Shown: positions 1 through 64,000 of the stretch, piece after piece | Numbering within the stretch: position 1 is the stretch's first letter | How the letters are laid out: every line of letters begins with the position of its first letter | Assembly: GCA_947034885.2 (NCBI GenBank) | Contig: OX344758.2 | Span: forward strand, 2,048,501 to 2,112,500 | Source: Thuidium tamariscinum | Lineage: Eukaryota; Streptophyta; Bryopsida; Hypnales; Thuidiaceae | Reading direction: 5' to 3' | Length of the DNA: 64,000 bases | Position numbers and translations under genes: made by a program | The notes under the pieces: model-generated | What the model was told of the DNA's origin: nothing | What the model saw: only the letters and a program-made list of their open reading frames with translations | The model's database searches: none

Positions 1-1823
1 ACACACTTGTGCATTAGAAAAAAAACATTCAATCTATAATTTGCCACCCAACAACTACTTAAAAACTCTAAGTCTATGAAATTGCACCTTCATCCACTGA
101 TTTGGAGTTTTATCTTGTAACTTTGACATACGAGTGTTATACTATAAGTTTCACATAGTACCATATTGTAATTTTGACGTGGTATAAAGAAACCCTACTA
201 AAGACAATTCCTTGGATCTAATTCTTTTGTCCCTAAATTACATGTACCTAAAAATTAATGAACCATATTTTTTGGCTACCTACATTACTTATAATGAACT
301 TGCCACTTTTCATGTCCCCTACTTTATATGTAATTTTTTTATAATTATTTATAAATATTACCCAAAATGAATTAAATCCACCCTATATTCCCATGTGGGT
401 TGCTAAAATGCGGGAAGTGTCCCCCCCCCGTGTCACCATTGAAGGTAGCAAGGTCTCTACAAAGCAACCGTGTTCTATAAGAGGCAATAGTACATTTGTA
501 GCTACTTGAGGTAGGTGATGTAATGACAATTTCAACAAGCGTTAAGGAAGAGATAGTTTTATAGTAGAGGTGGATTCACTAGTATATACACCACCTAGTG
601 TGCTAGAAGAGTAGAAGAGTGGAGGAATCCTCAAGTAGAAATTTTGGATAGAACTCCACCTCTCCCGCCACCTCTATTGTAGAATAAATTGTGGCAATAA
701 AGTCTCTATTTTGGGGGAGGAGCTTCAACTCATGTAGTGCATGTTGTTGTACGGGAGGGAATGACCAACAATGTAGGAAGGATTGGGGATGAAGGAAGGC
801 ACCTATCAGTAACTAGGACCAAAAGTCCTAACTACCAAAACCTCTACAACCAAATGAATTTCTATAGGTCTTTGTGATGGCATCAAAATTAGTTGAAGTG
901 CTAAAGAATGGCCTCACATTGAATGCTTTTTAGCATCTATTCACTCCATATACACAAACATGGCAATCAAGGAAGAAATCTACCATGTCAACTTCTCTGG
1001 AATAGTTAGATTTGTAACATTCAAGTAGTTGATTGCATCAACATTAGCGTACAAATGGCTTTGATATAGTATGACAAGATTCCTCCATTGCCATGAAGCA
1101 ACACCTTGTTGCTTCATACAAAGATGTAGCCAATGCTTCAATTCTGATAGTGACAACAACTATGGAGTAGGTAGCAATAGTGCTAGTCTTACCTTTTCAA
1201 AGGAATTTTTATTGAAGTGTGAAATTTATCCCAGCCACAAATTGTATAAGCCCAAAAGGTGTGCATCTACCAACAAAGGGGACCAAAGTCATGGACTTCC
1301 TATAGTCCTACATGTAGGTATGTCACTACATTGGCTTTTTCAATACAATTTGTCTCAAAGAAATCAAAAACATATCATTTGGATTTTCAAACCCTATTAC
1401 AATTGTATGTTAAGCAGAGGATTGCCAAATTAATCAAACGTTAGTGCTCAATGAGAAAGTATTGTATTGCAAAACATAGAGAATCTATTATTTGAAGATA
1501 AATACTCAAAGTCAAAGTACAAGAGTCAAGATTAAAACAATCAATGTTTCCTTGATAGTTTTAGTGAATCCAAAACTAATCCTAGAACCTCTTTCTATGG
1601 TTGTTGAAAATTGGCAATCCTCAGTTTTTTCCCCTTTTTTGGCTTCAAAAAACTTTAGAAGAGATATTGAAGCAAGCATTGGATGCAAACAAATTTATAT
1701 GCAAATGAAAGTTTGTACAATGCGTACAACAAAAGAGACAATAGGCTAAATGGGAGATGGAATTGGAAGCAATTCACTAAAAAATTTGTGAAAGCATAGT
1801 TAAGCATAGTTATTTACTTAAGC
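1..1823. other. AT-rich flank, no gene supported
   Basis: No reading frame here resembles a known protein. The short frames at 1071-1433 and 1492-1749 lack recognisable motifs and the second starts at a TTG. The stretch from about 1450 could be the worn 5' part of the transposase relic that follows, but I see no conserved motif that proves it. Confidence 0.5.
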
Positions 1824-2815
1824 TTGAAGAGTGATCCAGCACTTCAGAATTATTGGTTACTATATTCTTTCCTTAGGTGCCTTATCATAAGAAGTATAAT
1901 GTCCAGAGATTGTTTTTTGAGTATTTTGAAGAATATTCATCTTGTAGACAATAGCAAGCTCTACACCAATCATATTAACCCTATGTTTCATAAGCTAGGG
2001 AAGGTGAGGTGGTTAGTAAAGAATTTTATGCCCTTCTGCAAGAAATTACTAAGCCTAGAGAACTTTCTAATGGTAGACAATATCATGATAGCATATAATG
2101 ATAGGTAGTGTAGTTTCCTACAATACATGATGAACAAGCCAATAAAATATGGTATAAACATCTATGTTACTATTTGCTCAATAACATGTTACATTTGGAA
2201 TTTTGAGGTCTATTTTCGTGCCATGATAGAGGCTAGTAACAATGACTATTTGATAGGCACTCAAGTGCTGCTACATCTTACATACGAGTTGTCAAGTTGT
2301 GGTCATTGAACAAAGTTTGATCATTTTCTTACAAGGGTTAAGTTGTTTAACACATTGTTGTCAAAGGGTTTTTTTGTGAGTGGAACTTGCAAGAGTAATG
2401 TAAAGTTCTTCCCAAAAAGTCTCATAGAACATCACAAGAATGACAAAAAGAATCATGGTAATTCTTTCAAAAAATACACACAAGTGAGCTAATGGCTATA
2501 GCCATTGTTCGTTTCACTTTTAAATTGAGGACTTCTTAGGTACCCCGGTTAAGTACACATAGTAGTTCCCTACGTATCAATTGCTTCATGCAAAGGTGGA
2601 TTCATAGTCTTCATGTTGTGTTTCCAACTTGTCCTATAATTTTAGAATATATAACTTATATGAAGGGCATCGATGTAGTTGATAAAAAAATGAGCAAACT
2701 ATACATACCAGATTCACACAATAAATGGTGGCACCACTTTCTTCTATTTCTAGTGGATACTAGTCTTGGAAACTCCTATGTCTTGTACACTATGAAGCAT
2801 CTAGGATAAAGGTGT
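1824..2815 (+). mobile_element. piggyBac-like transposase remnant (DDE_Tnp_1_7)
   Basis: Several adjacent frames match successive parts of a piggyBac-family transposase. In order they show: MSRDCFLSILKNIHLVDN, the usual MSRDRF..ILRNLHLVDN motif (about 1900-1960); a VDNIMIAYNDR segment equivalent to the first catalytic Asp motif (about 2070-2105); NKPIKYGI (about 2130); TKFDHFLTRVKLF, the second catalytic Asp region usually DNFFTS (about 2314-2350); FPKSL (about 2410); and GIDVVDKKMSKLY followed by NKWWHHFLLFLVD (about 2665-2760), the third catalytic Asp region. All three Asp positions are still recognisable. The reading is broken by at least two stops and frame changes, so no protein can be made from it. 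Element ends were not located. PiggyBac transposases cut and paste at TTAA, which fits the TTAA-flanked short elements elsewhere in the window; that link is inference. Confidence 0.75.
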
Positions 2816-5129
2816 TGCAAATGATACATTTATAGTAGAAAACAAGCTAGTTTGAATTTGTAAGGGATAGGGAGGAAAATACATTTATAAAGGTGCCTAC
2901 TTTGTCAAAGCTAATAGTTGAGCAAAATGGGTTGTTTGCATTCTTAGCAAGTGGTAGTACATATTCTTGCTACGTTTTCTAGGCACTCCAAAGGACAAGG
3001 ACTCTATCTAGGTTGTGAAGGCAAAAATTTGTACATGGAACTTTGGAGCATGAAAGATGCAGAGTACACGGTCCTCATTGACCCCCTATTTTGTAGTAGG
3101 CTTGACATCCACCCTTCTCCATAGAACATCGCTTCTTATTTTTATGAGTTGCCAAGAATGTCTATGTCATAGGTCTTTTGATAATTTTTTGTAGTACTTC
3201 AATATTTATGCCACTATATGAATCCTATTTTTGTAAATAATCAAAAATCCAATTTTGTCTCCCATCCCGAGTTTTGCAATATAGTAGTGTCAATTTAGAT
3301 GTTTCCCAATAGTTTAGTTAGTCAAGCCTTGTAGTTTTTTTAATCTCTTGGGATCATATAGACTCAAGTGTCATTGGAAGTGTCTAACAATGAATTTATG
3401 ATTGTCTAGACTTAAAATTTGTTTGAGTAGTAGACAAAATTTATTGAAGAAAGATTCTATAAGTGATATGACAATTGTATATGGGTGTTTGCTTTTCTTG
3501 GTGTAAGTGAAGTCACTTTTAGTTGCCAAAATTCTTGCATTTAGTTGATTTGCTTTTGAAGATCTAAACTACATTGGAATTAGAATGGGAATAATGGAGT
3601 GTTCAAAGCTTTGCAAGGGTTCACTTTGTTGTTGAACTTCCCATGTCACATAGTTTGTACCTCATCTTTGAAGATTATGTGCATGCTTTCATGAGTTGTT
3701 GAATGTTGATGTTGTTTTGTAGAGATTTGTTTCTATCCAAACAAGCTTATTCCTTTACTAAAGCACCTTGATCCTACACTAATTGGCCTAGGCTATGTCC
3801 GCAATCCCCTACAAAATGCTAAGTCTAATATCCTATAGCCAAGACGCTTGCTTGGGCTTACATCAATAGTCCATGGATTGCATCAATGACACCCATTTTG
3901 CATTTGGAAGAAGATTTGAGCCACATTTTTTTTCCAATTTTTTTTGGCACTACTTAAAAGATGAAACAAATATTTGTGTATTCACCAGAGGATGTGACCT
4001 AAAACTCAAGAACAAATTTCCTAAAGTTAATTGAATTTGTTGGCCTCTGAACATGTTATCCCATCTCCACCCCTTTTCTACTAGATTCTCTTCATTCCTC
4101 AATACTTGTGTCTCCAAATTTTTTTTGAAAGATGTATAGAGCAAGTCTTATACTAAGCTTTAAAAAAATGTATTCTAGCATGTGTAGCATTATTTGGAAA
4201 ATTTCAAAGTTATATAAAGAGCAAAAAACAAGAGCTCGATAATGCACACTATTTTCCAAAATACCATTATAATATGTGGACTCAACAATTCAAAAATTTT
4301 GCCAAAAATAATTTATGAACTACATTAAGTGTATACCACTTTAGTATGATCAAATCACTCCATTAGAAGAGATTTGAGGGCAAGATAGGATTGTTTCAAG
4401 GTCATGTTCTATGTACTATATTGAAACAATAAATCAACCCATTATGGTTTAATTTTTTAATTTTTTTTTCAAAAATTCCAAAAAGTGTTAAGATTTTTTT
4501 TAATTTAATTTTTAAATTTTAAATTTTAAATTAAAAAAAAAACTATTTTCTAATGTAGCAATCTCTCGACCACGTCAAATTGTTGATGTGGCACATTCCC
4601 ATAGTTTGGGAATTCAATATCACTTGCAGTCTACTAATGCCCTAAAATATCTCCTAATGATTTGAACCACCATCTTCTTTTACAGTAGCTTCAAATGCAA
4701 TTGAAGTTTTTTTCATCCAACTTCTAGTGAAAGTAGGCTTAGTTCTCAAGGGGTTAAGAAATTTATACTTATATATATACCTTTTAAAATATTATTTCTA
4801 TCTTTAGATAAAATATTTTTAAGAATAGATGTTGAAATTTTAGAGAGTTATTTATGAAAAAAGATATTTAGAAAAAAATCTATCAAATTATTTATAATTC
4901 TAAAATTCATCAAACTTACTTCTTTAGAAAACAAAATTTGACAAAGATGTGTAATACTATAGTATAGAATGGACACAATAATTATAAATCACAAATATAT
5001 GAAACTAAGTTTTACATGCAATATATAATGATTTCACATACTAAAAGCCTATTGTAGACTTTTCAAAGATATATCCAAGCTCTTGTGAACATATGTTTAT
5101 AAATTTTGTATAAATCTTTTAGGATAGCT
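2816..5129. other. AT-rich intergenic DNA with dispersed repeat fragments
   Basis: No gene seen. About 4540-4640 holds a fragment (gtagcaatctctcgaccacg, then a tgggaattc) that resembles stretches near 13675-13760 and 24440-24480, so it is a worn dispersed repeat. A CAAGGGGTTAA end at about 4743-4753, read in reverse, resembles one terminus of the 930-bp TTAA element family, but its partner end was not found. Confidence 0.4.
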
Positions 5130-5708
5130 TTAACACCTTAAAGACTAACATGGTTTTGACAACGGAGGTTTTCAATCAATGAATTCTAAGCAAATTGGAT
5201 CCTACAAAATTCTTAAAAATTTATATATGGATAAATTTTTGAAATTTTACAACAAATGTCATTATCATATTGTTTGGAATATCTTAAGAAAATTTAAAAT
5301 CATTTTCATTATTTTGTGTCATTAATTACACTTGATTGAACCTTTTATTCAAAAAATTGTGAAAAACAAGAATTTCAAAAAAATATTCAATTTTTTTGTT
5401 TGTGTGGATTATTGAATAGAATTGTGTAAGAATTTTTTTTCCATCTCTACTATTCTTTTCATTAAAAAAACATTATACTTACTCTCTTTTCCTATTAGAC
5501 TACATTCTCGGCTACATTTCATAAATGAATTTTTAACTACTTTTGACATTCAAAATTAGAGAATTGGAAAATGCAAAAAGTATATAAATTTTTCTTTGTA
5601 TACGATCTTAGTTCCCAAAATATTGAGATTTGTCTCACCCTTCCAAGAAATTGCCATTGAAAACTTTAGAGAGGATACATTGTGTCCTCTTAGTCCTTGA
5701 GGAGTTAG
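5130..5708. mobile_element. Probable worn TTAA-type MITE
   Basis: The left end reads TTAACACCTTAAAGACTAA. The right end, reverse-complemented, reads CTAACTCCTCAAGGACTAA. This is an inverted pair with a TTAA (one copy changed to TTAG) outside. The right-end motif is nearly the same as the TTAACTCCTCAAGGACTAA end of the element starting at 41220, so the two are probably related. It is about 579 bp and AT-rich with no coding content. Confidence 0.45.
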
Positions 5709-6588
5709 AAGTTAACCTCTAACAATCTACTGGATCATTTTGTAATTGTTGCCTTTCTTTGGATAATACTATTGATAGTAAAGAATTTTTTCAATTATTT
5801 TTTTCAATTAAGCAATAATTCCATCTAAATAGGGTTGTTTTACAAAATTAATTGAGATTTTTTCATTCATTCATATATAACATATAATAATATTATTAAA
5901 AACTTAAATTAAAGCTTGTAAAATAACTAGTTTGGTGAGAAATAATGTTTGAAGGTACAAAAAACTTCCCTTTTAAAGATTTGATTTAGCTTTTGGGAAG
6001 GCTTCTACATCTCCAAACATTTTTCATTTAATTTTCCTTCAAGGATAGATAAAAACTACTATAATTATTGATTTTGAAATTAAAAACACATGAAGCTCTA
6101 AAAACATTTCTATCATACATTGAAGAACGCAATATCTACATCTATATTTGAGAATGCTTTCAAAGTCTGAACACTTTAAGCACTTCCTATCTAATATGGC
6201 TATAAAACTTTTTCTGAGTGTTGAAGAAATCTACGCCAAACATAAACTTCTAGGTAAAGACCATTTGACTTTCAATGAATCAAAATTTGTTTTAGTGTAG
6301 ATGAATCTTGAATGCAAGCTTATCTATGAATTGTAGCCATTATACTACAAATTATTAGCTTTAAAATAGTGAAGCAGAGACTTTGCATTGACAAAAGCTA
6401 CCTCAATAAAGTTTGAATAGCTACTTTACTTTAGAAGTAAGTCAATACTACAAGGAGAGAGCTTGTCATATTCTTCTTTATTCAGTGATACTATAGAAGG
6501 AATCTATTCACTACGATATCATATTCCAAAAAGTTATACCTCAAATTATTGGAAATTATGGTAGAATTATCTATTTCAGACAACCCTT
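5709..6588. other. AT-rich intergenic DNA
   Basis: Nothing recognisable on either strand; AT-rich with short poly-A and poly-T runs. Confidence 0.4.
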
Positions 6589-7519
6589 TTAACCCCTAAA
6601 AGACCAAAGTGCCTTTTTTCGGCAACATAGCGATTTTGGGCAGGTACATGTGACTAGAGATTTCAATGTTTTGGAACCAAACTTTAATAGAAGGTGTAGA
6701 CAAGGAGTATCTTCAAAGCCCAACAATTTTTGTGACTTTTGCCTACATGGTTGAAAAGTTATCGAATGATATGTTGTTTGTTTCTCAACTTAGGTAGTTC
6801 GGGCAGATTAAAAAATCACTTTTTTTTTGAAATATAAAAATTTTAAATTGTTTTTTATAGATTTTAAATGTATGTGAAAAGCTTCAAATCATTCCATTTG
6901 GATTAATGAGTCAAAAGTTATGAAGAATTTTAGTTTCCAGGTAGTTATGGATTATCTATTCTAAAAAAAACTTTGAAGTCCTTTATTTTACTCAATTTTC
7001 AATATTTTTGAAAAAAAAATTAAAAAATTGGGTGTTGATTGTTTATTACAACATTTGAACCATTGGGATTGGCATTTTTCAATTCAACAAATAAATTGTT
7101 AACATTTTAGTATTTTGAATATTCTCTACTTCTTTCTACTTACTATTTTTTTGTACATATTGTACAATTCCAAATGATTTGAAAATTTCCAAGCATGTAG
7201 CCAACTTGAATTGAAGAATGAATTCAAAGAGTAACAACTATTTTGAAAAAAAATTCATACAAATGTGGCCTTCTAAATTGCAGCTACCTAGATTTTCGCA
7301 TTGGTAAAAAAAGGACTTTTGCAACTTTAAACACTAATATCTTGCAATCTACATAGCGAAATTTTCTGAAATTTTTTCTACATCTTCTCAAACTAGTGCA
7401 CTAAAAGATCCTATGGTTACATTATTCAAAAAAAAAAAATTTAATTTGGTAATTGTCTTAGAAATGATAGTTTTGGAGCAGTTTTGGTGAAAACATAGTC
7501 AAAAACCTTCTGGGGTTAA
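6589..7519 (-). mobile_element. TTAA-flanked MITE, family 1 (about 930 bp)
   Basis: Bounded by TTAA at 6589-6592 and 7516-7519. The left end is TTAACCCCTAAAAGACC; the right end, reverse-complemented, starts TTAACCCCAGAAGG and continues into TTTTTGACTATGTTT. The same interior occurs at 14287-15944 and 40291-41223 (opposite orientation) and at 41220-42152 (same orientation). It carries no protein-coding frame. TTAA duplication plus CCC termini is the signature of piggyBac-mobilised non-autonomous elements. Strand is given relative to the 40291 copy. Confidence 0.8.
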
Positions 7520-7893
7520 TGGCTTCATGAGCTAACGTATTGTAAACAATACTTGAATGCACTATTTATTGAAAAAGATTATTTTTTTGTACCTTCTCTT
7601 CCAATCATATTTCTTCCTTTCTTGCTTAGGGAGAAGTATCAAAACTAACCCTACTAGGCGAGTCTATGAAACTAGAATGGGTCCTAATGAAAAATCTACA
7701 TTTATATTGAATAAAATATTTACATTTGAGCAAAATAAATGAATTTTTCATCGTTCTTCATTCTTGTATTAGCACACACTGAGCTTAACTTCTCAGTGAA
7801 TTTCTCCAATCTTACATGCTGAAATGCTTAATTTATCCATTATAGGTACTTGAGTTCTACCTTATTGAAAATCTTTCAATCTGACTACCTTCC

Positions 7894-7914
7894 TTAAACC
7901 CTAAAAACCCTAAA
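7894..7914 (+). promoter_or_regulatory. Tandem telo-box motifs upstream of mL53
   Basis: Two AAACCCTAA-type motifs lie back to back about 270 bp before the mL53 start codon, followed by three copies of cctggaa. In plants, telo boxes (AAACCCTA) are common in promoters of ribosomal protein and translation genes, which suits a mitoribosomal protein gene. Confidence 0.55.
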
Positions 7915-8176
7915 ACCTGGAACCTGGAACCTGGACGCTCATGTGCTATCGTCGCAGGCACGACGTGATCCCAATCTGCTCTCGCGCATTGCCTCGTTAG
8001 CGTGAATTGCAATTCTGGAATCGACGATCGCACGCATACATTGAGCAGCTCTGAAAATTTCCATTATTTTGGAGGGTTTTTCCCGAGGTCTCCGAGAGCA
8101 ATCGATTGCGTATATCTTCTTTCAGATGTTGTAGATGTTTATTGTGACTAGGGTTTGTTGCACAGGGTGAGAGACA

Positions 8177-8560
8177 ATGTTGAAGTATTTATCGAAGGTG
8201 CGCGTGGAATTCAGCGCGTTCGACAAGCGTTCCGCGTCGGCGCTGGAGTTTCTCGCCCAATGCAATTCTCGTAAATCGCGGAGCTCCAATCCTAACTGCG
8301 AGGTAATCGTGAAGCGGAGGACCGACGGTGCGCCTCCTGTGGTAGCCGTGACTTTCACCAATGGGCGAGAGGAGGTGATGGACGGAATCTCCATGGCTGC
8401 GCAGGAGATTAGGAAGAAGATTTTGGAACAGGCGGAGCTCATGGAGACAGAGAAGATGTTCCGAGACGCGGGGTATGATTGGCCGGTCATTATTCCCATG
8501 GAAGAGGTCGAGGCCAGTCGAAGGGAGACGGAGACGAAGGCGGAGAGAAAGATGAGTTGA
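8177..8560 (+). CDS. Mitochondrial large-subunit ribosomal protein mL53 (MRPL44-type)
   Basis: Complete single-exon frame of 127 residues, ATG to TGA. The start MLKYLSKVRVEFSAFD, then LEFLAQCNSRKSRSSNP, CEVIVKRRTDGAPP, VAVTFTNGREEVMDG and the C-terminal FRDAGYDWPVIIP match the plant proteins annotated as 54S ribosomal protein L44 (mL53), a thioredoxin-fold component of the mitochondrial large ribosomal subunit. Length is normal for the plant family and there is no cleavable presequence, also usual. The CpG-rich coding sequence stands out from the AT-rich flanks. A leader intron ending at ttgcacag just before the start (about 8160-8166) is possible. The overlapping minus-strand frames are shadows. 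Recognition is from memory of the family, so the exact subunit name is slightly less certain than the ribosomal assignment. Confidence 0.9.
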   Translation: MLKYLSKVRVEFSAFDKRSASALEFLAQCNSRKSRSSNPNCEVIVKRRTDGAPPVVAVTFTNGREEVMDGISMAAQEIRKKILEQAELMETEKMFRDAGYDWPVIIPMEEVEASRRETETKAERKMS

Positions 8561-10941
8561 CATCACTGTTTTGTCTTCAACGTTTTGCTTTTCTCAACAT
8601 ATCCTGGACTGAGTTCCAGGTTGCGGTTTAGGGTTGTGAGAACTCTAAGAAGTTGTCAACATATTTAACATGCTGCAGTATTGACAGCTTCTTTTCTCGG
8701 AAACTGCTTGCAGTGAGATTTTAGAGCAGTTTCGATTTGCCCATATCTAATGCAGTCGTGGATAATATCCTCGATCTTGAGTGATTGACACATACTTTTA
8801 TTCGAACAATGGGCAGCATCGCCCACTCTTAAGGTAGAGGATACTGTTTGCGTCACCTAAGCATTTCAACTTCTGAATGGAATTAGTTTTTGGGAGATTC
8901 TTAGAGCTGTGGCCAGATCGCTTTGAGTACAAGTACCAAATCTACTGAGATCAAATTTTTATCAGTGTGTACGAAGATTTTATGCTTCAGCGTGGGAGGT
9001 TTTACACCCTGGAGGTGGTAGTAGAGACATAGCGTAGACAACTACTCAAAGACCACTTGCCATAGACATTTAGCCAGGTCATGCTTGCACCACTTGCTAA
9101 TGAATCCACTTAAGAGATGGCATCAGTTCCCTAACAGTTTTTCTGTCTCCAGCTTTATGATGAAATGGGTCCCAATATTGTTTACCAATTTTTTTCTTTG
9201 AGGATACTTCTGCTGTTAGACCTACGTGCCTCTTTATTTCCGTGTGGAGGTGGCTCATATTTAAAGCAGTTGTTGACAGTCTCCTTGATCTTGAGTCATT
9301 GGCTCATTGTCATTAGAACAAAGTGTGGCATTTCCTTCTCAGTGTTTTTGTAATACAAGAGGACTGAGAATCTGCAGAGGCCAGCAGTCTTAACGCTGAC
9401 TCGTGTGAACTCGATTGGTGCCTTGGTACTTCGAATAGGAGTCTAAGCTTCGGTACTTGGTTGCTGGTGTGTCCCAGACATCACCAAGTTTTGACTTGTT
9501 CTGTTCAAATGTCACATTTGCTGTTGTAGTGACCCAATTTGTCATCCTCAAAACATAATTTACCACATCATGCTTTTGTTAGTGAAGCTATAACGAACTT
9601 GATCATGAAGTCAATGACCTACAGCTGACGCAGTGGAGCTCAGGCTACCCAAGCAGCGTTGATTTGTGAGTTATTTGCGAGTCTTATGCTTGTGTGAAGC
9701 AACATGATGTGGAATGCACCACCCTAATAAGGCTATTGTCAGAATTGTGTCCCCATAGGTTTGCATCTTTGATGAATAATTCATGTTTTGATACACTCCA
9801 CAATTTAGTATGTATTATTACAACTGGAGATTCAATACATACAGAGCAATGAGGTGATTGAGGTCCCTAGGTGAATTGATGGAACTTGGGTGCAAAGGAA
9901 GCAAATACTTAGCAAATACAGTTGGGACGCAGTTGCATTTAAGGAAAGTAGGTAGCAGAACAAGTCATGCACATCAGGCGCTGAGCAATGACCTCTGTGT
10001 AGGAAACTGTGAATGTAAGCATAGGTCAATTGGCAGCCAGTTAGGTAGTCAGGACTTGCTTGTGTGGTTGGCAGGAAAAGTTAACTTAGTTGCATTTGTG
10101 GAAGCTCTTTCTGCGTAGATATCATAATCCTTGTTGTTTTGTCATAAGCCTCTACTACCCTGACTCTACTGCCGTTCTTGCAGTTGCATCTCTTCCTTGC
10201 TAAGCAAGCATGAAGGTCAGCGGTTCCCTTCTTCTCTCACTGATGGCTAATTTAGGAGCTTACAACCCATTTCCAATCACTTAAGGAATTCAGCATAGCT
10301 CTCAGTTGAGTTAGGTGGGGGAATAAAATTTCCTGTGTGCGGAATTAGATTTAAGACAGATTTGAAATTTTTTCATATTTTTTCACCCAAAAACGAAATT
10401 ACTGTGAATTTCTTTTGTTAACATTTTCTGAAACCTATTCTTGACATATAGATAGGTCTAATTCCAATCACAAGCTTGTCAAGAAATGCATAGGAAATCA
10501 ATGGCTCATAATGCATCATAATGGGCTGCTTACTCCACTTTGTATGCTCAAAAATAGAATAGTCTGCACTTTGGAAATGGGTGTCTGATAATAAAAAAAG
10601 TTCGGCTACCTTAATTGTGAAAGGGCCTTCTGAACTGTCTAAGCTCTGTGTGCCAAGTTGAAAAGTGGCAGAATTAGTGGATGAAACACAAATTTAAAGC
10701 CTCTTAAGTCATATCCAGAAGAAGGAAATAACTCCTAAGCGGCATGAATGATGAGTCTGTTTGGGTACACATATTTCTTTCAAAAAGAGTGATTCTTGGG
10801 AGCAACTCTCTGCGGAGTTTCCAAACCACATTTCCAGATTGTACAGGAGATGTACAGTACTGTACAAGTGTGAGGAGGGTATTGGAAATTAGTGTTTACT
10901 AGAATCCCGAATTATCTATACATCTATACATTAAATTAGCA
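8561..10941. other. 3' flank of mL53, no further gene
   Basis: Base composition is less AT-rich than elsewhere, and short frames occur (9165-9353, 9858-10118), but none has a motif, an intron-consistent extension or a family match. A weak internal duplication is visible: the phrase gatcttgagt, followed by attg and an aacaa..gca pattern, occurs near 8772 and again near 9285. Confidence 0.4.
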
Positions 10942-11237
10942 TGGTATATTTTGTTTGTTTGTTACGTTGAGATCTCTTGGACCGTGAGTCCCCCAGGTGC
11001 GTGTTTGGTACCGTCGGAAAGCCCTCGGTGAGGAGGGGTGCACGGGCTTCAATTCATGGTGTTCAAACCTACGGCATGAAAGTTATGGTATATTTTGTTT
11101 GTTTGTTTGTTACGTTGAGATCTCCCGGACCGTGAGTCCCCCGGGTGCATGTTTGGTACTGTCGGAAAGCCCTCAGCGAGGAGGGGTGCATGGACTTTGC
11201 TTCATGGTGTTCCAACCTATGGCATGAAAGTTATTGA
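10942..11237. repeat. Tandem duplication of a GC-rich 148-bp unit
   Basis: Two head-to-tail copies, about 10942-11088 and 11090-11237, each running from gtatattttgtttgttt through ttacgttgagatctc, ccgtgagtccccc, gtcggaaagccctc and gaggaggggtgca to ggcatgaaagttat. They differ at about a dozen positions, largely C/T and G/A changes. The unit is far more GC-rich than its surroundings. No coding continuity; function unknown. Confidence 0.85.
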
Positions 11238-14200
11238 ATTTTGAAGTTTTTATACAATAAAGAAATTAGACTGTGGCAACGGCACGGGCTATCCTAGTGA
11301 GTCTTGAAGTGTGGCAATTTTTCAACCTTGAATATCACCCACAACTCGTTTATTAAGTTAAATCGAGCAAGTGAACACTCGAATCTCTTACTTGAAAACA
11401 TTGATTGATTGAAAGTTCAACATTATTACTGATCTTACAACTTGTTGCAATTATTTTTTGAAGAATTTATCACTGAATTATATGTAACTTCATGTTTTTG
11501 AACCACATGCAAAGTGAAATTCAAAACCCCCACTCCCTTCCTAATTCTCAAACTTGAAAACATAGTGTTTGATTGGAATTTTGGCTACTGAAAATAACTT
11601 AGGTGTTGGGCTAAACCCTAAACTCCTCTAATATCACTTCACATATTATTTCAACTTTATAACAATTTCATATTAAAGGTTGATTTTGCCACACGTTTTA
11701 AGATAGGAGGTTCATAAAGTGCCCATTTTAAAAGGCTAGAATTAATTTGGAGAGATTAAACTTCTTGAAATATTTTTCATAAGAAGTATCCACCTTTGTG
11801 AATTATACTTTATTTAAAGTGTACATTGTTTGTATATTGCTGAAGTAATGAAAAAGAAAAAGGTATAAATAGTGAATGTTTTAGGAGGTTGGATATTTTT
11901 AGAGCCTACACTAAATAGTGAAATTAGGTTGGCTTTACAATTAGGTTGCTTTATCCCAAGAAAGTTACTCTAGAAGCTTTCAAAATCAATAAATATTTCT
12001 ACAAATAATTTCATTTGTATGCATCAAAGTTCATTAGTTCTAACAAGACCAATAACTAATTCAAAAGTAGTGCATTCTTCTGTAGTAACAAAAAATATTT
12101 ATATTTTGTAGAATGTTGAGAAATTAGTGAGGAGCAACCTAATTTTACTATTTAGAGTGTACATAAGTGTTTTATGACTTTCTACCTTATATAGTGGCAA
12201 ATGCTACCTTTAGTCTCTTCACAAGCCAAATACCATTATGAGCTTATGGCCATCAAATTTTAGAATGAGTTGTTGTTAAATCAAGTTGGAGAAAAGTTAA
12301 TTTAATAAGGGTTTTATAGTTGTTAAACTTCATCATGAATTCTAAAATTTTAAGACTACAATCATATATACTCTATTTGCATTGCTTAAAAAAACCAAGG
12401 CAAAAAAATTGATAAGGTGAACCATTCTATCCATGTTAGAATTCAAGTATGGCATATTTGTACTATAGATAGGTTAGTTTATTATAAATGTAATTCATAC
12501 ATATTGATGACATTTTGTTAAGTCTTCTGCAAAATTTCTTGTTACACTTGGCTTTCTAGCCAGTAGGAAATTATTCAACTTCATAATCAAATATATTAAG
12601 ATTACCATTTTAATTAGAAAATATGCCATGATCCAATAATCAAGCTTCTATAATAAACAATTGGGCTAATCTTACCTTCCTTCTATTTTCTCACAAAATG
12701 ATCTCACTTCCAATATTAAGAAAATTTCTTCTTTGACATAATGATATGATCTCTTTAATTAGGTTCGTCATTGCCCTCCTTGTCTTTTATTCAAGAATTC
12801 TGATGATATCATTTTAAGGCATTTTAGATGACTTTGGAAGGTGACAAATCGTTTTCCATCCATTCTTGTCCTAGTAGTTGCCTTAGTGGAAGTTGCTTGG
12901 ATGGTTTCGAAAAGTTGTTTCATTGAAGTATTTGTGCTTTTTATTAGAAATATTTCTTAAAATAACATATGTGACAAAATTTAATTTACCTTCTTATTGT
13001 ATTTTGGCAACTTATAGCTCCCCACTATTAACCTCAATCAAATCCATAAAAAAAATATTTTTTGAATTTGATCCCAATTTTTTTGACATGATTCCAATTT
13101 TTGAAACAAAGTTCATTAACTCTAATCTCTCTTCTAATTTGAAAATTTGAAAAATTCCTAAAATTGAATACTTAATTGCAATTTGAATTTAGGTGTGATA
13201 TCAATTTCTACTGTTTTTTTAATTTATAGAATGATATAGATTTTTATGAAACATTTTAATGTTCCTTACTCTAATATGCACCTATACTGATAGTGAATTT
13301 TTTGCATTTTTTGAGCAAATTTAGTACTTTATAAGAATTTCCTTCATATTTTCATCAAAAATTCATGGTCATTTCAAATTATTGGAAAAGCTTAAAAATT
13401 TTGTGGCTTGTTGAAACACATAAAAATCATCTCTAACAAATAAAAATAAAAAGTTTCAATCATATATACTTGTAAATGGAAGGTTATGAAGTACACAATT
13501 TTGAAGCATTGGATGAAATTTGAAGGCTCTAGAGGGCCATTTTGGGATTGTTTCCAAAACTATTCTCAATATCGCTAGCCACTATCAGGCCAGCATTAAC
13601 CAAAAAATAAAAATAATTTTTTTTTGGATCCTGAAATGTCAAAAAAGTTCAAATTTTAAATTTTAAAAAAATGTAATGACGTAGCAGTGTCTCAACCCCA
13701 TAGGATTCCTATTCTTGTAGCAGATTTTGTGTTCCCGTAGTCTGGGAACTCGCAATTTTCTACAACCCTCAAATTTCATCTAATGTTTCAATTAGTGATT
13801 ATAGGGTTGGCATTTTGGAGTAAATCTTGAAACAAAGTGTCCACTATGGTGGTCATCATCTTTGCAATTAAAATAGAACAATCCAATCTTTTTAACCACA
13901 CAAGTTAGATTCCTATTGGATCCTGCCATTTGCATCAAAATTTACCAAGATCTTAGCAATCCTTTAGCACTATGATGATGCACTTGGCAAGGAGACACAT
14001 CAACAAATTTCATCCCAACAAATTTTGAAAAATCATAGAAAACTGGTTTCTTCTTGGAAAGTCTTGATTCTATTTGCAAATTGTTTCTTTCATACTTCCC
14101 AATCTTTGAGAAACACATGAGCTAAAAATTAACTTTTTTGATGTACTTCAATAACAAATTTTCTTGGTGATAGGCAAGTTCACCTTGTTTGTTGAGTGGA

Positions 14201-14286
14201 GAAATATGTACATTCCTTGTTTTTATAAGTGTTGTGAATGCTAAAAGTCACTCATTGCACTTTTTGTCTTGTGCACCCTACCATAG
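11238..14286. other. AT-rich intergenic DNA
   Basis: No gene seen. Around 13675-13830 is a fragment (gacgtagcagtgtctcaacc, later tctgggaactcgc) related to those near 4540 and 24450, so part of this region is a worn dispersed repeat. Confidence 0.4.
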
Positions 14287-15944
14287 TTAACCTCTTAAGT
14301 TTTTTGACTATATTTACTCCTAAAATGGTTGAAAATTTCCATTTCTAGTGCCAATACCAATTTTTTTAAAACATTTTTTGAGATTTGTAACTATAGGAGG
14401 GCTTTGGCAAGAAACACTTGTCCTTTTTTTTGTCCCCTTGACCTTTAGGAGGTAGTTTTTTGCTCATAACTTTTGCATCTTTTGTTCATTTGACTTGAAA
14501 CTTGAAATGAAGGTGACTACAAAAGTTTTACATTTTTTGTAATTTTTTCAATTTTTTAGAAATTAATTTACTATTTTTAAACTGCCCCCAATTGGGTGTC
14601 TACCATGGCCATTTTGGGGGGTTTTAGTCCTATTTTTGACCCAAAAATGAAAATTTTGAGCTGAAAATTGGCATGCAAGGACCTCACCTAAAGTTACACA
14701 ATATTACGAAGAGATTTTTTGAAAATAATATATTGTTCAACCTCCACATGTCGTCAAAGTGGCTAACTTTGCGCAAGTGTAGAGAATAGAATTAATTTTT
14801 TCCAAAGATGAAATTTGTTTGAAAAGAAAGACCTTTACTTCGAGAAAAAATGGGTAATTCATTTTCATTTTTTGAATTTTTTTACTATTTTTACCAAATT
14901 AGTGAAAAAGAGCTATTTTCATTGTATTTTCCATTGTCTATAACATTTAGAGAAAAAATTTCTTAGGTCTGAATTTCAAGAGACATGATATTCTCATTGC
15001 TCTTCAAATTATCCATATTTTTTTCAATTTAAAAAAAAATTATTTCAAAGGGTCACAGGACTCACAGGACTCACTCATTTTGAGCCATTTTGAGACAAAA
15101 CCGGTAAGTGTTTCTTGCCACGACCCAGGATCTTGTAGTAAAATGATTTGAGAACATGTGCAAAAAATTCAAGATTTTTTCATTGTGTAGTTTGCAAGAT
15201 ATTAGCATTTGAATGCTCAAAAATAATTTTTTTATCCTATGGAAAACAAGTGCACTTTAGATGGCAACAATCATATGATAAATGGTCCAAAATGGTTGTA
15301 TCTCTTTAGACTCACTGTTGAAGTCAAGTAGGATACTTGCCTAAAAATTTTCAAATTGTTTAGGATTGTACAACATATAGGAAAAAAAAAGTAAAGTAAA
15401 AGTAAAAAGCAAATGATTCAAAATACAAAATTGTAAAGAATTTAATCATGGAATTGAAAAATGCCAATACCAACGGTTGGAATATTGTAATAAACAATCT
15501 ACATCCTATGGTTTTATTTCTTTCAAAAAATCTTGAAAATTGAGTAAAATAAAGGACTTCAAAGTTTATTTTAGAGTAAAGAATCCATAATTGCCCACAA
15601 ATAGAAAAACCTCATAACTTTTGACTCATTGATTAGAATGGAATGATTCAAAGCTTTCCTTACATACATAAATGAAGCAAATTAATTTCAAATTTTTATT
15701 TTTCTTAAAAGTTATTTTTTTTTCAATTTGCTTAAATTGTCCGCTTACAAAAAAAAGTAACATATTAGGCCATATCTTTTTACTCATATATCTAAATGTC
15801 TTGATTTTTTGTACATATGAAAGATATTCCTCATCCCCACCTTCTACTAAAATTTGGGCCCAAAATACGAAAATCTCCACTCACACATACCTACCCAAAA
15901 TCATTATGTTGCCAAATTTAGCAAGTTGATCCTTTAGGGGTTAA
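14287..15944 (+). mobile_element. TTAA-flanked MITE family 1, split by a nested element
   Basis: TTAA at 14287-14290 and 15941-15944. The left end ttaacctcttaagttttttg and the right end gatcctttaggggttaa match the 40291-41223 copy in the same orientation. The 1.66-kb length is explained by an insertion at 14399-15126; without it the element is about 930 bp. Confidence 0.8.
14399..15126. mobile_element. Nested 728-bp MITE with TGGCAAGAAACACTT inverted ends
   Basis: The left end is GGGCTTTGGCAAGAAACACT. The right end, reverse-complemented, is GGGTCGTGGCAAGAAACACT. AGGA flanks both sides (14395-14398 and 15127-15130), while uninserted family-1 copies have a single AGGA inside taggatctt. The interior is AT-rich, with a gccattttggg-type near-palindrome, and is non-coding. 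The 4-bp duplication that is not TTAA does not fit the piggyBac group, and I cannot place it in a superfamily. Confidence 0.75.
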
Positions 15945-18639
15945 TACTATAAAGATACTTTTGCACTTGAAATTAAAGAATGTTGTTACTTAGGGTCTTA
16001 AGAACAAATTTAGACCTTTGTCCGAACCAAATTCACATTGCAAACATCACTACTAACACCAAGTGCAAACCAACCTTTTTTTTTCGGCACCGTGTGGCCA
16101 GATTGCACCATTTCAAAATAAATGTCTTTTTTTCGCCAAAATTTTTCTAGTTCTCTTTAAAATATGGATGAAGTTGCCAAATTTGGATGAAAAAGTGTAT
16201 GAATATGACAGAAAAGTGTTTTTAAGTCTAAAAGATGGATGAATGTAAAAATACAATGCTTCACCAAATTTGAAGTGATCGCCATCTTGGCTCTTTCTCA
16301 AAAAGTAAAAAAAAAGGGCTGGTGCAAACATACTGCTTGAATAGTCAGATTTGACACAGACATTGGACAAGTTTGTTTGGTAACATTTAACTTGACTCTG
16401 GAGTACCAATACAGTACTGCACATCTCCCACAAGTGTACACTTACTTGCTAGTCAATACAGCCCTTTCAAGTCAGCATTCACATTGCTTCTGTCATTCAA
16501 CTTATCCTTGATTTTTCAAATTACACACTACAATTTTTGTTTTTATTTTTTATTTTTATCAAAAACATATCGTACTCATCAGCCTCAAAAATCATGTATT
16601 GAGACTAGAAACCTTCAGCCAAATGTGAAATGGGACTTGTGTGTGCTGCCTTGGGATTTTGGTGAAGCCAACCCTCTAGGAGTTGCAGTACTAGCTTGGC
16701 TTTGTTATTTTTCTGTTCAAATGTCACAATTGCTCCGGTGCTGCGAAAATAGTCGCTCTCACAGACCAATAAGTTTCTGTCAGTGAAGAATTAGGACACG
16801 ATGATGGTTCCATGTTCATAAAAAAACCAGTGTAAAAACATAAATCCAAGGTACGCATACTACCCCCATTATGATCCCTTTTCCCAATTGTGTCCCTTAT
16901 TTACACCTTACTAAGATTTGTGGGTTGAAATGTTGGAGAGATGTAGATGATAGAGGACGACAATGAGTTTGGGTACCTTTTTATTGTAATCACGGTGGAT
17001 GCACTGAGTGATCCCAATCCTTGATTCATCCATGTTCACTGAAAGCTGACGATGATCACACTTACAACAAAATTTGGTACAAGAAAACAAAACTACACCT
17101 AATTTTGAATGCATTTTTTTTGTTTTTAAGAAAGAATTTACCCAGTTTTGTTACCCTGAGCTGGAATTTGGCACAAGCTTTCTTTATTCTTCTCTCTGCC
17201 TAGTGTTTTCATTTCTTGCAGTTGATTTTTTCCAATCTCTGTGATTCTTATTATGCTAAGGATTTCAAAAACCGTTCATTCGGAAACAAGCAAAGAATTG
17301 GAACTTTTCTTGTTGTCTAGCTGTAGGCTAGCGTGTCAAAATAAAGTTTGGTTAATGGCATTAATGGATCAGCTTTTTAACATCCAAACTTTTGTGCAGA
17401 TTCACTAATCAGAAATTAGAAAAGCCTGAGATTATCGTATGAAACCCTAACACCAAGCAAAGACACAACAATCAAGTATTAGGTAGACATGTATTAGGTA
17501 GAGAACTGAAACCCTGATAAAAACCTACTCAGGTGAGAATTGGTTATATCCTTGAGAAACCTGTCATACATGACAATTATAAAAAAAGACCACAAAACTC
17601 TGATTACTGTGGACATACTTCTTCACGTCGGTTGCCTCCTTTTTATACTACCCAGTTGACAGTTGATACCCCAAAGAAAATGTTTTCTATTTGTGTTTCT
17701 GGTTCAATTATTCTCAACTTCAATCAGCTACGACGTAGGCACGTAGCTGAAAAACAACAGTACCTTCAGAGATATCCATTATCTGAAGTAGAGCAATTAC
17801 AGTCCACAGTACAACTGATGGAGAATTCAAAGCCCTACACCTAAACTCCACACGGAACCTGCGATTGTGGTGAAAAACACCACTTCCAACTCATTAAGTA
17901 TCTGCGATTGTGGTGAAAAATCTACTGTCAACTGAGAATTTTAAATTGTTGCTGATAAAACAATTTAATGGTGTCCCCAAAACATTCCTTCCTACGCTGG
18001 GAGCTTCAGTTGAAAGGCCCTCTCTCGATCTGTCCATTCCGAATGTCACGTCTACTTCTACTCCTCTGCTCCTTCCACTGTCTGTCTAGCAGTCGGATTC
18101 TACCTCGACCAAGCTGCAGGAGCGAGGAAATGGCGTTCTCCAAACAGTTGGATCATACTAAAGGAAGCTGGTAGGTGCAGAGTAAATGAGTTAGGCCGGA
18201 AACGACACTTCCCCAACAATCCTCATCACTCCCAAGAATCCATTTATTACCTGCAGCGGAGAGCTTCGGATTCAGAGCTACTGTTCTTCTCCTTCTTCTT
18301 CATCTTCACCCTCCTCCTCTCTCCTCCTCTCCTCCCGGAACTTCCACTCACGAGCTTCCGATTACGAGCTTCCGAGCTCAGCTGTGAAGGCTTGCCTACT
18401 ACTCGGTGAGCTCATTTAGTGCTTTTCGATTTACATGAAGATGTTACGTTTCTTCATAGGATGGTGGTGAATTCATGCTTTCTTTCGTTGCAAGTAGCGA
18501 GCTCATCGCGTGCTAGTGTTTTTGATGCTTTCCTTTGTATGTGGTGTGAATTCATGGAGATAGTTTGGGTGCTCATCGATAAACGGATCTCTTCTTGTAA
18601 CTGAAAGGTCAGCGGCAATGTAGTTTAACCATAGCTAGC
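15945..18639. other. Intergenic DNA with a CT-rich tract
   Basis: No gene supported. About 18270-18345 is a strongly pyrimidine-rich stretch (cttctccttcttcttcatct, then ctcctcctctctcctcctct), which could be a core-promoter or 5'-leader feature, though I cannot attach it to a coding exon. A short direct repeat, ctgcgattgtggtgaaaaa, occurs near 17858 and 17903. Confidence 0.4.
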
Positions 18640-19215
18640 ACGGACACCTAGTGCCTTGTGAGCTGTGACTTCGATTTGACTTGGCATTGGAAAAAGTTTT
18701 CATACTGTAGCCGAAAATGTGTGAGTGCCAACTTTGAGCCATTCGTGGAGCTTGTAGAGGTCTCTCGATTCATGGTCTCTCGATGATGCATTTCAGCTGC
18801 TCTTGAGACAAGAAGCTCACAATGTAGCTTAGCCATAAGATGTGCTGTGAACCCAATGCCTTGAAATCTGCGACATTGCTTTGATTTGGCATCAGATCGA
18901 AATGCGGCAACTGTATACTTTTCATGTTGTAGTCGAATATGTGTGAGTGCTGATTTCGAATCATTTGCGGAGTTCGTAGACCCGTTCGTAGAGTTCGCTA
19001 TGCACGGTTCTTATAATGTCCAGACAGCTTCCTTGTAGATAAATATACATACATTGTCACAAGAACCTCACTATGTAGCTTAACTACAGCACGTATACTT
19101 AATGCCTCGACAGCTGCGAAGGTTCTTTGATTTGGCATAGGATCGAAATGCAGCAGGGACTTAATTTTCATGTTTAATTCAACCGAAACCATATTTGAGT
19201 ATACCACTGTCGATC
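18640..19215. repeat. Three degenerate tandem units upstream of the GDSL gene
   Basis: Units of roughly 200-240 bp begin near 18640, 18855 and 19095. Each runs through a tgccttg..ctgyga start, ctttgatttggcat, gatcgaaatgc, ttttcat..tgtagtc, and a gtgtgagtgc or gagtatacc stretch, to tttgc or tttgt plus ggagttcgt. The array ends about 540 bp before the GDSL start codon. Part of it is also present in A2. Confidence 0.6.
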
Positions 19216-19755
19216 CGTTTGTAAAGTTTCGTTATCAATGATCCTTACAATGTCCATTCAGCTGCCCACAGATAAACATACCTTTGTAACGAGAACCTCT
19301 CACATGCCACTACGCCACAAATCCTACGTGTAGAAATTTGTGACTGTACACAAATGTCGTACAATACAAGTTATGTATTTATTGTAGAACCTGAAATCAA
19401 ACTCAAGTAGTATTGTGCTACATTCCTTTCCCAAGATGCAAGCAATTTCCGTAACCTCCACCCAGCGATTGTCGCATGGTCTCGCTCGCTTGAGATTTCT
19501 CCTGCTTGATGAAACACGGAAGCGATGGGAGAGAAAAGAATCTACCCTTTTTATTTGTGGGTTCAGTCTCTAATCATGTGTTTTGTGCGTGGCGGAATGT
19601 ATTTAATTCTTGAATGCGTGATGTCCAGATCAGAGCGACCCGGGGATCGATTCCATTCTACTGGAGGCGTGGTTGACATTGTGCGGCGGATTCTCTGCCG
19701 GAAACACTTCGACAAGATTTCTGCAGCGCGCGTTTGCTGGATCGGAGGATTTTTC

Positions 19756-22700
19756 ATGGCTGCAAAGATGCCGGGAGGCTTGAGGATGGTGGTGGGGTTG
19801 GTGGTGGTTGTCGTGATGATGGTGGCGGAGGTGCAAGCACAAGGGCCTCCAGCGACTTTTACGTTGGGCGACTCTTTGGTGGATGTGGGCAACAACAACT
19901 ACTTCTTCACGTTGGCGGAGGCCAACCATAAGCCTTACGGGATTGACTGGCCGGATCGGCAAGCCACTGGGCGGTTTTGTAATGGCAAAATCATCCCGGA
20001 TTTCATCAGTAAGTGCATGAATGGAGTAATGCCGGGTTTTATCTGCATTTGGTGAATCAGACAGTGGACTCATGAATTCTTTGAAAAATTTAAATTTCAT
20101 AATCTCAAGTGGGGAGTATGTATCTAGGTTCCAGATATTTTGAAATTAATTCATGATTTTCAATTGCTAATACTATAAAAATGTTTTATTTCTTAGATAA
20201 GGTGCTTCTCAGCAACTATGCTCAATTGCTTTGTGTGATGGATTTGGATGTTTTCACCTCAATGCTCAACTTCAATTCTAATGACGACAGGTGAGTAGGG
20301 TGGGATAATAAATTGCCGTCGTTTAACCCTAAAGCGCTCCAACGTCCATATTCTGGACGATGAACAGAGGCCTTCAAGGCACTGTTTCATCCAATTAACT
20401 TCTCATTTATCAAATGTAACACTTGAATCTAGAAAAGAGAACCTTCGTTAATGACCAAACTCATTAAATTTTGGCAAATGATATATCTGTAGAAAGCTAT
20501 AGGAGAAAATGTGCAAAAATTCAAAAAAGGATTGAGACACTTCAGGGTTAACCATTGGAAACTTATTTTGTGCTTGTTAATTGTGTAGGTGAGTATCTCG
20601 GAATTCCGTATGCTCTTCCCGTGCTTGCCCCGGAAGCCCAGGGAACCAACCTTCTCCGTGGAGTCAACTACGCTTCTGCTGGGGCAGGCATCCTTGAAGA
20701 AACAGGTTCCATCTTCGTAAGAAATTCATCACATTTTAATCTCTGCTTGGAGATCATTGACCAACGATCATCAAACCCCACTGAAAAAATAAGAGATTGG
20801 CAATTGGGTTTTAAAACATAGAATTATATTCATCAATGATGAACTAAATCAGCAACGCTAAAAGTGGTGGTTTGGACGGATGTCAACATAAGTTTCATTC
20901 AGCTACACAAATGTTCACCAATTCAATCAAAATTTCCGTCTTATTCATGGGTTCATAACATTGTTTAGTTGTGGAAGCAGATGTTTTTGGAGTTCATGTA
21001 AGAAAAGATGATTTAAATTAGTCTGTACAGTGAAACATAAATTGAGACATGGTCTGAACTGTGTTGCTGGTCTTCTCTTCTCATTTATTGTTGATTGTTT
21101 GAATTTGTTGGGAATGCTGTTTTCTTCTTCATTTTCAAGGCTAGTCTATCCTAAAAAGAAGAATTTAAATTGATATATTTTTATATGGACAAGAATATAG
21201 TTCAACATGTTGTCTATCTTCCTTGTAATTGTCACAACTTGTCAACATTAGTTTCTTCATCATTGATGGATGCTTCTCTTACACTTATCCATGCCAATTT
21301 CTTCTTCAATCTCAATTGGTTCATTGAATTTTGGCCACTATGATGTTGTGAAGGTGTTTGAATACATTTGTGTACTTTTGTATTTAGATTGGGCGGTTAA
21401 CAATGTCACAACAATTTGGCTACTTCCAAAAAACAAAGCAACAATTGGTGCAATTGATCGGTGAAGCCAACATGGAGCAACTAGTTGCCAATGGCATCTA
21501 CTCATTCTCCATTGGAGGCAACGATTATGTGAACAACTATTTGGCAGTGACCACCACCACCAAAAACAAATACAACCCTGCTCAATACCAAGACCTCCTC
21601 ATCAATACCTTCGAAGGCCAACTCCGGGTATCATAAGCCTATCCATTCTTCTATGTCAATCTCTAGCTACAATTGTGCATACCAATCAACCATAAATGAA
21701 TGAACTTTCATCTGTAGATAATTCTTAACCTCACATAAGGTAATCATAACTAATTGCAACACTTCACAATTATGAACAACAAATTGATTACAAGTGACAA
21801 GGTTGTGACATGTGTCCATAGTACACCATGGTACCATTGCATTCAATACTAATTTAGCATAACAAATGATAAAAATAGCAACAAATTAGGTGAACTATCC
21901 CATTACTAACCAAAGGGAGCAAGCCATTGTGGGCGAAATTGTAATGGTGTACATTCAAGTTTTGAAATGTACACCACCATTACAATTTTGCCCATAATGA
22001 GCTTGCTCCCATTTGGTCTCTAATGGGGTAGTTTAGCTTAATGTAAAGTCTAGGTCATATTTGGTGAATACCAATCATGGAGTATGTATGATTTTGACTG
22101 GAAAAAAGTTGACCTAAAATGAACTCACAAATTCACGCCAAGTGCAGCTGATCTACCAACAATACTTTGGACCCTTCTAACATTGGCATGCTTGGCATGC
22201 TGTATTCACATAACAAATTCTTTTGTGCGTTGGAATTCTCTTTCGTTTGCCAACAAGAATATCAATAAAAACTTTGACCCCTCCCACAACAGAAACGATG
22301 CTCAGTGCTTACATTGTTGTTGCAACCAGCCGTGATTTCTCTGTTTGAAACAATACAAACTGTGTACAATGCTTCGTAGTGTTGCAACTAAATGTGATTT
22401 CTCCGTTTGAAATGTGAGAAACGATGCCCATTGCTTAGAGTCTAACCCCTAGACGTGATTTCTCTGTTTTACAAAATAGAAACCTTGCTGCACACTTACA
22501 GCGTTGAAATTGGGTTCAGGGTTTAACGCTTGAAATGATACAAACTTATGTTCAATGCTTTACAAAGTTGCGTGATTTCTCCGCTTCAAACAATAGAAAC
22601 TGTGCTCCGTGCTTACGGTGATGCAATTAGGTTCATTGTTCAAGGTTTGAAACCAATGACGCCCTCATTCTAACCTTCCAATCGCTTTGAAATCCGTCAC

Positions 22701-23202
22701 ACTGCAGACGGCCTACAGCTTGGGCATGCGCAAGTTCGTCGTCTCCAACATCGGCCCCATCGGTTGCGCCCCTTCCATCCTGTCTTCTCGGAGCTCTTCC
22801 GGCGAGTGCGTGCCCGAGGTGAACAACTATGCGCTCGGATTCAACTCCGCGTTGAATTCCCTCCTGCAGACGCTCCAATCCCAGCTCCCGAACTCCGTGT
22901 TCGTCATCACGAACGCCTACGAGGTCATGAGCCGCATTATTCGTAACCCGTTGCAGTACGGGTTCACGGACCCTCCGACCACGGCGTGCTGCGGCGTGGG
23001 GAAGTTCAACGGGATTGATGGAGCGTGCAGAAATGTGGGAAGTAGAAGTCTGGGAAGTTTGTGCACGGATCGAAGCAAAGCCGTCTTCTGGGATGCGTTT
23101 CACCCCACGGAGAAAGTGAATGAGATTGCGAGTGAGTGGTTTATGAATGGGGGGGAGGATGTGATCACGCCTATGAATGTCAAGCAGTTGCTGGCGCTGT
23201 GA
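19756..23202 (+). CDS. GDSL-type esterase/lipase, four exons
   Basis: Exons 19756-20008, 20589-20716, 21388-21627 and 22708-23202 join in phase to 371 residues, normal for plant GDSL lipases. All introns are GT-AG. A hydrophobic signal peptide (about residues 1-29) indicates secretion. Block I is GDSLVDVGNNNY (nucleophile Ser40), block II is YASAGAGI, block III is GGNDYVNNY (Asn about 172), and block V is FWDAFHPTE (catalytic Asp about 336 and His about 339). These enzymes hydrolyse acyl esters such as cutin, wax or lipid substrates; the substrate here cannot be told. I chose ATG 19756 because it opens the signal peptide. The frame stays open upstream to 19525, but that stretch adds no domain and its frame is broken in the A2 copy. 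Introns 1 and 3 carry transposon-derived repeats. Confidence 0.88.
20323..20551. mobile_element. TTAA-flanked MITE, family 2 (229 bp), in GDSL intron 1
   Basis: TTAA at 20323-20326 and 20548-20551. Ends are TTAACCCTAAAGCGCTC and, reverse-complemented, TTAACCCTGAAGTGTC. A close copy is at 42847-43075. Non-coding and entirely within the 580-bp first intron. Confidence 0.85.
21883..22042. repeat. 160-bp foldback in GDSL intron 3
   Basis: The left arm (gggagcaagccattgtgggc, then gaaattgtaatggtgtacat) and the right arm (atgtacaccaccattacaat, then tttgcccataatgagcttgc) are near-perfect reverse complements with a loop of under 10 bases. Probably a foldback MITE; target duplication not resolved. Confidence 0.75.
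22285..22650. repeat. Degenerate minisatellite at the end of GDSL intron 3
   Basis: The phrase cgtgatttctcygtttgaaa recurs near 22330, 22390, 22453 and 22570, with gaaac..tgtg and gtgctta phrases between. Spacing is irregular (about 60-115 bp). It ends about 60 bp before exon 4, so copy change could affect splicing. Confidence 0.6.
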
Positions 23203-24931
23203 GCCTCAAATCCTAATAAACACTAAACCCTGGAACCCTCGGTGTTGATGAGAAGAAGGATTGCGAAGAAGGGTGAGGACTCTAGTGAGTGTGAAGAAGG
23301 ATTGGTTGTGAATTTAGAAGTGCGATGGGGTCTTTTGATTCGATTCCCAGTAAGTGCAAATTTGGAGGATTGAGATTCAAGGGAGACATTTGGTATTTGG
23401 GAATTTTGAGACTCTTGGAAACAACTTGCGATTTGGACTTTTAACATTCAAAGAGCTGACTTGGAATTTGAGGAAAGGATGTTGTGTTTAGGCTTATAAG
23501 ATTCAAGGCAATGACTTGGAGTATGAACTTTTATGATTCAAGGAAGCGACATGGCAACCCTATGGAAGCTCTTAGTTCTTGGAGGCTTTTAAGATTGAAG
23601 GAATTCTACAGTGGATACCTCGTTGCCTCGAGTTCCTGAAATTTGAAGATTTGAACGAAACAGCTCGATATTTGTGTCTGATGATGCACTTGATTTTTTC
23701 GGATTATTCAGTCTTCTGGCTCTCGAATGCCTTCTAGAATCTAGACCATAATGATAGTGTGAGAATAATATCTTGATAGTGTGAGAATAATTTTGTACGG
23801 TAGTTCGTAACTCAATTGAGTGCATTTATCCTTGTTATCGTTGGGTCCGGGGTAAGCGTATGATCAAATTCTACAGTCAATAATAATCTCTGTTGATAGT
23901 ACAACGATTTTGTTATCAATGTGTCTGTTGAGTTCAAGCTTACAAGTTACAAGCATGCTCAAATTGAGATCAATTTGGAAAGAGATGTAATTCAGGTTCT
24001 TTGGTTGAATTCACTTTAATTCCTCAGATCCTTTTGTCATGACTTGCTCTAGAATGTCATTCTCCTGAAGTGAATATCTTGCACAATGCGCACATTATCA
24101 TCATTCATTGTAGCTCATTTTTCTTATATTTAGACCATTTGTCTATCAACATGATTTGCATCCAATATGCAGTCAAGTTAGAATGCACTATTTAATGAAA
24201 AATAGATTGTTACAAAAATATTTTGGTGGTAAGTTAGAAGTACCTCATAAGAGGGTTTTTCAGGGTACTAAGAGACTGTTTCAGTTCGTTCCCTAATTTG
24301 TGAATTAGTCATTCCTGGTCAATTTTAAAAATAATTTAAAGAATATTAAAAAAATAAAAATATTGAAACATTAAAATGATAATAATAAATTTTAAGAAAT
24401 AAAAATTAATTAAATTAATTAAATATATAATAAAATATTATTATCTGATGTGGTAGTCTCTCTGCTACATCAAATCAACTATTAGGACAAGTTTCAAGAG
24501 TAGTCATTTTATGGTCATGCAAACACCCAAATGATGAAGAGTGAACCAATAGTGACTTCAGACTACATTCATCTATGCTTTTTCAATGAATTAAACATCC
24601 AAATAGGTGATGTGAACTTTAGAAGCCATATATCCATAAAACTGGGTCTTTGCAACAACTAAACAATGATTGCGACTCTCTCATTATAGCACCAATAGTC
24701 ATTTATCCAAAGCATCTAAGTCATTCCAAAGTCACCAATGCAACTATCAAATGTATAATTTGTGAAGTGCAAGTTTTATCTACTCTTTATAATTTGTTGA
24801 GTCTTCAAAATGGTGATGTGGACATTGTAAACGTCTACTTTTGGACCCCAAACATAAGACAAGTAGGACATAGTCATTTTATATGATTGCACTTCATTTT
24901 AGGGTGACTAATCAATGACTCTAAGAAGGAA
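23203..24931. other. GDSL 3' flank and AT-rich spacer
   Basis: No second gene. A tandem phrase (atagtgtgagaataat) occurs twice at 23754-23790. The A1/A2 homology ends near 24230. The single TTAA at 24016-24019 and the uninterrupted gcactatttaatg at about 24187-24199 are empty sites for insertions present in A2. Confidence 0.6.
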
Positions 24932-25516
24932 CTCTTTATACAAGTGGGATAGTGGTAGGTATGACAACCAATATAGAATATGTGAATGAGGGTAAATAGG
25001 AGCTTCACCACTCAATCATAGTTAAGTAAAACACAGGAATTGTATCAAAAGTCAAATTTTAGACCTCATTTAGGCATAGTAAAAGATCTTTTTCTTAAGA
25101 ACTTTGAACTAAAAAAAGTTGAGTAGTAAAGCTAAGTTTTATGTCCCGAAATTTGTTTGGAGTTTTGAGGCTCCACTTAAAAGTTATAGACAAATTTCAG
25201 AGAGGGTGTAAAAAGGATATTTTTTAGGACATTTTCAAAAACCTTCTCTGAAATTTGTCTATAACTTTTAGGTGGAGCCTCAAAACCCCAAAAGGTTTTG
25301 GGACCTAAAACTTAGCTTTATTACTCATCTTTTTTTAGTTCAAAGTTTTAAAAAAAAGATCTTTCACTATGCCTAAATGAGGTCTAAAATTAGATTTTTG
25401 ACACAATTCTTGCATTTTACTTAACTACAACTATGAGTGGTGAAGGTTCTATTTACCCTCATTCACATATCCCATATTAGTACTATCACCTACCACTATC
25501 CTACTTGTATAAAGAG
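24932..25516. repeat. 585-bp foldback with arms of about 290 bp
   Basis: The left arm runs from ctctttatacaagtgggata to aaatttcagagaggg; the right arm mirrors it from ccttctctgaaatttgtct to cttgtataaagag, with a small central loop near 25225-25240. Arms are similar but not identical. If transcribed it would form a long hairpin. No coding frame. Confidence 0.85.
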
Positions 25517-25799
25517 CTTCTCTACTCAACTCAACACAATACAATTTGTTAACAAAGTCAATTCTTTAGTTGACATCTAAGGAGTTCCTAGATGGTAAAC
25601 AAGAACCAAGGGAGCTTCTACAACAAAGAAGATATGTGATAGGTAAGGGTGTACAAGAAGGTTTGTGCAACACAATACATTTTAATCATTTTTTTATTGT
25701 GTATTTTTGGTCAAGTGACAGTTGTTACAAAGTCATTTCAAATTTATGTTTTAATTTTGCAGTACTATGCAACAACTCAAAATGACTTACTAAGCATCA

Positions 25800-25995
25800 C
25801 AACTTTAAAATGATTCCTCTGTGACTTCCTTCATGACAGTCCATGTTGGATTTTTCAGGGGTCATTTACTATGTCAAAATGACTTGCAAATGACTATCCG
25901 CATGGTTGTCCACATTGGATTTTTTTATGGGTCATTTACAACTTCCAAATGACTTGCAAATGACTAGCCACATGGATGTTCTTGTTGGAAATGCA
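25800..25995. repeat. Tandem repeat, about 70-bp unit, about 2.5 copies
   Basis: Successive copies contain catg..tgtccacattggattttt, ggtcattta and atgacttgcaaatgact. Units begin near 25820, 25893 and 25963. Confidence 0.7.
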
Positions 25996-26254
25996 CTTTT
26001 CACATGGTAGTTGAGACAACATTTCTTTCACTCTCTTTTCATTATCACTTTTCTCATCCATTTCTACATCCATTGGTAAAAGTGAATGGTGATAAAAAAA
26101 AATCTCTAGTTATTTATATAAAGGACTCGTCCACAATGACTCCCACATCTAATTTTTGTACATAATCATATATGTCCTATATGACTAAAAACATAGTCAT
26201 AGAATCTTGAAATTCTTGTAGTATATGGAGGGTTGGAAAAATCATTTTCACAAC

Positions 26255-26775
26255 TACTTATGTTGGTAGATTTCCAATATATTTTTTTGGATAAATTTTT
26301 TGAACTAAAAGTTTGACAAATATATTATCAATACAAAGATGTTTTTGTATAAAAAAATTTCATGGTAAAAAACCAATTTTTCAAACTTTAGGAGGGTGTC
26401 AAAGTTGATTGTAGTGAAATTATTTCTTATAATGATACATGTTGGTAGATTTTGTATTTTTTTTTTTGATAAAATTTTTGGACTTGAAATTTTTTTAACA
26501 TCTAAAAAACATATAAATGGTCTCTTGACAAAAAATTTGTCAAAAAAAAAGATTTTTCAATCCTTAGAAGGTTGTCAAAGTTGGTAGCAATGAAATTTTT
26601 CTTACAACTACATATGTTGGTAGATTTCATATATCTTTTTGAACTTGAAATTTATCACATATATTATTAACATAGAGATGATATTGTGAAAAAAAATTCA
26701 TGGTAAAATACCAATTTTTTAGCTCTTGAGGAGTCTATCAAAGTTGGTGGCCATGAAGTTTCTTTCATTGTAGAT
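26255..26775. repeat. Tandem repeat, about 175-bp unit, three copies
   Basis: Units begin near 26261, 26436 and 26608 with atgttggtagattt. Each continues through an AT-rich stretch to ccaattttt or gatttttc, then a gagg or gaagg..gtcaaagttg phrase. Divergent copies; no coding sense. Confidence 0.7.
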
Positions 26776-29349
26776 TCAAAAACACCATTTTGATTGGTAT
26801 CCCACTATACAATTAACTAGATGTTTGAAGATAGGGCTTCTACATGTGCCTTTTAGACTTGAATTTCTTACTCCCATTTGCTTCAAATAATACTTCACAA
26901 TAGATGTTACTCTACAACACTCAATGTACTAAGTTGATTGCTCTAAAGCTTATCCAATACTTAAATGTCAAGTTTCCACAACTTAGTGAAGAAATGAAGT
27001 CTCTTGTTATATTTCCACGAAAGAGTCTTTATCTTCTTCAATAAAAAAATTCCATAGCAACCACTTCGTTGTCAAATTTTACAAATTGCAGTGCTTTGTA
27101 TTGTTGTATAGGTTTTACACTTATTCTAGTGACATGACAAAGACATGCTAAAATAGATAGCAAGCGTTGAAGAATGCTTTCATTAATATTACGGGACTAA
27201 AAACAAATCCATTAAGAGTTGAATCAAAAGACAATTCAATGATAAACTTTAGCAACATGTGATTAAAAACCAATTCTTTAATAGATTTTAAGAATTTTAT
27301 TTATAATCATTTAAAAAAAATCAAATGCAAGAAAATAATTATTTACTTGAAGTAGATACACAAACAAGGATTTTATAATTTGAAAATTCTATTGGTTAAG
27401 AATTTAGTATAAAGCAGAAAAACATGAAATTGTGAATATAGAAGTAGACCAAAATGCAAGGATAATATAAGTACAAGAATGGAAGCATAGTGGTAATACT
27501 ATCGTGATGTAAATATGTATATGGTATAAAGTGCGTACTTATTTTGTATTGTGAAGAGATTTTATGATCTAGAGGACAAAACCTATTAGGCACACTTCTA
27601 ATAACTTCAAGAAGACATTTCAAGTAGCTTCAAGATTATGCTTATTGCGAATAACATAAAGTTATTAAAAAGACAAGAGTCTTGGATAAATTTCACAATT
27701 TTAGAATATTCTTCTAAATTTTATAAAATTTGTGTATGGATTTGAAGTTCAATTAAAAGTATTCAATTAGAAGATTTTATAGAATTGTAAAGCCTAGCGA
27801 GTCAATTAGACTAAGGCAAAACTTAACTTTTCTTGTTATTATTATCAATTGAATTATCTCGATTGAAGGTTTCTAGACTATTGCCAACTCTTTTGTACAA
27901 TAAAACTAGATTTTCTCGTCTATTAAAAAAACTTCATGTTAAATATAATATTGGCATGATAATCTCCAACAAAATACTTGTTATTTGATAATTCTACTTC
28001 AAATTAAATGCCTTCAACTAGGCACCTAAAAAGTGACTTCTAAAAAGAATTACAAGGGCCTTAAAAACAACCAATACTACTATATAGCTAGGTAATTTAA
28101 AGAAAGTCACAACCATCAATGTTGATTGTAAGGGTCAATGAATCTTTTGATAAAGGTTGAACTTACAAATTATGACACAAACATTATCAAATGCATCCTC
28201 AAGTTCTTAAAGATAGTATAATATCCTTCTTTGACTTTTTTTTTAACCTTCATTTGGTTTCAGTTGAAGTTTTATAGCTAATTCAAGTTTTTGTATTCTA
28301 TTTGTATGTTGAAAATTGAAAGTTAAAGAAATAAAGGTAGATTACCTTCTAGTTTTGACCTTAGAGGTTCTTTGGCAAAGATTTGCCTTTGAAACCCCAA
28401 CCAATTGGTCAAAGACAAAGGACTAGATTAGGATTTTGCAAAACTATAGTAGGCTTCTATATGAGTGGCTTTGATTGAAGGAGTGCTTCTCCCGAGGTTA
28501 AAGGATATCTCCAACAACTTCAAATGTACAGCCCTTCCAATCACTTACTTAAACTTCAATGATCACTTCAAAAAATGCTTCATAAAATGTTGTGAAGTAG
28601 TCTCCCAACTCTAGTCCAGTGCCCACCCCTGTCAAAATCCTAGCTCATCAAAATAGTGAGACACCTCAATCATTCTCATGTGCAATTCCCGAAGTCGACT
28701 ATGATCCACCAACTCGTGGAAAAATCCAAGAACAATCAAATCGGGAAATCAAATAGAAATCACAATGAGAATCGTCCGTGGGAAAAAATAACTTATATTC
28801 CTCTTGCAAGAGTCGGTCACTACCATTGGCTCTCAAAAGGAGTTAAGCCCAGCAAATGAGCTCGGAGAGTACCATACCTTAAGGTCAGATTCATCAAAGA
28901 CCATGTAAAATAATTTGTTTTTGGGTGAAATATCCTTTCATAAGTTTCATTAGCTCATTTTAGAATATTCTCAATTTCACTCCATATGTAGGCTAATTCT
29001 AAATTGAGAATTTGTAGCCCATTCCTTTTAGTAGCAAGCTCCTTTTAGAAGCAAGCCTCTTTTCAAAATTTTGCTAAATTTAGTAACAAGCTCTTCTTTC
29101 ATCAATTCTTTTTTCTACAAGTAAAATTCTTTATATTAGTATTTTCTACAGATTTCAAATATGTTCTGGCATAATTTTTGAAAATTTCATACATGTACTA
29201 TTTAAATTTTATTTTGAATTAATTATTAACGAATCTCACCTCAAGGTACAATAGAATCGACTCCTACCGTGGTACTTTTTGTTGGGGCATTTTTTCAACC
29301 AACTGTAGTAAAATTAAATTTTCCATGACGACTCTTTAGCTTGTGGAAC
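26776..29349. other. AT-rich spacer with a widely spaced direct repeat
   Basis: No gene supported. A stretch of about 100 bp at 28370-28470 (gatttgcctttgaaacccca) is repeated at about 29345-29445 (ggtttgcctttgaaacccca). It matches once in B2 near 46725-46810, so this is an internal duplication at the left edge of block B1. The frame at 28656-28859 has no recognisable motif. Confidence 0.45.
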
Positions 29350-29739
29350 CTAGATAAAGGTTTGCCTTTGAAACCCCAATCGACTGTTTGACGACAAAGG
29401 ATTGGATTAGCGTTTCAAAAAAATAGGCTTCTGTATAAGTGAGCAACCTTGTAGATGTGCCTAAGCCTCCAGATCAAGGTTCTAGCAATGATGGAGGCCT
29501 GGCCAAGTTGTGATTTTTTTTATTGTATTTCCAGTAATGATCCCATTGGCCTTTACATTCTTGAGATTGTGATTTGAGCAATCGAGTCACACAGATTTCT
29601 TGATGAGCTTAAGGTTCATATAATGGGCACGTGCAACTATGATGATTCTCCCACTCACTTTATCCTTTTTCTCTATTAATTAGCCCACTTGGTCCCACAC
29701 CTCTCTCTCTCCCTCTCTCCTTTTCCTTCTTTCTTTTCA

Positions 29740-29936
29740 CACTATAAGAAACTTATGTTTTAGATGACGAATTTTAGGTGACATCCAATGATGCAACCCG
29801 TGTTTTTGTATTCAAGCTAACGTCCGCCATAACATGAAGATGTTATGGCGGACGTTAGCTTGAACATAAAAACACGGGTTGCATCATTGGATGTCACCTA
29901 AAATTTGTCATCTAAAACATAGGTTTTTTTATATTG
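29740..29936. mobile_element. CACTA-type foldback MITE, copy 1
   Basis: Starts CACTATAAGAAACTTATG; its reverse complement starts CAATATAAAAAAACC. Arms are near-perfect complements meeting at aacatgaagatgtt. A 3-bp TCA duplication flanks it (29737-29739, 29937-29939). CACTA termini with a 3-bp duplication fit the En/Spm group. Confidence 0.75.
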
Positions 29937-30209
29937 TCACTTCCTTCCTAGTTCTCATTCTTTCAACTCGTCATCTAATTGCACTCTTCTCCCGTGGTTT
30001 ACCCCAGGCGTCTCTTTCTTTGAATTTGTCATCTATTTGAGCCCCCCTTTGGTGGCTCACTGCAAGTGTCACTTGGTAGTAAGCCTCTCTCTCGTTTTTA
30101 CTCTCGTCTTATTGCAAGCATGAACTTAATTAGGTGAGATTAATTAGTCTTTCATACTCGTTTTAGTGATACAAGAGTTTGGTTTGTTTGGTGTGTTTTG
30201 AGTAATGGT

Positions 30210-32065
30210 TCTAGACAAATGTCCAAGAATATTCAAGCAAGTGATCAGTTCTAGGCTTGTCTAGGGTTGCTACTCCTTGGCTCACTTCCCACATCATAGT
30301 AAGCACGGGTGCCTTTGAAACCATATTTGGGAATTCAATTATTCAACTTGTGATTTAGGATTTATCAAGCTTAGAAAAGAAAACAATGGCGGTTGCGTTG
30401 AGAGAACCCTATAAAATTCTTTTCTTTTTGTCTTTCAATTTTTAACATCAATTTTTGGCTTGATAGGGTCGATGAATTTTGTCTCACAAGCAACAATTTG
30501 TTTGGTGTATTTTAAGTAGGTGGTTCTGGACAAATGTGCAAGCATATAGTTTCTAAGAGGCTATTTGTGTTTTGTTTGTTCCTTGATAGGTGGTGGCCAT
30601 TCATCTGTGCTCCACTCCCCTGGTTTACCCCTGTTGTCACCAACTCTTGGCCATGACCATGGAGTAAGTCATTCCGTTTTTGTTTAATTGCTATGGTTTT
30701 GTTGCAAATGAGCTTGGCTTGGATTACTGTGTTCATGCATACTAGAGTTTGCTTGTGAGTTTGTATTGACTCCTTTTGATGTTGGAATCTGAACAAATAC
30801 GCTAAACATTGGGGCTAATTTGTGAATAGACTTGTCTGTTCAGTAGGACTTCATGGATCTTTCCAAAGTTGTCAAGGAGATGCAAAAAGAGATGGATGTT
30901 CATCGTTAGTCAATTGCAGCCTTATATGTCCTACATGTCAATATTGTAGAAGGTGAGTTTTTCTTACATTCTTTTGATTTAGCAATGGGTCTTATTTATT
31001 TGTAAGAGATTTTGTAATGTAATCAATCTAAATTTCTCCAATTGCGTAGTAGCCCCATGGCCTTGCATATTGCAAGGAAAACCATTATCATTGCAAGATC
31101 CAAAGTTTATACAATAGCTAAACTTCCTTGAAAATTCTCATCAAAATATACATGTTGCATGTTTCCGTATAACTAATTGCTACTGATATAATTCCAAAAG
31201 GACCAACAATCCTATATTGAACCTCATGTCCTTTTAGTGATTATCAATAAGTCATGAACAAACTTTATGTTGTCCAGTTTGATCAATACATGCAATGCCT
31301 TTCTGTAATTACATACAAGGATAGTTTATTGAATATTGTGAACAACTCCTCTATACTATAAGAAACTTATGTTTTAGGTGATGAATTTTAGATGACATTC
31401 AATGTAGCAACACGCGTTTTTATGTTAACAATAATGTCCGCCATAACATCTTGATGTTATCAAGATGTTATGGCAGGCATTATTGTTAACATAAAAACGC
31501 ATGTTGCTACATTGAATGTCACCTAAAATTCATCACCTAAAACATAAGTTTCTTATAGTGCTCATTTTATATTAGAAGAACATTGATCAGTCTCTTGTAC
31601 AAATTTGATGTATAGATTGCCACATAGATTGATTGATGTATAGATTGATGCATAGGCCACATAGATTGTAAGATCATAATTTTAGGTGGTGTTATATAAC
31701 TTTTTATTTATATTTGTTATTTACTTTTGACAGGTGAAGTTCTACTTTGGGTCTCTGGTGTTCAACCCAAATTTGTCCCAGGAGACACCTCTGCAAGACC
31801 TGCTCTGCATAGGGCGAGAGCGTATGAGGTGTTGGTCAACTCTACATCAGTTGCGAAGGTTCTGCAGTTGAAGAAGAAAGATTACAAGAACTTTTTGCTC
31901 ACTATTCTTGGGGACCAAAACAACTCAACATACTGGAAGACACTTGACAGCCTTGAAAAGGCAGTAGTTGATGCCAAAGCAATGGTGGAGCACTTCCCTT
32001 CTCATGTCGGGGAGGAACAAATCCGTGTGCTTGAGAATTTTGACAAGCTATGTGGTCTTATTGAG
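30210..32065 (+). pseudogene. Decayed copy of the 223-residue gene at 47327
   Basis: Matches the B2 gene exon by exon. The exon-1 equivalent near 30219-30300 has a deletion and an in-frame stop. The exon-3 equivalent (about 30843-30951) contains in-frame TAG codons. The exon-4 equivalent (31734-32065) is intact for 110 codons, with a sound acceptor (gacag before GTGAAG) that B2 has lost. A CACTA-type MITE sits in the preceding intron and another lies 12 bp past the exon-4 donor. The acceptor of the tiny last exon reads gcaag where B2 reads gcgcag. Not expected to make the full protein. Confidence 0.75.
31354..31560. mobile_element. CACTA-type foldback MITE, copy 2
   Basis: Starts tactataagaaacttatg and ends cataagtttcttatagtg; near-perfect palindrome around cttgatgttatcaagatgtt. 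Flanks are CTA and CTC, a worn 3-bp duplication. The B2 counterpart near 48100 is uninterrupted (acaactactctaattttac). Confidence 0.75.
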
Positions 32066-32076
32066 GTAATTTTAAT

Positions 32077-32308
32077 CACTATAAGAAACTTGTGTTTTAG
32101 ATGATGAATTTTAGGTGACATCCAATGATGCAACCCGTGGTTTTATGTTCAAACTAACGTCCGCCATAACATCTTGATGTTATGGCGGACATTAGTTTGG
32201 ACATTAGTTTGGACATTAGTTTGGACATTAGTTTGGACATAAAAACACGGGTTGCATCATTGGATGTCACCTAAAATTCATCATCTAAAACACAAGTTTC
32301 TTATAGTG
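32077..32308. mobile_element. CACTA-type foldback MITE, copy 3
   Basis: Starts CACTATAAGAAACTTGTG and ends CACAAGTTTCTTATAGTG, with perfect AAT duplications at 32074-32076 and 32309-32311. Inside one arm, ggacattagttt is repeated in tandem about four times. The B2 counterpart after 48607 lacks it. Confidence 0.85.
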
Positions 32309-32450
32309 AATCTTTGTTTTGTCACCCAATTGTTAAACTAGAATGCCCATTTATCATTCATAGGGATAGATTTGTAGGTATTATGAATCCCATTTTAATC
32401 TAACCATTGTTCTCGTAATGCAAGGAGGGAAGGTTTGAATTTAGCATCAA

Positions 32451-35400
32451 GTTGCCAAGTAGTAGATGGCTTTGATTATGTGGATATTTCAATCGCCCAA
32501 TGAGTCTATGTTCGAGGTTTGATTTAGCATCAGGTTGCCAAGCAATAGATGGCTCTATTGTGTGTGGGCATTTTCAATTGCCTAATGAGTAGTTTCAATA
32601 CAATGGGCATTTTCAATCGCCCAATGAATAGTTTCAATACAATGGGCATTTTCAATCACCCAATGAGTAGTTTTATAGACTCAATCAATAAAAAAATTTA
32701 CACTTACCAAATACATATCTTGAATTGATTCATAATGTACAATACAATGTTTAGTGTGACTTTAACAAGGACAAGATTGCATTAGTGTAGTTTACATTTT
32801 GTCTAAATCCCACAAAATCCAAGAGTATAGTACAAGGGTTCAAATCTAGGGGAATGATCAAATAGTCTAACGTATTGTGGCTAAAGTCACTTGTAATTGG
32901 AAATAGAATAGGAAATACACATTATTAACACTTAAAATTCTAACAATTAGCATCCACTCTTATTCCCAAGTATACAAATTTGTTGGCCAGTCCTTAATAA
33001 TGCTATGAACGCATGAGTGTAGTCCCAGTCTTAAACTAGTATGTGGCTCAATTTCTATAAACAATTAGTTGTGTAGACCAATAATTTGTCATGCATGATC
33101 TAAACTGAATGCAATATAAATATTATTTAACAATAATTGAGTAACACATGGTTCATTAATTACTGGTAATTGTCTTTACCAAACAAATTGTAACTGTCAC
33201 TATTTAACTATCCAAATTACTAATTAGGATGCACAAGGAAATATTCCTTGTTCTATCTAAAAAATAATTTGTCACTATCTAAATGCGGGCATGAGTGTAT
33301 ATACAAGCTCCTTATTTTATCTGCACAACTTCACAACCATTGGTTAAAACATCCCTCAATTAGTTTACTAATTTGCTAATACCTAATTTCAAACAAGTGG
33401 TTGGAATTAAGCCTTGACAAGGTCTAACACCAACACCAAGTTAAAAACAATTTGTTTAGAGCAAAATCTCCAAATCTAAACCAAATCCTCTTGTCCAACC
33501 ACCATATCTAACAAACTTAATTCAACAACTTGTACATACAATTCTAAGCAATAATTAGTTTTTCAAAATATCATCTTCTAAGCTATTGGTTTGTATATCA
33601 ACTTGTAATAATCAGCAACAAATACAACTTTCAACAATTTGTTCAAAATCCCTAGTTACCCATTGCACCATGACACGCAACCTCAAGGTATTGAGCTAGT
33701 ATGTTCTAACTAATTGTTTACAAAAATAATATCTATCAATAACTAGTCTAAGCAACTAATAGGCAACAATTAATTGAATAAACAAATTCCAAAACAATGG
33801 TTAATATGAGTTCAAATAACTGAACCATTCATTTTACAATTTGTTTGTAGCTATAAAAACACAATCTCGATAAATAATCAATGGACTTTTGATACCTTAC
33901 ATACTACACATCTGGTTTCCAATTCATTACAACAATTAGTCTGTAATTAATTCCAATGTTGAGACCTTTATTCGCTAACAATTTCCCACAAACTGACTAA
34001 TTGTAATTCACAAAATAAAACCAAAATTTGACATAGCAATCCAAATTTATTATCTTCAAACCAGTTGTTGATGCGGATTTCTCCAATCAAACTTATATAC
34101 AAACCAGGAATCACAACAATTAGTCAATTACATACAAAACAATCGATTAACATAAGCATATTATAACACAAATTGTTTTATATATGAATTAGCAATAATC
34201 ATGACAATTAGTTTTAAATAAGCACAGCAACATACAATTTGTTCAAATCTCAAAATTAACAACATCCATTAGGCCAAAACAATTAGACATACTTGTAAGA
34301 ACACTAATCAATATCAAAACATGAAAATACAATTTGTTTTAGTATGCTAATCAACAACATCTCTAACAAACATTTCTAAGTTATCCATCGTAAAATACAA
34401 TTTGTTCCAATTTGTTATGAAATGACATGCATGGTGAATCTAAATCAATTGGACTATTTTTATATCAACAATTAATTCCAAATTGATTAATAATTCAATA
34501 TAAGTCCCACATAAAATTAATTACAATCATTTTAAATGAATGTGTTATCACAATGGCTGATTTCCAAACACATGCCTATAATACTTACCAAATCACTACA
34601 AATTGTAAATTAATCAAATTGACAAACCACTTGTACTTACCAAACCCCCAAACTAATTAACATATCAAGCCAGCAAGTAAATAACACAACCGATCAATTC
34701 ACATCATTACAAAATTGCACCACAACAATTAGGTAATAAGCTTCTTACCTCCTTCATCTGTGAAATCTCCAACAAATCATCCCATCTGCGAATGCTTCAT
34801 CACTGTGACCAAAATGCTTGCCAATCGAGTCTGCATAAACAGCTTACAAGGCCTATTGCTCCCTCCAATGCAACTTGTTTACTCAAACAATTTGTTGATC
34901 ATCACGATAGACAGGTACAAGGTTCCATAACATTGTTTACTCATTTATTTCAATAGTCTTATCAATGACAAGTTTAGAAATCTAACAATTGATAGATCCC
35001 AAGCTATCAAAACAAAGTAAATTAAATTGTGACAATTAGTCAATACTCCTTGCACCAAGAATCTCTGTAGCACTCACACATTCAACAGTATGCATATTAA
35101 CCCTTAAGCGCATACGCATCCAAAAAGTGGATGCGCCTTAGTCAACCTTGATTTTAACTTTAATTATAACTATTTTTGGAATTTGACTTTGACTAAGAAA
35201 ATGAAGCTTGACAAGTTTTCTTTCAATTTCAACTTGAAATTTTGAAAAAATTGAAAAATTGAAAAAGTTATTGCAATTGCAAGCTCTATGTGTTAAAATC
35301 CAAAAAACACAATTTGTTGTGTTTTTCATTCATATTTTTTTCTTCTCAAATAAAATTTCAATTTCAATTACAAAATTAAGTTTTTCATTGTTATCTTCAT

Positions 35401-36629
35401 TAATGGTAAAATTTTTAGATTATTCTAATATATATTCTAGTTGATATAATTATTTTCTATCCTAAACTTTAAAAAATAACAATGATTTGTAGTTTTCATC
35501 AAAAAATTTGAAAAAATTTGAGTATATAGGAAGTTTAATTTTCTATTAGGTAAAAACATCAAATTTTTATACCTCTATTCAATAAAATATTAAATGTGGT
35601 TTAATAGGCAAAAATTACTTCAAGGTCTTTGTTGTGGTTGTTTGGGGTTTAAAAAATAGAATAATCAATTGAAAATTTTGTAGACTAATATTCATTGCTA
35701 CTTGTAACTCTTGAGAAAATTTCAAATAATTTGGATCATTTCTTCTATTTTTACTTATTTATTTCTAGTTTTTGCAACAAAAATGATAACAATTACAATT
35801 TTTTACAAAATCAATTGAAATTTCTCCTAATATTACATTCTCCATATTTTGAAGTAATAAAAATATAAGATCAATATTTGAAGGCCATCTAATATGCTAA
35901 ATTCACCTTAGACATGATGTTTGACCAAATGGCAATGGATCTTGTCGTTTAAGGGTTAATCCAAATCTATCCATTGAATTACAAAGTACAAAGTTTAATA
36001 CACAATTTGTCAAAGTGCACCACACTACGTAAGACAGACGATCACTGAATCTTACTTCACACAATAAATAAGTTAAACAACTTGTTCCCCCCCCCCCCCC
36101 CCCCCCAACATTGTCACACCAACATACAAAATCACATACAAAATCTTACAAAATCTAATTACTGGATATACAACAAGACAAATTGTAAATGCCTCCTCCC
36201 TAAACAACCACAAGGTCCAATCACGGGACACACAAACACAAATACAAACAATTTGTAAAATATAATTGCATTAAAATTTGAAGGAGTTCATCATTACAGA
36301 AGAAAGAGAATTGTCTAAAATCGAAAAGAATACCGAGAAGACCAAGAAAGGGGGGAATTACAATTTGTCAGACTACATGCTGCGAGAGAGAGAAAACTGC
36401 CTGAACTGTAAGCCAACCAATTGTCTTCCTTAATGCAAAACAATTAGTTAACAATACGTGACTAATAGTTATGATTTGCTAACAATGAAACTGCTATTAC
36501 TATTAGTTTATCTTCTTACCTCCATTAGCCAAAAGCTGAGAGTTTACTAATAGTTTTCAACAGTAAAAGACAAATGATAAAAATTCAAAAAATACATGGT
36601 GACTACAATTAGCAATGCCAATTCTAGTT
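32451..36629. other. AT-rich DNA in which ACAATTWGT recurs
   Basis: No gene found. The nonamer ACAATTAGT or ACAATTTGT, mostly on the + strand, recurs by eye around twenty times from 33061 to 36440, for example near 33061, 33448, 33635, 33837, 33929, 34116, 34204, 34232, 34330, 34393, 34875, 35028, 36003, 36241, 36360 and 36432. A 20-base poly-C run lies at 36087-36106. One TTAA element (35097-35959) interrupts the region. Confidence 0.6.
35097..35959. mobile_element. TTAA-flanked MITE, family 4 (863 bp)
   Basis: TTAA at 35097-35100 and 35956-35959. Ends are TTAACCCTTAAGCGCATACG and, reverse-complemented, TTAACCCTTAAACGACAAG. Interior is AT-rich and non-coding; its short overlapping frames are low-complexity. 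Confidence 0.8.
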
Positions 36630-36925
36630 GTTGTCATATACTTTTCATGTTGTAGTCAAAAGTCTGTGCTAATGAGTGCCAATTTTGAGCCATTTGTAAA
36701 GTTTGTAGAGTTTGTTATTCCTGGTTCTTTTAATGTCCATACAGCTTCTTCACAATATATATGTAGCTTATCAACAACACGTCATATCTTCAATGCCTTG
36801 AAAGTTGTAATAGTGCTTTGATTTGGTATACATCGCAATCCAGCATTGGCTTAATTTTCATGTTTAATATAGCCAAAATCATATTTGAGTATCCACTTTT
36901 GATCTATTTGAGTATACCACTGTGG

Positions 36926-37476
36926 ATTGACAGTTACTGCCACTTTTTGGTACATTGTTGTGTGAACAATGTACCAAAAAATGGCAATAACTACCAATTC
37001 TAAAAAACTTAAAATTTTAATTTCTATTTAGTATACTTGGCATGTTCTTACAAGCTAAAGAATTTAAAATTTAAAAATTTTAATTTTTTTTGGGTGCACA
37101 ATCTCTATGCACCCAAATTTTTTTTTAACTTTTTAACTTTTAAATCTTCATTTCCTTCCCCCCCCCCCTCTCCTCTTATAATTTCTTGAAACCAACTTGA
37201 TTGACAAACATTATGGGACATGTGTTCCTGTATATGTATTCATATCTATATTCGTATTCATATTCGTACATGTACATGTATTCGTATATGGACCGTGTAT
37301 GGACTAAACCCGTATAATCCGTATAATACATGTAGAATATCCATATCCATATTCATATCTGAATGGTTCAGATTATATCTTACATGATCAATGGCTTGTA
37401 AATTTTTTGAGAGAAGAGGGGGGGGCTAATTAATTGACCTGGGTGGTATGTCACTTTTTGTCACATTGTCACATTG
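36926..37476. mobile_element. Insertion with a CGTATTC-rich core, copy 1
   Basis: Absent from the matching point of A1 (about 19210). It begins near gattgacagttactgcc, with a gtacattg..caatgtac hairpin, and ends near gtcacattg. The centre (about 37220-37350) is a degenerate run of tattcgtat and catattcgta words. Same architecture as 38133-38758. Exact ends uncertain. Confidence 0.55.
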
Positions 37477-37979
37477 TAAAGCTTTGCTATCTATGGTTCT
37501 TATATTATCCACTTCAACTGCCCATAGACTTATATACAAGAACTTCACACAATGTAGCAAAGTGATAAGACTCTATTGTAGAATTTTGTGATTGTATACC
37601 AATGCTATAAACTACAAGATTTGTACTTATTGCGAAAATTGAAATCAAAGTCCAACTACTAGTATAGCACTACATTCCTTCACAAAATGCAAGCAATTAG
37701 TTTTGTAACCTCCACCCCAACGATTGTCGCATGGTCTCACTCGCTTGAAATTTCTCTTGTTTGATGAAACACGGAAGCGATGGAAGAGAAGAGAACCTCC
37801 CTTTTAATTTGTGGATTCAATCTCTAATCATGTGTTTTGTGCCAAGTGGAATTAATATAATTCTTGCATCCATAATGTCCAGATTGACCCCAAGATCGAT
37901 TCTACTGGAGGTGTGGTTGACATTGTGCGGCGGATTCTCTGCCGAAAAAATTTAGATAAGATTTGTGCAATGCACGTTT

Positions 37980-38892
37980 GCTGGATTGGAGAATTTTTCA
38001 TGGCTGCAAAGTTGCCAAGAGGCTTGAGGATGGTGGTGGGGATGTTGGTTGTTGTGATGATGGTAGCGGAGGTGCAAGAACAAGGGCCTCCGGCGACTTA
38101 TACATTGGACAACTCTTTGGTGGATGTGGGCACTGATTGTGTGAGGCAGTGACTGCCTCTTTTGAGCTCATTGTGACAAACTATGTCACAATGAGCTCAA
38201 AAACTAAAAAAATTTAAAATTAAAAAAATAAATTTGCACCTCCCCCTCAACCCCTCCCAATCTGATTTAATGATTTAAACATTAAATTTTAAATATTAAT
38301 ATTTTCAAGCCCCCTCCCCTCCCAAATTGTTATAAATATTAAATTTTGAATTTTCAAATTTTTTTAATTTGTAAATCCCCCCTCCCCCCACCCCCTCTTA
38401 TAATTCTCAGAGGGTGGGGTTGGAGACAAAGGATATGGGATAAAGGATTCAGTATACAATATTTTGTATTCGTATATCCGTATACCATATTTGTATTCAT
38501 CATATCTGTATTCAGTACTAGTATCCGTATTCTGTATTAGTACTTTGTATCCATATACAGTATCCATATACTGTATCCGTATTCAATTTCCGTATTCAGT
38601 ATTTGTATCGGTATGCGATATCAGTATCTGATGGTTGTTGATTTTTCGTGGAGGGGGGTTGGGATTTTTTTTATTCAAATCCAACGGCTACTGATTTTTT
38701 TGATGAGGGGGGGTGGGAAAATTAATCACATCACAGTGACTGCCTCTTTTCGTCACATTGTGGGCAACAACAACTACTTCTTCACATTGGTGGAGGCCAA
38801 CCATAAGCCTTATGAAATTGATTGGCTCGATCGACAAGCCACCGGGCAGTTTTGTAATGGCAAAGTCATCTCAAATTTTATCAGTAAGTGCA
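37980..38892 (+). pseudogene. GDSL lipase exon-1 relic (A2)
   Basis: The signal-peptide region (from the ATG near 38000) through SLVDVG and then NNNYFFTLVEANHKPY match exon 1 of the A1 gene. The GDS nucleophile motif reads DNS, so the catalytic motif is lost. A 626-bp insertion splits the exon at 38133-38758, and exons 2-4 are missing downstream. Not functional. Confidence 0.8.
38133..38758. mobile_element. 626-bp insertion with 8-bp target duplication and CGTATTC-rich core
   Basis: TGTGGGCA occurs on both sides (38125-38132 and 38759-38766), while A1 has it once. Subterminal gaggcagtgactgcctcttt and gtgactgcctcttttcgtca motifs are near both ends, with a tgagctcattgtga..tcacaatgagctca hairpin. 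The centre (38440-38640) is a degenerate run of gtatccgtattc words. An 8-bp duplication suggests hAT-type mobilisation; terminal inverted repeats are weak. Confidence 0.65.
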
Positions 38893-38920
38893 TGAATGGA
38901 GTAATGCCAAGTTTTATCTA

Positions 38921-39320
38921 AGGTAGAACCACCCATAAGCAATTGGCCCCCATAACCAACCTATCAATGGATGCATTTCCAACCAAGGCTAGAATGGTTT
39001 TTTTTCTACTTTTCAAAATTGGGACTAAAAGTTCATGGCATATGTCCCAAAGTAATGTGCAAAAAAGTAGAAAAGAGTGAATTAAAAAGTGTCTTTTTAA
39101 CGTGATTGGAATTAGAAGAGTCCACAGGTTGACAATGGGTCTGGTGCACCTTTTGCCTTTTTAAATTTATAGTAATTTCAATTCATAAGATAAAATTCCC
39201 AAAGTTTTTGCAATCCCCATCATTTCTATCATTGCACCTCTCAAAATATTTGCTTTACCTTGCACTACACCAAATGATGTCTAGAATACCTTAAATGATT
39301 GGTTATAGGTGATTCTACCT
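38921..39320. mobile_element. 400-bp MITE with AGGTAGAAYCACC ends
   Basis: Left end AGGTAGAACCACCCATAAG; right end reverse-complemented AGGTAGAATCACCTATAAC; TA on both sides. A1 intron 1 continues directly at the matching point (about 20040-20055). A TA duplication would fit Tc1/mariner-like mobilisation, but the longer terminus resembles the TTAA element at 39812, so the class is open. Confidence 0.65.
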
Positions 39321-39811
39321 TATATTTGGTGAATCAGACAAATGGACTCATGAATTCCTTGTGAAAATAGAATTTTATAATGTCAAACTCCCAGGGAGTA
39401 GATCTCACGATACATTGATTTTCACTTTGTTCCCTCTGAGGTTATTCCTTCACTACATTTCCCACTACAAACCTTTAGACTTTGAGTTACCCAATGTGAA
39501 AACATCCAGAACCATCTGTGTACCCATTCCAGACAAATAGACTTCTGTTGATAATGTCCTCCTTAGCACAATTAAATCATTTGCATACTTAACTTTGATT
39601 GATTGGTTATTGATTCTTTATATTTTGATATTAGGACCAAGTTCTGTGACTAGTTCAATGACCTCATGAATTTCACTATGGTCTAGACTATAATACTATA
39701 ATATCTTGATGGTATGAGAATAATTTATTAGGGTAGTTCATAACTCAATGGAGTGGATTTATCCTTGTTAATTATCACTGGGTCTAGGGTAAGCTTATGA
39801 TCAAGTTTTAA

Positions 39812-40082
39812 GGTGGGTACACCTAAAAGCGCCACTTATTCATACTGCACCTAGTTCTTGTAATTAGGCTGTTCAGATTTTCATATAGTCTTGTTGGCAA
39901 GTGAAAGTACATTCCAATGCATCACAAAACGGAGGATTTGGATATCGTATGCAAAAGTTATTAACGGTCAAACTCTGTTTCTGAAAGCGCCATCTACAGT
40001 CTGTGAACATGACTGATTTTGGAAATGTATGCACACTGTAGATGGCGCTTTTAGGAACGTGGTGCTTTTGGGTGTACCTACC
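39812..40082. mobile_element. TTAA-flanked MITE with GGTGGGTACACC ends (271 bp)
   Basis: TTAA at 39808-39811 and 40083-40086. Ends are GGTGGGTACACCTAAAAGCG and, reverse-complemented, GGTAGGTACACCCAAAAGCA. An internal tagatggcgcttt..aaagcgccatcta pair lies near 40000-40050. Distinct from the CCC-ended families although it uses the same target. Confidence 0.8.
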
Positions 40083-40290
40083 TTAATCAACATTCTTCTT
40101 GGATGTCCTGTTACTTGATGTCATCTAATAATAAAAATAATAATCTTTGTTGGTAGTACAACAATTCTATTATCAACGTGTCTGTTGAGTTCAATGGATC
40201 ACAAGGAATGGAAGCTTACAAGTTATAAGCATGCTCAAATTGAGCTCTATTTGGAGAGAGATGTGATTTCAGTTCTTTGGTTGAATTTGC

Positions 40291-41223
40291 TTAACCCCTA
40301 AAGTTCTTTGACTATGTTTCCACTAAAAACTCTCCAAAACTGTCATTTTTAGTGCAAGTACCAAGTTTTAGAAAAAAAAAAATTTTGGACAAATGTAACC
40401 GTAGGATCTTGTAGTAAAGTAGATAGAAATGATGTGGAAAAAATTTCAGAAGAATCCACCGTGTGGATTGCAAGATATTAGCGTTTGAATTTGAAAAATT
40501 CATTTTTTTAACCCTGCTGAAAATTGGGCAGCTGCGGTTCAGAAGGTCTGATTTGTATGAAAAAATGGTCGAAATGGTTGTGCTTCTTTGGATTCTTTAG
40601 TAAGAACAAGTTGGCTACGTGCTCAAAAAATTTCAAATCATTTGGAATTGTACAACATATAGAAAAAAAATAGTAAGTAGAAAGAAGTAGTGAATCATGT
40701 AATATACTAAATTGTTAAGAATTTAATTATAGAATTAAAAAATGACAATCCCAACGGTTGTGACATTATAATAAAATATCTACATCTAATGTTTTTATCA
40801 TTTTTCAAAAATATTGAAAATTGAGTTAGATAAACGATTTCAAAGTTTATTTCAAAGTAAAGAATCCATAACTGCCCACAAACTAAAAAACTTCATAACT
40901 TTCATCTCATTGATCAAATTAGAATGATTTAAAGCTTTCCATGTATATATAAGTTTGACAAACCAATTTCAAATTTCAATTTTTCAAAAAAGTGATTTTT
41001 TCAGATCTGCCCGAACTGCCCGAGTTGAGAAAAAAGCAACATATTATGCAATAACTTTTTGACAATGTAGTCAAAAGTTATGAAAATTGTTGGGCCTTAA
41101 AGATATTCCTAGATCCCATGTTGTGTAAAAATTTCAAAGAAAAATATTAAAACCTCCATTCACAGGTACCTGCCCAAAAAAGTTATGTTGCCAAATACAA
41201 AGGGTTGGTCTTTTAGGGGTTAA
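40291..41223 (+). mobile_element. TTAA-flanked MITE family 1, first of a back-to-back pair
   Basis: TTAA at 40291-40294 and 41220-41223. Left end ttaacccctaaagttctttg, right end ggtcttttaggggttaa. It matches 6589-7519 in reverse and 14287-15944 directly. The right TTAA is shared with the next element. A1 has one TTAA (24016-24019) in place of the whole pair. Confidence 0.85.
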
Positions 41224-42152
41224 CTCCTCAAGGACTAAATTGTGTTTTTTTGGCGACATAGCAATTTTGGGCAGCTCACTACGGATGGAGTTTTTATTTA
41301 TTTTTCTTTGAAATTTTCACATAACATGTATCCAAGGAGTATCTTGAAGGTCCAACAATTTTCATAACTTTTTGACTACATGGTCAAATTTTTATTGCAT
41401 GATATGTAGTTTTCAGTGGTTGACGGGCAGCCCAAAAATTTCTTATAAAAACATTTTCTTAAAATTAATAATTTGAAATTGATTTTCTAGATGTATATAT
41501 GCAGAAAGCTTTGAATCATTACATTTTGATTTATGAAATGAAAGTTATGAGGAGATTTAGTTTGTGGGCAGTTATGGATTCTCTACTCTAAAATAAACTT
41601 TGGAAGCCTTTACTTTACTCAATTTTACATATTTTTGAAAAAAAATTAAAATTTTGGATGTTGATTTTTTGTCATAATATTAAGACCATTGAGATTGGTC
41701 TTTTTTGATTCTATAGATAAATTTTTAACAATTTAGTATTTTAAATCACTCTCTACTTCTTTCTACTCATTAATTTTTTCTTATATGTTGTACAATTCAA
41801 AATGATGAGAATTTTTTTGAGCATATAGCCAACTTGCCATGAAGAATGAATCCAAAGAAGCACCACCATTTTAGACATTTTTCCATAGAAATGTGACCTT
41901 GTGAAGTGCAGCTACCCGATTTTTTGCAAGGATAAAAAAGAAGGTTTTGTCAATTCAAATGCTAATATCTTGCAATCTACATGGTGAAAATTTTTGAAAT
42001 TTTTTCCACATCAATTGACACCAATGTACTAGAAGATCCTACAATTACATGTGTCAAAATTATAAAATAAAATAAAATTTGGTGCTTGTAGTAGAAATGG
42101 CAGTTTTAGTGTGTTTTTGGTGAAGACATAGTCTCTGACCTTTAGGGATTAA
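41220..42152 (-). mobile_element. TTAA-flanked MITE family 1, second of the pair, inverted
   Basis: Begins ttaactcctcaaggactaaa at the shared TTAA and ends cctttagggattaa, with TTAA at 42149-42152. Opposite orientation to its neighbour, giving a large imperfect inverted repeat of about 1.86 kb. Non-coding. Confidence 0.8.
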
Positions 42153-42319
42153 TTCCTCAAATACCTTTTGTCATGAATTGCCCTAATGTCATTCTATTTG
42201 GAAGTGAATACCTTGCACACTATGCACATTACTATCATTCATTGTAGCTCATTTTCCTTATATTCAGACCATTTGTCTATCAACATGCTTCTCACCCAGC
42301 GGGCAATTAGGTTAAGTTA

Positions 42320-42594
42320 GAATGCACTAAGAAATATTTTTAGTAAATTTTCCTTGAAAGACAAGTAGAATTGACATCTAATCCAATCGTTTCATATTTT
42401 TCTGAGCTTTTTTGAATTAGTTATCAAATTTTGAACTTAAAATGGCATAGGGCTCAAAAATGGTGCCCTAGCTAAAATGTATATTGTCAGTACACTGCTA
42501 AAGGCTATGAAAAAAAAACATGTACTAGTACTATATATTTAAGGTAGAGCACCATTTTAGAGCCCACTCCATTTAAGAGCCTTCTACCTTATTC
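42320..42594 (-). mobile_element. MITE related to 44246-44571
   Basis: Reverse-complement relative of 44246-44571, sharing phrases such as gctctaaaatggtgc and gcaccattttagagc. The A1 counterpart (about 24187) reads straight across (gcactatttaatg), so this is an insertion into A2 with a worn 3-bp target duplication. Confidence 0.65.
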
Positions 42595-42846
42595 AATGAA
42601 AAATAGATTGTTACAAAAAATTTGGGCAGTAATTGATTATGTGAAAAAGCCGGAACAAACTGCTTTGAATAAATAAATGTGCATGTTTGTGATTTGTGCT
42701 TTTTTATTACAAATTTCTTATTTATGAAATTGGCTGAGTTTAGAGAGTCAAAATCTGTCGGTGGGTGTCTGAAATCTAAATTGAGACTTGGTTGAAAGGC
42801 ACATTTAGAATATACATATTATAATATATAATAAGCATCCCAAGCT

Positions 42847-43075
42847 TTAACCTTGAAGCGCTCCGACGTTCATATTCTGGATGATTAACAAAGGGCTTCA
42901 AGGCATTGTTTCATCCAATTAACTTCTCATTTATCAAATGTAACATTTGAATCTAGAAAAGACAACCTTCCTTAATGACCAAATTCATTAAATTTTGGTA
43001 AATGATGTATCTAGAAAAAGCTATAAGCAAAAATGCACAAAAATTCAAAAAAGGATTGAGACGTTTTAGGGTTAA
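42847..43075. mobile_element. TTAA-flanked MITE, family 2 (229 bp)
   Basis: TTAA at 42847-42850 and 43072-43075; interior closely matches 20323-20551. C2 shows a single TTAA at 51196-51199 in otherwise identical flanks (cccaagc and agcctag), so the insertion site is read precisely. Confidence 0.9.
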
Positions 43076-43114
43076 AGCCTAGAAAACAAAGCCATCACCA
43101 TCCAATATGAAGAC

Positions 43115-43768
43115 TTAACCCGTAAATGTCCAAGGCACCAAAATCTGGTGTTTGCAAAACTTTGAAGTTAAAGAAAACTGAACCAAGTTGCTATTTTTAA
43201 TAATTTGTATTTTAGAGAATTATTTTCAAAGTCTACTTCAAGTATCAAAAATCTGATCTTCAAAATCATTGACTATGATTTTTCTATTGAAGATTTTGTG
43301 CAAGGGTACCCATTGCAATCTTGACTTTCTCTAGTGTTGAGGGATCTTAGAAATGAGCCTCAAATACATTAGATCTTAGAGAAAAAATCACATTTGAAAT
43401 TCATTCAAAAAAATATATAGTAGATTTTGAAAAGCAATAAGTTGATCGGGGTTATGCATGTTAGGCCCTTTCACCTCATATTTTCTTGGTCACCAATTTT
43501 TTAGATTTGACTTGTGAAAAAGAGGATTGAAAGACTTCACATCACTTTTGCAATTTTGACATCCTTGTGATCAAACATTATAATCTCTCAATCCATAAGT
43601 GATATTATTGTGTTTTCTTTTCCTAAGTGATCTCCAATATGTCTAGTTTGAATTTGTATGTTTACATTTAAATAAAAATTAATACAACTCATCATAAAGT
43701 TGACTTTTTGTGCACTTTAGAGCAAATTTCTAGAAGCTCAGAAAAGGCCTTGGACATTTAGGGGTTAA
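43115..43768. mobile_element. TTAA-flanked MITE, family 3, copy in C1
   Basis: TTAA at both ends. Termini are TTAACCCGTAAATGTCCAAG and, reverse-complemented, TTAACCCCTAAATGTCCAAG. Also present in C2 (51239-51884), so it was in place before the block duplicated. Non-coding. Confidence 0.85.
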
Positions 43769-44245
43769 ACCAAACAAGATGGAGTTAGTCAAAATTATCA
43801 TTCTTCATTTCTATAGGAATTTTGAAAGTCATTCATTGAACACTTTGAGTTTGTTGTGGTTTTATAAGGTTAAGAGTTGCCTCAATCTATACTCTAGGAT
43901 CAAATAAGTTGCTCATCACTGATACTGATATGGATACCTTTTGGTGTTACAGACTCATGGTGAAGCAACGTTGTTCCAATGCATGTCTGCTTCAGCAAAT
44001 TGTAAACTCATGTGATGCCTAAATCTTCTAGCTTTGGGGGGCAAAAGAGGACATGTGATACAAAATATTCTTATATTTTTCCCTGTAAGTTAAATGCCGA
44101 ACTTCAAGAAAAAAAATTCATCACAGATAAAGGTGAAGGCAGAGCAGTACTTACAACAATTTTACTGTCATTCAGGCCCACAGAACTTGTCAGGAATTTA
44201 ATCTTGAAGCTCACAAGTTTAGCTCGTACTAAAAAAAAGCAGTAT

Positions 44246-44571
44246 AGGAGGAGGCTCTTAAATGGAGCAGGTTCTAAAATGGTGCCCTATCTTAAATGTA
44301 CAGTACTTGTACATGTTGCATTTTCATAGCCTTCAGCAATGTACTGACAGTGTACATTTTAGCTAGGGCACCATTTTAGAGCCCTATGCCCTTTCAACTT
44401 CAGAATTTGATAACTAATTCTAAAGAGCTCCAAAAAATATGAAAGGACTTGTATTAGATGCCTATTCAAACTGTCTTTCAAGGGAAATTCTCTGAAAAAC
44501 ATTTTAAGATGTTTGACCTGCCCAAAATTCTGTTCCAGCCCTTAGATGGTCGGTTTATGGACCTCCTCCTT
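44246..44571. mobile_element. 326-bp MITE with AGGAGGAGG ends
   Basis: Left end AGGAGGAGGCTC; right end reverse-complemented AAGGAGGAGGTCC; TAT duplications at 44243-44245 and 44572-44574. C2 reads straight across at about 52370-52376 (gcagtattgttcatg). A 3-bp A/T-rich duplication suggests a PIF/Harbinger-like origin, unproven. Confidence 0.8.
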
Positions 44572-44972
44572 TATTGTTCATGTTTTACTCAAGTTGCAAC
44601 ACACCACTCCTAAATTTGCTTTATCTTCAATCTTAGCATAACTTGAATGACACTTCGATCAACTTAATTCTATCGTCTGATACCTAAGCTTTCATCGTTG
44701 GTGGTTGCCAAAACTGAAATTGGTAGAAATGCACTGACAACAATCTTTCATTTCAACTGTGAGAAAACAATCCCAAATCATCAACTCTGCACTTGACTTG
44801 AATTCACACTGAATTTCTTTGGACAGCTTATCTTCTCAAATATTTCCATTTGTTGTTTTCTTTTGCTCCGAAAATTGCTTCAACCTTTACGCCATGATCA
44901 TCATCACCCTCAATTCACACACGTGAGAACGAAAGCTTGCAGCCAATTGATCTCGTCCTGTTTTGTTACAAG

Positions 44973-45571
44973 AGTAAATGTCCCGTTCCTTGTTGCAAGA
45001 GTAAACGTCACACCTGCTTGCGTACCATTCACCTGCACAGCGACAAACAAACAAAAATTCCAGAAAATTGAACACCACTAGAAGAAACTGAACATGAAAC
45101 CAAACACTGCTAGTTGCGTGCTATTCTATAATTTCGGTATGCACAAGAATCAAAATTTGCCATCATGTCAGAATCGACAAAAAACTTTGGAGACATAGAA
45201 TATAAAAAATCCAAATAATTCACAGCCAACAAGATGGAATCCAATCCAATCAGTGAGCACTACCAACAGAAACTAGCGAAAATAATATCAAACTCAACTC
45301 ATTGTCGAGTGTTCTAAATGCACCATAAGCATAATTCTAATCACCACGACTAGGTTCTGTTAAGTGTCGTAAAGAACCTCAAAAATGTGAACAACAAGCT
45401 GGAATCCAAACTGAAACTGAACAGCATAAAAGTCAAACTCTGTTAATTGATTACAACTCTAAAAGCATCTAAGAAGCATAATTCCTTATCACCATGCTCA
45501 GGTCCTTTCAAGGCGTTGAAGACTTCAAAAATGTAAACTGGAAAATGTAAACAACAAGCTGGAATCCAAAC
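44973..45571. other. Spacer with a worn tandem duplication
   Basis: Two related stretches, about 45305-45415 and 45450-45572, share gcataattc..atcacca, aggtyct, caaaaatgt and aacaagctggaatccaaac. No coding frame. Confidence 0.5.
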
Positions 45572-46073
45572 CTCAACGTCCGCCCATCCACCGTCATTGA
45601 CAGGCCACATCCTCGTTATACCAATGGAAGCGAATTTGCGCGTGGACGTCGCCCGCAAAGATCGTGATGCTCGTCTCGTCGATGCCCACATCGGAGTAGG
45701 AGACAATCGCCCCTGACCATCAAATTTATAAGAGCTTCATGTCGAGGCGACCGATGGGCGAGGCGACGTGCGTCCCGATGTCGGATAACGCCAGGGGCGT
45801 AATCTCCGCCAGGATTTCATTAACCAGCACTTCCTTCACGTAGTTGATTCTGGAGTTCGAGAGCGTCACCATAATCCCAGCAACCTCGGAGTCCTCCTCG
45901 CCACTAACTGGAACATCACGAGTAGTACTCTCGGAACTACTCTCTGCATGCTCCACAACAATTGCGAACTTCGGGTATCCGTGATCAGTGTCATTGGAAC
46001 GCCATGCGGGAGGAGCACGAGCGCGACGAAAGAAAGACGCCGACGCGCCCCATGCTTGCGGGGTACAAAATCT
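45572..46073 (-). pseudogene. LBP/BPI-like (lipopolysaccharide-binding family) exon relic
   Basis: On the minus strand, after a ttgcttag acceptor, the frame reads EDSEVAGIMVTLSNSRINYV, then KEVLVNEILAEITPLALSDI, then SPIGRLDMKLL. This is the N-terminal pattern of plant LBP/BPI proteins (AGI.VT.S..G..YVKD..V......I.PL.LP.I). Further matching pieces, SYSDVGIDETSITIFAGDVH and IRFHW, lie in the same frame after two stop codons, and NDGGWADVEV lies in another frame after a shift, ending at a plausible GT donor (45571). The family binds lipopolysaccharide through a lipid-binding groove and is normally secreted. Two in-frame stops, at least one frameshift, no clean signal peptide and no further exons mark it as a pseudogene. 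Family call from memory of motif spacing. Confidence 0.65.
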
Positions 46074-46739
46074 CTAAGCAAGTGAGAAATTGTGCAGAAT
46101 GGTACCACAATTCGAACCTTCATTAAAAACCTAATTGTATCAAATTCGAACGTTTTCGGTCGCAATTTGACGTTTCCTGTCACGGCGACTTGTAAATTCC
46201 TCACGGTGGGCAACAAGAATCCAATTCGAGGGATCCAATTCAAGCACACAAGTTCAAGCAAACTAAACCAATCAAAATATTTCAAACGAATCCAAAAAGA
46301 ATAATTTTAACGCCTAGGGTTTCGAATTGCTTCCCGGAGCTCCAATTTCGGCAATTGAGCTCGCAAACGAGAACTAAACCCTAGAAGTAAAGGAAAAGAA
46401 CAACACAGAAGTGGTGAAGCAACAACAGAAACCACGAATTCGGCAACTAACTTACTGCTGTAATCCTAAATTTCTGGGAGCTCACGGTTGCAAATGGACC
46501 ATGAAATCACGAAAGCTGCGTCACACGATCGAAGATTCTTCTCTCGATGTTCACAGTCCTACGTCTTGACCTATAACACTTTGATTCCTACAACAAACCC
46601 TAGAATTTTGGGAGCCTCGAAGGGATGAAAAAATACCCTCCAACATATTCGAGCCCTAAAAACTGTCTGAGAACTTTAGGAGCGCCCGACCTCCGGAAGT
46701 TCCCCAACGGGATTCCCTTTGGAAAAAAACACTGGAATC
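46074..46739. other. Spacer with relatively high CpG
   Basis: No supported gene. Overlapping frames on both strands (46092-46304 and 46625-46813) have no recognisable motif. The right part grades into block B2. Confidence 0.4.
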
Positions 46740-48735
46740 CAGCCGAAGCTTCGCCTCTGGTCGACGTCTCGACGACAGAGGACTGGATTAGGGTTCCCTT
46801 TAGATGCGCCTAAACCCCGACCCACCTAGCTAGTAATGGCATCCGTAGAGCCAATGCAAGGCCTGTGAGCTCCAAAGTTCTCATGATCCGCACCTTCGTC
46901 GCTTTCTGTGGAAGCTCCAGATCGAGGTCCTAGAAATGACGAAGGCTTGGCTGGGTTGTGATTTTGTATTGCAGTTCTAGTTTGGCCTTTACACTTGTCG
47001 AGATTGCGACTCGGGCGATCGAATCACGCGGATTTCTGCGACTATGATGATTCGCCCACTCGCTCCGCCCTCTCTCTCCACTAATTAGCCACTTGCTCCC
47101 ACAACTCTTTCTCTCCCTCCCTCCTATCCCTTCTTTCAACTGTCTGCGCTCTGTTTGTGCTCCTCTCCCGTGGTTCACTCGGCGTCACTTGGCGGTAAGC
47201 TCTCCCTCGTTTTTCTCTCGTCTTGTTGCAGGATTACTGAGCCGGGATTATTGGTCTTTCATGCTCATTTTGGTGATGCAAGAGTTTGATTCGTTTGGTG
47301 TGTTTTGAGCAGGTAATTCTCGACAAATGTTCAAGAATATGAATCCCATATTCAAGCGAGTGATCAGCTCCAGGCTTGTCCAAGGATGCTACACCTCGGC
47401 TCACTTCCCGCATCATGGTACGCATGGTGCCTATGAAGCCTTATTTGGGAATTCAATTATTCAACTTGTGATTTAGGGTTTATCAAACTTAGAAAGGAAA
47501 AAACAATGACAGTTGCAGGGTTTCTTTTCTTTTTGTCTTTCAGTGTTAAACATCAGTTTTTGGCTCGATGAACTTTATCAAGTAGGAGTTTGGTGTGTTT
47601 TAAGTTTTAAGTCGGCTATTTGTGATTTGTGATTTGTTTGCTCGATAGGGTCTGGCCATTTGTCTACGCTCCACTCCCTTGGTTTATCCCGGTCGCCACT
47701 AGCTCCGCCTCCGCCATCACCATGGGGTAGGGCATTCCGTTTTTGCTATGGTTTTGTTGCAAGTGAGCTTGGCTTGGGATACTGTGTTCATGCATACTGG
47801 AGTTTGCTTGTAAGTTTGTATTGACTCCTTTGAATGTTGGAATTTAAACAGGTACGGCAGACATTGGGGCTAATTTGTCAACAGACTCATCTGTTCGGCA
47901 GGATTTGACAGATCTTTCCGAAGTTGTCAAGGAGATGAAAAAAGAGATGGGTGTCTATCGTCTGTCAATTGCAGCCTTATTTGTTCCATACGTCAATGTT
48001 GTGGCTGGTATGTTTTTCTTACATCCTTTTGATTTAGCAATGGGTCTTATCTATCTGTGATTACATACAAGGATAGTTTATTGAGTATTGTGAACAACTA
48101 CTCTAATTTTACATTAGAAGAAAATTTATCAATCTCTTGTACAAATTTGATGCATAGATTGCCACATAGATTGATTGATGTATAGATTGATGCATAGGCC
48201 ACATAGATTGTAAGATCATAATTTTAGGTGGTGTTATATAACTTTTTATTTATATTTGTTATTTACTTTTGACAAGTGAAGTTCTACTTTGGGTCTCTGG
48301 TGTTCAACCCAAATTTGTCCCAGGAGACACCTCTGCGAGACTTGCTCTGCATAGGGCGAGAGCGTATGAGGTGTTGGTCAACTCTACATCAGTTGCGAAG
48401 GTTCTGCAGTTGAAGAAGAAAGATTACAAGAACTTTTTGCTCACTATTCTTGGGGACCAAAACAACTCAGCATACTGGAAGACACTTGACAGCCTTGAAA
48501 AGGCAGTAGTTGATGCCAAAGCAATGGTGGAGCACTTCCCTTCTCATGTCGGGGAGGAACAAATCCGTGTGCTTGAGAATTTTGACAAGCTATGTGGTCT
48601 TATTGAGGTTATTTTATTTTATTTTTTGTCACTTAATTATTAATCTAAAATGTTCATTTATCATTTGTAGGTATTATGACCCATTCTAATCAACCATTGT
48701 TCTTGGAATGCGCAGGGAGGGAAGGTTTGAATTTA
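46740..48735. repeat. Segmental duplicate block B2 (CpG-rich copy)
   Basis: Collinear with B1 (29350-32450) but without its CACTA-type MITEs. Relative to B1 it lacks about 290 bp in intron 3, with ctgt at the joint, probably a deletion. Confidence 0.8.
47327..48730 (+). CDS. Unrecognised, probably organelle-targeted 223-residue protein, five exons
   Basis: Exons 47327-47417, 47649-47726, 47852-48007, 48276-48607 and 48716-48730 join in one phase (1-1-1-0) to 223 residues, ending GGKV then TGA. The start, MFKNMNPIFKRVISSRLVQG, is basic, hydroxylated and free of acidic residues, like a mitochondrial or plastid presequence. Exon 2 is Ser/Pro-rich. Exon 3 holds an amphipathic stretch (DLTDLSEVVKEMKKEMGVYR) and a short hydrophobic segment. 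Exon 4 is a 110-residue charged, helical-looking domain (LQLKKKDYKNFLLTILGDQ, LDSLEKAVVDAKAMVEHF). I do not recognise a family. The exon-4 acceptor reads gacaaG where the B1 copy has gacagG. Splicing at the shifted AG would change frame and stop within about 40 codons. So this copy may be broken at that one point, or use another acceptor. Confidence 0.55.
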
Positions 48736-50180
48736 GATGGCTCTGATGGCTCTGATGCGTTTAGTTGAGACTGACTAGAGCCAGTATGGTTGGAAGAGCT
48801 GGGAGCTTCGTTGGAACTTGAAAATAGTGAGTGTTTAGGGTTTTAGGGGTGCTGGAGAGGCACTTTGTTGTGCAAGGTTTCCTGCCCTCACTGTAATTGC
48901 AGAGCATGTTAAAATTCCTCACCGCAAATGCCGACCGTGATCACCTCCTCGCTGCACTATCTCAGTTTCAGATTTCGAGACTTTGCGTTCATCAGGTTCG
49001 TCGGGTTCGTTCTCCGTCGCTGACTTCTTCGTCCGTTATCTTCTTCATCTTGCCGTATGCGACCTTGGATGTGTTGAGGTGTGGTCGCAGTCATGGTGCA
49101 AATATTTGAAGTTAAGCCTGACTGCATCAAATGTAGTTGGAAGAGCTGTGAGCGCAGTTGATAATTGAATATTGATTGGGGTAGGGTTTTATGATAAAGC
49201 GTGTTAGGGCGTTAGGGCTTCGATTTGCAGGATTTGCTACCCTCGCTGCAAATGCCGACTTATTCAAATCCCTTACTGCAGTATCTTATTTTCAGATTTC
49301 AAAACAAGTTTGTCAGGTTCGTTCTCCGTTGCTGAATGAATTCTTCTTTGTCTGTCATCATGTCATGTGCGACCTTGGATGCATTGAGATGTGGTTGCAG
49401 TGATGGCTTAGACGCGCTAAAGGTAAAATCGACTGGATCAAGTTCATCTGGAAGAGCTGCGAGCTTCGGTGGTAAAAGAAAATAGTCAGTGTTTTAGGGT
49501 TTAAGGATTGCTACCCCACTCACTGCAAGTGCCGACCTTGTTCAAATCTCTCACTGCATGCATTCAGCCGGTTTGTCAGGTTCATTCTCCATCGCTGGCT
49601 TCTTTGTCTGTCATCTTCTTCATCTTGCCATTTGCGACTCCCTTAATTTTGTTGAGGATACGTGATGGTTTAGGGTTTAGGGGGTTTGGGGGCTTCGATT
49701 TGCAAGGATTGCGACATCGCTCCACTTCAAATGCCGACTATGTCTAAATCCCTCACTCCAATATCTCAATTTTTGACCTTCGAACGTATGCGTTCCCCAG
49801 ATAATGCGGTACAATCTCCGCAACTGTTTACTTCCTCTGCCATCTTCTAGATCTTGCCATGTGCGAACGGATGCGTCAAGGACACTGGATGGGTGCAAAG
49901 CGCATAAGTCTGATGAGGTGCATCAAGTTCAGCTGGAAGAGTTAGAAGCTTAGTCGGTGATTACATTTGTTCTTGGGTTCCAGGTTTTGGAGTGCAATGG
50001 GGTAGAGATTGGTTCTCGGGTTGCTGGAGAGGCTTCGATCTGCAAGGGCTGCGACCCCTTCACACAGAGAGAAGGAGACTTTCTTGGTAATGAATTTTCT
50101 CGGGGGTTCAGGGTTGTCGGGAGCAGGCTAGGAGTCTTGCTGAATGAGTTTGAGCTTTCCATGGCAACAGTGTCAAAAAA
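48736..50180. repeat. Array of four to five imperfect tandem units, about 230-340 bp
   Basis: Each unit has a ggaagagctg start, a gtagggtttt-like stretch, a cttcgatttgcaaggatttg phrase, ctgcaaatgccgac, a tatctcaatttcagat phrase, ggttcgttctccgtcgctga, and cttcttcatcttgcc before a tgcgacc. The last phrase recurs near 49040, 49350, 49620 and 49848, so units shorten downstream. A partial further unit is at 49990-50080. CpG-rich, no consistent reading frame; starts right after the stop codon of the 223-residue gene. Confidence 0.7.
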
Positions 50181-50988
50181 ATAGTACTCCAGAGACTTAC
50201 ACAATGAACCAGGAGAGCATCCTCCTCAACGCATTCTAACCCACCTTAGCAAGCAATCGCACTACTAAATCACTATTGACACTGAGCCTGGCTCCAACTA
50301 TCTGATCGGACAAATTTTGTTGGTTCTTGTCAACAAATGGAAGAGGTTTCAACCAGTTTTGAGACTCATATCCCTCGGTATGGAACAGCAGAAATCCGAG
50401 GCACAGTAAGGGGAGTTACATTCAAGTTCATCGAGCTTGTATCTTCACAATTATGAGCGGAGCAGATCAGAAAGTTCAACGAATTTACCGAACCACTGAT
50501 ATTCAGCCTCGTCAACAAGTATACGGAACTTGACTAGAGTCGGAGAGCCCTCCTCCGTGTCTCCGAACTTGCTGAAATTCTTGACGTCGAGCGCCGTGAA
50601 TGGATTGTAGGGGCTCCTTCAACTAAATCTTCGAGGATTTCTCATGACGAAGGTCTACGAATGCTCAAAGTTTGATAGATAGACGACCTAAAATTCTTAA
50701 AGCACTTGTTTTCATGTGATGATACTGCGGAAGCAGACGCTAAGCAGACACGTGATATTTGACAAGGTTGAATCTGAACATCATTTTTTCATGATATGTG
50801 TCAACTTCTGGTCTATGTCGGCATTTGTGAGGGAGATTTAAGCTCAATTGCCGAAATCTTTTTCTTTTCTTTTCTCTCAAAGTTAGCAACGCCTGGGAGA
50901 GAGATTCTTCATCCACAATCACTCCCTCTCAGTCAAATGCCCAAGAAAGCTTGATGAAAATTGTATCATTGGTACTTCTTTGGATTCA
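50181..50988. other. Spacer with one possible coding fragment
   Basis: Apart from the minus-strand fragment listed next, nothing is recognisable. CpG content is higher than in the AT-rich deserts. Confidence 0.4.
50451..50615 (-). pseudogene. Possible terminal exon fragment, family unknown
   Basis: After a plausible acceptor (agttgaag), a 54-codon frame runs SPYNPFTALDVKNFSKFGDT, EEGSPTLVKFRILVDEAEYQ, WFGKFVELSDLLRS, then TAA. Its composition is protein-like (aromatic and charged residues alternating, GC-rich third positions). No family recognised and no partner exon found nearby. Confidence 0.3.
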
Positions 50989-52766
50989 TTGATTATGTGA
51001 AAAAGCTGGCAGACTTTGAATAATGTGCATGTTTGTGATTTGTGCTTTTTTATTGCAAATTTCTTATTTATGAAATTGGTTGAGTTTTATAGAGAGTCAA
51101 AATCTTTTGGTGGGCGTCTGAAATCTAAATTGAGACTTGGTTGAAAGGCACTTTTAGAATGTACATATTATAACACATAATAAGCATCCCAAGCTTTAAA
51201 GCCTAGAGAACAAAGTTTTTGCCAACAAATATGAAGACTTAACCTATATAATGCCCAAGGCACCAAAATCTGGTGTTTGCAAAACTTTGAAGTTAAAGAA
51301 AACTTAACCAAGTTGTTATTTCTAGTAGTTTTGAGAATTCTTTTCAAAGTCTACTTTAACCATTAAAAACTTGATCTTGAAAATCACTAACTATGATTTT
51401 TCTATTGAAGATTTTGTATAAGGGTACCCATTGCAATCTTGACTTTCTTGAGTGGTGAGGGCTCTTGGAAATGAACCTCAAATACACTAGATCTTAGAGA
51501 AAAAATCACATTTGAAATTCTTAAAAAAAAATATAGAGTAGATTTTAAAAACCAATAAGTTGATTGGGGTTATCCATGTTAAGCCCTTTCACCTCATATT
51601 TTTTTGGTCACCAACATTTTAGATTTGACTTGTGAAAAGAGGATTGAAAGGCTTCACATCACTTTTGCAATTTTAACACCCTTGTGATCAAACATTATAA
51701 TCTCTCAATCCATAAGTGATATTATCATGTTTTCTTTCCTAAGTGATCTCTAATATGTCTAGTTTGAATTTGTATGGTTACATTAAAAAAAAAAATTAAT
51801 ATAGCTCATCATAAAGTTGACTTTTGTTCACTTTAAAACAAATTCCTAGAAGCTCAGAAAAGGCCTTGGACATTTAGGGGTTAAAGCAAACAAGATGGAG
51901 TTAGTCAAAATTATCATTCTTCATTTCTATAGGAATTTTGAAAGTCATTCATTGAACACTTTGAGTTTGTTGTGGTTTTATAAGGTTAAGAGCTGCCTCA
52001 ATCTATACTCTAGGATCAAATAAGTTGCTCATCACTGATACTGATATGGATTGAGTCACCTACCTTTTGGTGTTGCAGACTCATGGTGAAGCAACGTTGT
52101 GCCAATGCATGTCTGCTTCAGCAAATTGTAAACTCATGTGATGCCTAAATCTTCTAGCTTTGGGGGGCAAAAGAGGACATGTGATACAAAATATTCTTAT
52201 ATTTTTCCCTGTAAGTTAATCGCCGAACTTCAGGAAAAAAAATTCATCACAAATAAAGGTGAAGGCAGAACAGTACTTACAACAATTTTACTGTCATTCA
52301 GGCCCACAGAACTTGTCAGGAATTTAATCTTGAAGCTCACAAGTTTAGCTCGTACTAAAAAAAAGCAGTATTGTTCATGTTTTACTCAAGTTGCAACAAC
52401 CACTCCTAAATTTGCTTTATCTTCAATCTTAGCATAACTTGAATGACACTTCGATCAACTTAATTCTATCGTCTGATAACTAAGCTTTCATCGTTGGTGG
52501 TTGCCAAAACTGAAATTGGTAGAAATGCACTGACAACAATCTTTCATTTCAACTGTGAGAAAACAATCCCAAATCATCAACTCTGCACTTGACTTGAATT
52601 CACACTGAATTTCTTTGGACAGCTTATCTTCTCAAATATTTCCATTTGTTGTTTTCTTTTGCTCCAAAAATTGCTTCAACCTTTACGCCATGATCATCAT
52701 CACCCTCAATTCACACACGTGAGAATGAAAGCTTGCAGCCAATTGATCTCGTCCTGTTTTGTTACA
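50989..52766. repeat. Segmental duplicate block C2
   Basis: Copy of 42633-44972 lacking the two C1-specific insertions, and so the reference for their empty sites. High similarity on both sides of those sites. Confidence 0.85.
51239..51884. mobile_element. TTAA-flanked MITE, family 3, copy in C2
   Basis: Same element as 43115-43768; left end ttaacctatataatgcccaa is more worn, right end tggacatttaggggttaa intact. TTAA at 51239-51242 and 51881-51884. Confidence 0.8.
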
Positions 52767-53388
52767 ACAGGATGAAATGCAACAAATTAACATTCTCAAC
52801 TTGAAAAACACGAGCAGTCTCTTTGTTGCATTGTGAGAACAACCACTCTTACTACTAATTCCAAAGAGAATTCTACAAAGACACAAATATCTCCACAGCA
52901 TCCCCTGATGTTCTAACAAATGGATAGCATAAATTTACGAATTGCTACAGAATCAACGCACACTAGACACTGGCGATTGCAAATCTCTTCAGAATCCATT
53001 TGATAGAAATTATGCGACTAATTTAACATCCACTGTACGACTGGAATGTTCAATCAAGGATGAGTTTAAAAAAATCCTTTGTTCCACAAGGAAAATGATC
53101 AAGTGACAAATACAGCATCATCCAACTCGAAAAACATATTCTTGACGGAACTTCACGGGATCTCTGTTCCCCTGGGGGGGATTACCCTCTGTCAAATTGC
53201 TGAAGAGTGTGATGTCGGATCCCACTTATTTCACAAGCTAGATACAGATACATATATGCAGCAATTTTCAGTCACACTAACAAACATTTTAATTGACTAC
53301 TTGTCCAATATACAGCACTTGAAACTTTTAGAAATATTGGTACAAAGTTCGACACCGGGTATTCATGTTTATAACCGACAGCCATAGT
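52767..53388. other. 3' flank and likely 3' UTR of the ATPase gene
   Basis: Lies directly downstream of the minus-strand ATPase stop codon. Plus-strand frames here (53079-53387) have no motif. Confidence 0.5.
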
Positions 53389-56300
53389 TCAAGCCTTAGC
53401 ACCATCTCTGGCAATTGTTACAACGCAAGTTTTACACCTGGATGGATCGTCACAGCAGGAGTCGGTTGAGGTTGATACCGCTTTTGATGGATCCTCGTTT
53501 GCTGCAGACGAATCTGCAACAGTCCAATTTCCACGTAAAGTTTCTGCATCAAACTCAGATGGCTTGCAGCAATCACCTGCACCACAACCAACTCCTGGCT
53601 TCACGATGCTGGCACCGCTTGAATTTGAATCCTCCCTAATTTCTATAGCGGGAGAGGGGGTCTTCTTGCTAGAAGGCGCCTTGCAGCTCCCGCTCGCACA
53701 ACATCCACCGACTGTCTTTGCGGCGCTGGGACCATTAGAGGCAGTTGCATCTGAATCCGCCCTCACCTCTGTTGCAAGAGTGGGAGGCTTCTTGTTCGAA
53801 GACGCCCTGCAGCTCCCGCTCGCACAACATCCACCGACTGTCTTTGCGGCGCTGGGACCATTAGAGGCAGTTGCATCTGAATCCGCCCTCACCTCTGTTG
53901 CAGGAGTGGGAGGCTTCTTGTTAGGAGGCGCCTTGCAGCTCCCGCTCGCACAACATCCACCGACTGTCTTTGCGGCGCTGGGACCATTAGAGGCAGTTGC
54001 ATCTGAATCCGCCCTCACCTCTGTTGCAGGAGTGGGAGGCTTCTTGTTCGAAGACGCCTTGCAGCTCCCGCTCGCACAACATCCACCGACTGTCTTTGCG
54101 GTGCTGGGACCATTAGAGGCAGTTGCATCTGAATCCGCCCTCACCTCTATTGCAGGAGTGGGAGGCTTCTTGTTAGAAGGCGCCTTGCAGGTCCCACTCG
54201 CACAACATCCACCGACTGTCTTTGCGGCGCTGGGACCATTAGAGGCAGTTGCATCTGAATCCGCCCTCACCTCTATTGCAGGAGTGGGAGGCTTCTTGTT
54301 AGGAGGCGCCTTGCAGCTCCCTTTGGAACAACATCCAGAAGCTGGCTCCTTCTTGACACTGCTGGATTGGTCCGAATATACGACAGGCTCTGCACTATTC
54401 AAGAGATTCTCCTTGCGGATTTCATGGCAGTGATGCTTTGGAGTTGAATTCGTCTTTGCACAGCACCCTGCTGAAACCGAGGTCAACGGACCAATGACTT
54501 TAGGTTGATTGCAACTGCCTTCGGAAGAGCAGTCAGAGCCATTCTTGAGAATCGCATCATCAACAACACGTGAAGCAAGGTCATTGCAGCTTCCCTTCGA
54601 GCAACACCGGGCACCTGCTTCTGCAATCCGCGACTTGTGCAAAAACTCTGCTTCCTGAGCTAATTCCTCTTCTGGCAAACAGCAATTTCTTGAGGATCCA
54701 CAACCTGGAAGCTTAGGCTGAGCAATCGAAACTGCTGGAACATCACTACAACAATTACTCTCGCAGAGATCAGAACTCTTTCTTACACCCTTGGTCTTGT
54801 CAAAGCCTCCAATACTGTTTCCATACCTGTGCCCTTTCCCTCTGGAAGTAAGCACTTTCGTCTCACACCGGGCACTGGAACAACAAGGAGGTTGATCTTC
54901 CTTGTCTGCGCAGCACAAGGCATCCTCCTCACACTTCTCTTTCTTGTCGTGGTGGTGATGATGATGCATATGTTTAGGTAACCACGGAATCCGTACTCGG
55001 AATCCATTGTGGTGGTGATGATGTTTCTGGGCAGCCACAGGAGCTTGTATGATAGCACTTTCGGAGCATTCGACGTCCTCACCATCCTCGCAGCAACTGT
55101 TATTACAGTCCTTGAACTCCATGTCTAACTTTTGTGAAATGCACTGGTCTGCAACATTAGGGGAAAAACATCTGAGGAAGCACAGGACTTAACACTACAT
55201 GCTACTGGCTGCCTTGTAAAGTCATATTGTACCTTCACCACAAAGGAAGGTTCACAGTGGCACTTACAAAGACGTGTTCTCTGTTCAGTGAACTGGAATT
55301 GACCGGATTAGGTGTCCATACCACCAATGTGACGGTCTATTATCCGCACTTACCTGAATGCGATCCCAAACTACTCTACAGTAAATTTAAGAATATGCCA
55401 GGTACCAACGGAATCAAAACTAGGTACATTCAGCATTCCAAACAAATTATAGATCACATAGTCTTTTAAACAATCTTAGTCTCGACAGTCGATAAAACAG
55501 AGGCAAATAAGGTTGTGAAGTAAAGATATTACCATTCCCCCCATGCTTCTTGGCCTTCTTCAAGATACGCATGCTGTTGAAGATGACAGCCAGACAAGTT
55601 CCAACGTCAGCCACTACCGCCGCCCACAGAGAAGCATATCCACCTGCTGCGAGACCGATTATGAGCAATTTCGTCACAAAACTAAACGAGACATTCTGCC
55701 CAATCTTCCATCGACAATTTAGTCCTAGTCGCACTGCCGATGCTAACTTCCGAAGATCATTTGTCATCAAAGCAACGTCAGCTGTTTCCATGGCAACGGC
55801 TGAGCCAGCCACTCCCATTGCGATTCCCAAATCTGCAGCCGCCAAAGCAGGTGCATCATTGATGCCATCTCCCACCATTGCAATAATACCATGTCCTTTA
55901 AGTTCTTGAACCATCCGAACCTTGTCCTCAGGTAGCAATTCTGAAAATACGTCGATTTCGCCTATCTGAAGTGACAAGTGCGACAATAGCCAACCATAAG
56001 ATCCTTACGTGAAACATGCCTACAATGGATGAAGTATCCCGTGTGAACCAGAAAAGAAATAATGAGACCAGCAACTCTAAAGGAAGAAATTCTTGTCTCA
56101 CGACTCACAAAAGCAAGACTTTCAAACAATATGACATGGCGCGAAGACCTAGACAAAAGAAATGAGTGGAATATGTTGCAACACCACGCGAAATAAAATC
56201 CGCTATTATCAGCACCTTTTTTCCGTAACTATTTGCATGATTTTATTGCCTACCTTGTCGCGTACATGACCGGCAGCTGTACTGCTGTCGCCAGTGAGCA

Positions 56301-59300
56301 TTGCAACCCGAATCCCAAGATTCTGTCATGAAATACAAGATTACCAACAATAACTTCTCAGTCCGTGCTTAGAAAAAAATTGGATTTGACCAAACTCTTA
56401 AGGAAGTGTATTTGCATCATAAGAAATCAATACTAAATGTGCTACTTAAATGTATCTTCGATAACAAACTACAGCCATTGAAATTCCTTTGCCGCTCTTC
56501 TATCGACGCAGGAATACATCAAAACTCATTTAAATCCATGTACATTGAGAAGAGGAAAAGATTATGAATGCGAATTTGTTGATTTTGCTAAGAAAGGAAA
56601 ACAGCATACGTACTGTCAGACAGTAGGTTCCCGATCCCAATACAGCTGCACTAAGTGTAATTATCAGCCGTATCAGATTATCAGTCGTATCAAATTATCA
56701 GCGGTATCTAAGTCAGCTAAACAAGTGTGCCTAGGTAAGGCAGTTAACTTCATGAACGTGTGAAAACAAACGAAGAATAACGTCTAGCCAATCCGACGGT
56801 CTTGCTATCTTTATTAAGCATTATCCATGGTTGACCTGTTCTCTTAGTAGGTGGTGACCGACTAGGTTGAAAAAATACCTTTAACTCTCTGACCGCTTCG
56901 CCTGCTTCTGGACGAACCTGGTCACCAACAGCGAAGATCCCAATAGCAATTCCATCGAGACCTATCCAACCAACCGTTGCTCCAGTGCTGCTCCAATGTG
57001 CTAGTTTCTCCGCTGCGGCAACTGCAAAATATCAGCAACCAACTCAGGAAAGGACAGTATACAGCTCTGTAAAAACACAGACAGAGGTACCAAGCGAAAC
57101 ATCAACCAGATGAACTTCAGAAGGTCCCTAGTGCGCGAAGAAAGGAAACGGATGCAACAAGATACGTCTACGTAGTTTTCATGTGATTGAAACATAGAAG
57201 GCACGACAGAACGGACCAACATTAGGCCTCAAATATTCCCATGTAGTCATCCCCCTTGAGGTACAGTGGAGTCAAGAAGATTCCTGTATATACTACACAT
57301 CTTCATGAAGACAACATACACCTACGATAAGCACAATGAGATATCCTGCAATATATATCACTGGCGTTAGATCACAACGACGCTTAATGCTGATATGTAT
57401 GGATCACAATACCTGTATCCCACCCAAATCGAGCTGCCATGCGTGCATTTCCTATCTGGACATTATGACCATCGACTACAGCTGAGACTCCTTCTCCCGC
57501 AATCACCTCAAAATCATTAACATCTTCTGACGGCTCCACCCCGTTAAGGCGTGCGTAGCTGACAAGGGCTGATGCCAATGGATGACTCGCTTTGTTTTCA
57601 ACACTCGTTACCCTGCGGAGGGAAAAAAGCAGAAAAGGAATTCAACCGGGTATTCGGGAAATAATTGAAAAATTGAAGAAAAATTCCCACTTCTAGTAAA
57701 TCTTATGCTCAGAATTATACAGGAAGCAATAGCCAAATCTGATTCCAAAATCCTGTGAATTTTTTCCTTCACGTGAACATAAGGGAGTTTTAAGAGTTTA
57801 CCATGAAGGAATGAAACGATGTTTACCATCTCAATTGAGTCATTACCACCTCTTAAGTGCTAAACTCCGTTACATTACCATAATGGTAAAATCTTAAGAC
57901 TCTTTTGGAAATTAGCATAAGGATACGATCAGCAATTGACAAATCATACCAGTACAAAACCTGCTGCAGCGTGGAGATGCCATCGATAGAGAGCAAGTCG
58001 GACACACAAAACTGGCCTTCAGATAAAGTGCCAGTCTTGTCCAGGGCCACCACCTTCAGTCTGCCAAGTACCTCCAAATAGGTGCCACCTTTCACAAGTA
58101 ACCCCAAACGCGCAGCCTGGGCAATTCCGCATGTGACCACCACAGGGGTGGATATAACCAAGGCACACGGGCATGCCACTACAAGAAGAACGAGAGCAAG
58201 ATAAACCCAATGCTTAGGGTTGTGCACTCCAGCCGCCCAGGGGACAAAACCAATGATAATAGCTGCAATAACGACAGCTGCAAGGACAAAGCACAATCAG
58301 TGTAATTGCAAGTCATTTAGCTGAAAACTACAAAACATTGATGATGAATTTGCAAAAGAGATGGTAAATTAGTTTAATCACGAAACTAAACATTAGGGAG
58401 AAGCTCAAGAAACACGATCATAATTGTTGCTTTTCACAATCGAACAATCTCGTAGGAACAATACCAGGCGTATAATATTTCGCAATTTTCTCAACCAGCA
58501 TTTCAGTCTTGGAGCGCTGACTCTGTGCCTCTTCAACCAGTCTCACCATTCTCGCCACAGCAGAGTCAACTGACAGAGCTGTAGTTTTCATTGTCACATA
58601 CCCTGCAACAATCCAATGTCTTTGGATCAGGTTGACATGTGTGACTGTCACTGAACATGCACTTTCAAATCGCATCATCAAAAGAATCGCAAAAACTAAC
58701 ACCACCAAAAGAAAAACAGTATTGCTTTCTTTGCAGAAAATCAAACCGTCAGCAGTTTCCAATAAGAAAAAGAAAAGCCAATACGAAGATCAAAGACTAG
58801 TACACTACATCCGATTCAATTAGTACACACACGACCAGAACAAGACTGGAAATTTTGAAAATGTGTGAAACACTATTAGGAAACGCCTCTAGGTCATACC
58901 TGACACGTTGATTGTTCCAGCCCATACTATGGCTCCGAGCTCTTTCTCCACTGGAATTGACTCACCAGTCAAGCTACTTTCGTCTACAAAACCTCGGCCT
59001 GATACAACTTCTCCGTCTATTGGAATTGTATCTCCGGTCTTTACTGAAAGTAATGTTCCCACCTTAACTTCCTCTACTCGCACTCGCATTCCACCGTCTA
59101 AAAGAGTAGCACTCAGTGGTGCACGATCGACTACAGCCGCTATAGCAGAACGAGCCTGCATCGCAAGGTTTCAATAAACAGTTTGCTGAGGTTCAATGAG
59201 AATAAGTACTCGCAGGGTCCAATAAGCATTTAGTATTACGACGTCCTAAACAAGAGCTCCGTGAATGCATACTCGGTAATTGCACAAGCAAAGAAGACAG

Positions 59301-61666
59301 ACCAACCCCATATTGGACCTCCGAGCACCACAAGAGCATCAGTATTATGTAATGAAGCATATGTCTGCCAAAAGAAAGATGTGTAGACTTAAGTTCAGCG
59401 TAATACAAATCGAAGATACCACCAGCTCTATGACCCAAAAACGAGTGCATTTTCTCACCTTGTCAGTGGATCTTGATTCTAACCATTCTGCGAGTGCAAA
59501 CAGAAAGACAATGGTGCCAGCCTCCAAGTAATCTCCCAGTCCAATAGCCCCACAAGCTGCACACCACGAGACATCACTTGGATCACCAGGGCACTCACTC
59601 CTGATATACAGCTGAGTACATAACAGACTAGTACATATCATAACAAGACAGTTATCACATCGATTTAACTCGAGCACATTAAGAACATCTTCCAACATAA
59701 GAAAAAGCAGAATAAGGTGCAGCTGTTTTATTCATAATTACCAAAAAACTGTACAACGATACAAAAACACCAGAAAATGAGCCATATGACGCGGAAGAAT
59801 CTGATTTGACACAGCGATAAGGTCGAAAACTCACTGGCAATAAGCATGAGTATGTTGATATCGAGAACAAACTTTCTTAGTGCGGAAATTGCTTTCAAGA
59901 TTAATGGTGGCACCCCAACAGCAACAGCCCCCAGAGCCACCCACTTCATTGGTTCGTAAATGTAATGGAAGAAGGCAATCACTACCAGAATACCAGAGCC
60001 AAGGCACCAAGGACTCGGCCAGGTGCGACCAGCTTTCAACTCTCCGCGTTGATGTATGCTTGCGTCCAAATGTGCTCCATTCAAAACTTTCACTGCATAA
60101 GTAGAAAAGAAAAACGATTACTACAAATGCAGTATGATTGGAAAGTGCGCAAAATTCAAGGGCTCAGCAACTGAATCTCGGATGCAGTGAAAAAACTTGT
60201 GCGTGCTGTGAGTTGCAGGAGAAGGCATAAGGTTGGAATTAGCACCTAGTTGAACGTCAGAGACCAATAATTGATCGTGCGAAACAAGTACAGTCTTGGC
60301 AGTCACGTTCACAAAAACGTCCTCAACACCGGGTAGAGGGTCCAACAGTTTCTTGATTAACGGAACTTCACTCGGACAACATATTCCCATGACATCAAGC
60401 GTCGTCTTACATAATACAGGAACGAAATTCACAGGAATATCCACCTTCACCATCCCTCCCTGAACAACATTTCGCCCTACACTTGCGGAAGGCATGATCG
60501 TACAATCATCATCCGGTTGTTCTCTCACAATATCAAAACTATCTCTCTTATGGACAACCGAATCTTCATCAAATTGTGAAAGGTTCACGTAACCCTTTTG
60601 TTGAGGACTCTCATAGCTGAAAAGGTCCACAAGCTTGGGCCGAAGGTTTAACTTAGCCAAAGTTTTACCCCGATTAATTAATCGACCGTGCTCAATAAAG
60701 CTTGAAAGTCCATTTTGCACTTGTGGATGACTCAGCAGGAAAGAACCGTCGTTTAGAGGTAAAAGCCAATCAAAATGATCTCCGTGAGATATCTGAGAGT
60801 GTCCACAGCCTTCTCCATGCTTATGATCTATGTCTACCAGTGGTAACACGGTCTGACATAACCCTGATAGCTCGCGGAGTACCGGTAGTGCACAACCCGA
60901 CTCTTCCATACACTGCATATACAACTTTTCAGATATTAACACTGTACACATTTTATGAATGATACCTAGTACAAGTCTATTGAAATAGATTCCAGTGATT
61001 CCTTTTTCCAATTCTCTAGGGATAGACAAGATGCCATCGTTCTCAGCGGCCGGGAAGAAGAATTGATTCAGGCATCAGAAGCGGCAAGAATGTTTGATAT
61101 GGACAAAGAACGAAAAAATTTCCTTATTTGATGAGACAGTACAGATGTTTTCTCAGTCCTTGTTAAAGACAAGACGTGTTAGAAATCCTAAAAATCCATA
61201 GGCATTCAGTGAAATACAATGAAATCAAAACCAACGGTAGTCAAACCTGCGTGGCTCGCCCACAGGTGGATATGCGAACGTAAATCTTTGAATGACGAGA
61301 AAGCAAATATGACACTCTACTGTGACAAATCATTAAGTACATATTACACTGTTGAAGTAACATGAAAGTCAGAACAACTCATAGTGGATGGCTATGAGCT
61401 TGCCAACATATTTCATCAGTGCAATACACGACTTGATACAGAGCATGATATCAGACAGAGTAAGGAACCTGTTCCAACAGAATGTCCTCAATAATATCGC
61501 CATGGTGCACGTGAGCGTGTACGTGCCCCGACTCCTGAGGGCAGCACATATCGGTTGTATCATCCTCTGGCCTGTGATCTGCAAAACACAGGTCCTCATT
61601 TCCAGTGGAGGCTGCGTACTGTTGCGGCAATGAAACGTATGCAAGCCGCCCGCTCTCAAGTACCAT
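53389..61666 (-). CDS. Plant Zn/Cd-transporting P1B-type ATPase (HMA2/3/4-like) with long metal-binding tails
   Basis: Twelve exons join in phase: 61666-61469, 60912-60246, 60092-59835, 59556-59459, 59155-58900, 58602-58465, 58277-57950, 57612-57413, 57021-56879, 56322-56254, 55965-55533, 55148-53389 (1515 residues; family often 900-1200). Residues 1-233 are a His/Cys-rich extension. About 234-300 is an HMA domain with the plant Zn-pump GICCPSE motif. Then come two membrane helices (exon 3), GDYLEAGTIVFLF, the TGES actuator loop (exon 5), CPC metal-site helix (about 574), DKTGT phosphorylation site (about 618), SHPLA, MLTGD and GDGINDAPAL (exons 8-11), and two final helices. Exon 12 (586 residues) is Cys-Cys and His-run rich. 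CPC plus GICC predicts Zn2+/Cd2+ export. The first ATG after a tatagcag acceptor (exon from 61690) was taken as start; upstream leader exons are likely. Start choice and the exon 1-2 junction are the least certain parts. Confidence 0.9.
53575..54430 (-). repeat. 126-bp coding minisatellite in the ATPase C-terminal exon
   Basis: Five near-identical 126-bp units (phase near 53701, 53827, 53953, 54079, 54205) flanked by diverged units. Each encodes 42 residues: GGCCASGSCKA, SNKKPPTPA, EVRADSDATASNGP, SAAKTV. Units differ at only a few bases, so the array is young or kept uniform by exchange. CC..C motifs suggest soft-metal binding. Confidence 0.9.
54940..55030 (-). other. Two polyhistidine runs in the ATPase tail
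   Basis: Near the start of exon 12 the protein reads QKHHHHHNGF and KHMHHHHHHDKKEK, encoded by gtg/atg-rich triplet runs (ggtggtgatgatg on the plus strand). His runs in HMA4-type tails bind Zn. Confidence 0.8.
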
Positions 61667-61690
61667 AAAATGCTGGCCCTCTCTGTGCTT

Positions 61691-62961
61691 CTGCTATACA
61701 GTAAAAGCACCAAACAATCTATTAGAATGAATAATTCAACTCTAAATCATACTCAAACTAGTCAAAACCCTTTCAGTATCCTTCAACACCATATCAATTC
61801 ATAAATCAGAAGCCGGAATCTTTTAATCCCCATTCAAACAATGAACAAACTATCTACAGGACTTCAACGTACGTAAACCCTTCAATTTGCTGCAAAACAA
61901 TGCAGTGAATTAATGACGAAACATCAGACGAACGAGACTTATCGACTATGAGATGAGCTACATCTAAAACTATAAAAGCAACAGAAAGGAACAGATGGAC
62001 GAAAGTATTTGCAGAGAACGAAAAGACAGTGGTTCTGCAACAACGTCCCTCCAACATTGAATGCAATCAATTTTCAAAGAAGTAGTTTAAAAAAATTCGT
62101 AGTGTGAATCATATAATTATGAAAGACAACGCAAGCTTCCGGTCAACAGTATTGAACATGAAATATTTGAGTAGTGGAAAGCTCATGAGCCCCAGTGTTG
62201 CTTACAACGGAATAAACGGAACATTTTGTTCTCCGGTTTTAGTTCAGCAATAACTTGAACGCTTTCTAACAAATTTCTTCTGTATGTGTAATTATAGGTT
62301 AAGGACAGAGTCTGTTAAACAGAATCGAAAAAAAACACAAACGTGAAATTGCAATTGAAAAAATGTGAGAACAAGAATACTCTGCCTTCCTGTAAAACTC
62401 AAGAGCACCGGATGCAATTGAATATCGCCAGACACGAGGAATATACAGGATTCTAAATTCATCTTTCCAAGAGAGTGCAGAGCAACGTTCACCGATCTCG
62501 TGACAAACTATAGATCATTCATCATCTAAAGAGCTGCCGACGATTGAGCCGCGATATTCTCGTAACTACCTACTCTACGAACGCCTCCACAAGCACGCAA
62601 CGAAACTACAGAAGAGATGAAAACTGCTTGAGTTCTTGCCAAGCGAATTCTACGTTCTTGCCATAGCCAAATCAACAAGTCTGCAATTGAAAAACTCAAA
62701 AATCAAGAAACGAAAAAAGTACGCACCGCACACGAAGACAGCGGAAGCTCCCCCGCACTAGCCAAGGCCTCCGACGACTCCATAACTCCACACTCCCTCC
62801 ACCGTACGCTTCGCCAAAAGCACGTCAACTACCACAACGCACGGCAACACACATTCCAATCCGTTCGCAAACAATGATCAATCCCCTCCGCGCCTTTACT
62901 CCACCCCTCAGTACTGCTACTAAACCGTTACAATGATCCCGTCTTCTTCACCGGCTCACTC
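61691..62961 (-). other. Probable 5' leader region of the ATPase with leader intron
   Basis: On the minus strand, an acceptor (tatagcag, 61691-61698) precedes the first coding exon. The CpG-containing 62500-62930 segment looks like promoter-proximal leader. No coding exon found here. Exact leader exon boundaries not determined. Confidence 0.45.
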
Positions 62962-62970
62962 ATTATATAG
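62962..62970 (-). promoter_or_regulatory. TATA-like box for the ATPase gene
   Basis: On the minus strand this reads ctatataat, followed by a GC-richer stretch and then the leader. Position relative to the leader fits a TATA box; no transcript evidence. Confidence 0.4.
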
Positions 62971-64000
62971 TATCAACAAGGTCCTCTCTCTCTCCGTTAC
63001 GGAACAGCACCAGGCAATAAACCTTTCGTTTAATCGCTTCGCGCCGGGATGCAAGGGCCTCAATAATGAGACTATGGCGTGCTAAAAATGAAACAAGAAA
63101 AGTTTGCGAGCATTATCTATCAATGAGGCAGGGGTCCCTTTGGCATCCTTGAAAAGAGGAGCCGTATACTAAACAAAATTGTCTTATATGACTCCTGACT
63201 CCTCAGACCAACCTCTATCCTTGAATTCAGCGATAAGTCCCTCCCTCCCTCCCAGAGACCTAGAAAAGCATCATCCCTTACCTTCTCATCAGCATGGAGA
63301 GGAGCATGCCCTTGCTTATACAATGTTTGGCAGAGCTTCCGAGAGCGCCGGTCTCGTTGGCCTGCGAGAAAATCGCATGGCAAGTACTGTGGACATCTGA
63401 ATGGACGTAGCGTGATGAACGATCACGAAGTCACAGGCGATTCACGAACCTTGTGCGGTTGACGACGAATCTTTCAGCATCTCCACCGGGGGGGGGGGGG
63501 TACAAGCCCCTGCAAGAGGGATAGGTGTTGTACAGTACCATATATTTTTAGTTGTACGACGACGTACAGGCTTAAAATATATGTATCCACAACATCAAGG
63601 CAACTTCGATACTTGTTTACTTTTACCCTCAAAACCGACACTTTGCTACTAACTTAGGACTAGTTACTATTATAAAAGCTACAGTACTGTAGTGGGGGCC
63701 GGGCAGGGAGAACTGACCCCCTCGCTCGGCCACTTGGGTAAAACGCTGTAATTTTTTTATTTTTCACACAAATTTTTTTTCGCAAATTTTGAATTCATAT
63801 TTGCGATCAGAGACCGCAAATTAGTTGGGGGATGATGAAAGTAGGGGTGATCACAGCCCAAACTAGGGGGCTTTTTGTTTTGATTGCACCTCTGGTAAAA
63901 CATGGTAAGGCCGAGCGAGGGAGCCAATCCACCCAGATCGTGCCAATGCCACAATTAGAATTAAAGTAAAAATAATTTTCTAATTTTGGAGAACCATAAA
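62971..64000. other. Upstream intergenic flank
   Basis: No gene seen. A 12-base poly-G lies near 63489-63500. A foldback lies at 63712-63938. Confidence 0.4.
63712..63938. repeat. Foldback with GC-rich ends
   Basis: The left arm ccccctcgctcggccacttg, followed by gggtaaaac, is mirrored by gtaaaacatggtaaggccga, then gcgaggga. About 227 bp, AT-rich centre. Probably a MITE; target duplication not resolved. Confidence 0.55.

Follow-up and report, generated by a model that had tools for sequence, protein, structure and literature searches.

Animals are the best-known hosts of piggyBac jumping genes, and animal piggyBac-derived MITEs are short, non-autonomous elements that target TTAA and have their ends in common with autonomous elements. 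The end letters of the Trichoplusia ni piggyBac are TTAA-CCC, as they are in the moss elements considered here. In animal piggyBac, a dimer of C-terminal domains contacts bp 17-33 of one end, where the Trichoplusia ni element has a palindrome (described in the accessible part of PMC7351741). The available text of a further report gives piggyBac identical 19-bp palindromes at both ends and confines those of piggyBat from Myotis lucifugus (9c0f) to one end; the piggyBat left end has three (PMC11707139). Domesticated PiggyBac and MITEs are treated in the accessible part of a ciliate paper (PMC9942856).

For plants, the available text of a 2008 grapevine survey states that descriptions from plants covered only five other superfamilies (PMC2528002), that of a 2023 review includes PiggyBac among angiosperm MITE superfamilies (PMC10004981), and a table in the accessible part of a fern assembly paper holds 1,230 repeats labelled PiggyBac (PMC6890710). 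As for mosses, the sole related word in the available portion of a moss genome paper is piggybacking (PMC10619864), piggyBac is unmentioned in the accessible part of a 2026 moss genome review (PMC13120521), and no paper on moss piggyBac elements was found among the matches listed in a search of the open-licence literature.

The analysis of a 64,000-base stretch of the Thuidium tamariscinum genome (the window), extended by genome-wide searches, indicates that the nuclear genome of this moss very probably holds many autonomous piggyBac lineages, and that four MITE families, F1 to F4, are their non-autonomous derivatives, moved in trans into TTAA. A single LEAFY exon points to a moss host. The piggyBac reading builds on the element ends, the TTAA duplication, the empty sites of F1 and F2, the position of a palindrome, and near-identical copies with long open frames. 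The first-pass annotation had proposed that piggyBac-type MITEs share a plant genome with a piggyBac transposase, and this proposal is supported, beyond what could be read from the window alone: TTAA-CCC elements with these properties are present in the same genome.

A profile search of the moss's own genome yielded 116 scored PF13843 matches, the weakest at E 1.4e-70, out of 659 first-look candidates. The same search of 14 control genomes gave no positive (0/14), a control counted as weak because those named are bacteria and archaea. DDE_Tnp_1_7 (PF13843) is present in all six scanned moss proteins (249-269 bits, cut-off 22.4), and the single transposase tried against the PDB matched piggyBat best (E 1.2e-28) and also, with a related DDE domain and the same TTAA target, the Trichoplusia ni piggyBac (6x67/6x68; E 4.2e-20). 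Fifteen loci were tried in a scan for the catalytic Asp motifs, with L022 giving no passing frame; in the 14 ORFs listed, themselves picked by a motif resembling the third Asp, the first motif occurs in 12, the second in 13 and the third in 12. A C-terminal Cys/His pattern, predicted to form a Cys-rich zinc-binding domain, was found by pattern scan in 11 of the 14; Pfam gave no separate match for such a domain in the six scanned proteins. The longest stop-to-stop frame observed reaches 1,214 codons, and stops interrupt some copies in the genome-wide match set. Viral contigs searched with one moss transposase returned 14 pattern matches, none confirmed as a relative, and phage records searched for relatives of the transposase returned none.

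Paired TTAA-CCC ends were located at 17 of 20 fetched transposase loci, spaced about 5.0-5.6 kb apart (the exceptions being L014, L024 and L025). At about 5 kb, the moss elements are larger than the Trichoplusia ni piggyBac. Four copies of the L009 family differ at 0-1 positions across 5,096 bp, and ten genome-search rows, these four included, have equal scores and a 1,023-codon open frame. Such near-identical copies probably reflect recent movement and, judged from sequence, the moss transposases may be active at present. In this land plant, piggyBac elements and TTAA MITEs have probably been mobile in recent times. A moss that combines near-identical piggyBac elements with a very large number of MITE copies would supply native plant versions.

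The window holds nine F1-F4 elements. F1 is represented by an older-subfamily copy (6589..7519, minus strand), a copy interrupted near 14400-15130 by a nested insert of about 0.74 kb (14287..15944, plus), a member of a young burst (40291..41223, plus) and its neighbour, the second of the pair (41220..42152, minus), with which it has the TTAA at 41220-41223 in common. F2 occurs at 20323..20551 and 42847..43075, F4 at 35097..35959 and F3 at 43115..43768 and 51239..51884, all on the plus strand. The second F3 copy belongs to a segmental duplication that also took along the flanking sequence, so it is a duplicate of the first, as had been proposed, and no independent insertion. All nine are bounded by TTAA on both sides, against a background of 418 TTAA per 64,000 bases. 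The earlier description of four families that begin with CCC and end with GGG is sound overall, with partial decay of these ends in the elements at 14287, 41220, 42847 and 51239.

Genome-wide, the best 40 scored places in each of the F1, F2, F3 and F4 searches, query included, are complete or almost complete elements. Compared with animal piggyBac MITEs, those of the moss have a land plant host and many copies per family. Young F1 copies are the most alike among the families tested, with the best 40 places for the 40291 query, itself included, 99-100% identical, and such a moss would offer a plant system for studying how transposon bursts are controlled. Insertion itself can be read from three empty sites. 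A single TTAA at 24016..24019 (plus strand), in the other copy of a duplicated region, corresponds to the F1 pair at 40291 and 41220, another at 51196..51199 (plus), in a duplicated segment, corresponds to the F2 copy at 42847, and a third, for the F1 copy at 6589, lies in L038. Because all three hold a single TTAA, these F1 and F2 copies inserted at TTAA; no empty site was found for F3 or F4.

These sites bear directly on the reading of the TTAA elements as Tourist-type MITEs of the PIF/Harbinger superfamily, with a TTA or TAA target and a merely apparent TTAA. Both triplets are contained in TTAA, and the available text of PMC10004981 recognises Tourist MITEs, which duplicate 3 bp (TAA/TTA), as a class found in plants, but the single-TTAA empty sites contradict this reading, and the MITE ends resemble those of PF13843-encoding elements in the same genome. 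Moreover, the four-base TTAA flanks both sides of 18 of 18 cut-out copies (six each of F1, F2 and F3) in otherwise varied surroundings, a count that includes the window's own four copies and is favoured by their being best matches to TTAA-including queries. A Tourist origin therefore has a negligible probability. It is also very improbable, if slightly less so, that only old relics are present and that their near-identity stems not from transposition but from duplicated segments or duplication in the assembly. Segmental duplications do exist in the window, the F3 pair at 43115 and 51239 being one, but flanks of 600 bases find no match in one another among the four L009-family copies. When six young F1 copies are compared along with these four, the exceptions are one pair, L010 and L029, with an F1 sequence in common, and the L032 copy, whose own two flanks are repeats of each other. 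Furthermore, 63 exact 45-base F1 ends are scattered across contigs C1 to C11.

A further alternative concerns the decayed transposase at the left edge of the window, whose lineage had been proposed as the specific mover of the MITEs. The relic had been placed at 1.8-2.8 kb and does lie there, but it is not confined to that interval: its transposase homology, interrupted by stops and a frame change, spans 1473-2839, and tblastn with moss transposases together with matching ends identifies it as the right-hand part (1..4757, plus strand) of a decayed autonomous piggyBac element. This element totals 6,966 bp, of which the left 2,209 bp lie beyond the window, in L052, and it is bounded by matching TTAA-CCCCTTGAGRACTA ends, the 3' TTAA being at 4754-4757. 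Its first 19 bases are identical to the 3' end of a relative (63% identity over 102 residues), and six further matches of its lineage score more than 100 bits (51-63% identity), the next match falling to 84 bits.

The relic belongs to the same superfamily and has TTAA-CCCC ends. F1d is the one F1 copy for which it alone scores best (21/32, with 12/16 at the first end), and for F1b it is level with L020 (19/32). These scores are read against 2,000 random TTAA-flank pairs (99% point 17, maximum 21), a lenient control because random flanks lack the CCC start of these elements. Against a role as specific mover, the ends of its lineage start CCCCTTGAG, recurring on its closest relative, whose palindrome is AGGAC/GTCCT, and L020 scores higher for F3a (26/32), for F1c (23 vs 20) and for the young F1 copy in L030 (23 vs 21), as does L026 for F1a (21 vs 19). 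For either F3 copy, L020 or L026 gives a higher score than the relic, which lies outside the best six matches for F2, F3 and F4. That the relic's lineage specifically moved F1-F4 is thus unlikely, its ends reaching 21/32 at best (F1d and the young F1 copy).

Among the autonomous lineages considered to have moved the MITEs instead, relatives of L020 are the best case of pairing, with F3: next to the F3a score the closest lineage, L018, reaches 24, and an alignment of MITEs to 20 transposase loci found, among the matches listed, F3 and L020 as the sole pair with a common element end (26/30 bp). L020 relatives are candidate movers of F3. No close autonomous partner for F2 or F4 was found among the fetched lineages (best 20 for F2, within 19-20, and 21/32 for F4). 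Of the genome-wide comparison that had been suggested as a check, the MITE families and the full-length TTAA-CCC elements with long open frames were both recovered, and a close match of ends was obtained for F3 only. Neither outcome named beforehand as refuting, a lack of families or full-length elements with termini unlike those of every MITE family, was observed.

Most of the autonomous lineages have a further feature in common. At the 5' end, the one upstream of the gene, 11 of 13 lineages have a 5-7-5 palindrome at bp 17-33 that reaches 4/5 or better. No 3' end does so (0/13), and of the window's TTAA flanks 30 among 832 do; the pattern was first spotted by eye in the same ends that were later scored, and the 13 lineages are not independent, several having a nearly identical palindrome. 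L020 (3/5) and L022 (2/5) fall below the threshold, and an element end fetched after the palindrome had been spotted scores 5/5. Among the MITEs, it is common to F2 (5/5 at 20323), F3 (4/5 at 43115), F4 (5/5 at 35097) and one F1 copy (4/5 at 6589), and missing from the young F1 burst (1/5) and the window F1 copies at 14287 (1/5) and 41220 (2/5). The position corresponds to that in the Trichoplusia ni element, which makes the moss palindrome a candidate site for binding by the C-terminal domain. Unlike piggyBac with its palindromes at both ends, the moss lineages have nothing clearly above shuffles in the first 200 bp of the 3' end (13/13) when a displaced second copy with identical half-sites and 7-base spacing is sought; the best case, L015, is equalled by 26 of 200 shuffles. 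One-sidedness is thereby a likeness to piggyBat, although moss 5' ends have one palindrome and not three.

By analogy with solved piggyBac complexes, the encoded protein, which has an N-terminal extension, a DDD catalytic domain and, in the majority of the frames scanned, a C-terminal Cys/His motif, would place its catalytic core on bp 1-16 at both ends. Its C-terminal Cys-rich domains would sit as a dimer on the palindrome of the end upstream of the gene only. Elements of about 5.0-5.6 kb with TTAA-CCC..GGG-TTAA ends, from many lineages in one moss genome, would in this way mobilise F1-F4 in trans, by cut-and-paste, into TTAA. More broadly, we lean slightly towards a piggyBac radiation of long standing, active to this day, in mosses of this group, in which many lineages of about 30-70% protein identity have long open frames at once, feed MITEs that possibly amount to about a tenth of the genome, and have kept the one-sided 5' site. 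If so, this site would offer a test, set up by nature, of whether asymmetry is inherent in the piggyBac synapse, as has been proposed, and the moss set would offer many pairs of C-terminal domain and palindromic site for studying end recognition and asymmetry.

One further element in the window (39811..40109, plus strand), with AGGTRGGTACACC ends, had been counted among those ending at TTAA and is set apart from the nine CCC..GGG members. Specifically, of 12 ends of this type found in local sequence, 5 have CTAA, CTGA or ATAA directly before them (5 of 10 without two rows that represent the window copy again in L029), so its target is read as TA, and we take it to be mariner/Stowaway-like. Copies of this type, along with F1, F2 and F3 copies, sit in the flanks of fetched transposase loci, among the matches listed in the alignment to 20 loci.

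The genome-wide data indicate that this moss carries large TTAA MITE families and what look like recently mobile piggyBac elements. This agrees in kind with the first-pass annotation, which had reported piggyBac-type elements and TTAA MITEs in a plant, and the case is stronger than was claimed there. They extend a known superfamily by a new member from an unusual host and represent no new kind of system. Specifically, the transposase domain profile PF13843 (DDE_Tnp_1_7) gave 116 scored matches out of 659 candidates across the genome (363 Mb, 19 contigs); many contain internal stops, and part of the copies are not intact. The 14 control genomes yielded no match, a weak control in that those named are bacteria and archaea. 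Paired TTAA-CCC ends, spaced 4.95-5.62 kb apart, were assigned at 17 of 20 fetched loci (exceptions: L014, L024 and L025), the gene-enclosing pair being picked by hand at some loci where the script gave several. These 17 loci represent 13 lineages, with L009-L012 forming one family and L018/L019 another, and pairwise protein identity among 14 listed ORFs ranges from 31 to 72%. The closest solved structures to the transposase of locus L028 are piggyBat and piggyBac. L009-L012 differ by at most one base in 5,096 bp and their flanks do not match one another, while L018 and L019 are 99.6% identical; to judge from sequence, this near-identity looks like the trace of recent movements.

Within the window, the nine CCC..GGG elements reported earlier are all present with TTAA flanking both ends: F1 at 6589-7519, 14287-15944 (a nested insert accounts for its extra length), 40291-41223 and 41220-42152, F2 at 20323-20551 and 42847-43075, F3 at 43115-43768 and 51239-51884, and F4 at 35097-35959. 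The F3 copy at 51239 is no independent insertion, because it lies inside a segmental duplication of 43115 and its flanks. Empty sites prove the insertion of F1 and F2 elements. When the window duplications are compared, a single TTAA (24016-24019) in the GDSL region near 24 kb corresponds to TTAA-F1-TTAA-F1-TTAA in its duplicate, and a single TTAA at 51196-51199 corresponds to the partner segment holding F2 at 42847. An empty site for the F1 at 6589 was also found in locus L038 (77% identity, 147 columns, 2-base gap adjoining TTAA). Empty sites for F3 and F4 were looked for and none was found. The neighbouring F1 elements at 40291 and 41220 have one TTAA (41220-41223) in common; further back-to-back insertions sharing one TTAA occur at L010 2146-2149 and at C1:22300402 and C2:30519460 of the genome, the cases including a young L009-family element adjoining an F1 MITE. 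The nested insert of about 0.74 kb (14400-15130) has inverted ends GGG..TGGCAAGAAACACTT with AGGA on either side, and related pieces lie in the flanks of L019 and L009.

Copy scoring was limited to the best 40 places per MITE query. For F1, the best 40 of 9,623 first-look candidates stand at 99-100%, query included; the best 40 comprise 39 at 92-94% besides the query for F2 (of 1,521), 39 at 85-90% for F3 (of 5,260) and 39 at 92-96% for F4 (of 1,031). A 45-base F1 end was found 63 times by exact match and its reversed control sequence not once, and six young F1 copies are pairwise 99.5-99.9% alike. F1-F4 occupy 6,421 of the window's 64,000 bases, query elements counted in, and 4,047 (9.6%) of 42,000 flank bases at 14 loci; since these flanks adjoin transposons and are not a random sample, a genome-wide share of about a tenth is only an extrapolation.

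Possible movers were paired with MITEs by an end score, the summed matches over 16 bp at each end (maximum of 15 end sets). In 2,000 random TTAA flank pairs the 99% point was 17 and the maximum 21, a lenient control in that the CCC start is absent from such flanks. F3a reached 26 with L020 (runner-up L018, 24), F1c 23 with L020, F4 21 with L009, and F2 19-20 at best. These scores point to L020 as a good candidate mover for F3 and suggest a fair candidate for F1; scoring against the 15 end sets has yielded none yet for F2 or F4. The first-pass annotation had proposed that the lineage of the relic, a decayed autonomous piggyBac element of 6,966 bp with its 3' end at 4757, moved the MITEs. The relic is indeed the best end match of F1d (21) and level with L020 for F1b (19), but another lineage outscores it for 8 of the 10 MITE copies compared, and the proposal is not borne out. 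The relic lineage, whose ends begin CCCCTTGAG, is small: besides the relic, six matches exceed 100 bits, at 51-63% identity.

In piggyBac, the first 16 bp are held by the core, and bp 17-33 of one end, a palindrome, are bound by a pair of C-terminal domains (PMC7351741). In the moss ends a palindrome was first spotted by eye and then scored as 5-7-5 at bp 17-33. Of the 13 lineages, 11 reach 4-5 of 5 at the end that lies upstream of the transposase, the others being L020 (3) and L022 (2), and at the opposite end all 13 stay at 2 or below; background is 30 of 832 window TTAA flanks at 4 or more, MITE ends included. Five lineages (L009, L013, L015, L017 and L021) are not independent, because their palindromes are nearly identical. 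The relic itself scores 3, and a relative of it, fetched after the scoring rule was set, 5/5 upstream and 1 downstream. Among MITE copies, scores reach 5 in F2a, F4 and one more F2 copy, and 4 in F3a, F1a and one more F3 copy; F2b scores 3 and F3b 1 (4 if shifted one base). Four F1 copies fall below the rule (F1b, F1c and the young copy in L030 with 1 each, F1d with 2), and the missing palindrome in the young F1 is the chief observation that speaks against a simple rule. Palindromes are confined to one end in piggyBat and lie on both in piggyBac (PMC11707139). A second copy of each lineage's own palindrome was searched for in the first 200 bp of the opposite end in all 13 lineages and none was found; in this respect the moss elements are nearer piggyBat than piggyBac.

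A further MITE type at 39811-40109, previously counted among the TTAA elements, does not belong there: 7 of 12 ends (two being the window copy counted again) are preceded by TTAA and 5 by CTAA, CTGA or ATAA in the local sequence. TA is present at 11 of the 12 and the inverted repeat is AGGTRGGTACACC, so that the family is mariner/Stowaway-like. It is also abundant, the best 40 scored places in the genome search all being at least 91%, query included.

As to host genes, a LEAFY exon matches 4bhk, the protein of the moss Physcomitrium, at 238 bits and the four further LEAFY sequences recovered at 107-173 bits; by this measure the plant is a moss. Contig C19 (115 kb), regarded as plastid, carries an open-frame rbcL; another rbcL-like copy, on one of the large (nuclear) contigs (C1:38347545-38348475; L048, L049), is a two-piece match with a stop. 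In the window, a GDSL-lipase-like region, named from reading its translation and not from a profile search, occurs in two copies (19219-24190 and 37474-42329; pieces 78-89% identical) carrying differing transposon insertions. A 514-bp segment present twice (31561-32074 and 48103-48616) is 98% identical, adjoins a more diverged (76%) duplication and is perhaps a recent conversion. A heavy-metal P-type ATPase-like gene, likewise named from reading and not from a profile search, lies on the minus strand at ~53.4-61 kb, and its C-terminal tail (53557-54337) contains tandem Cys-rich repeats with a period of 126 bases (42 codons).
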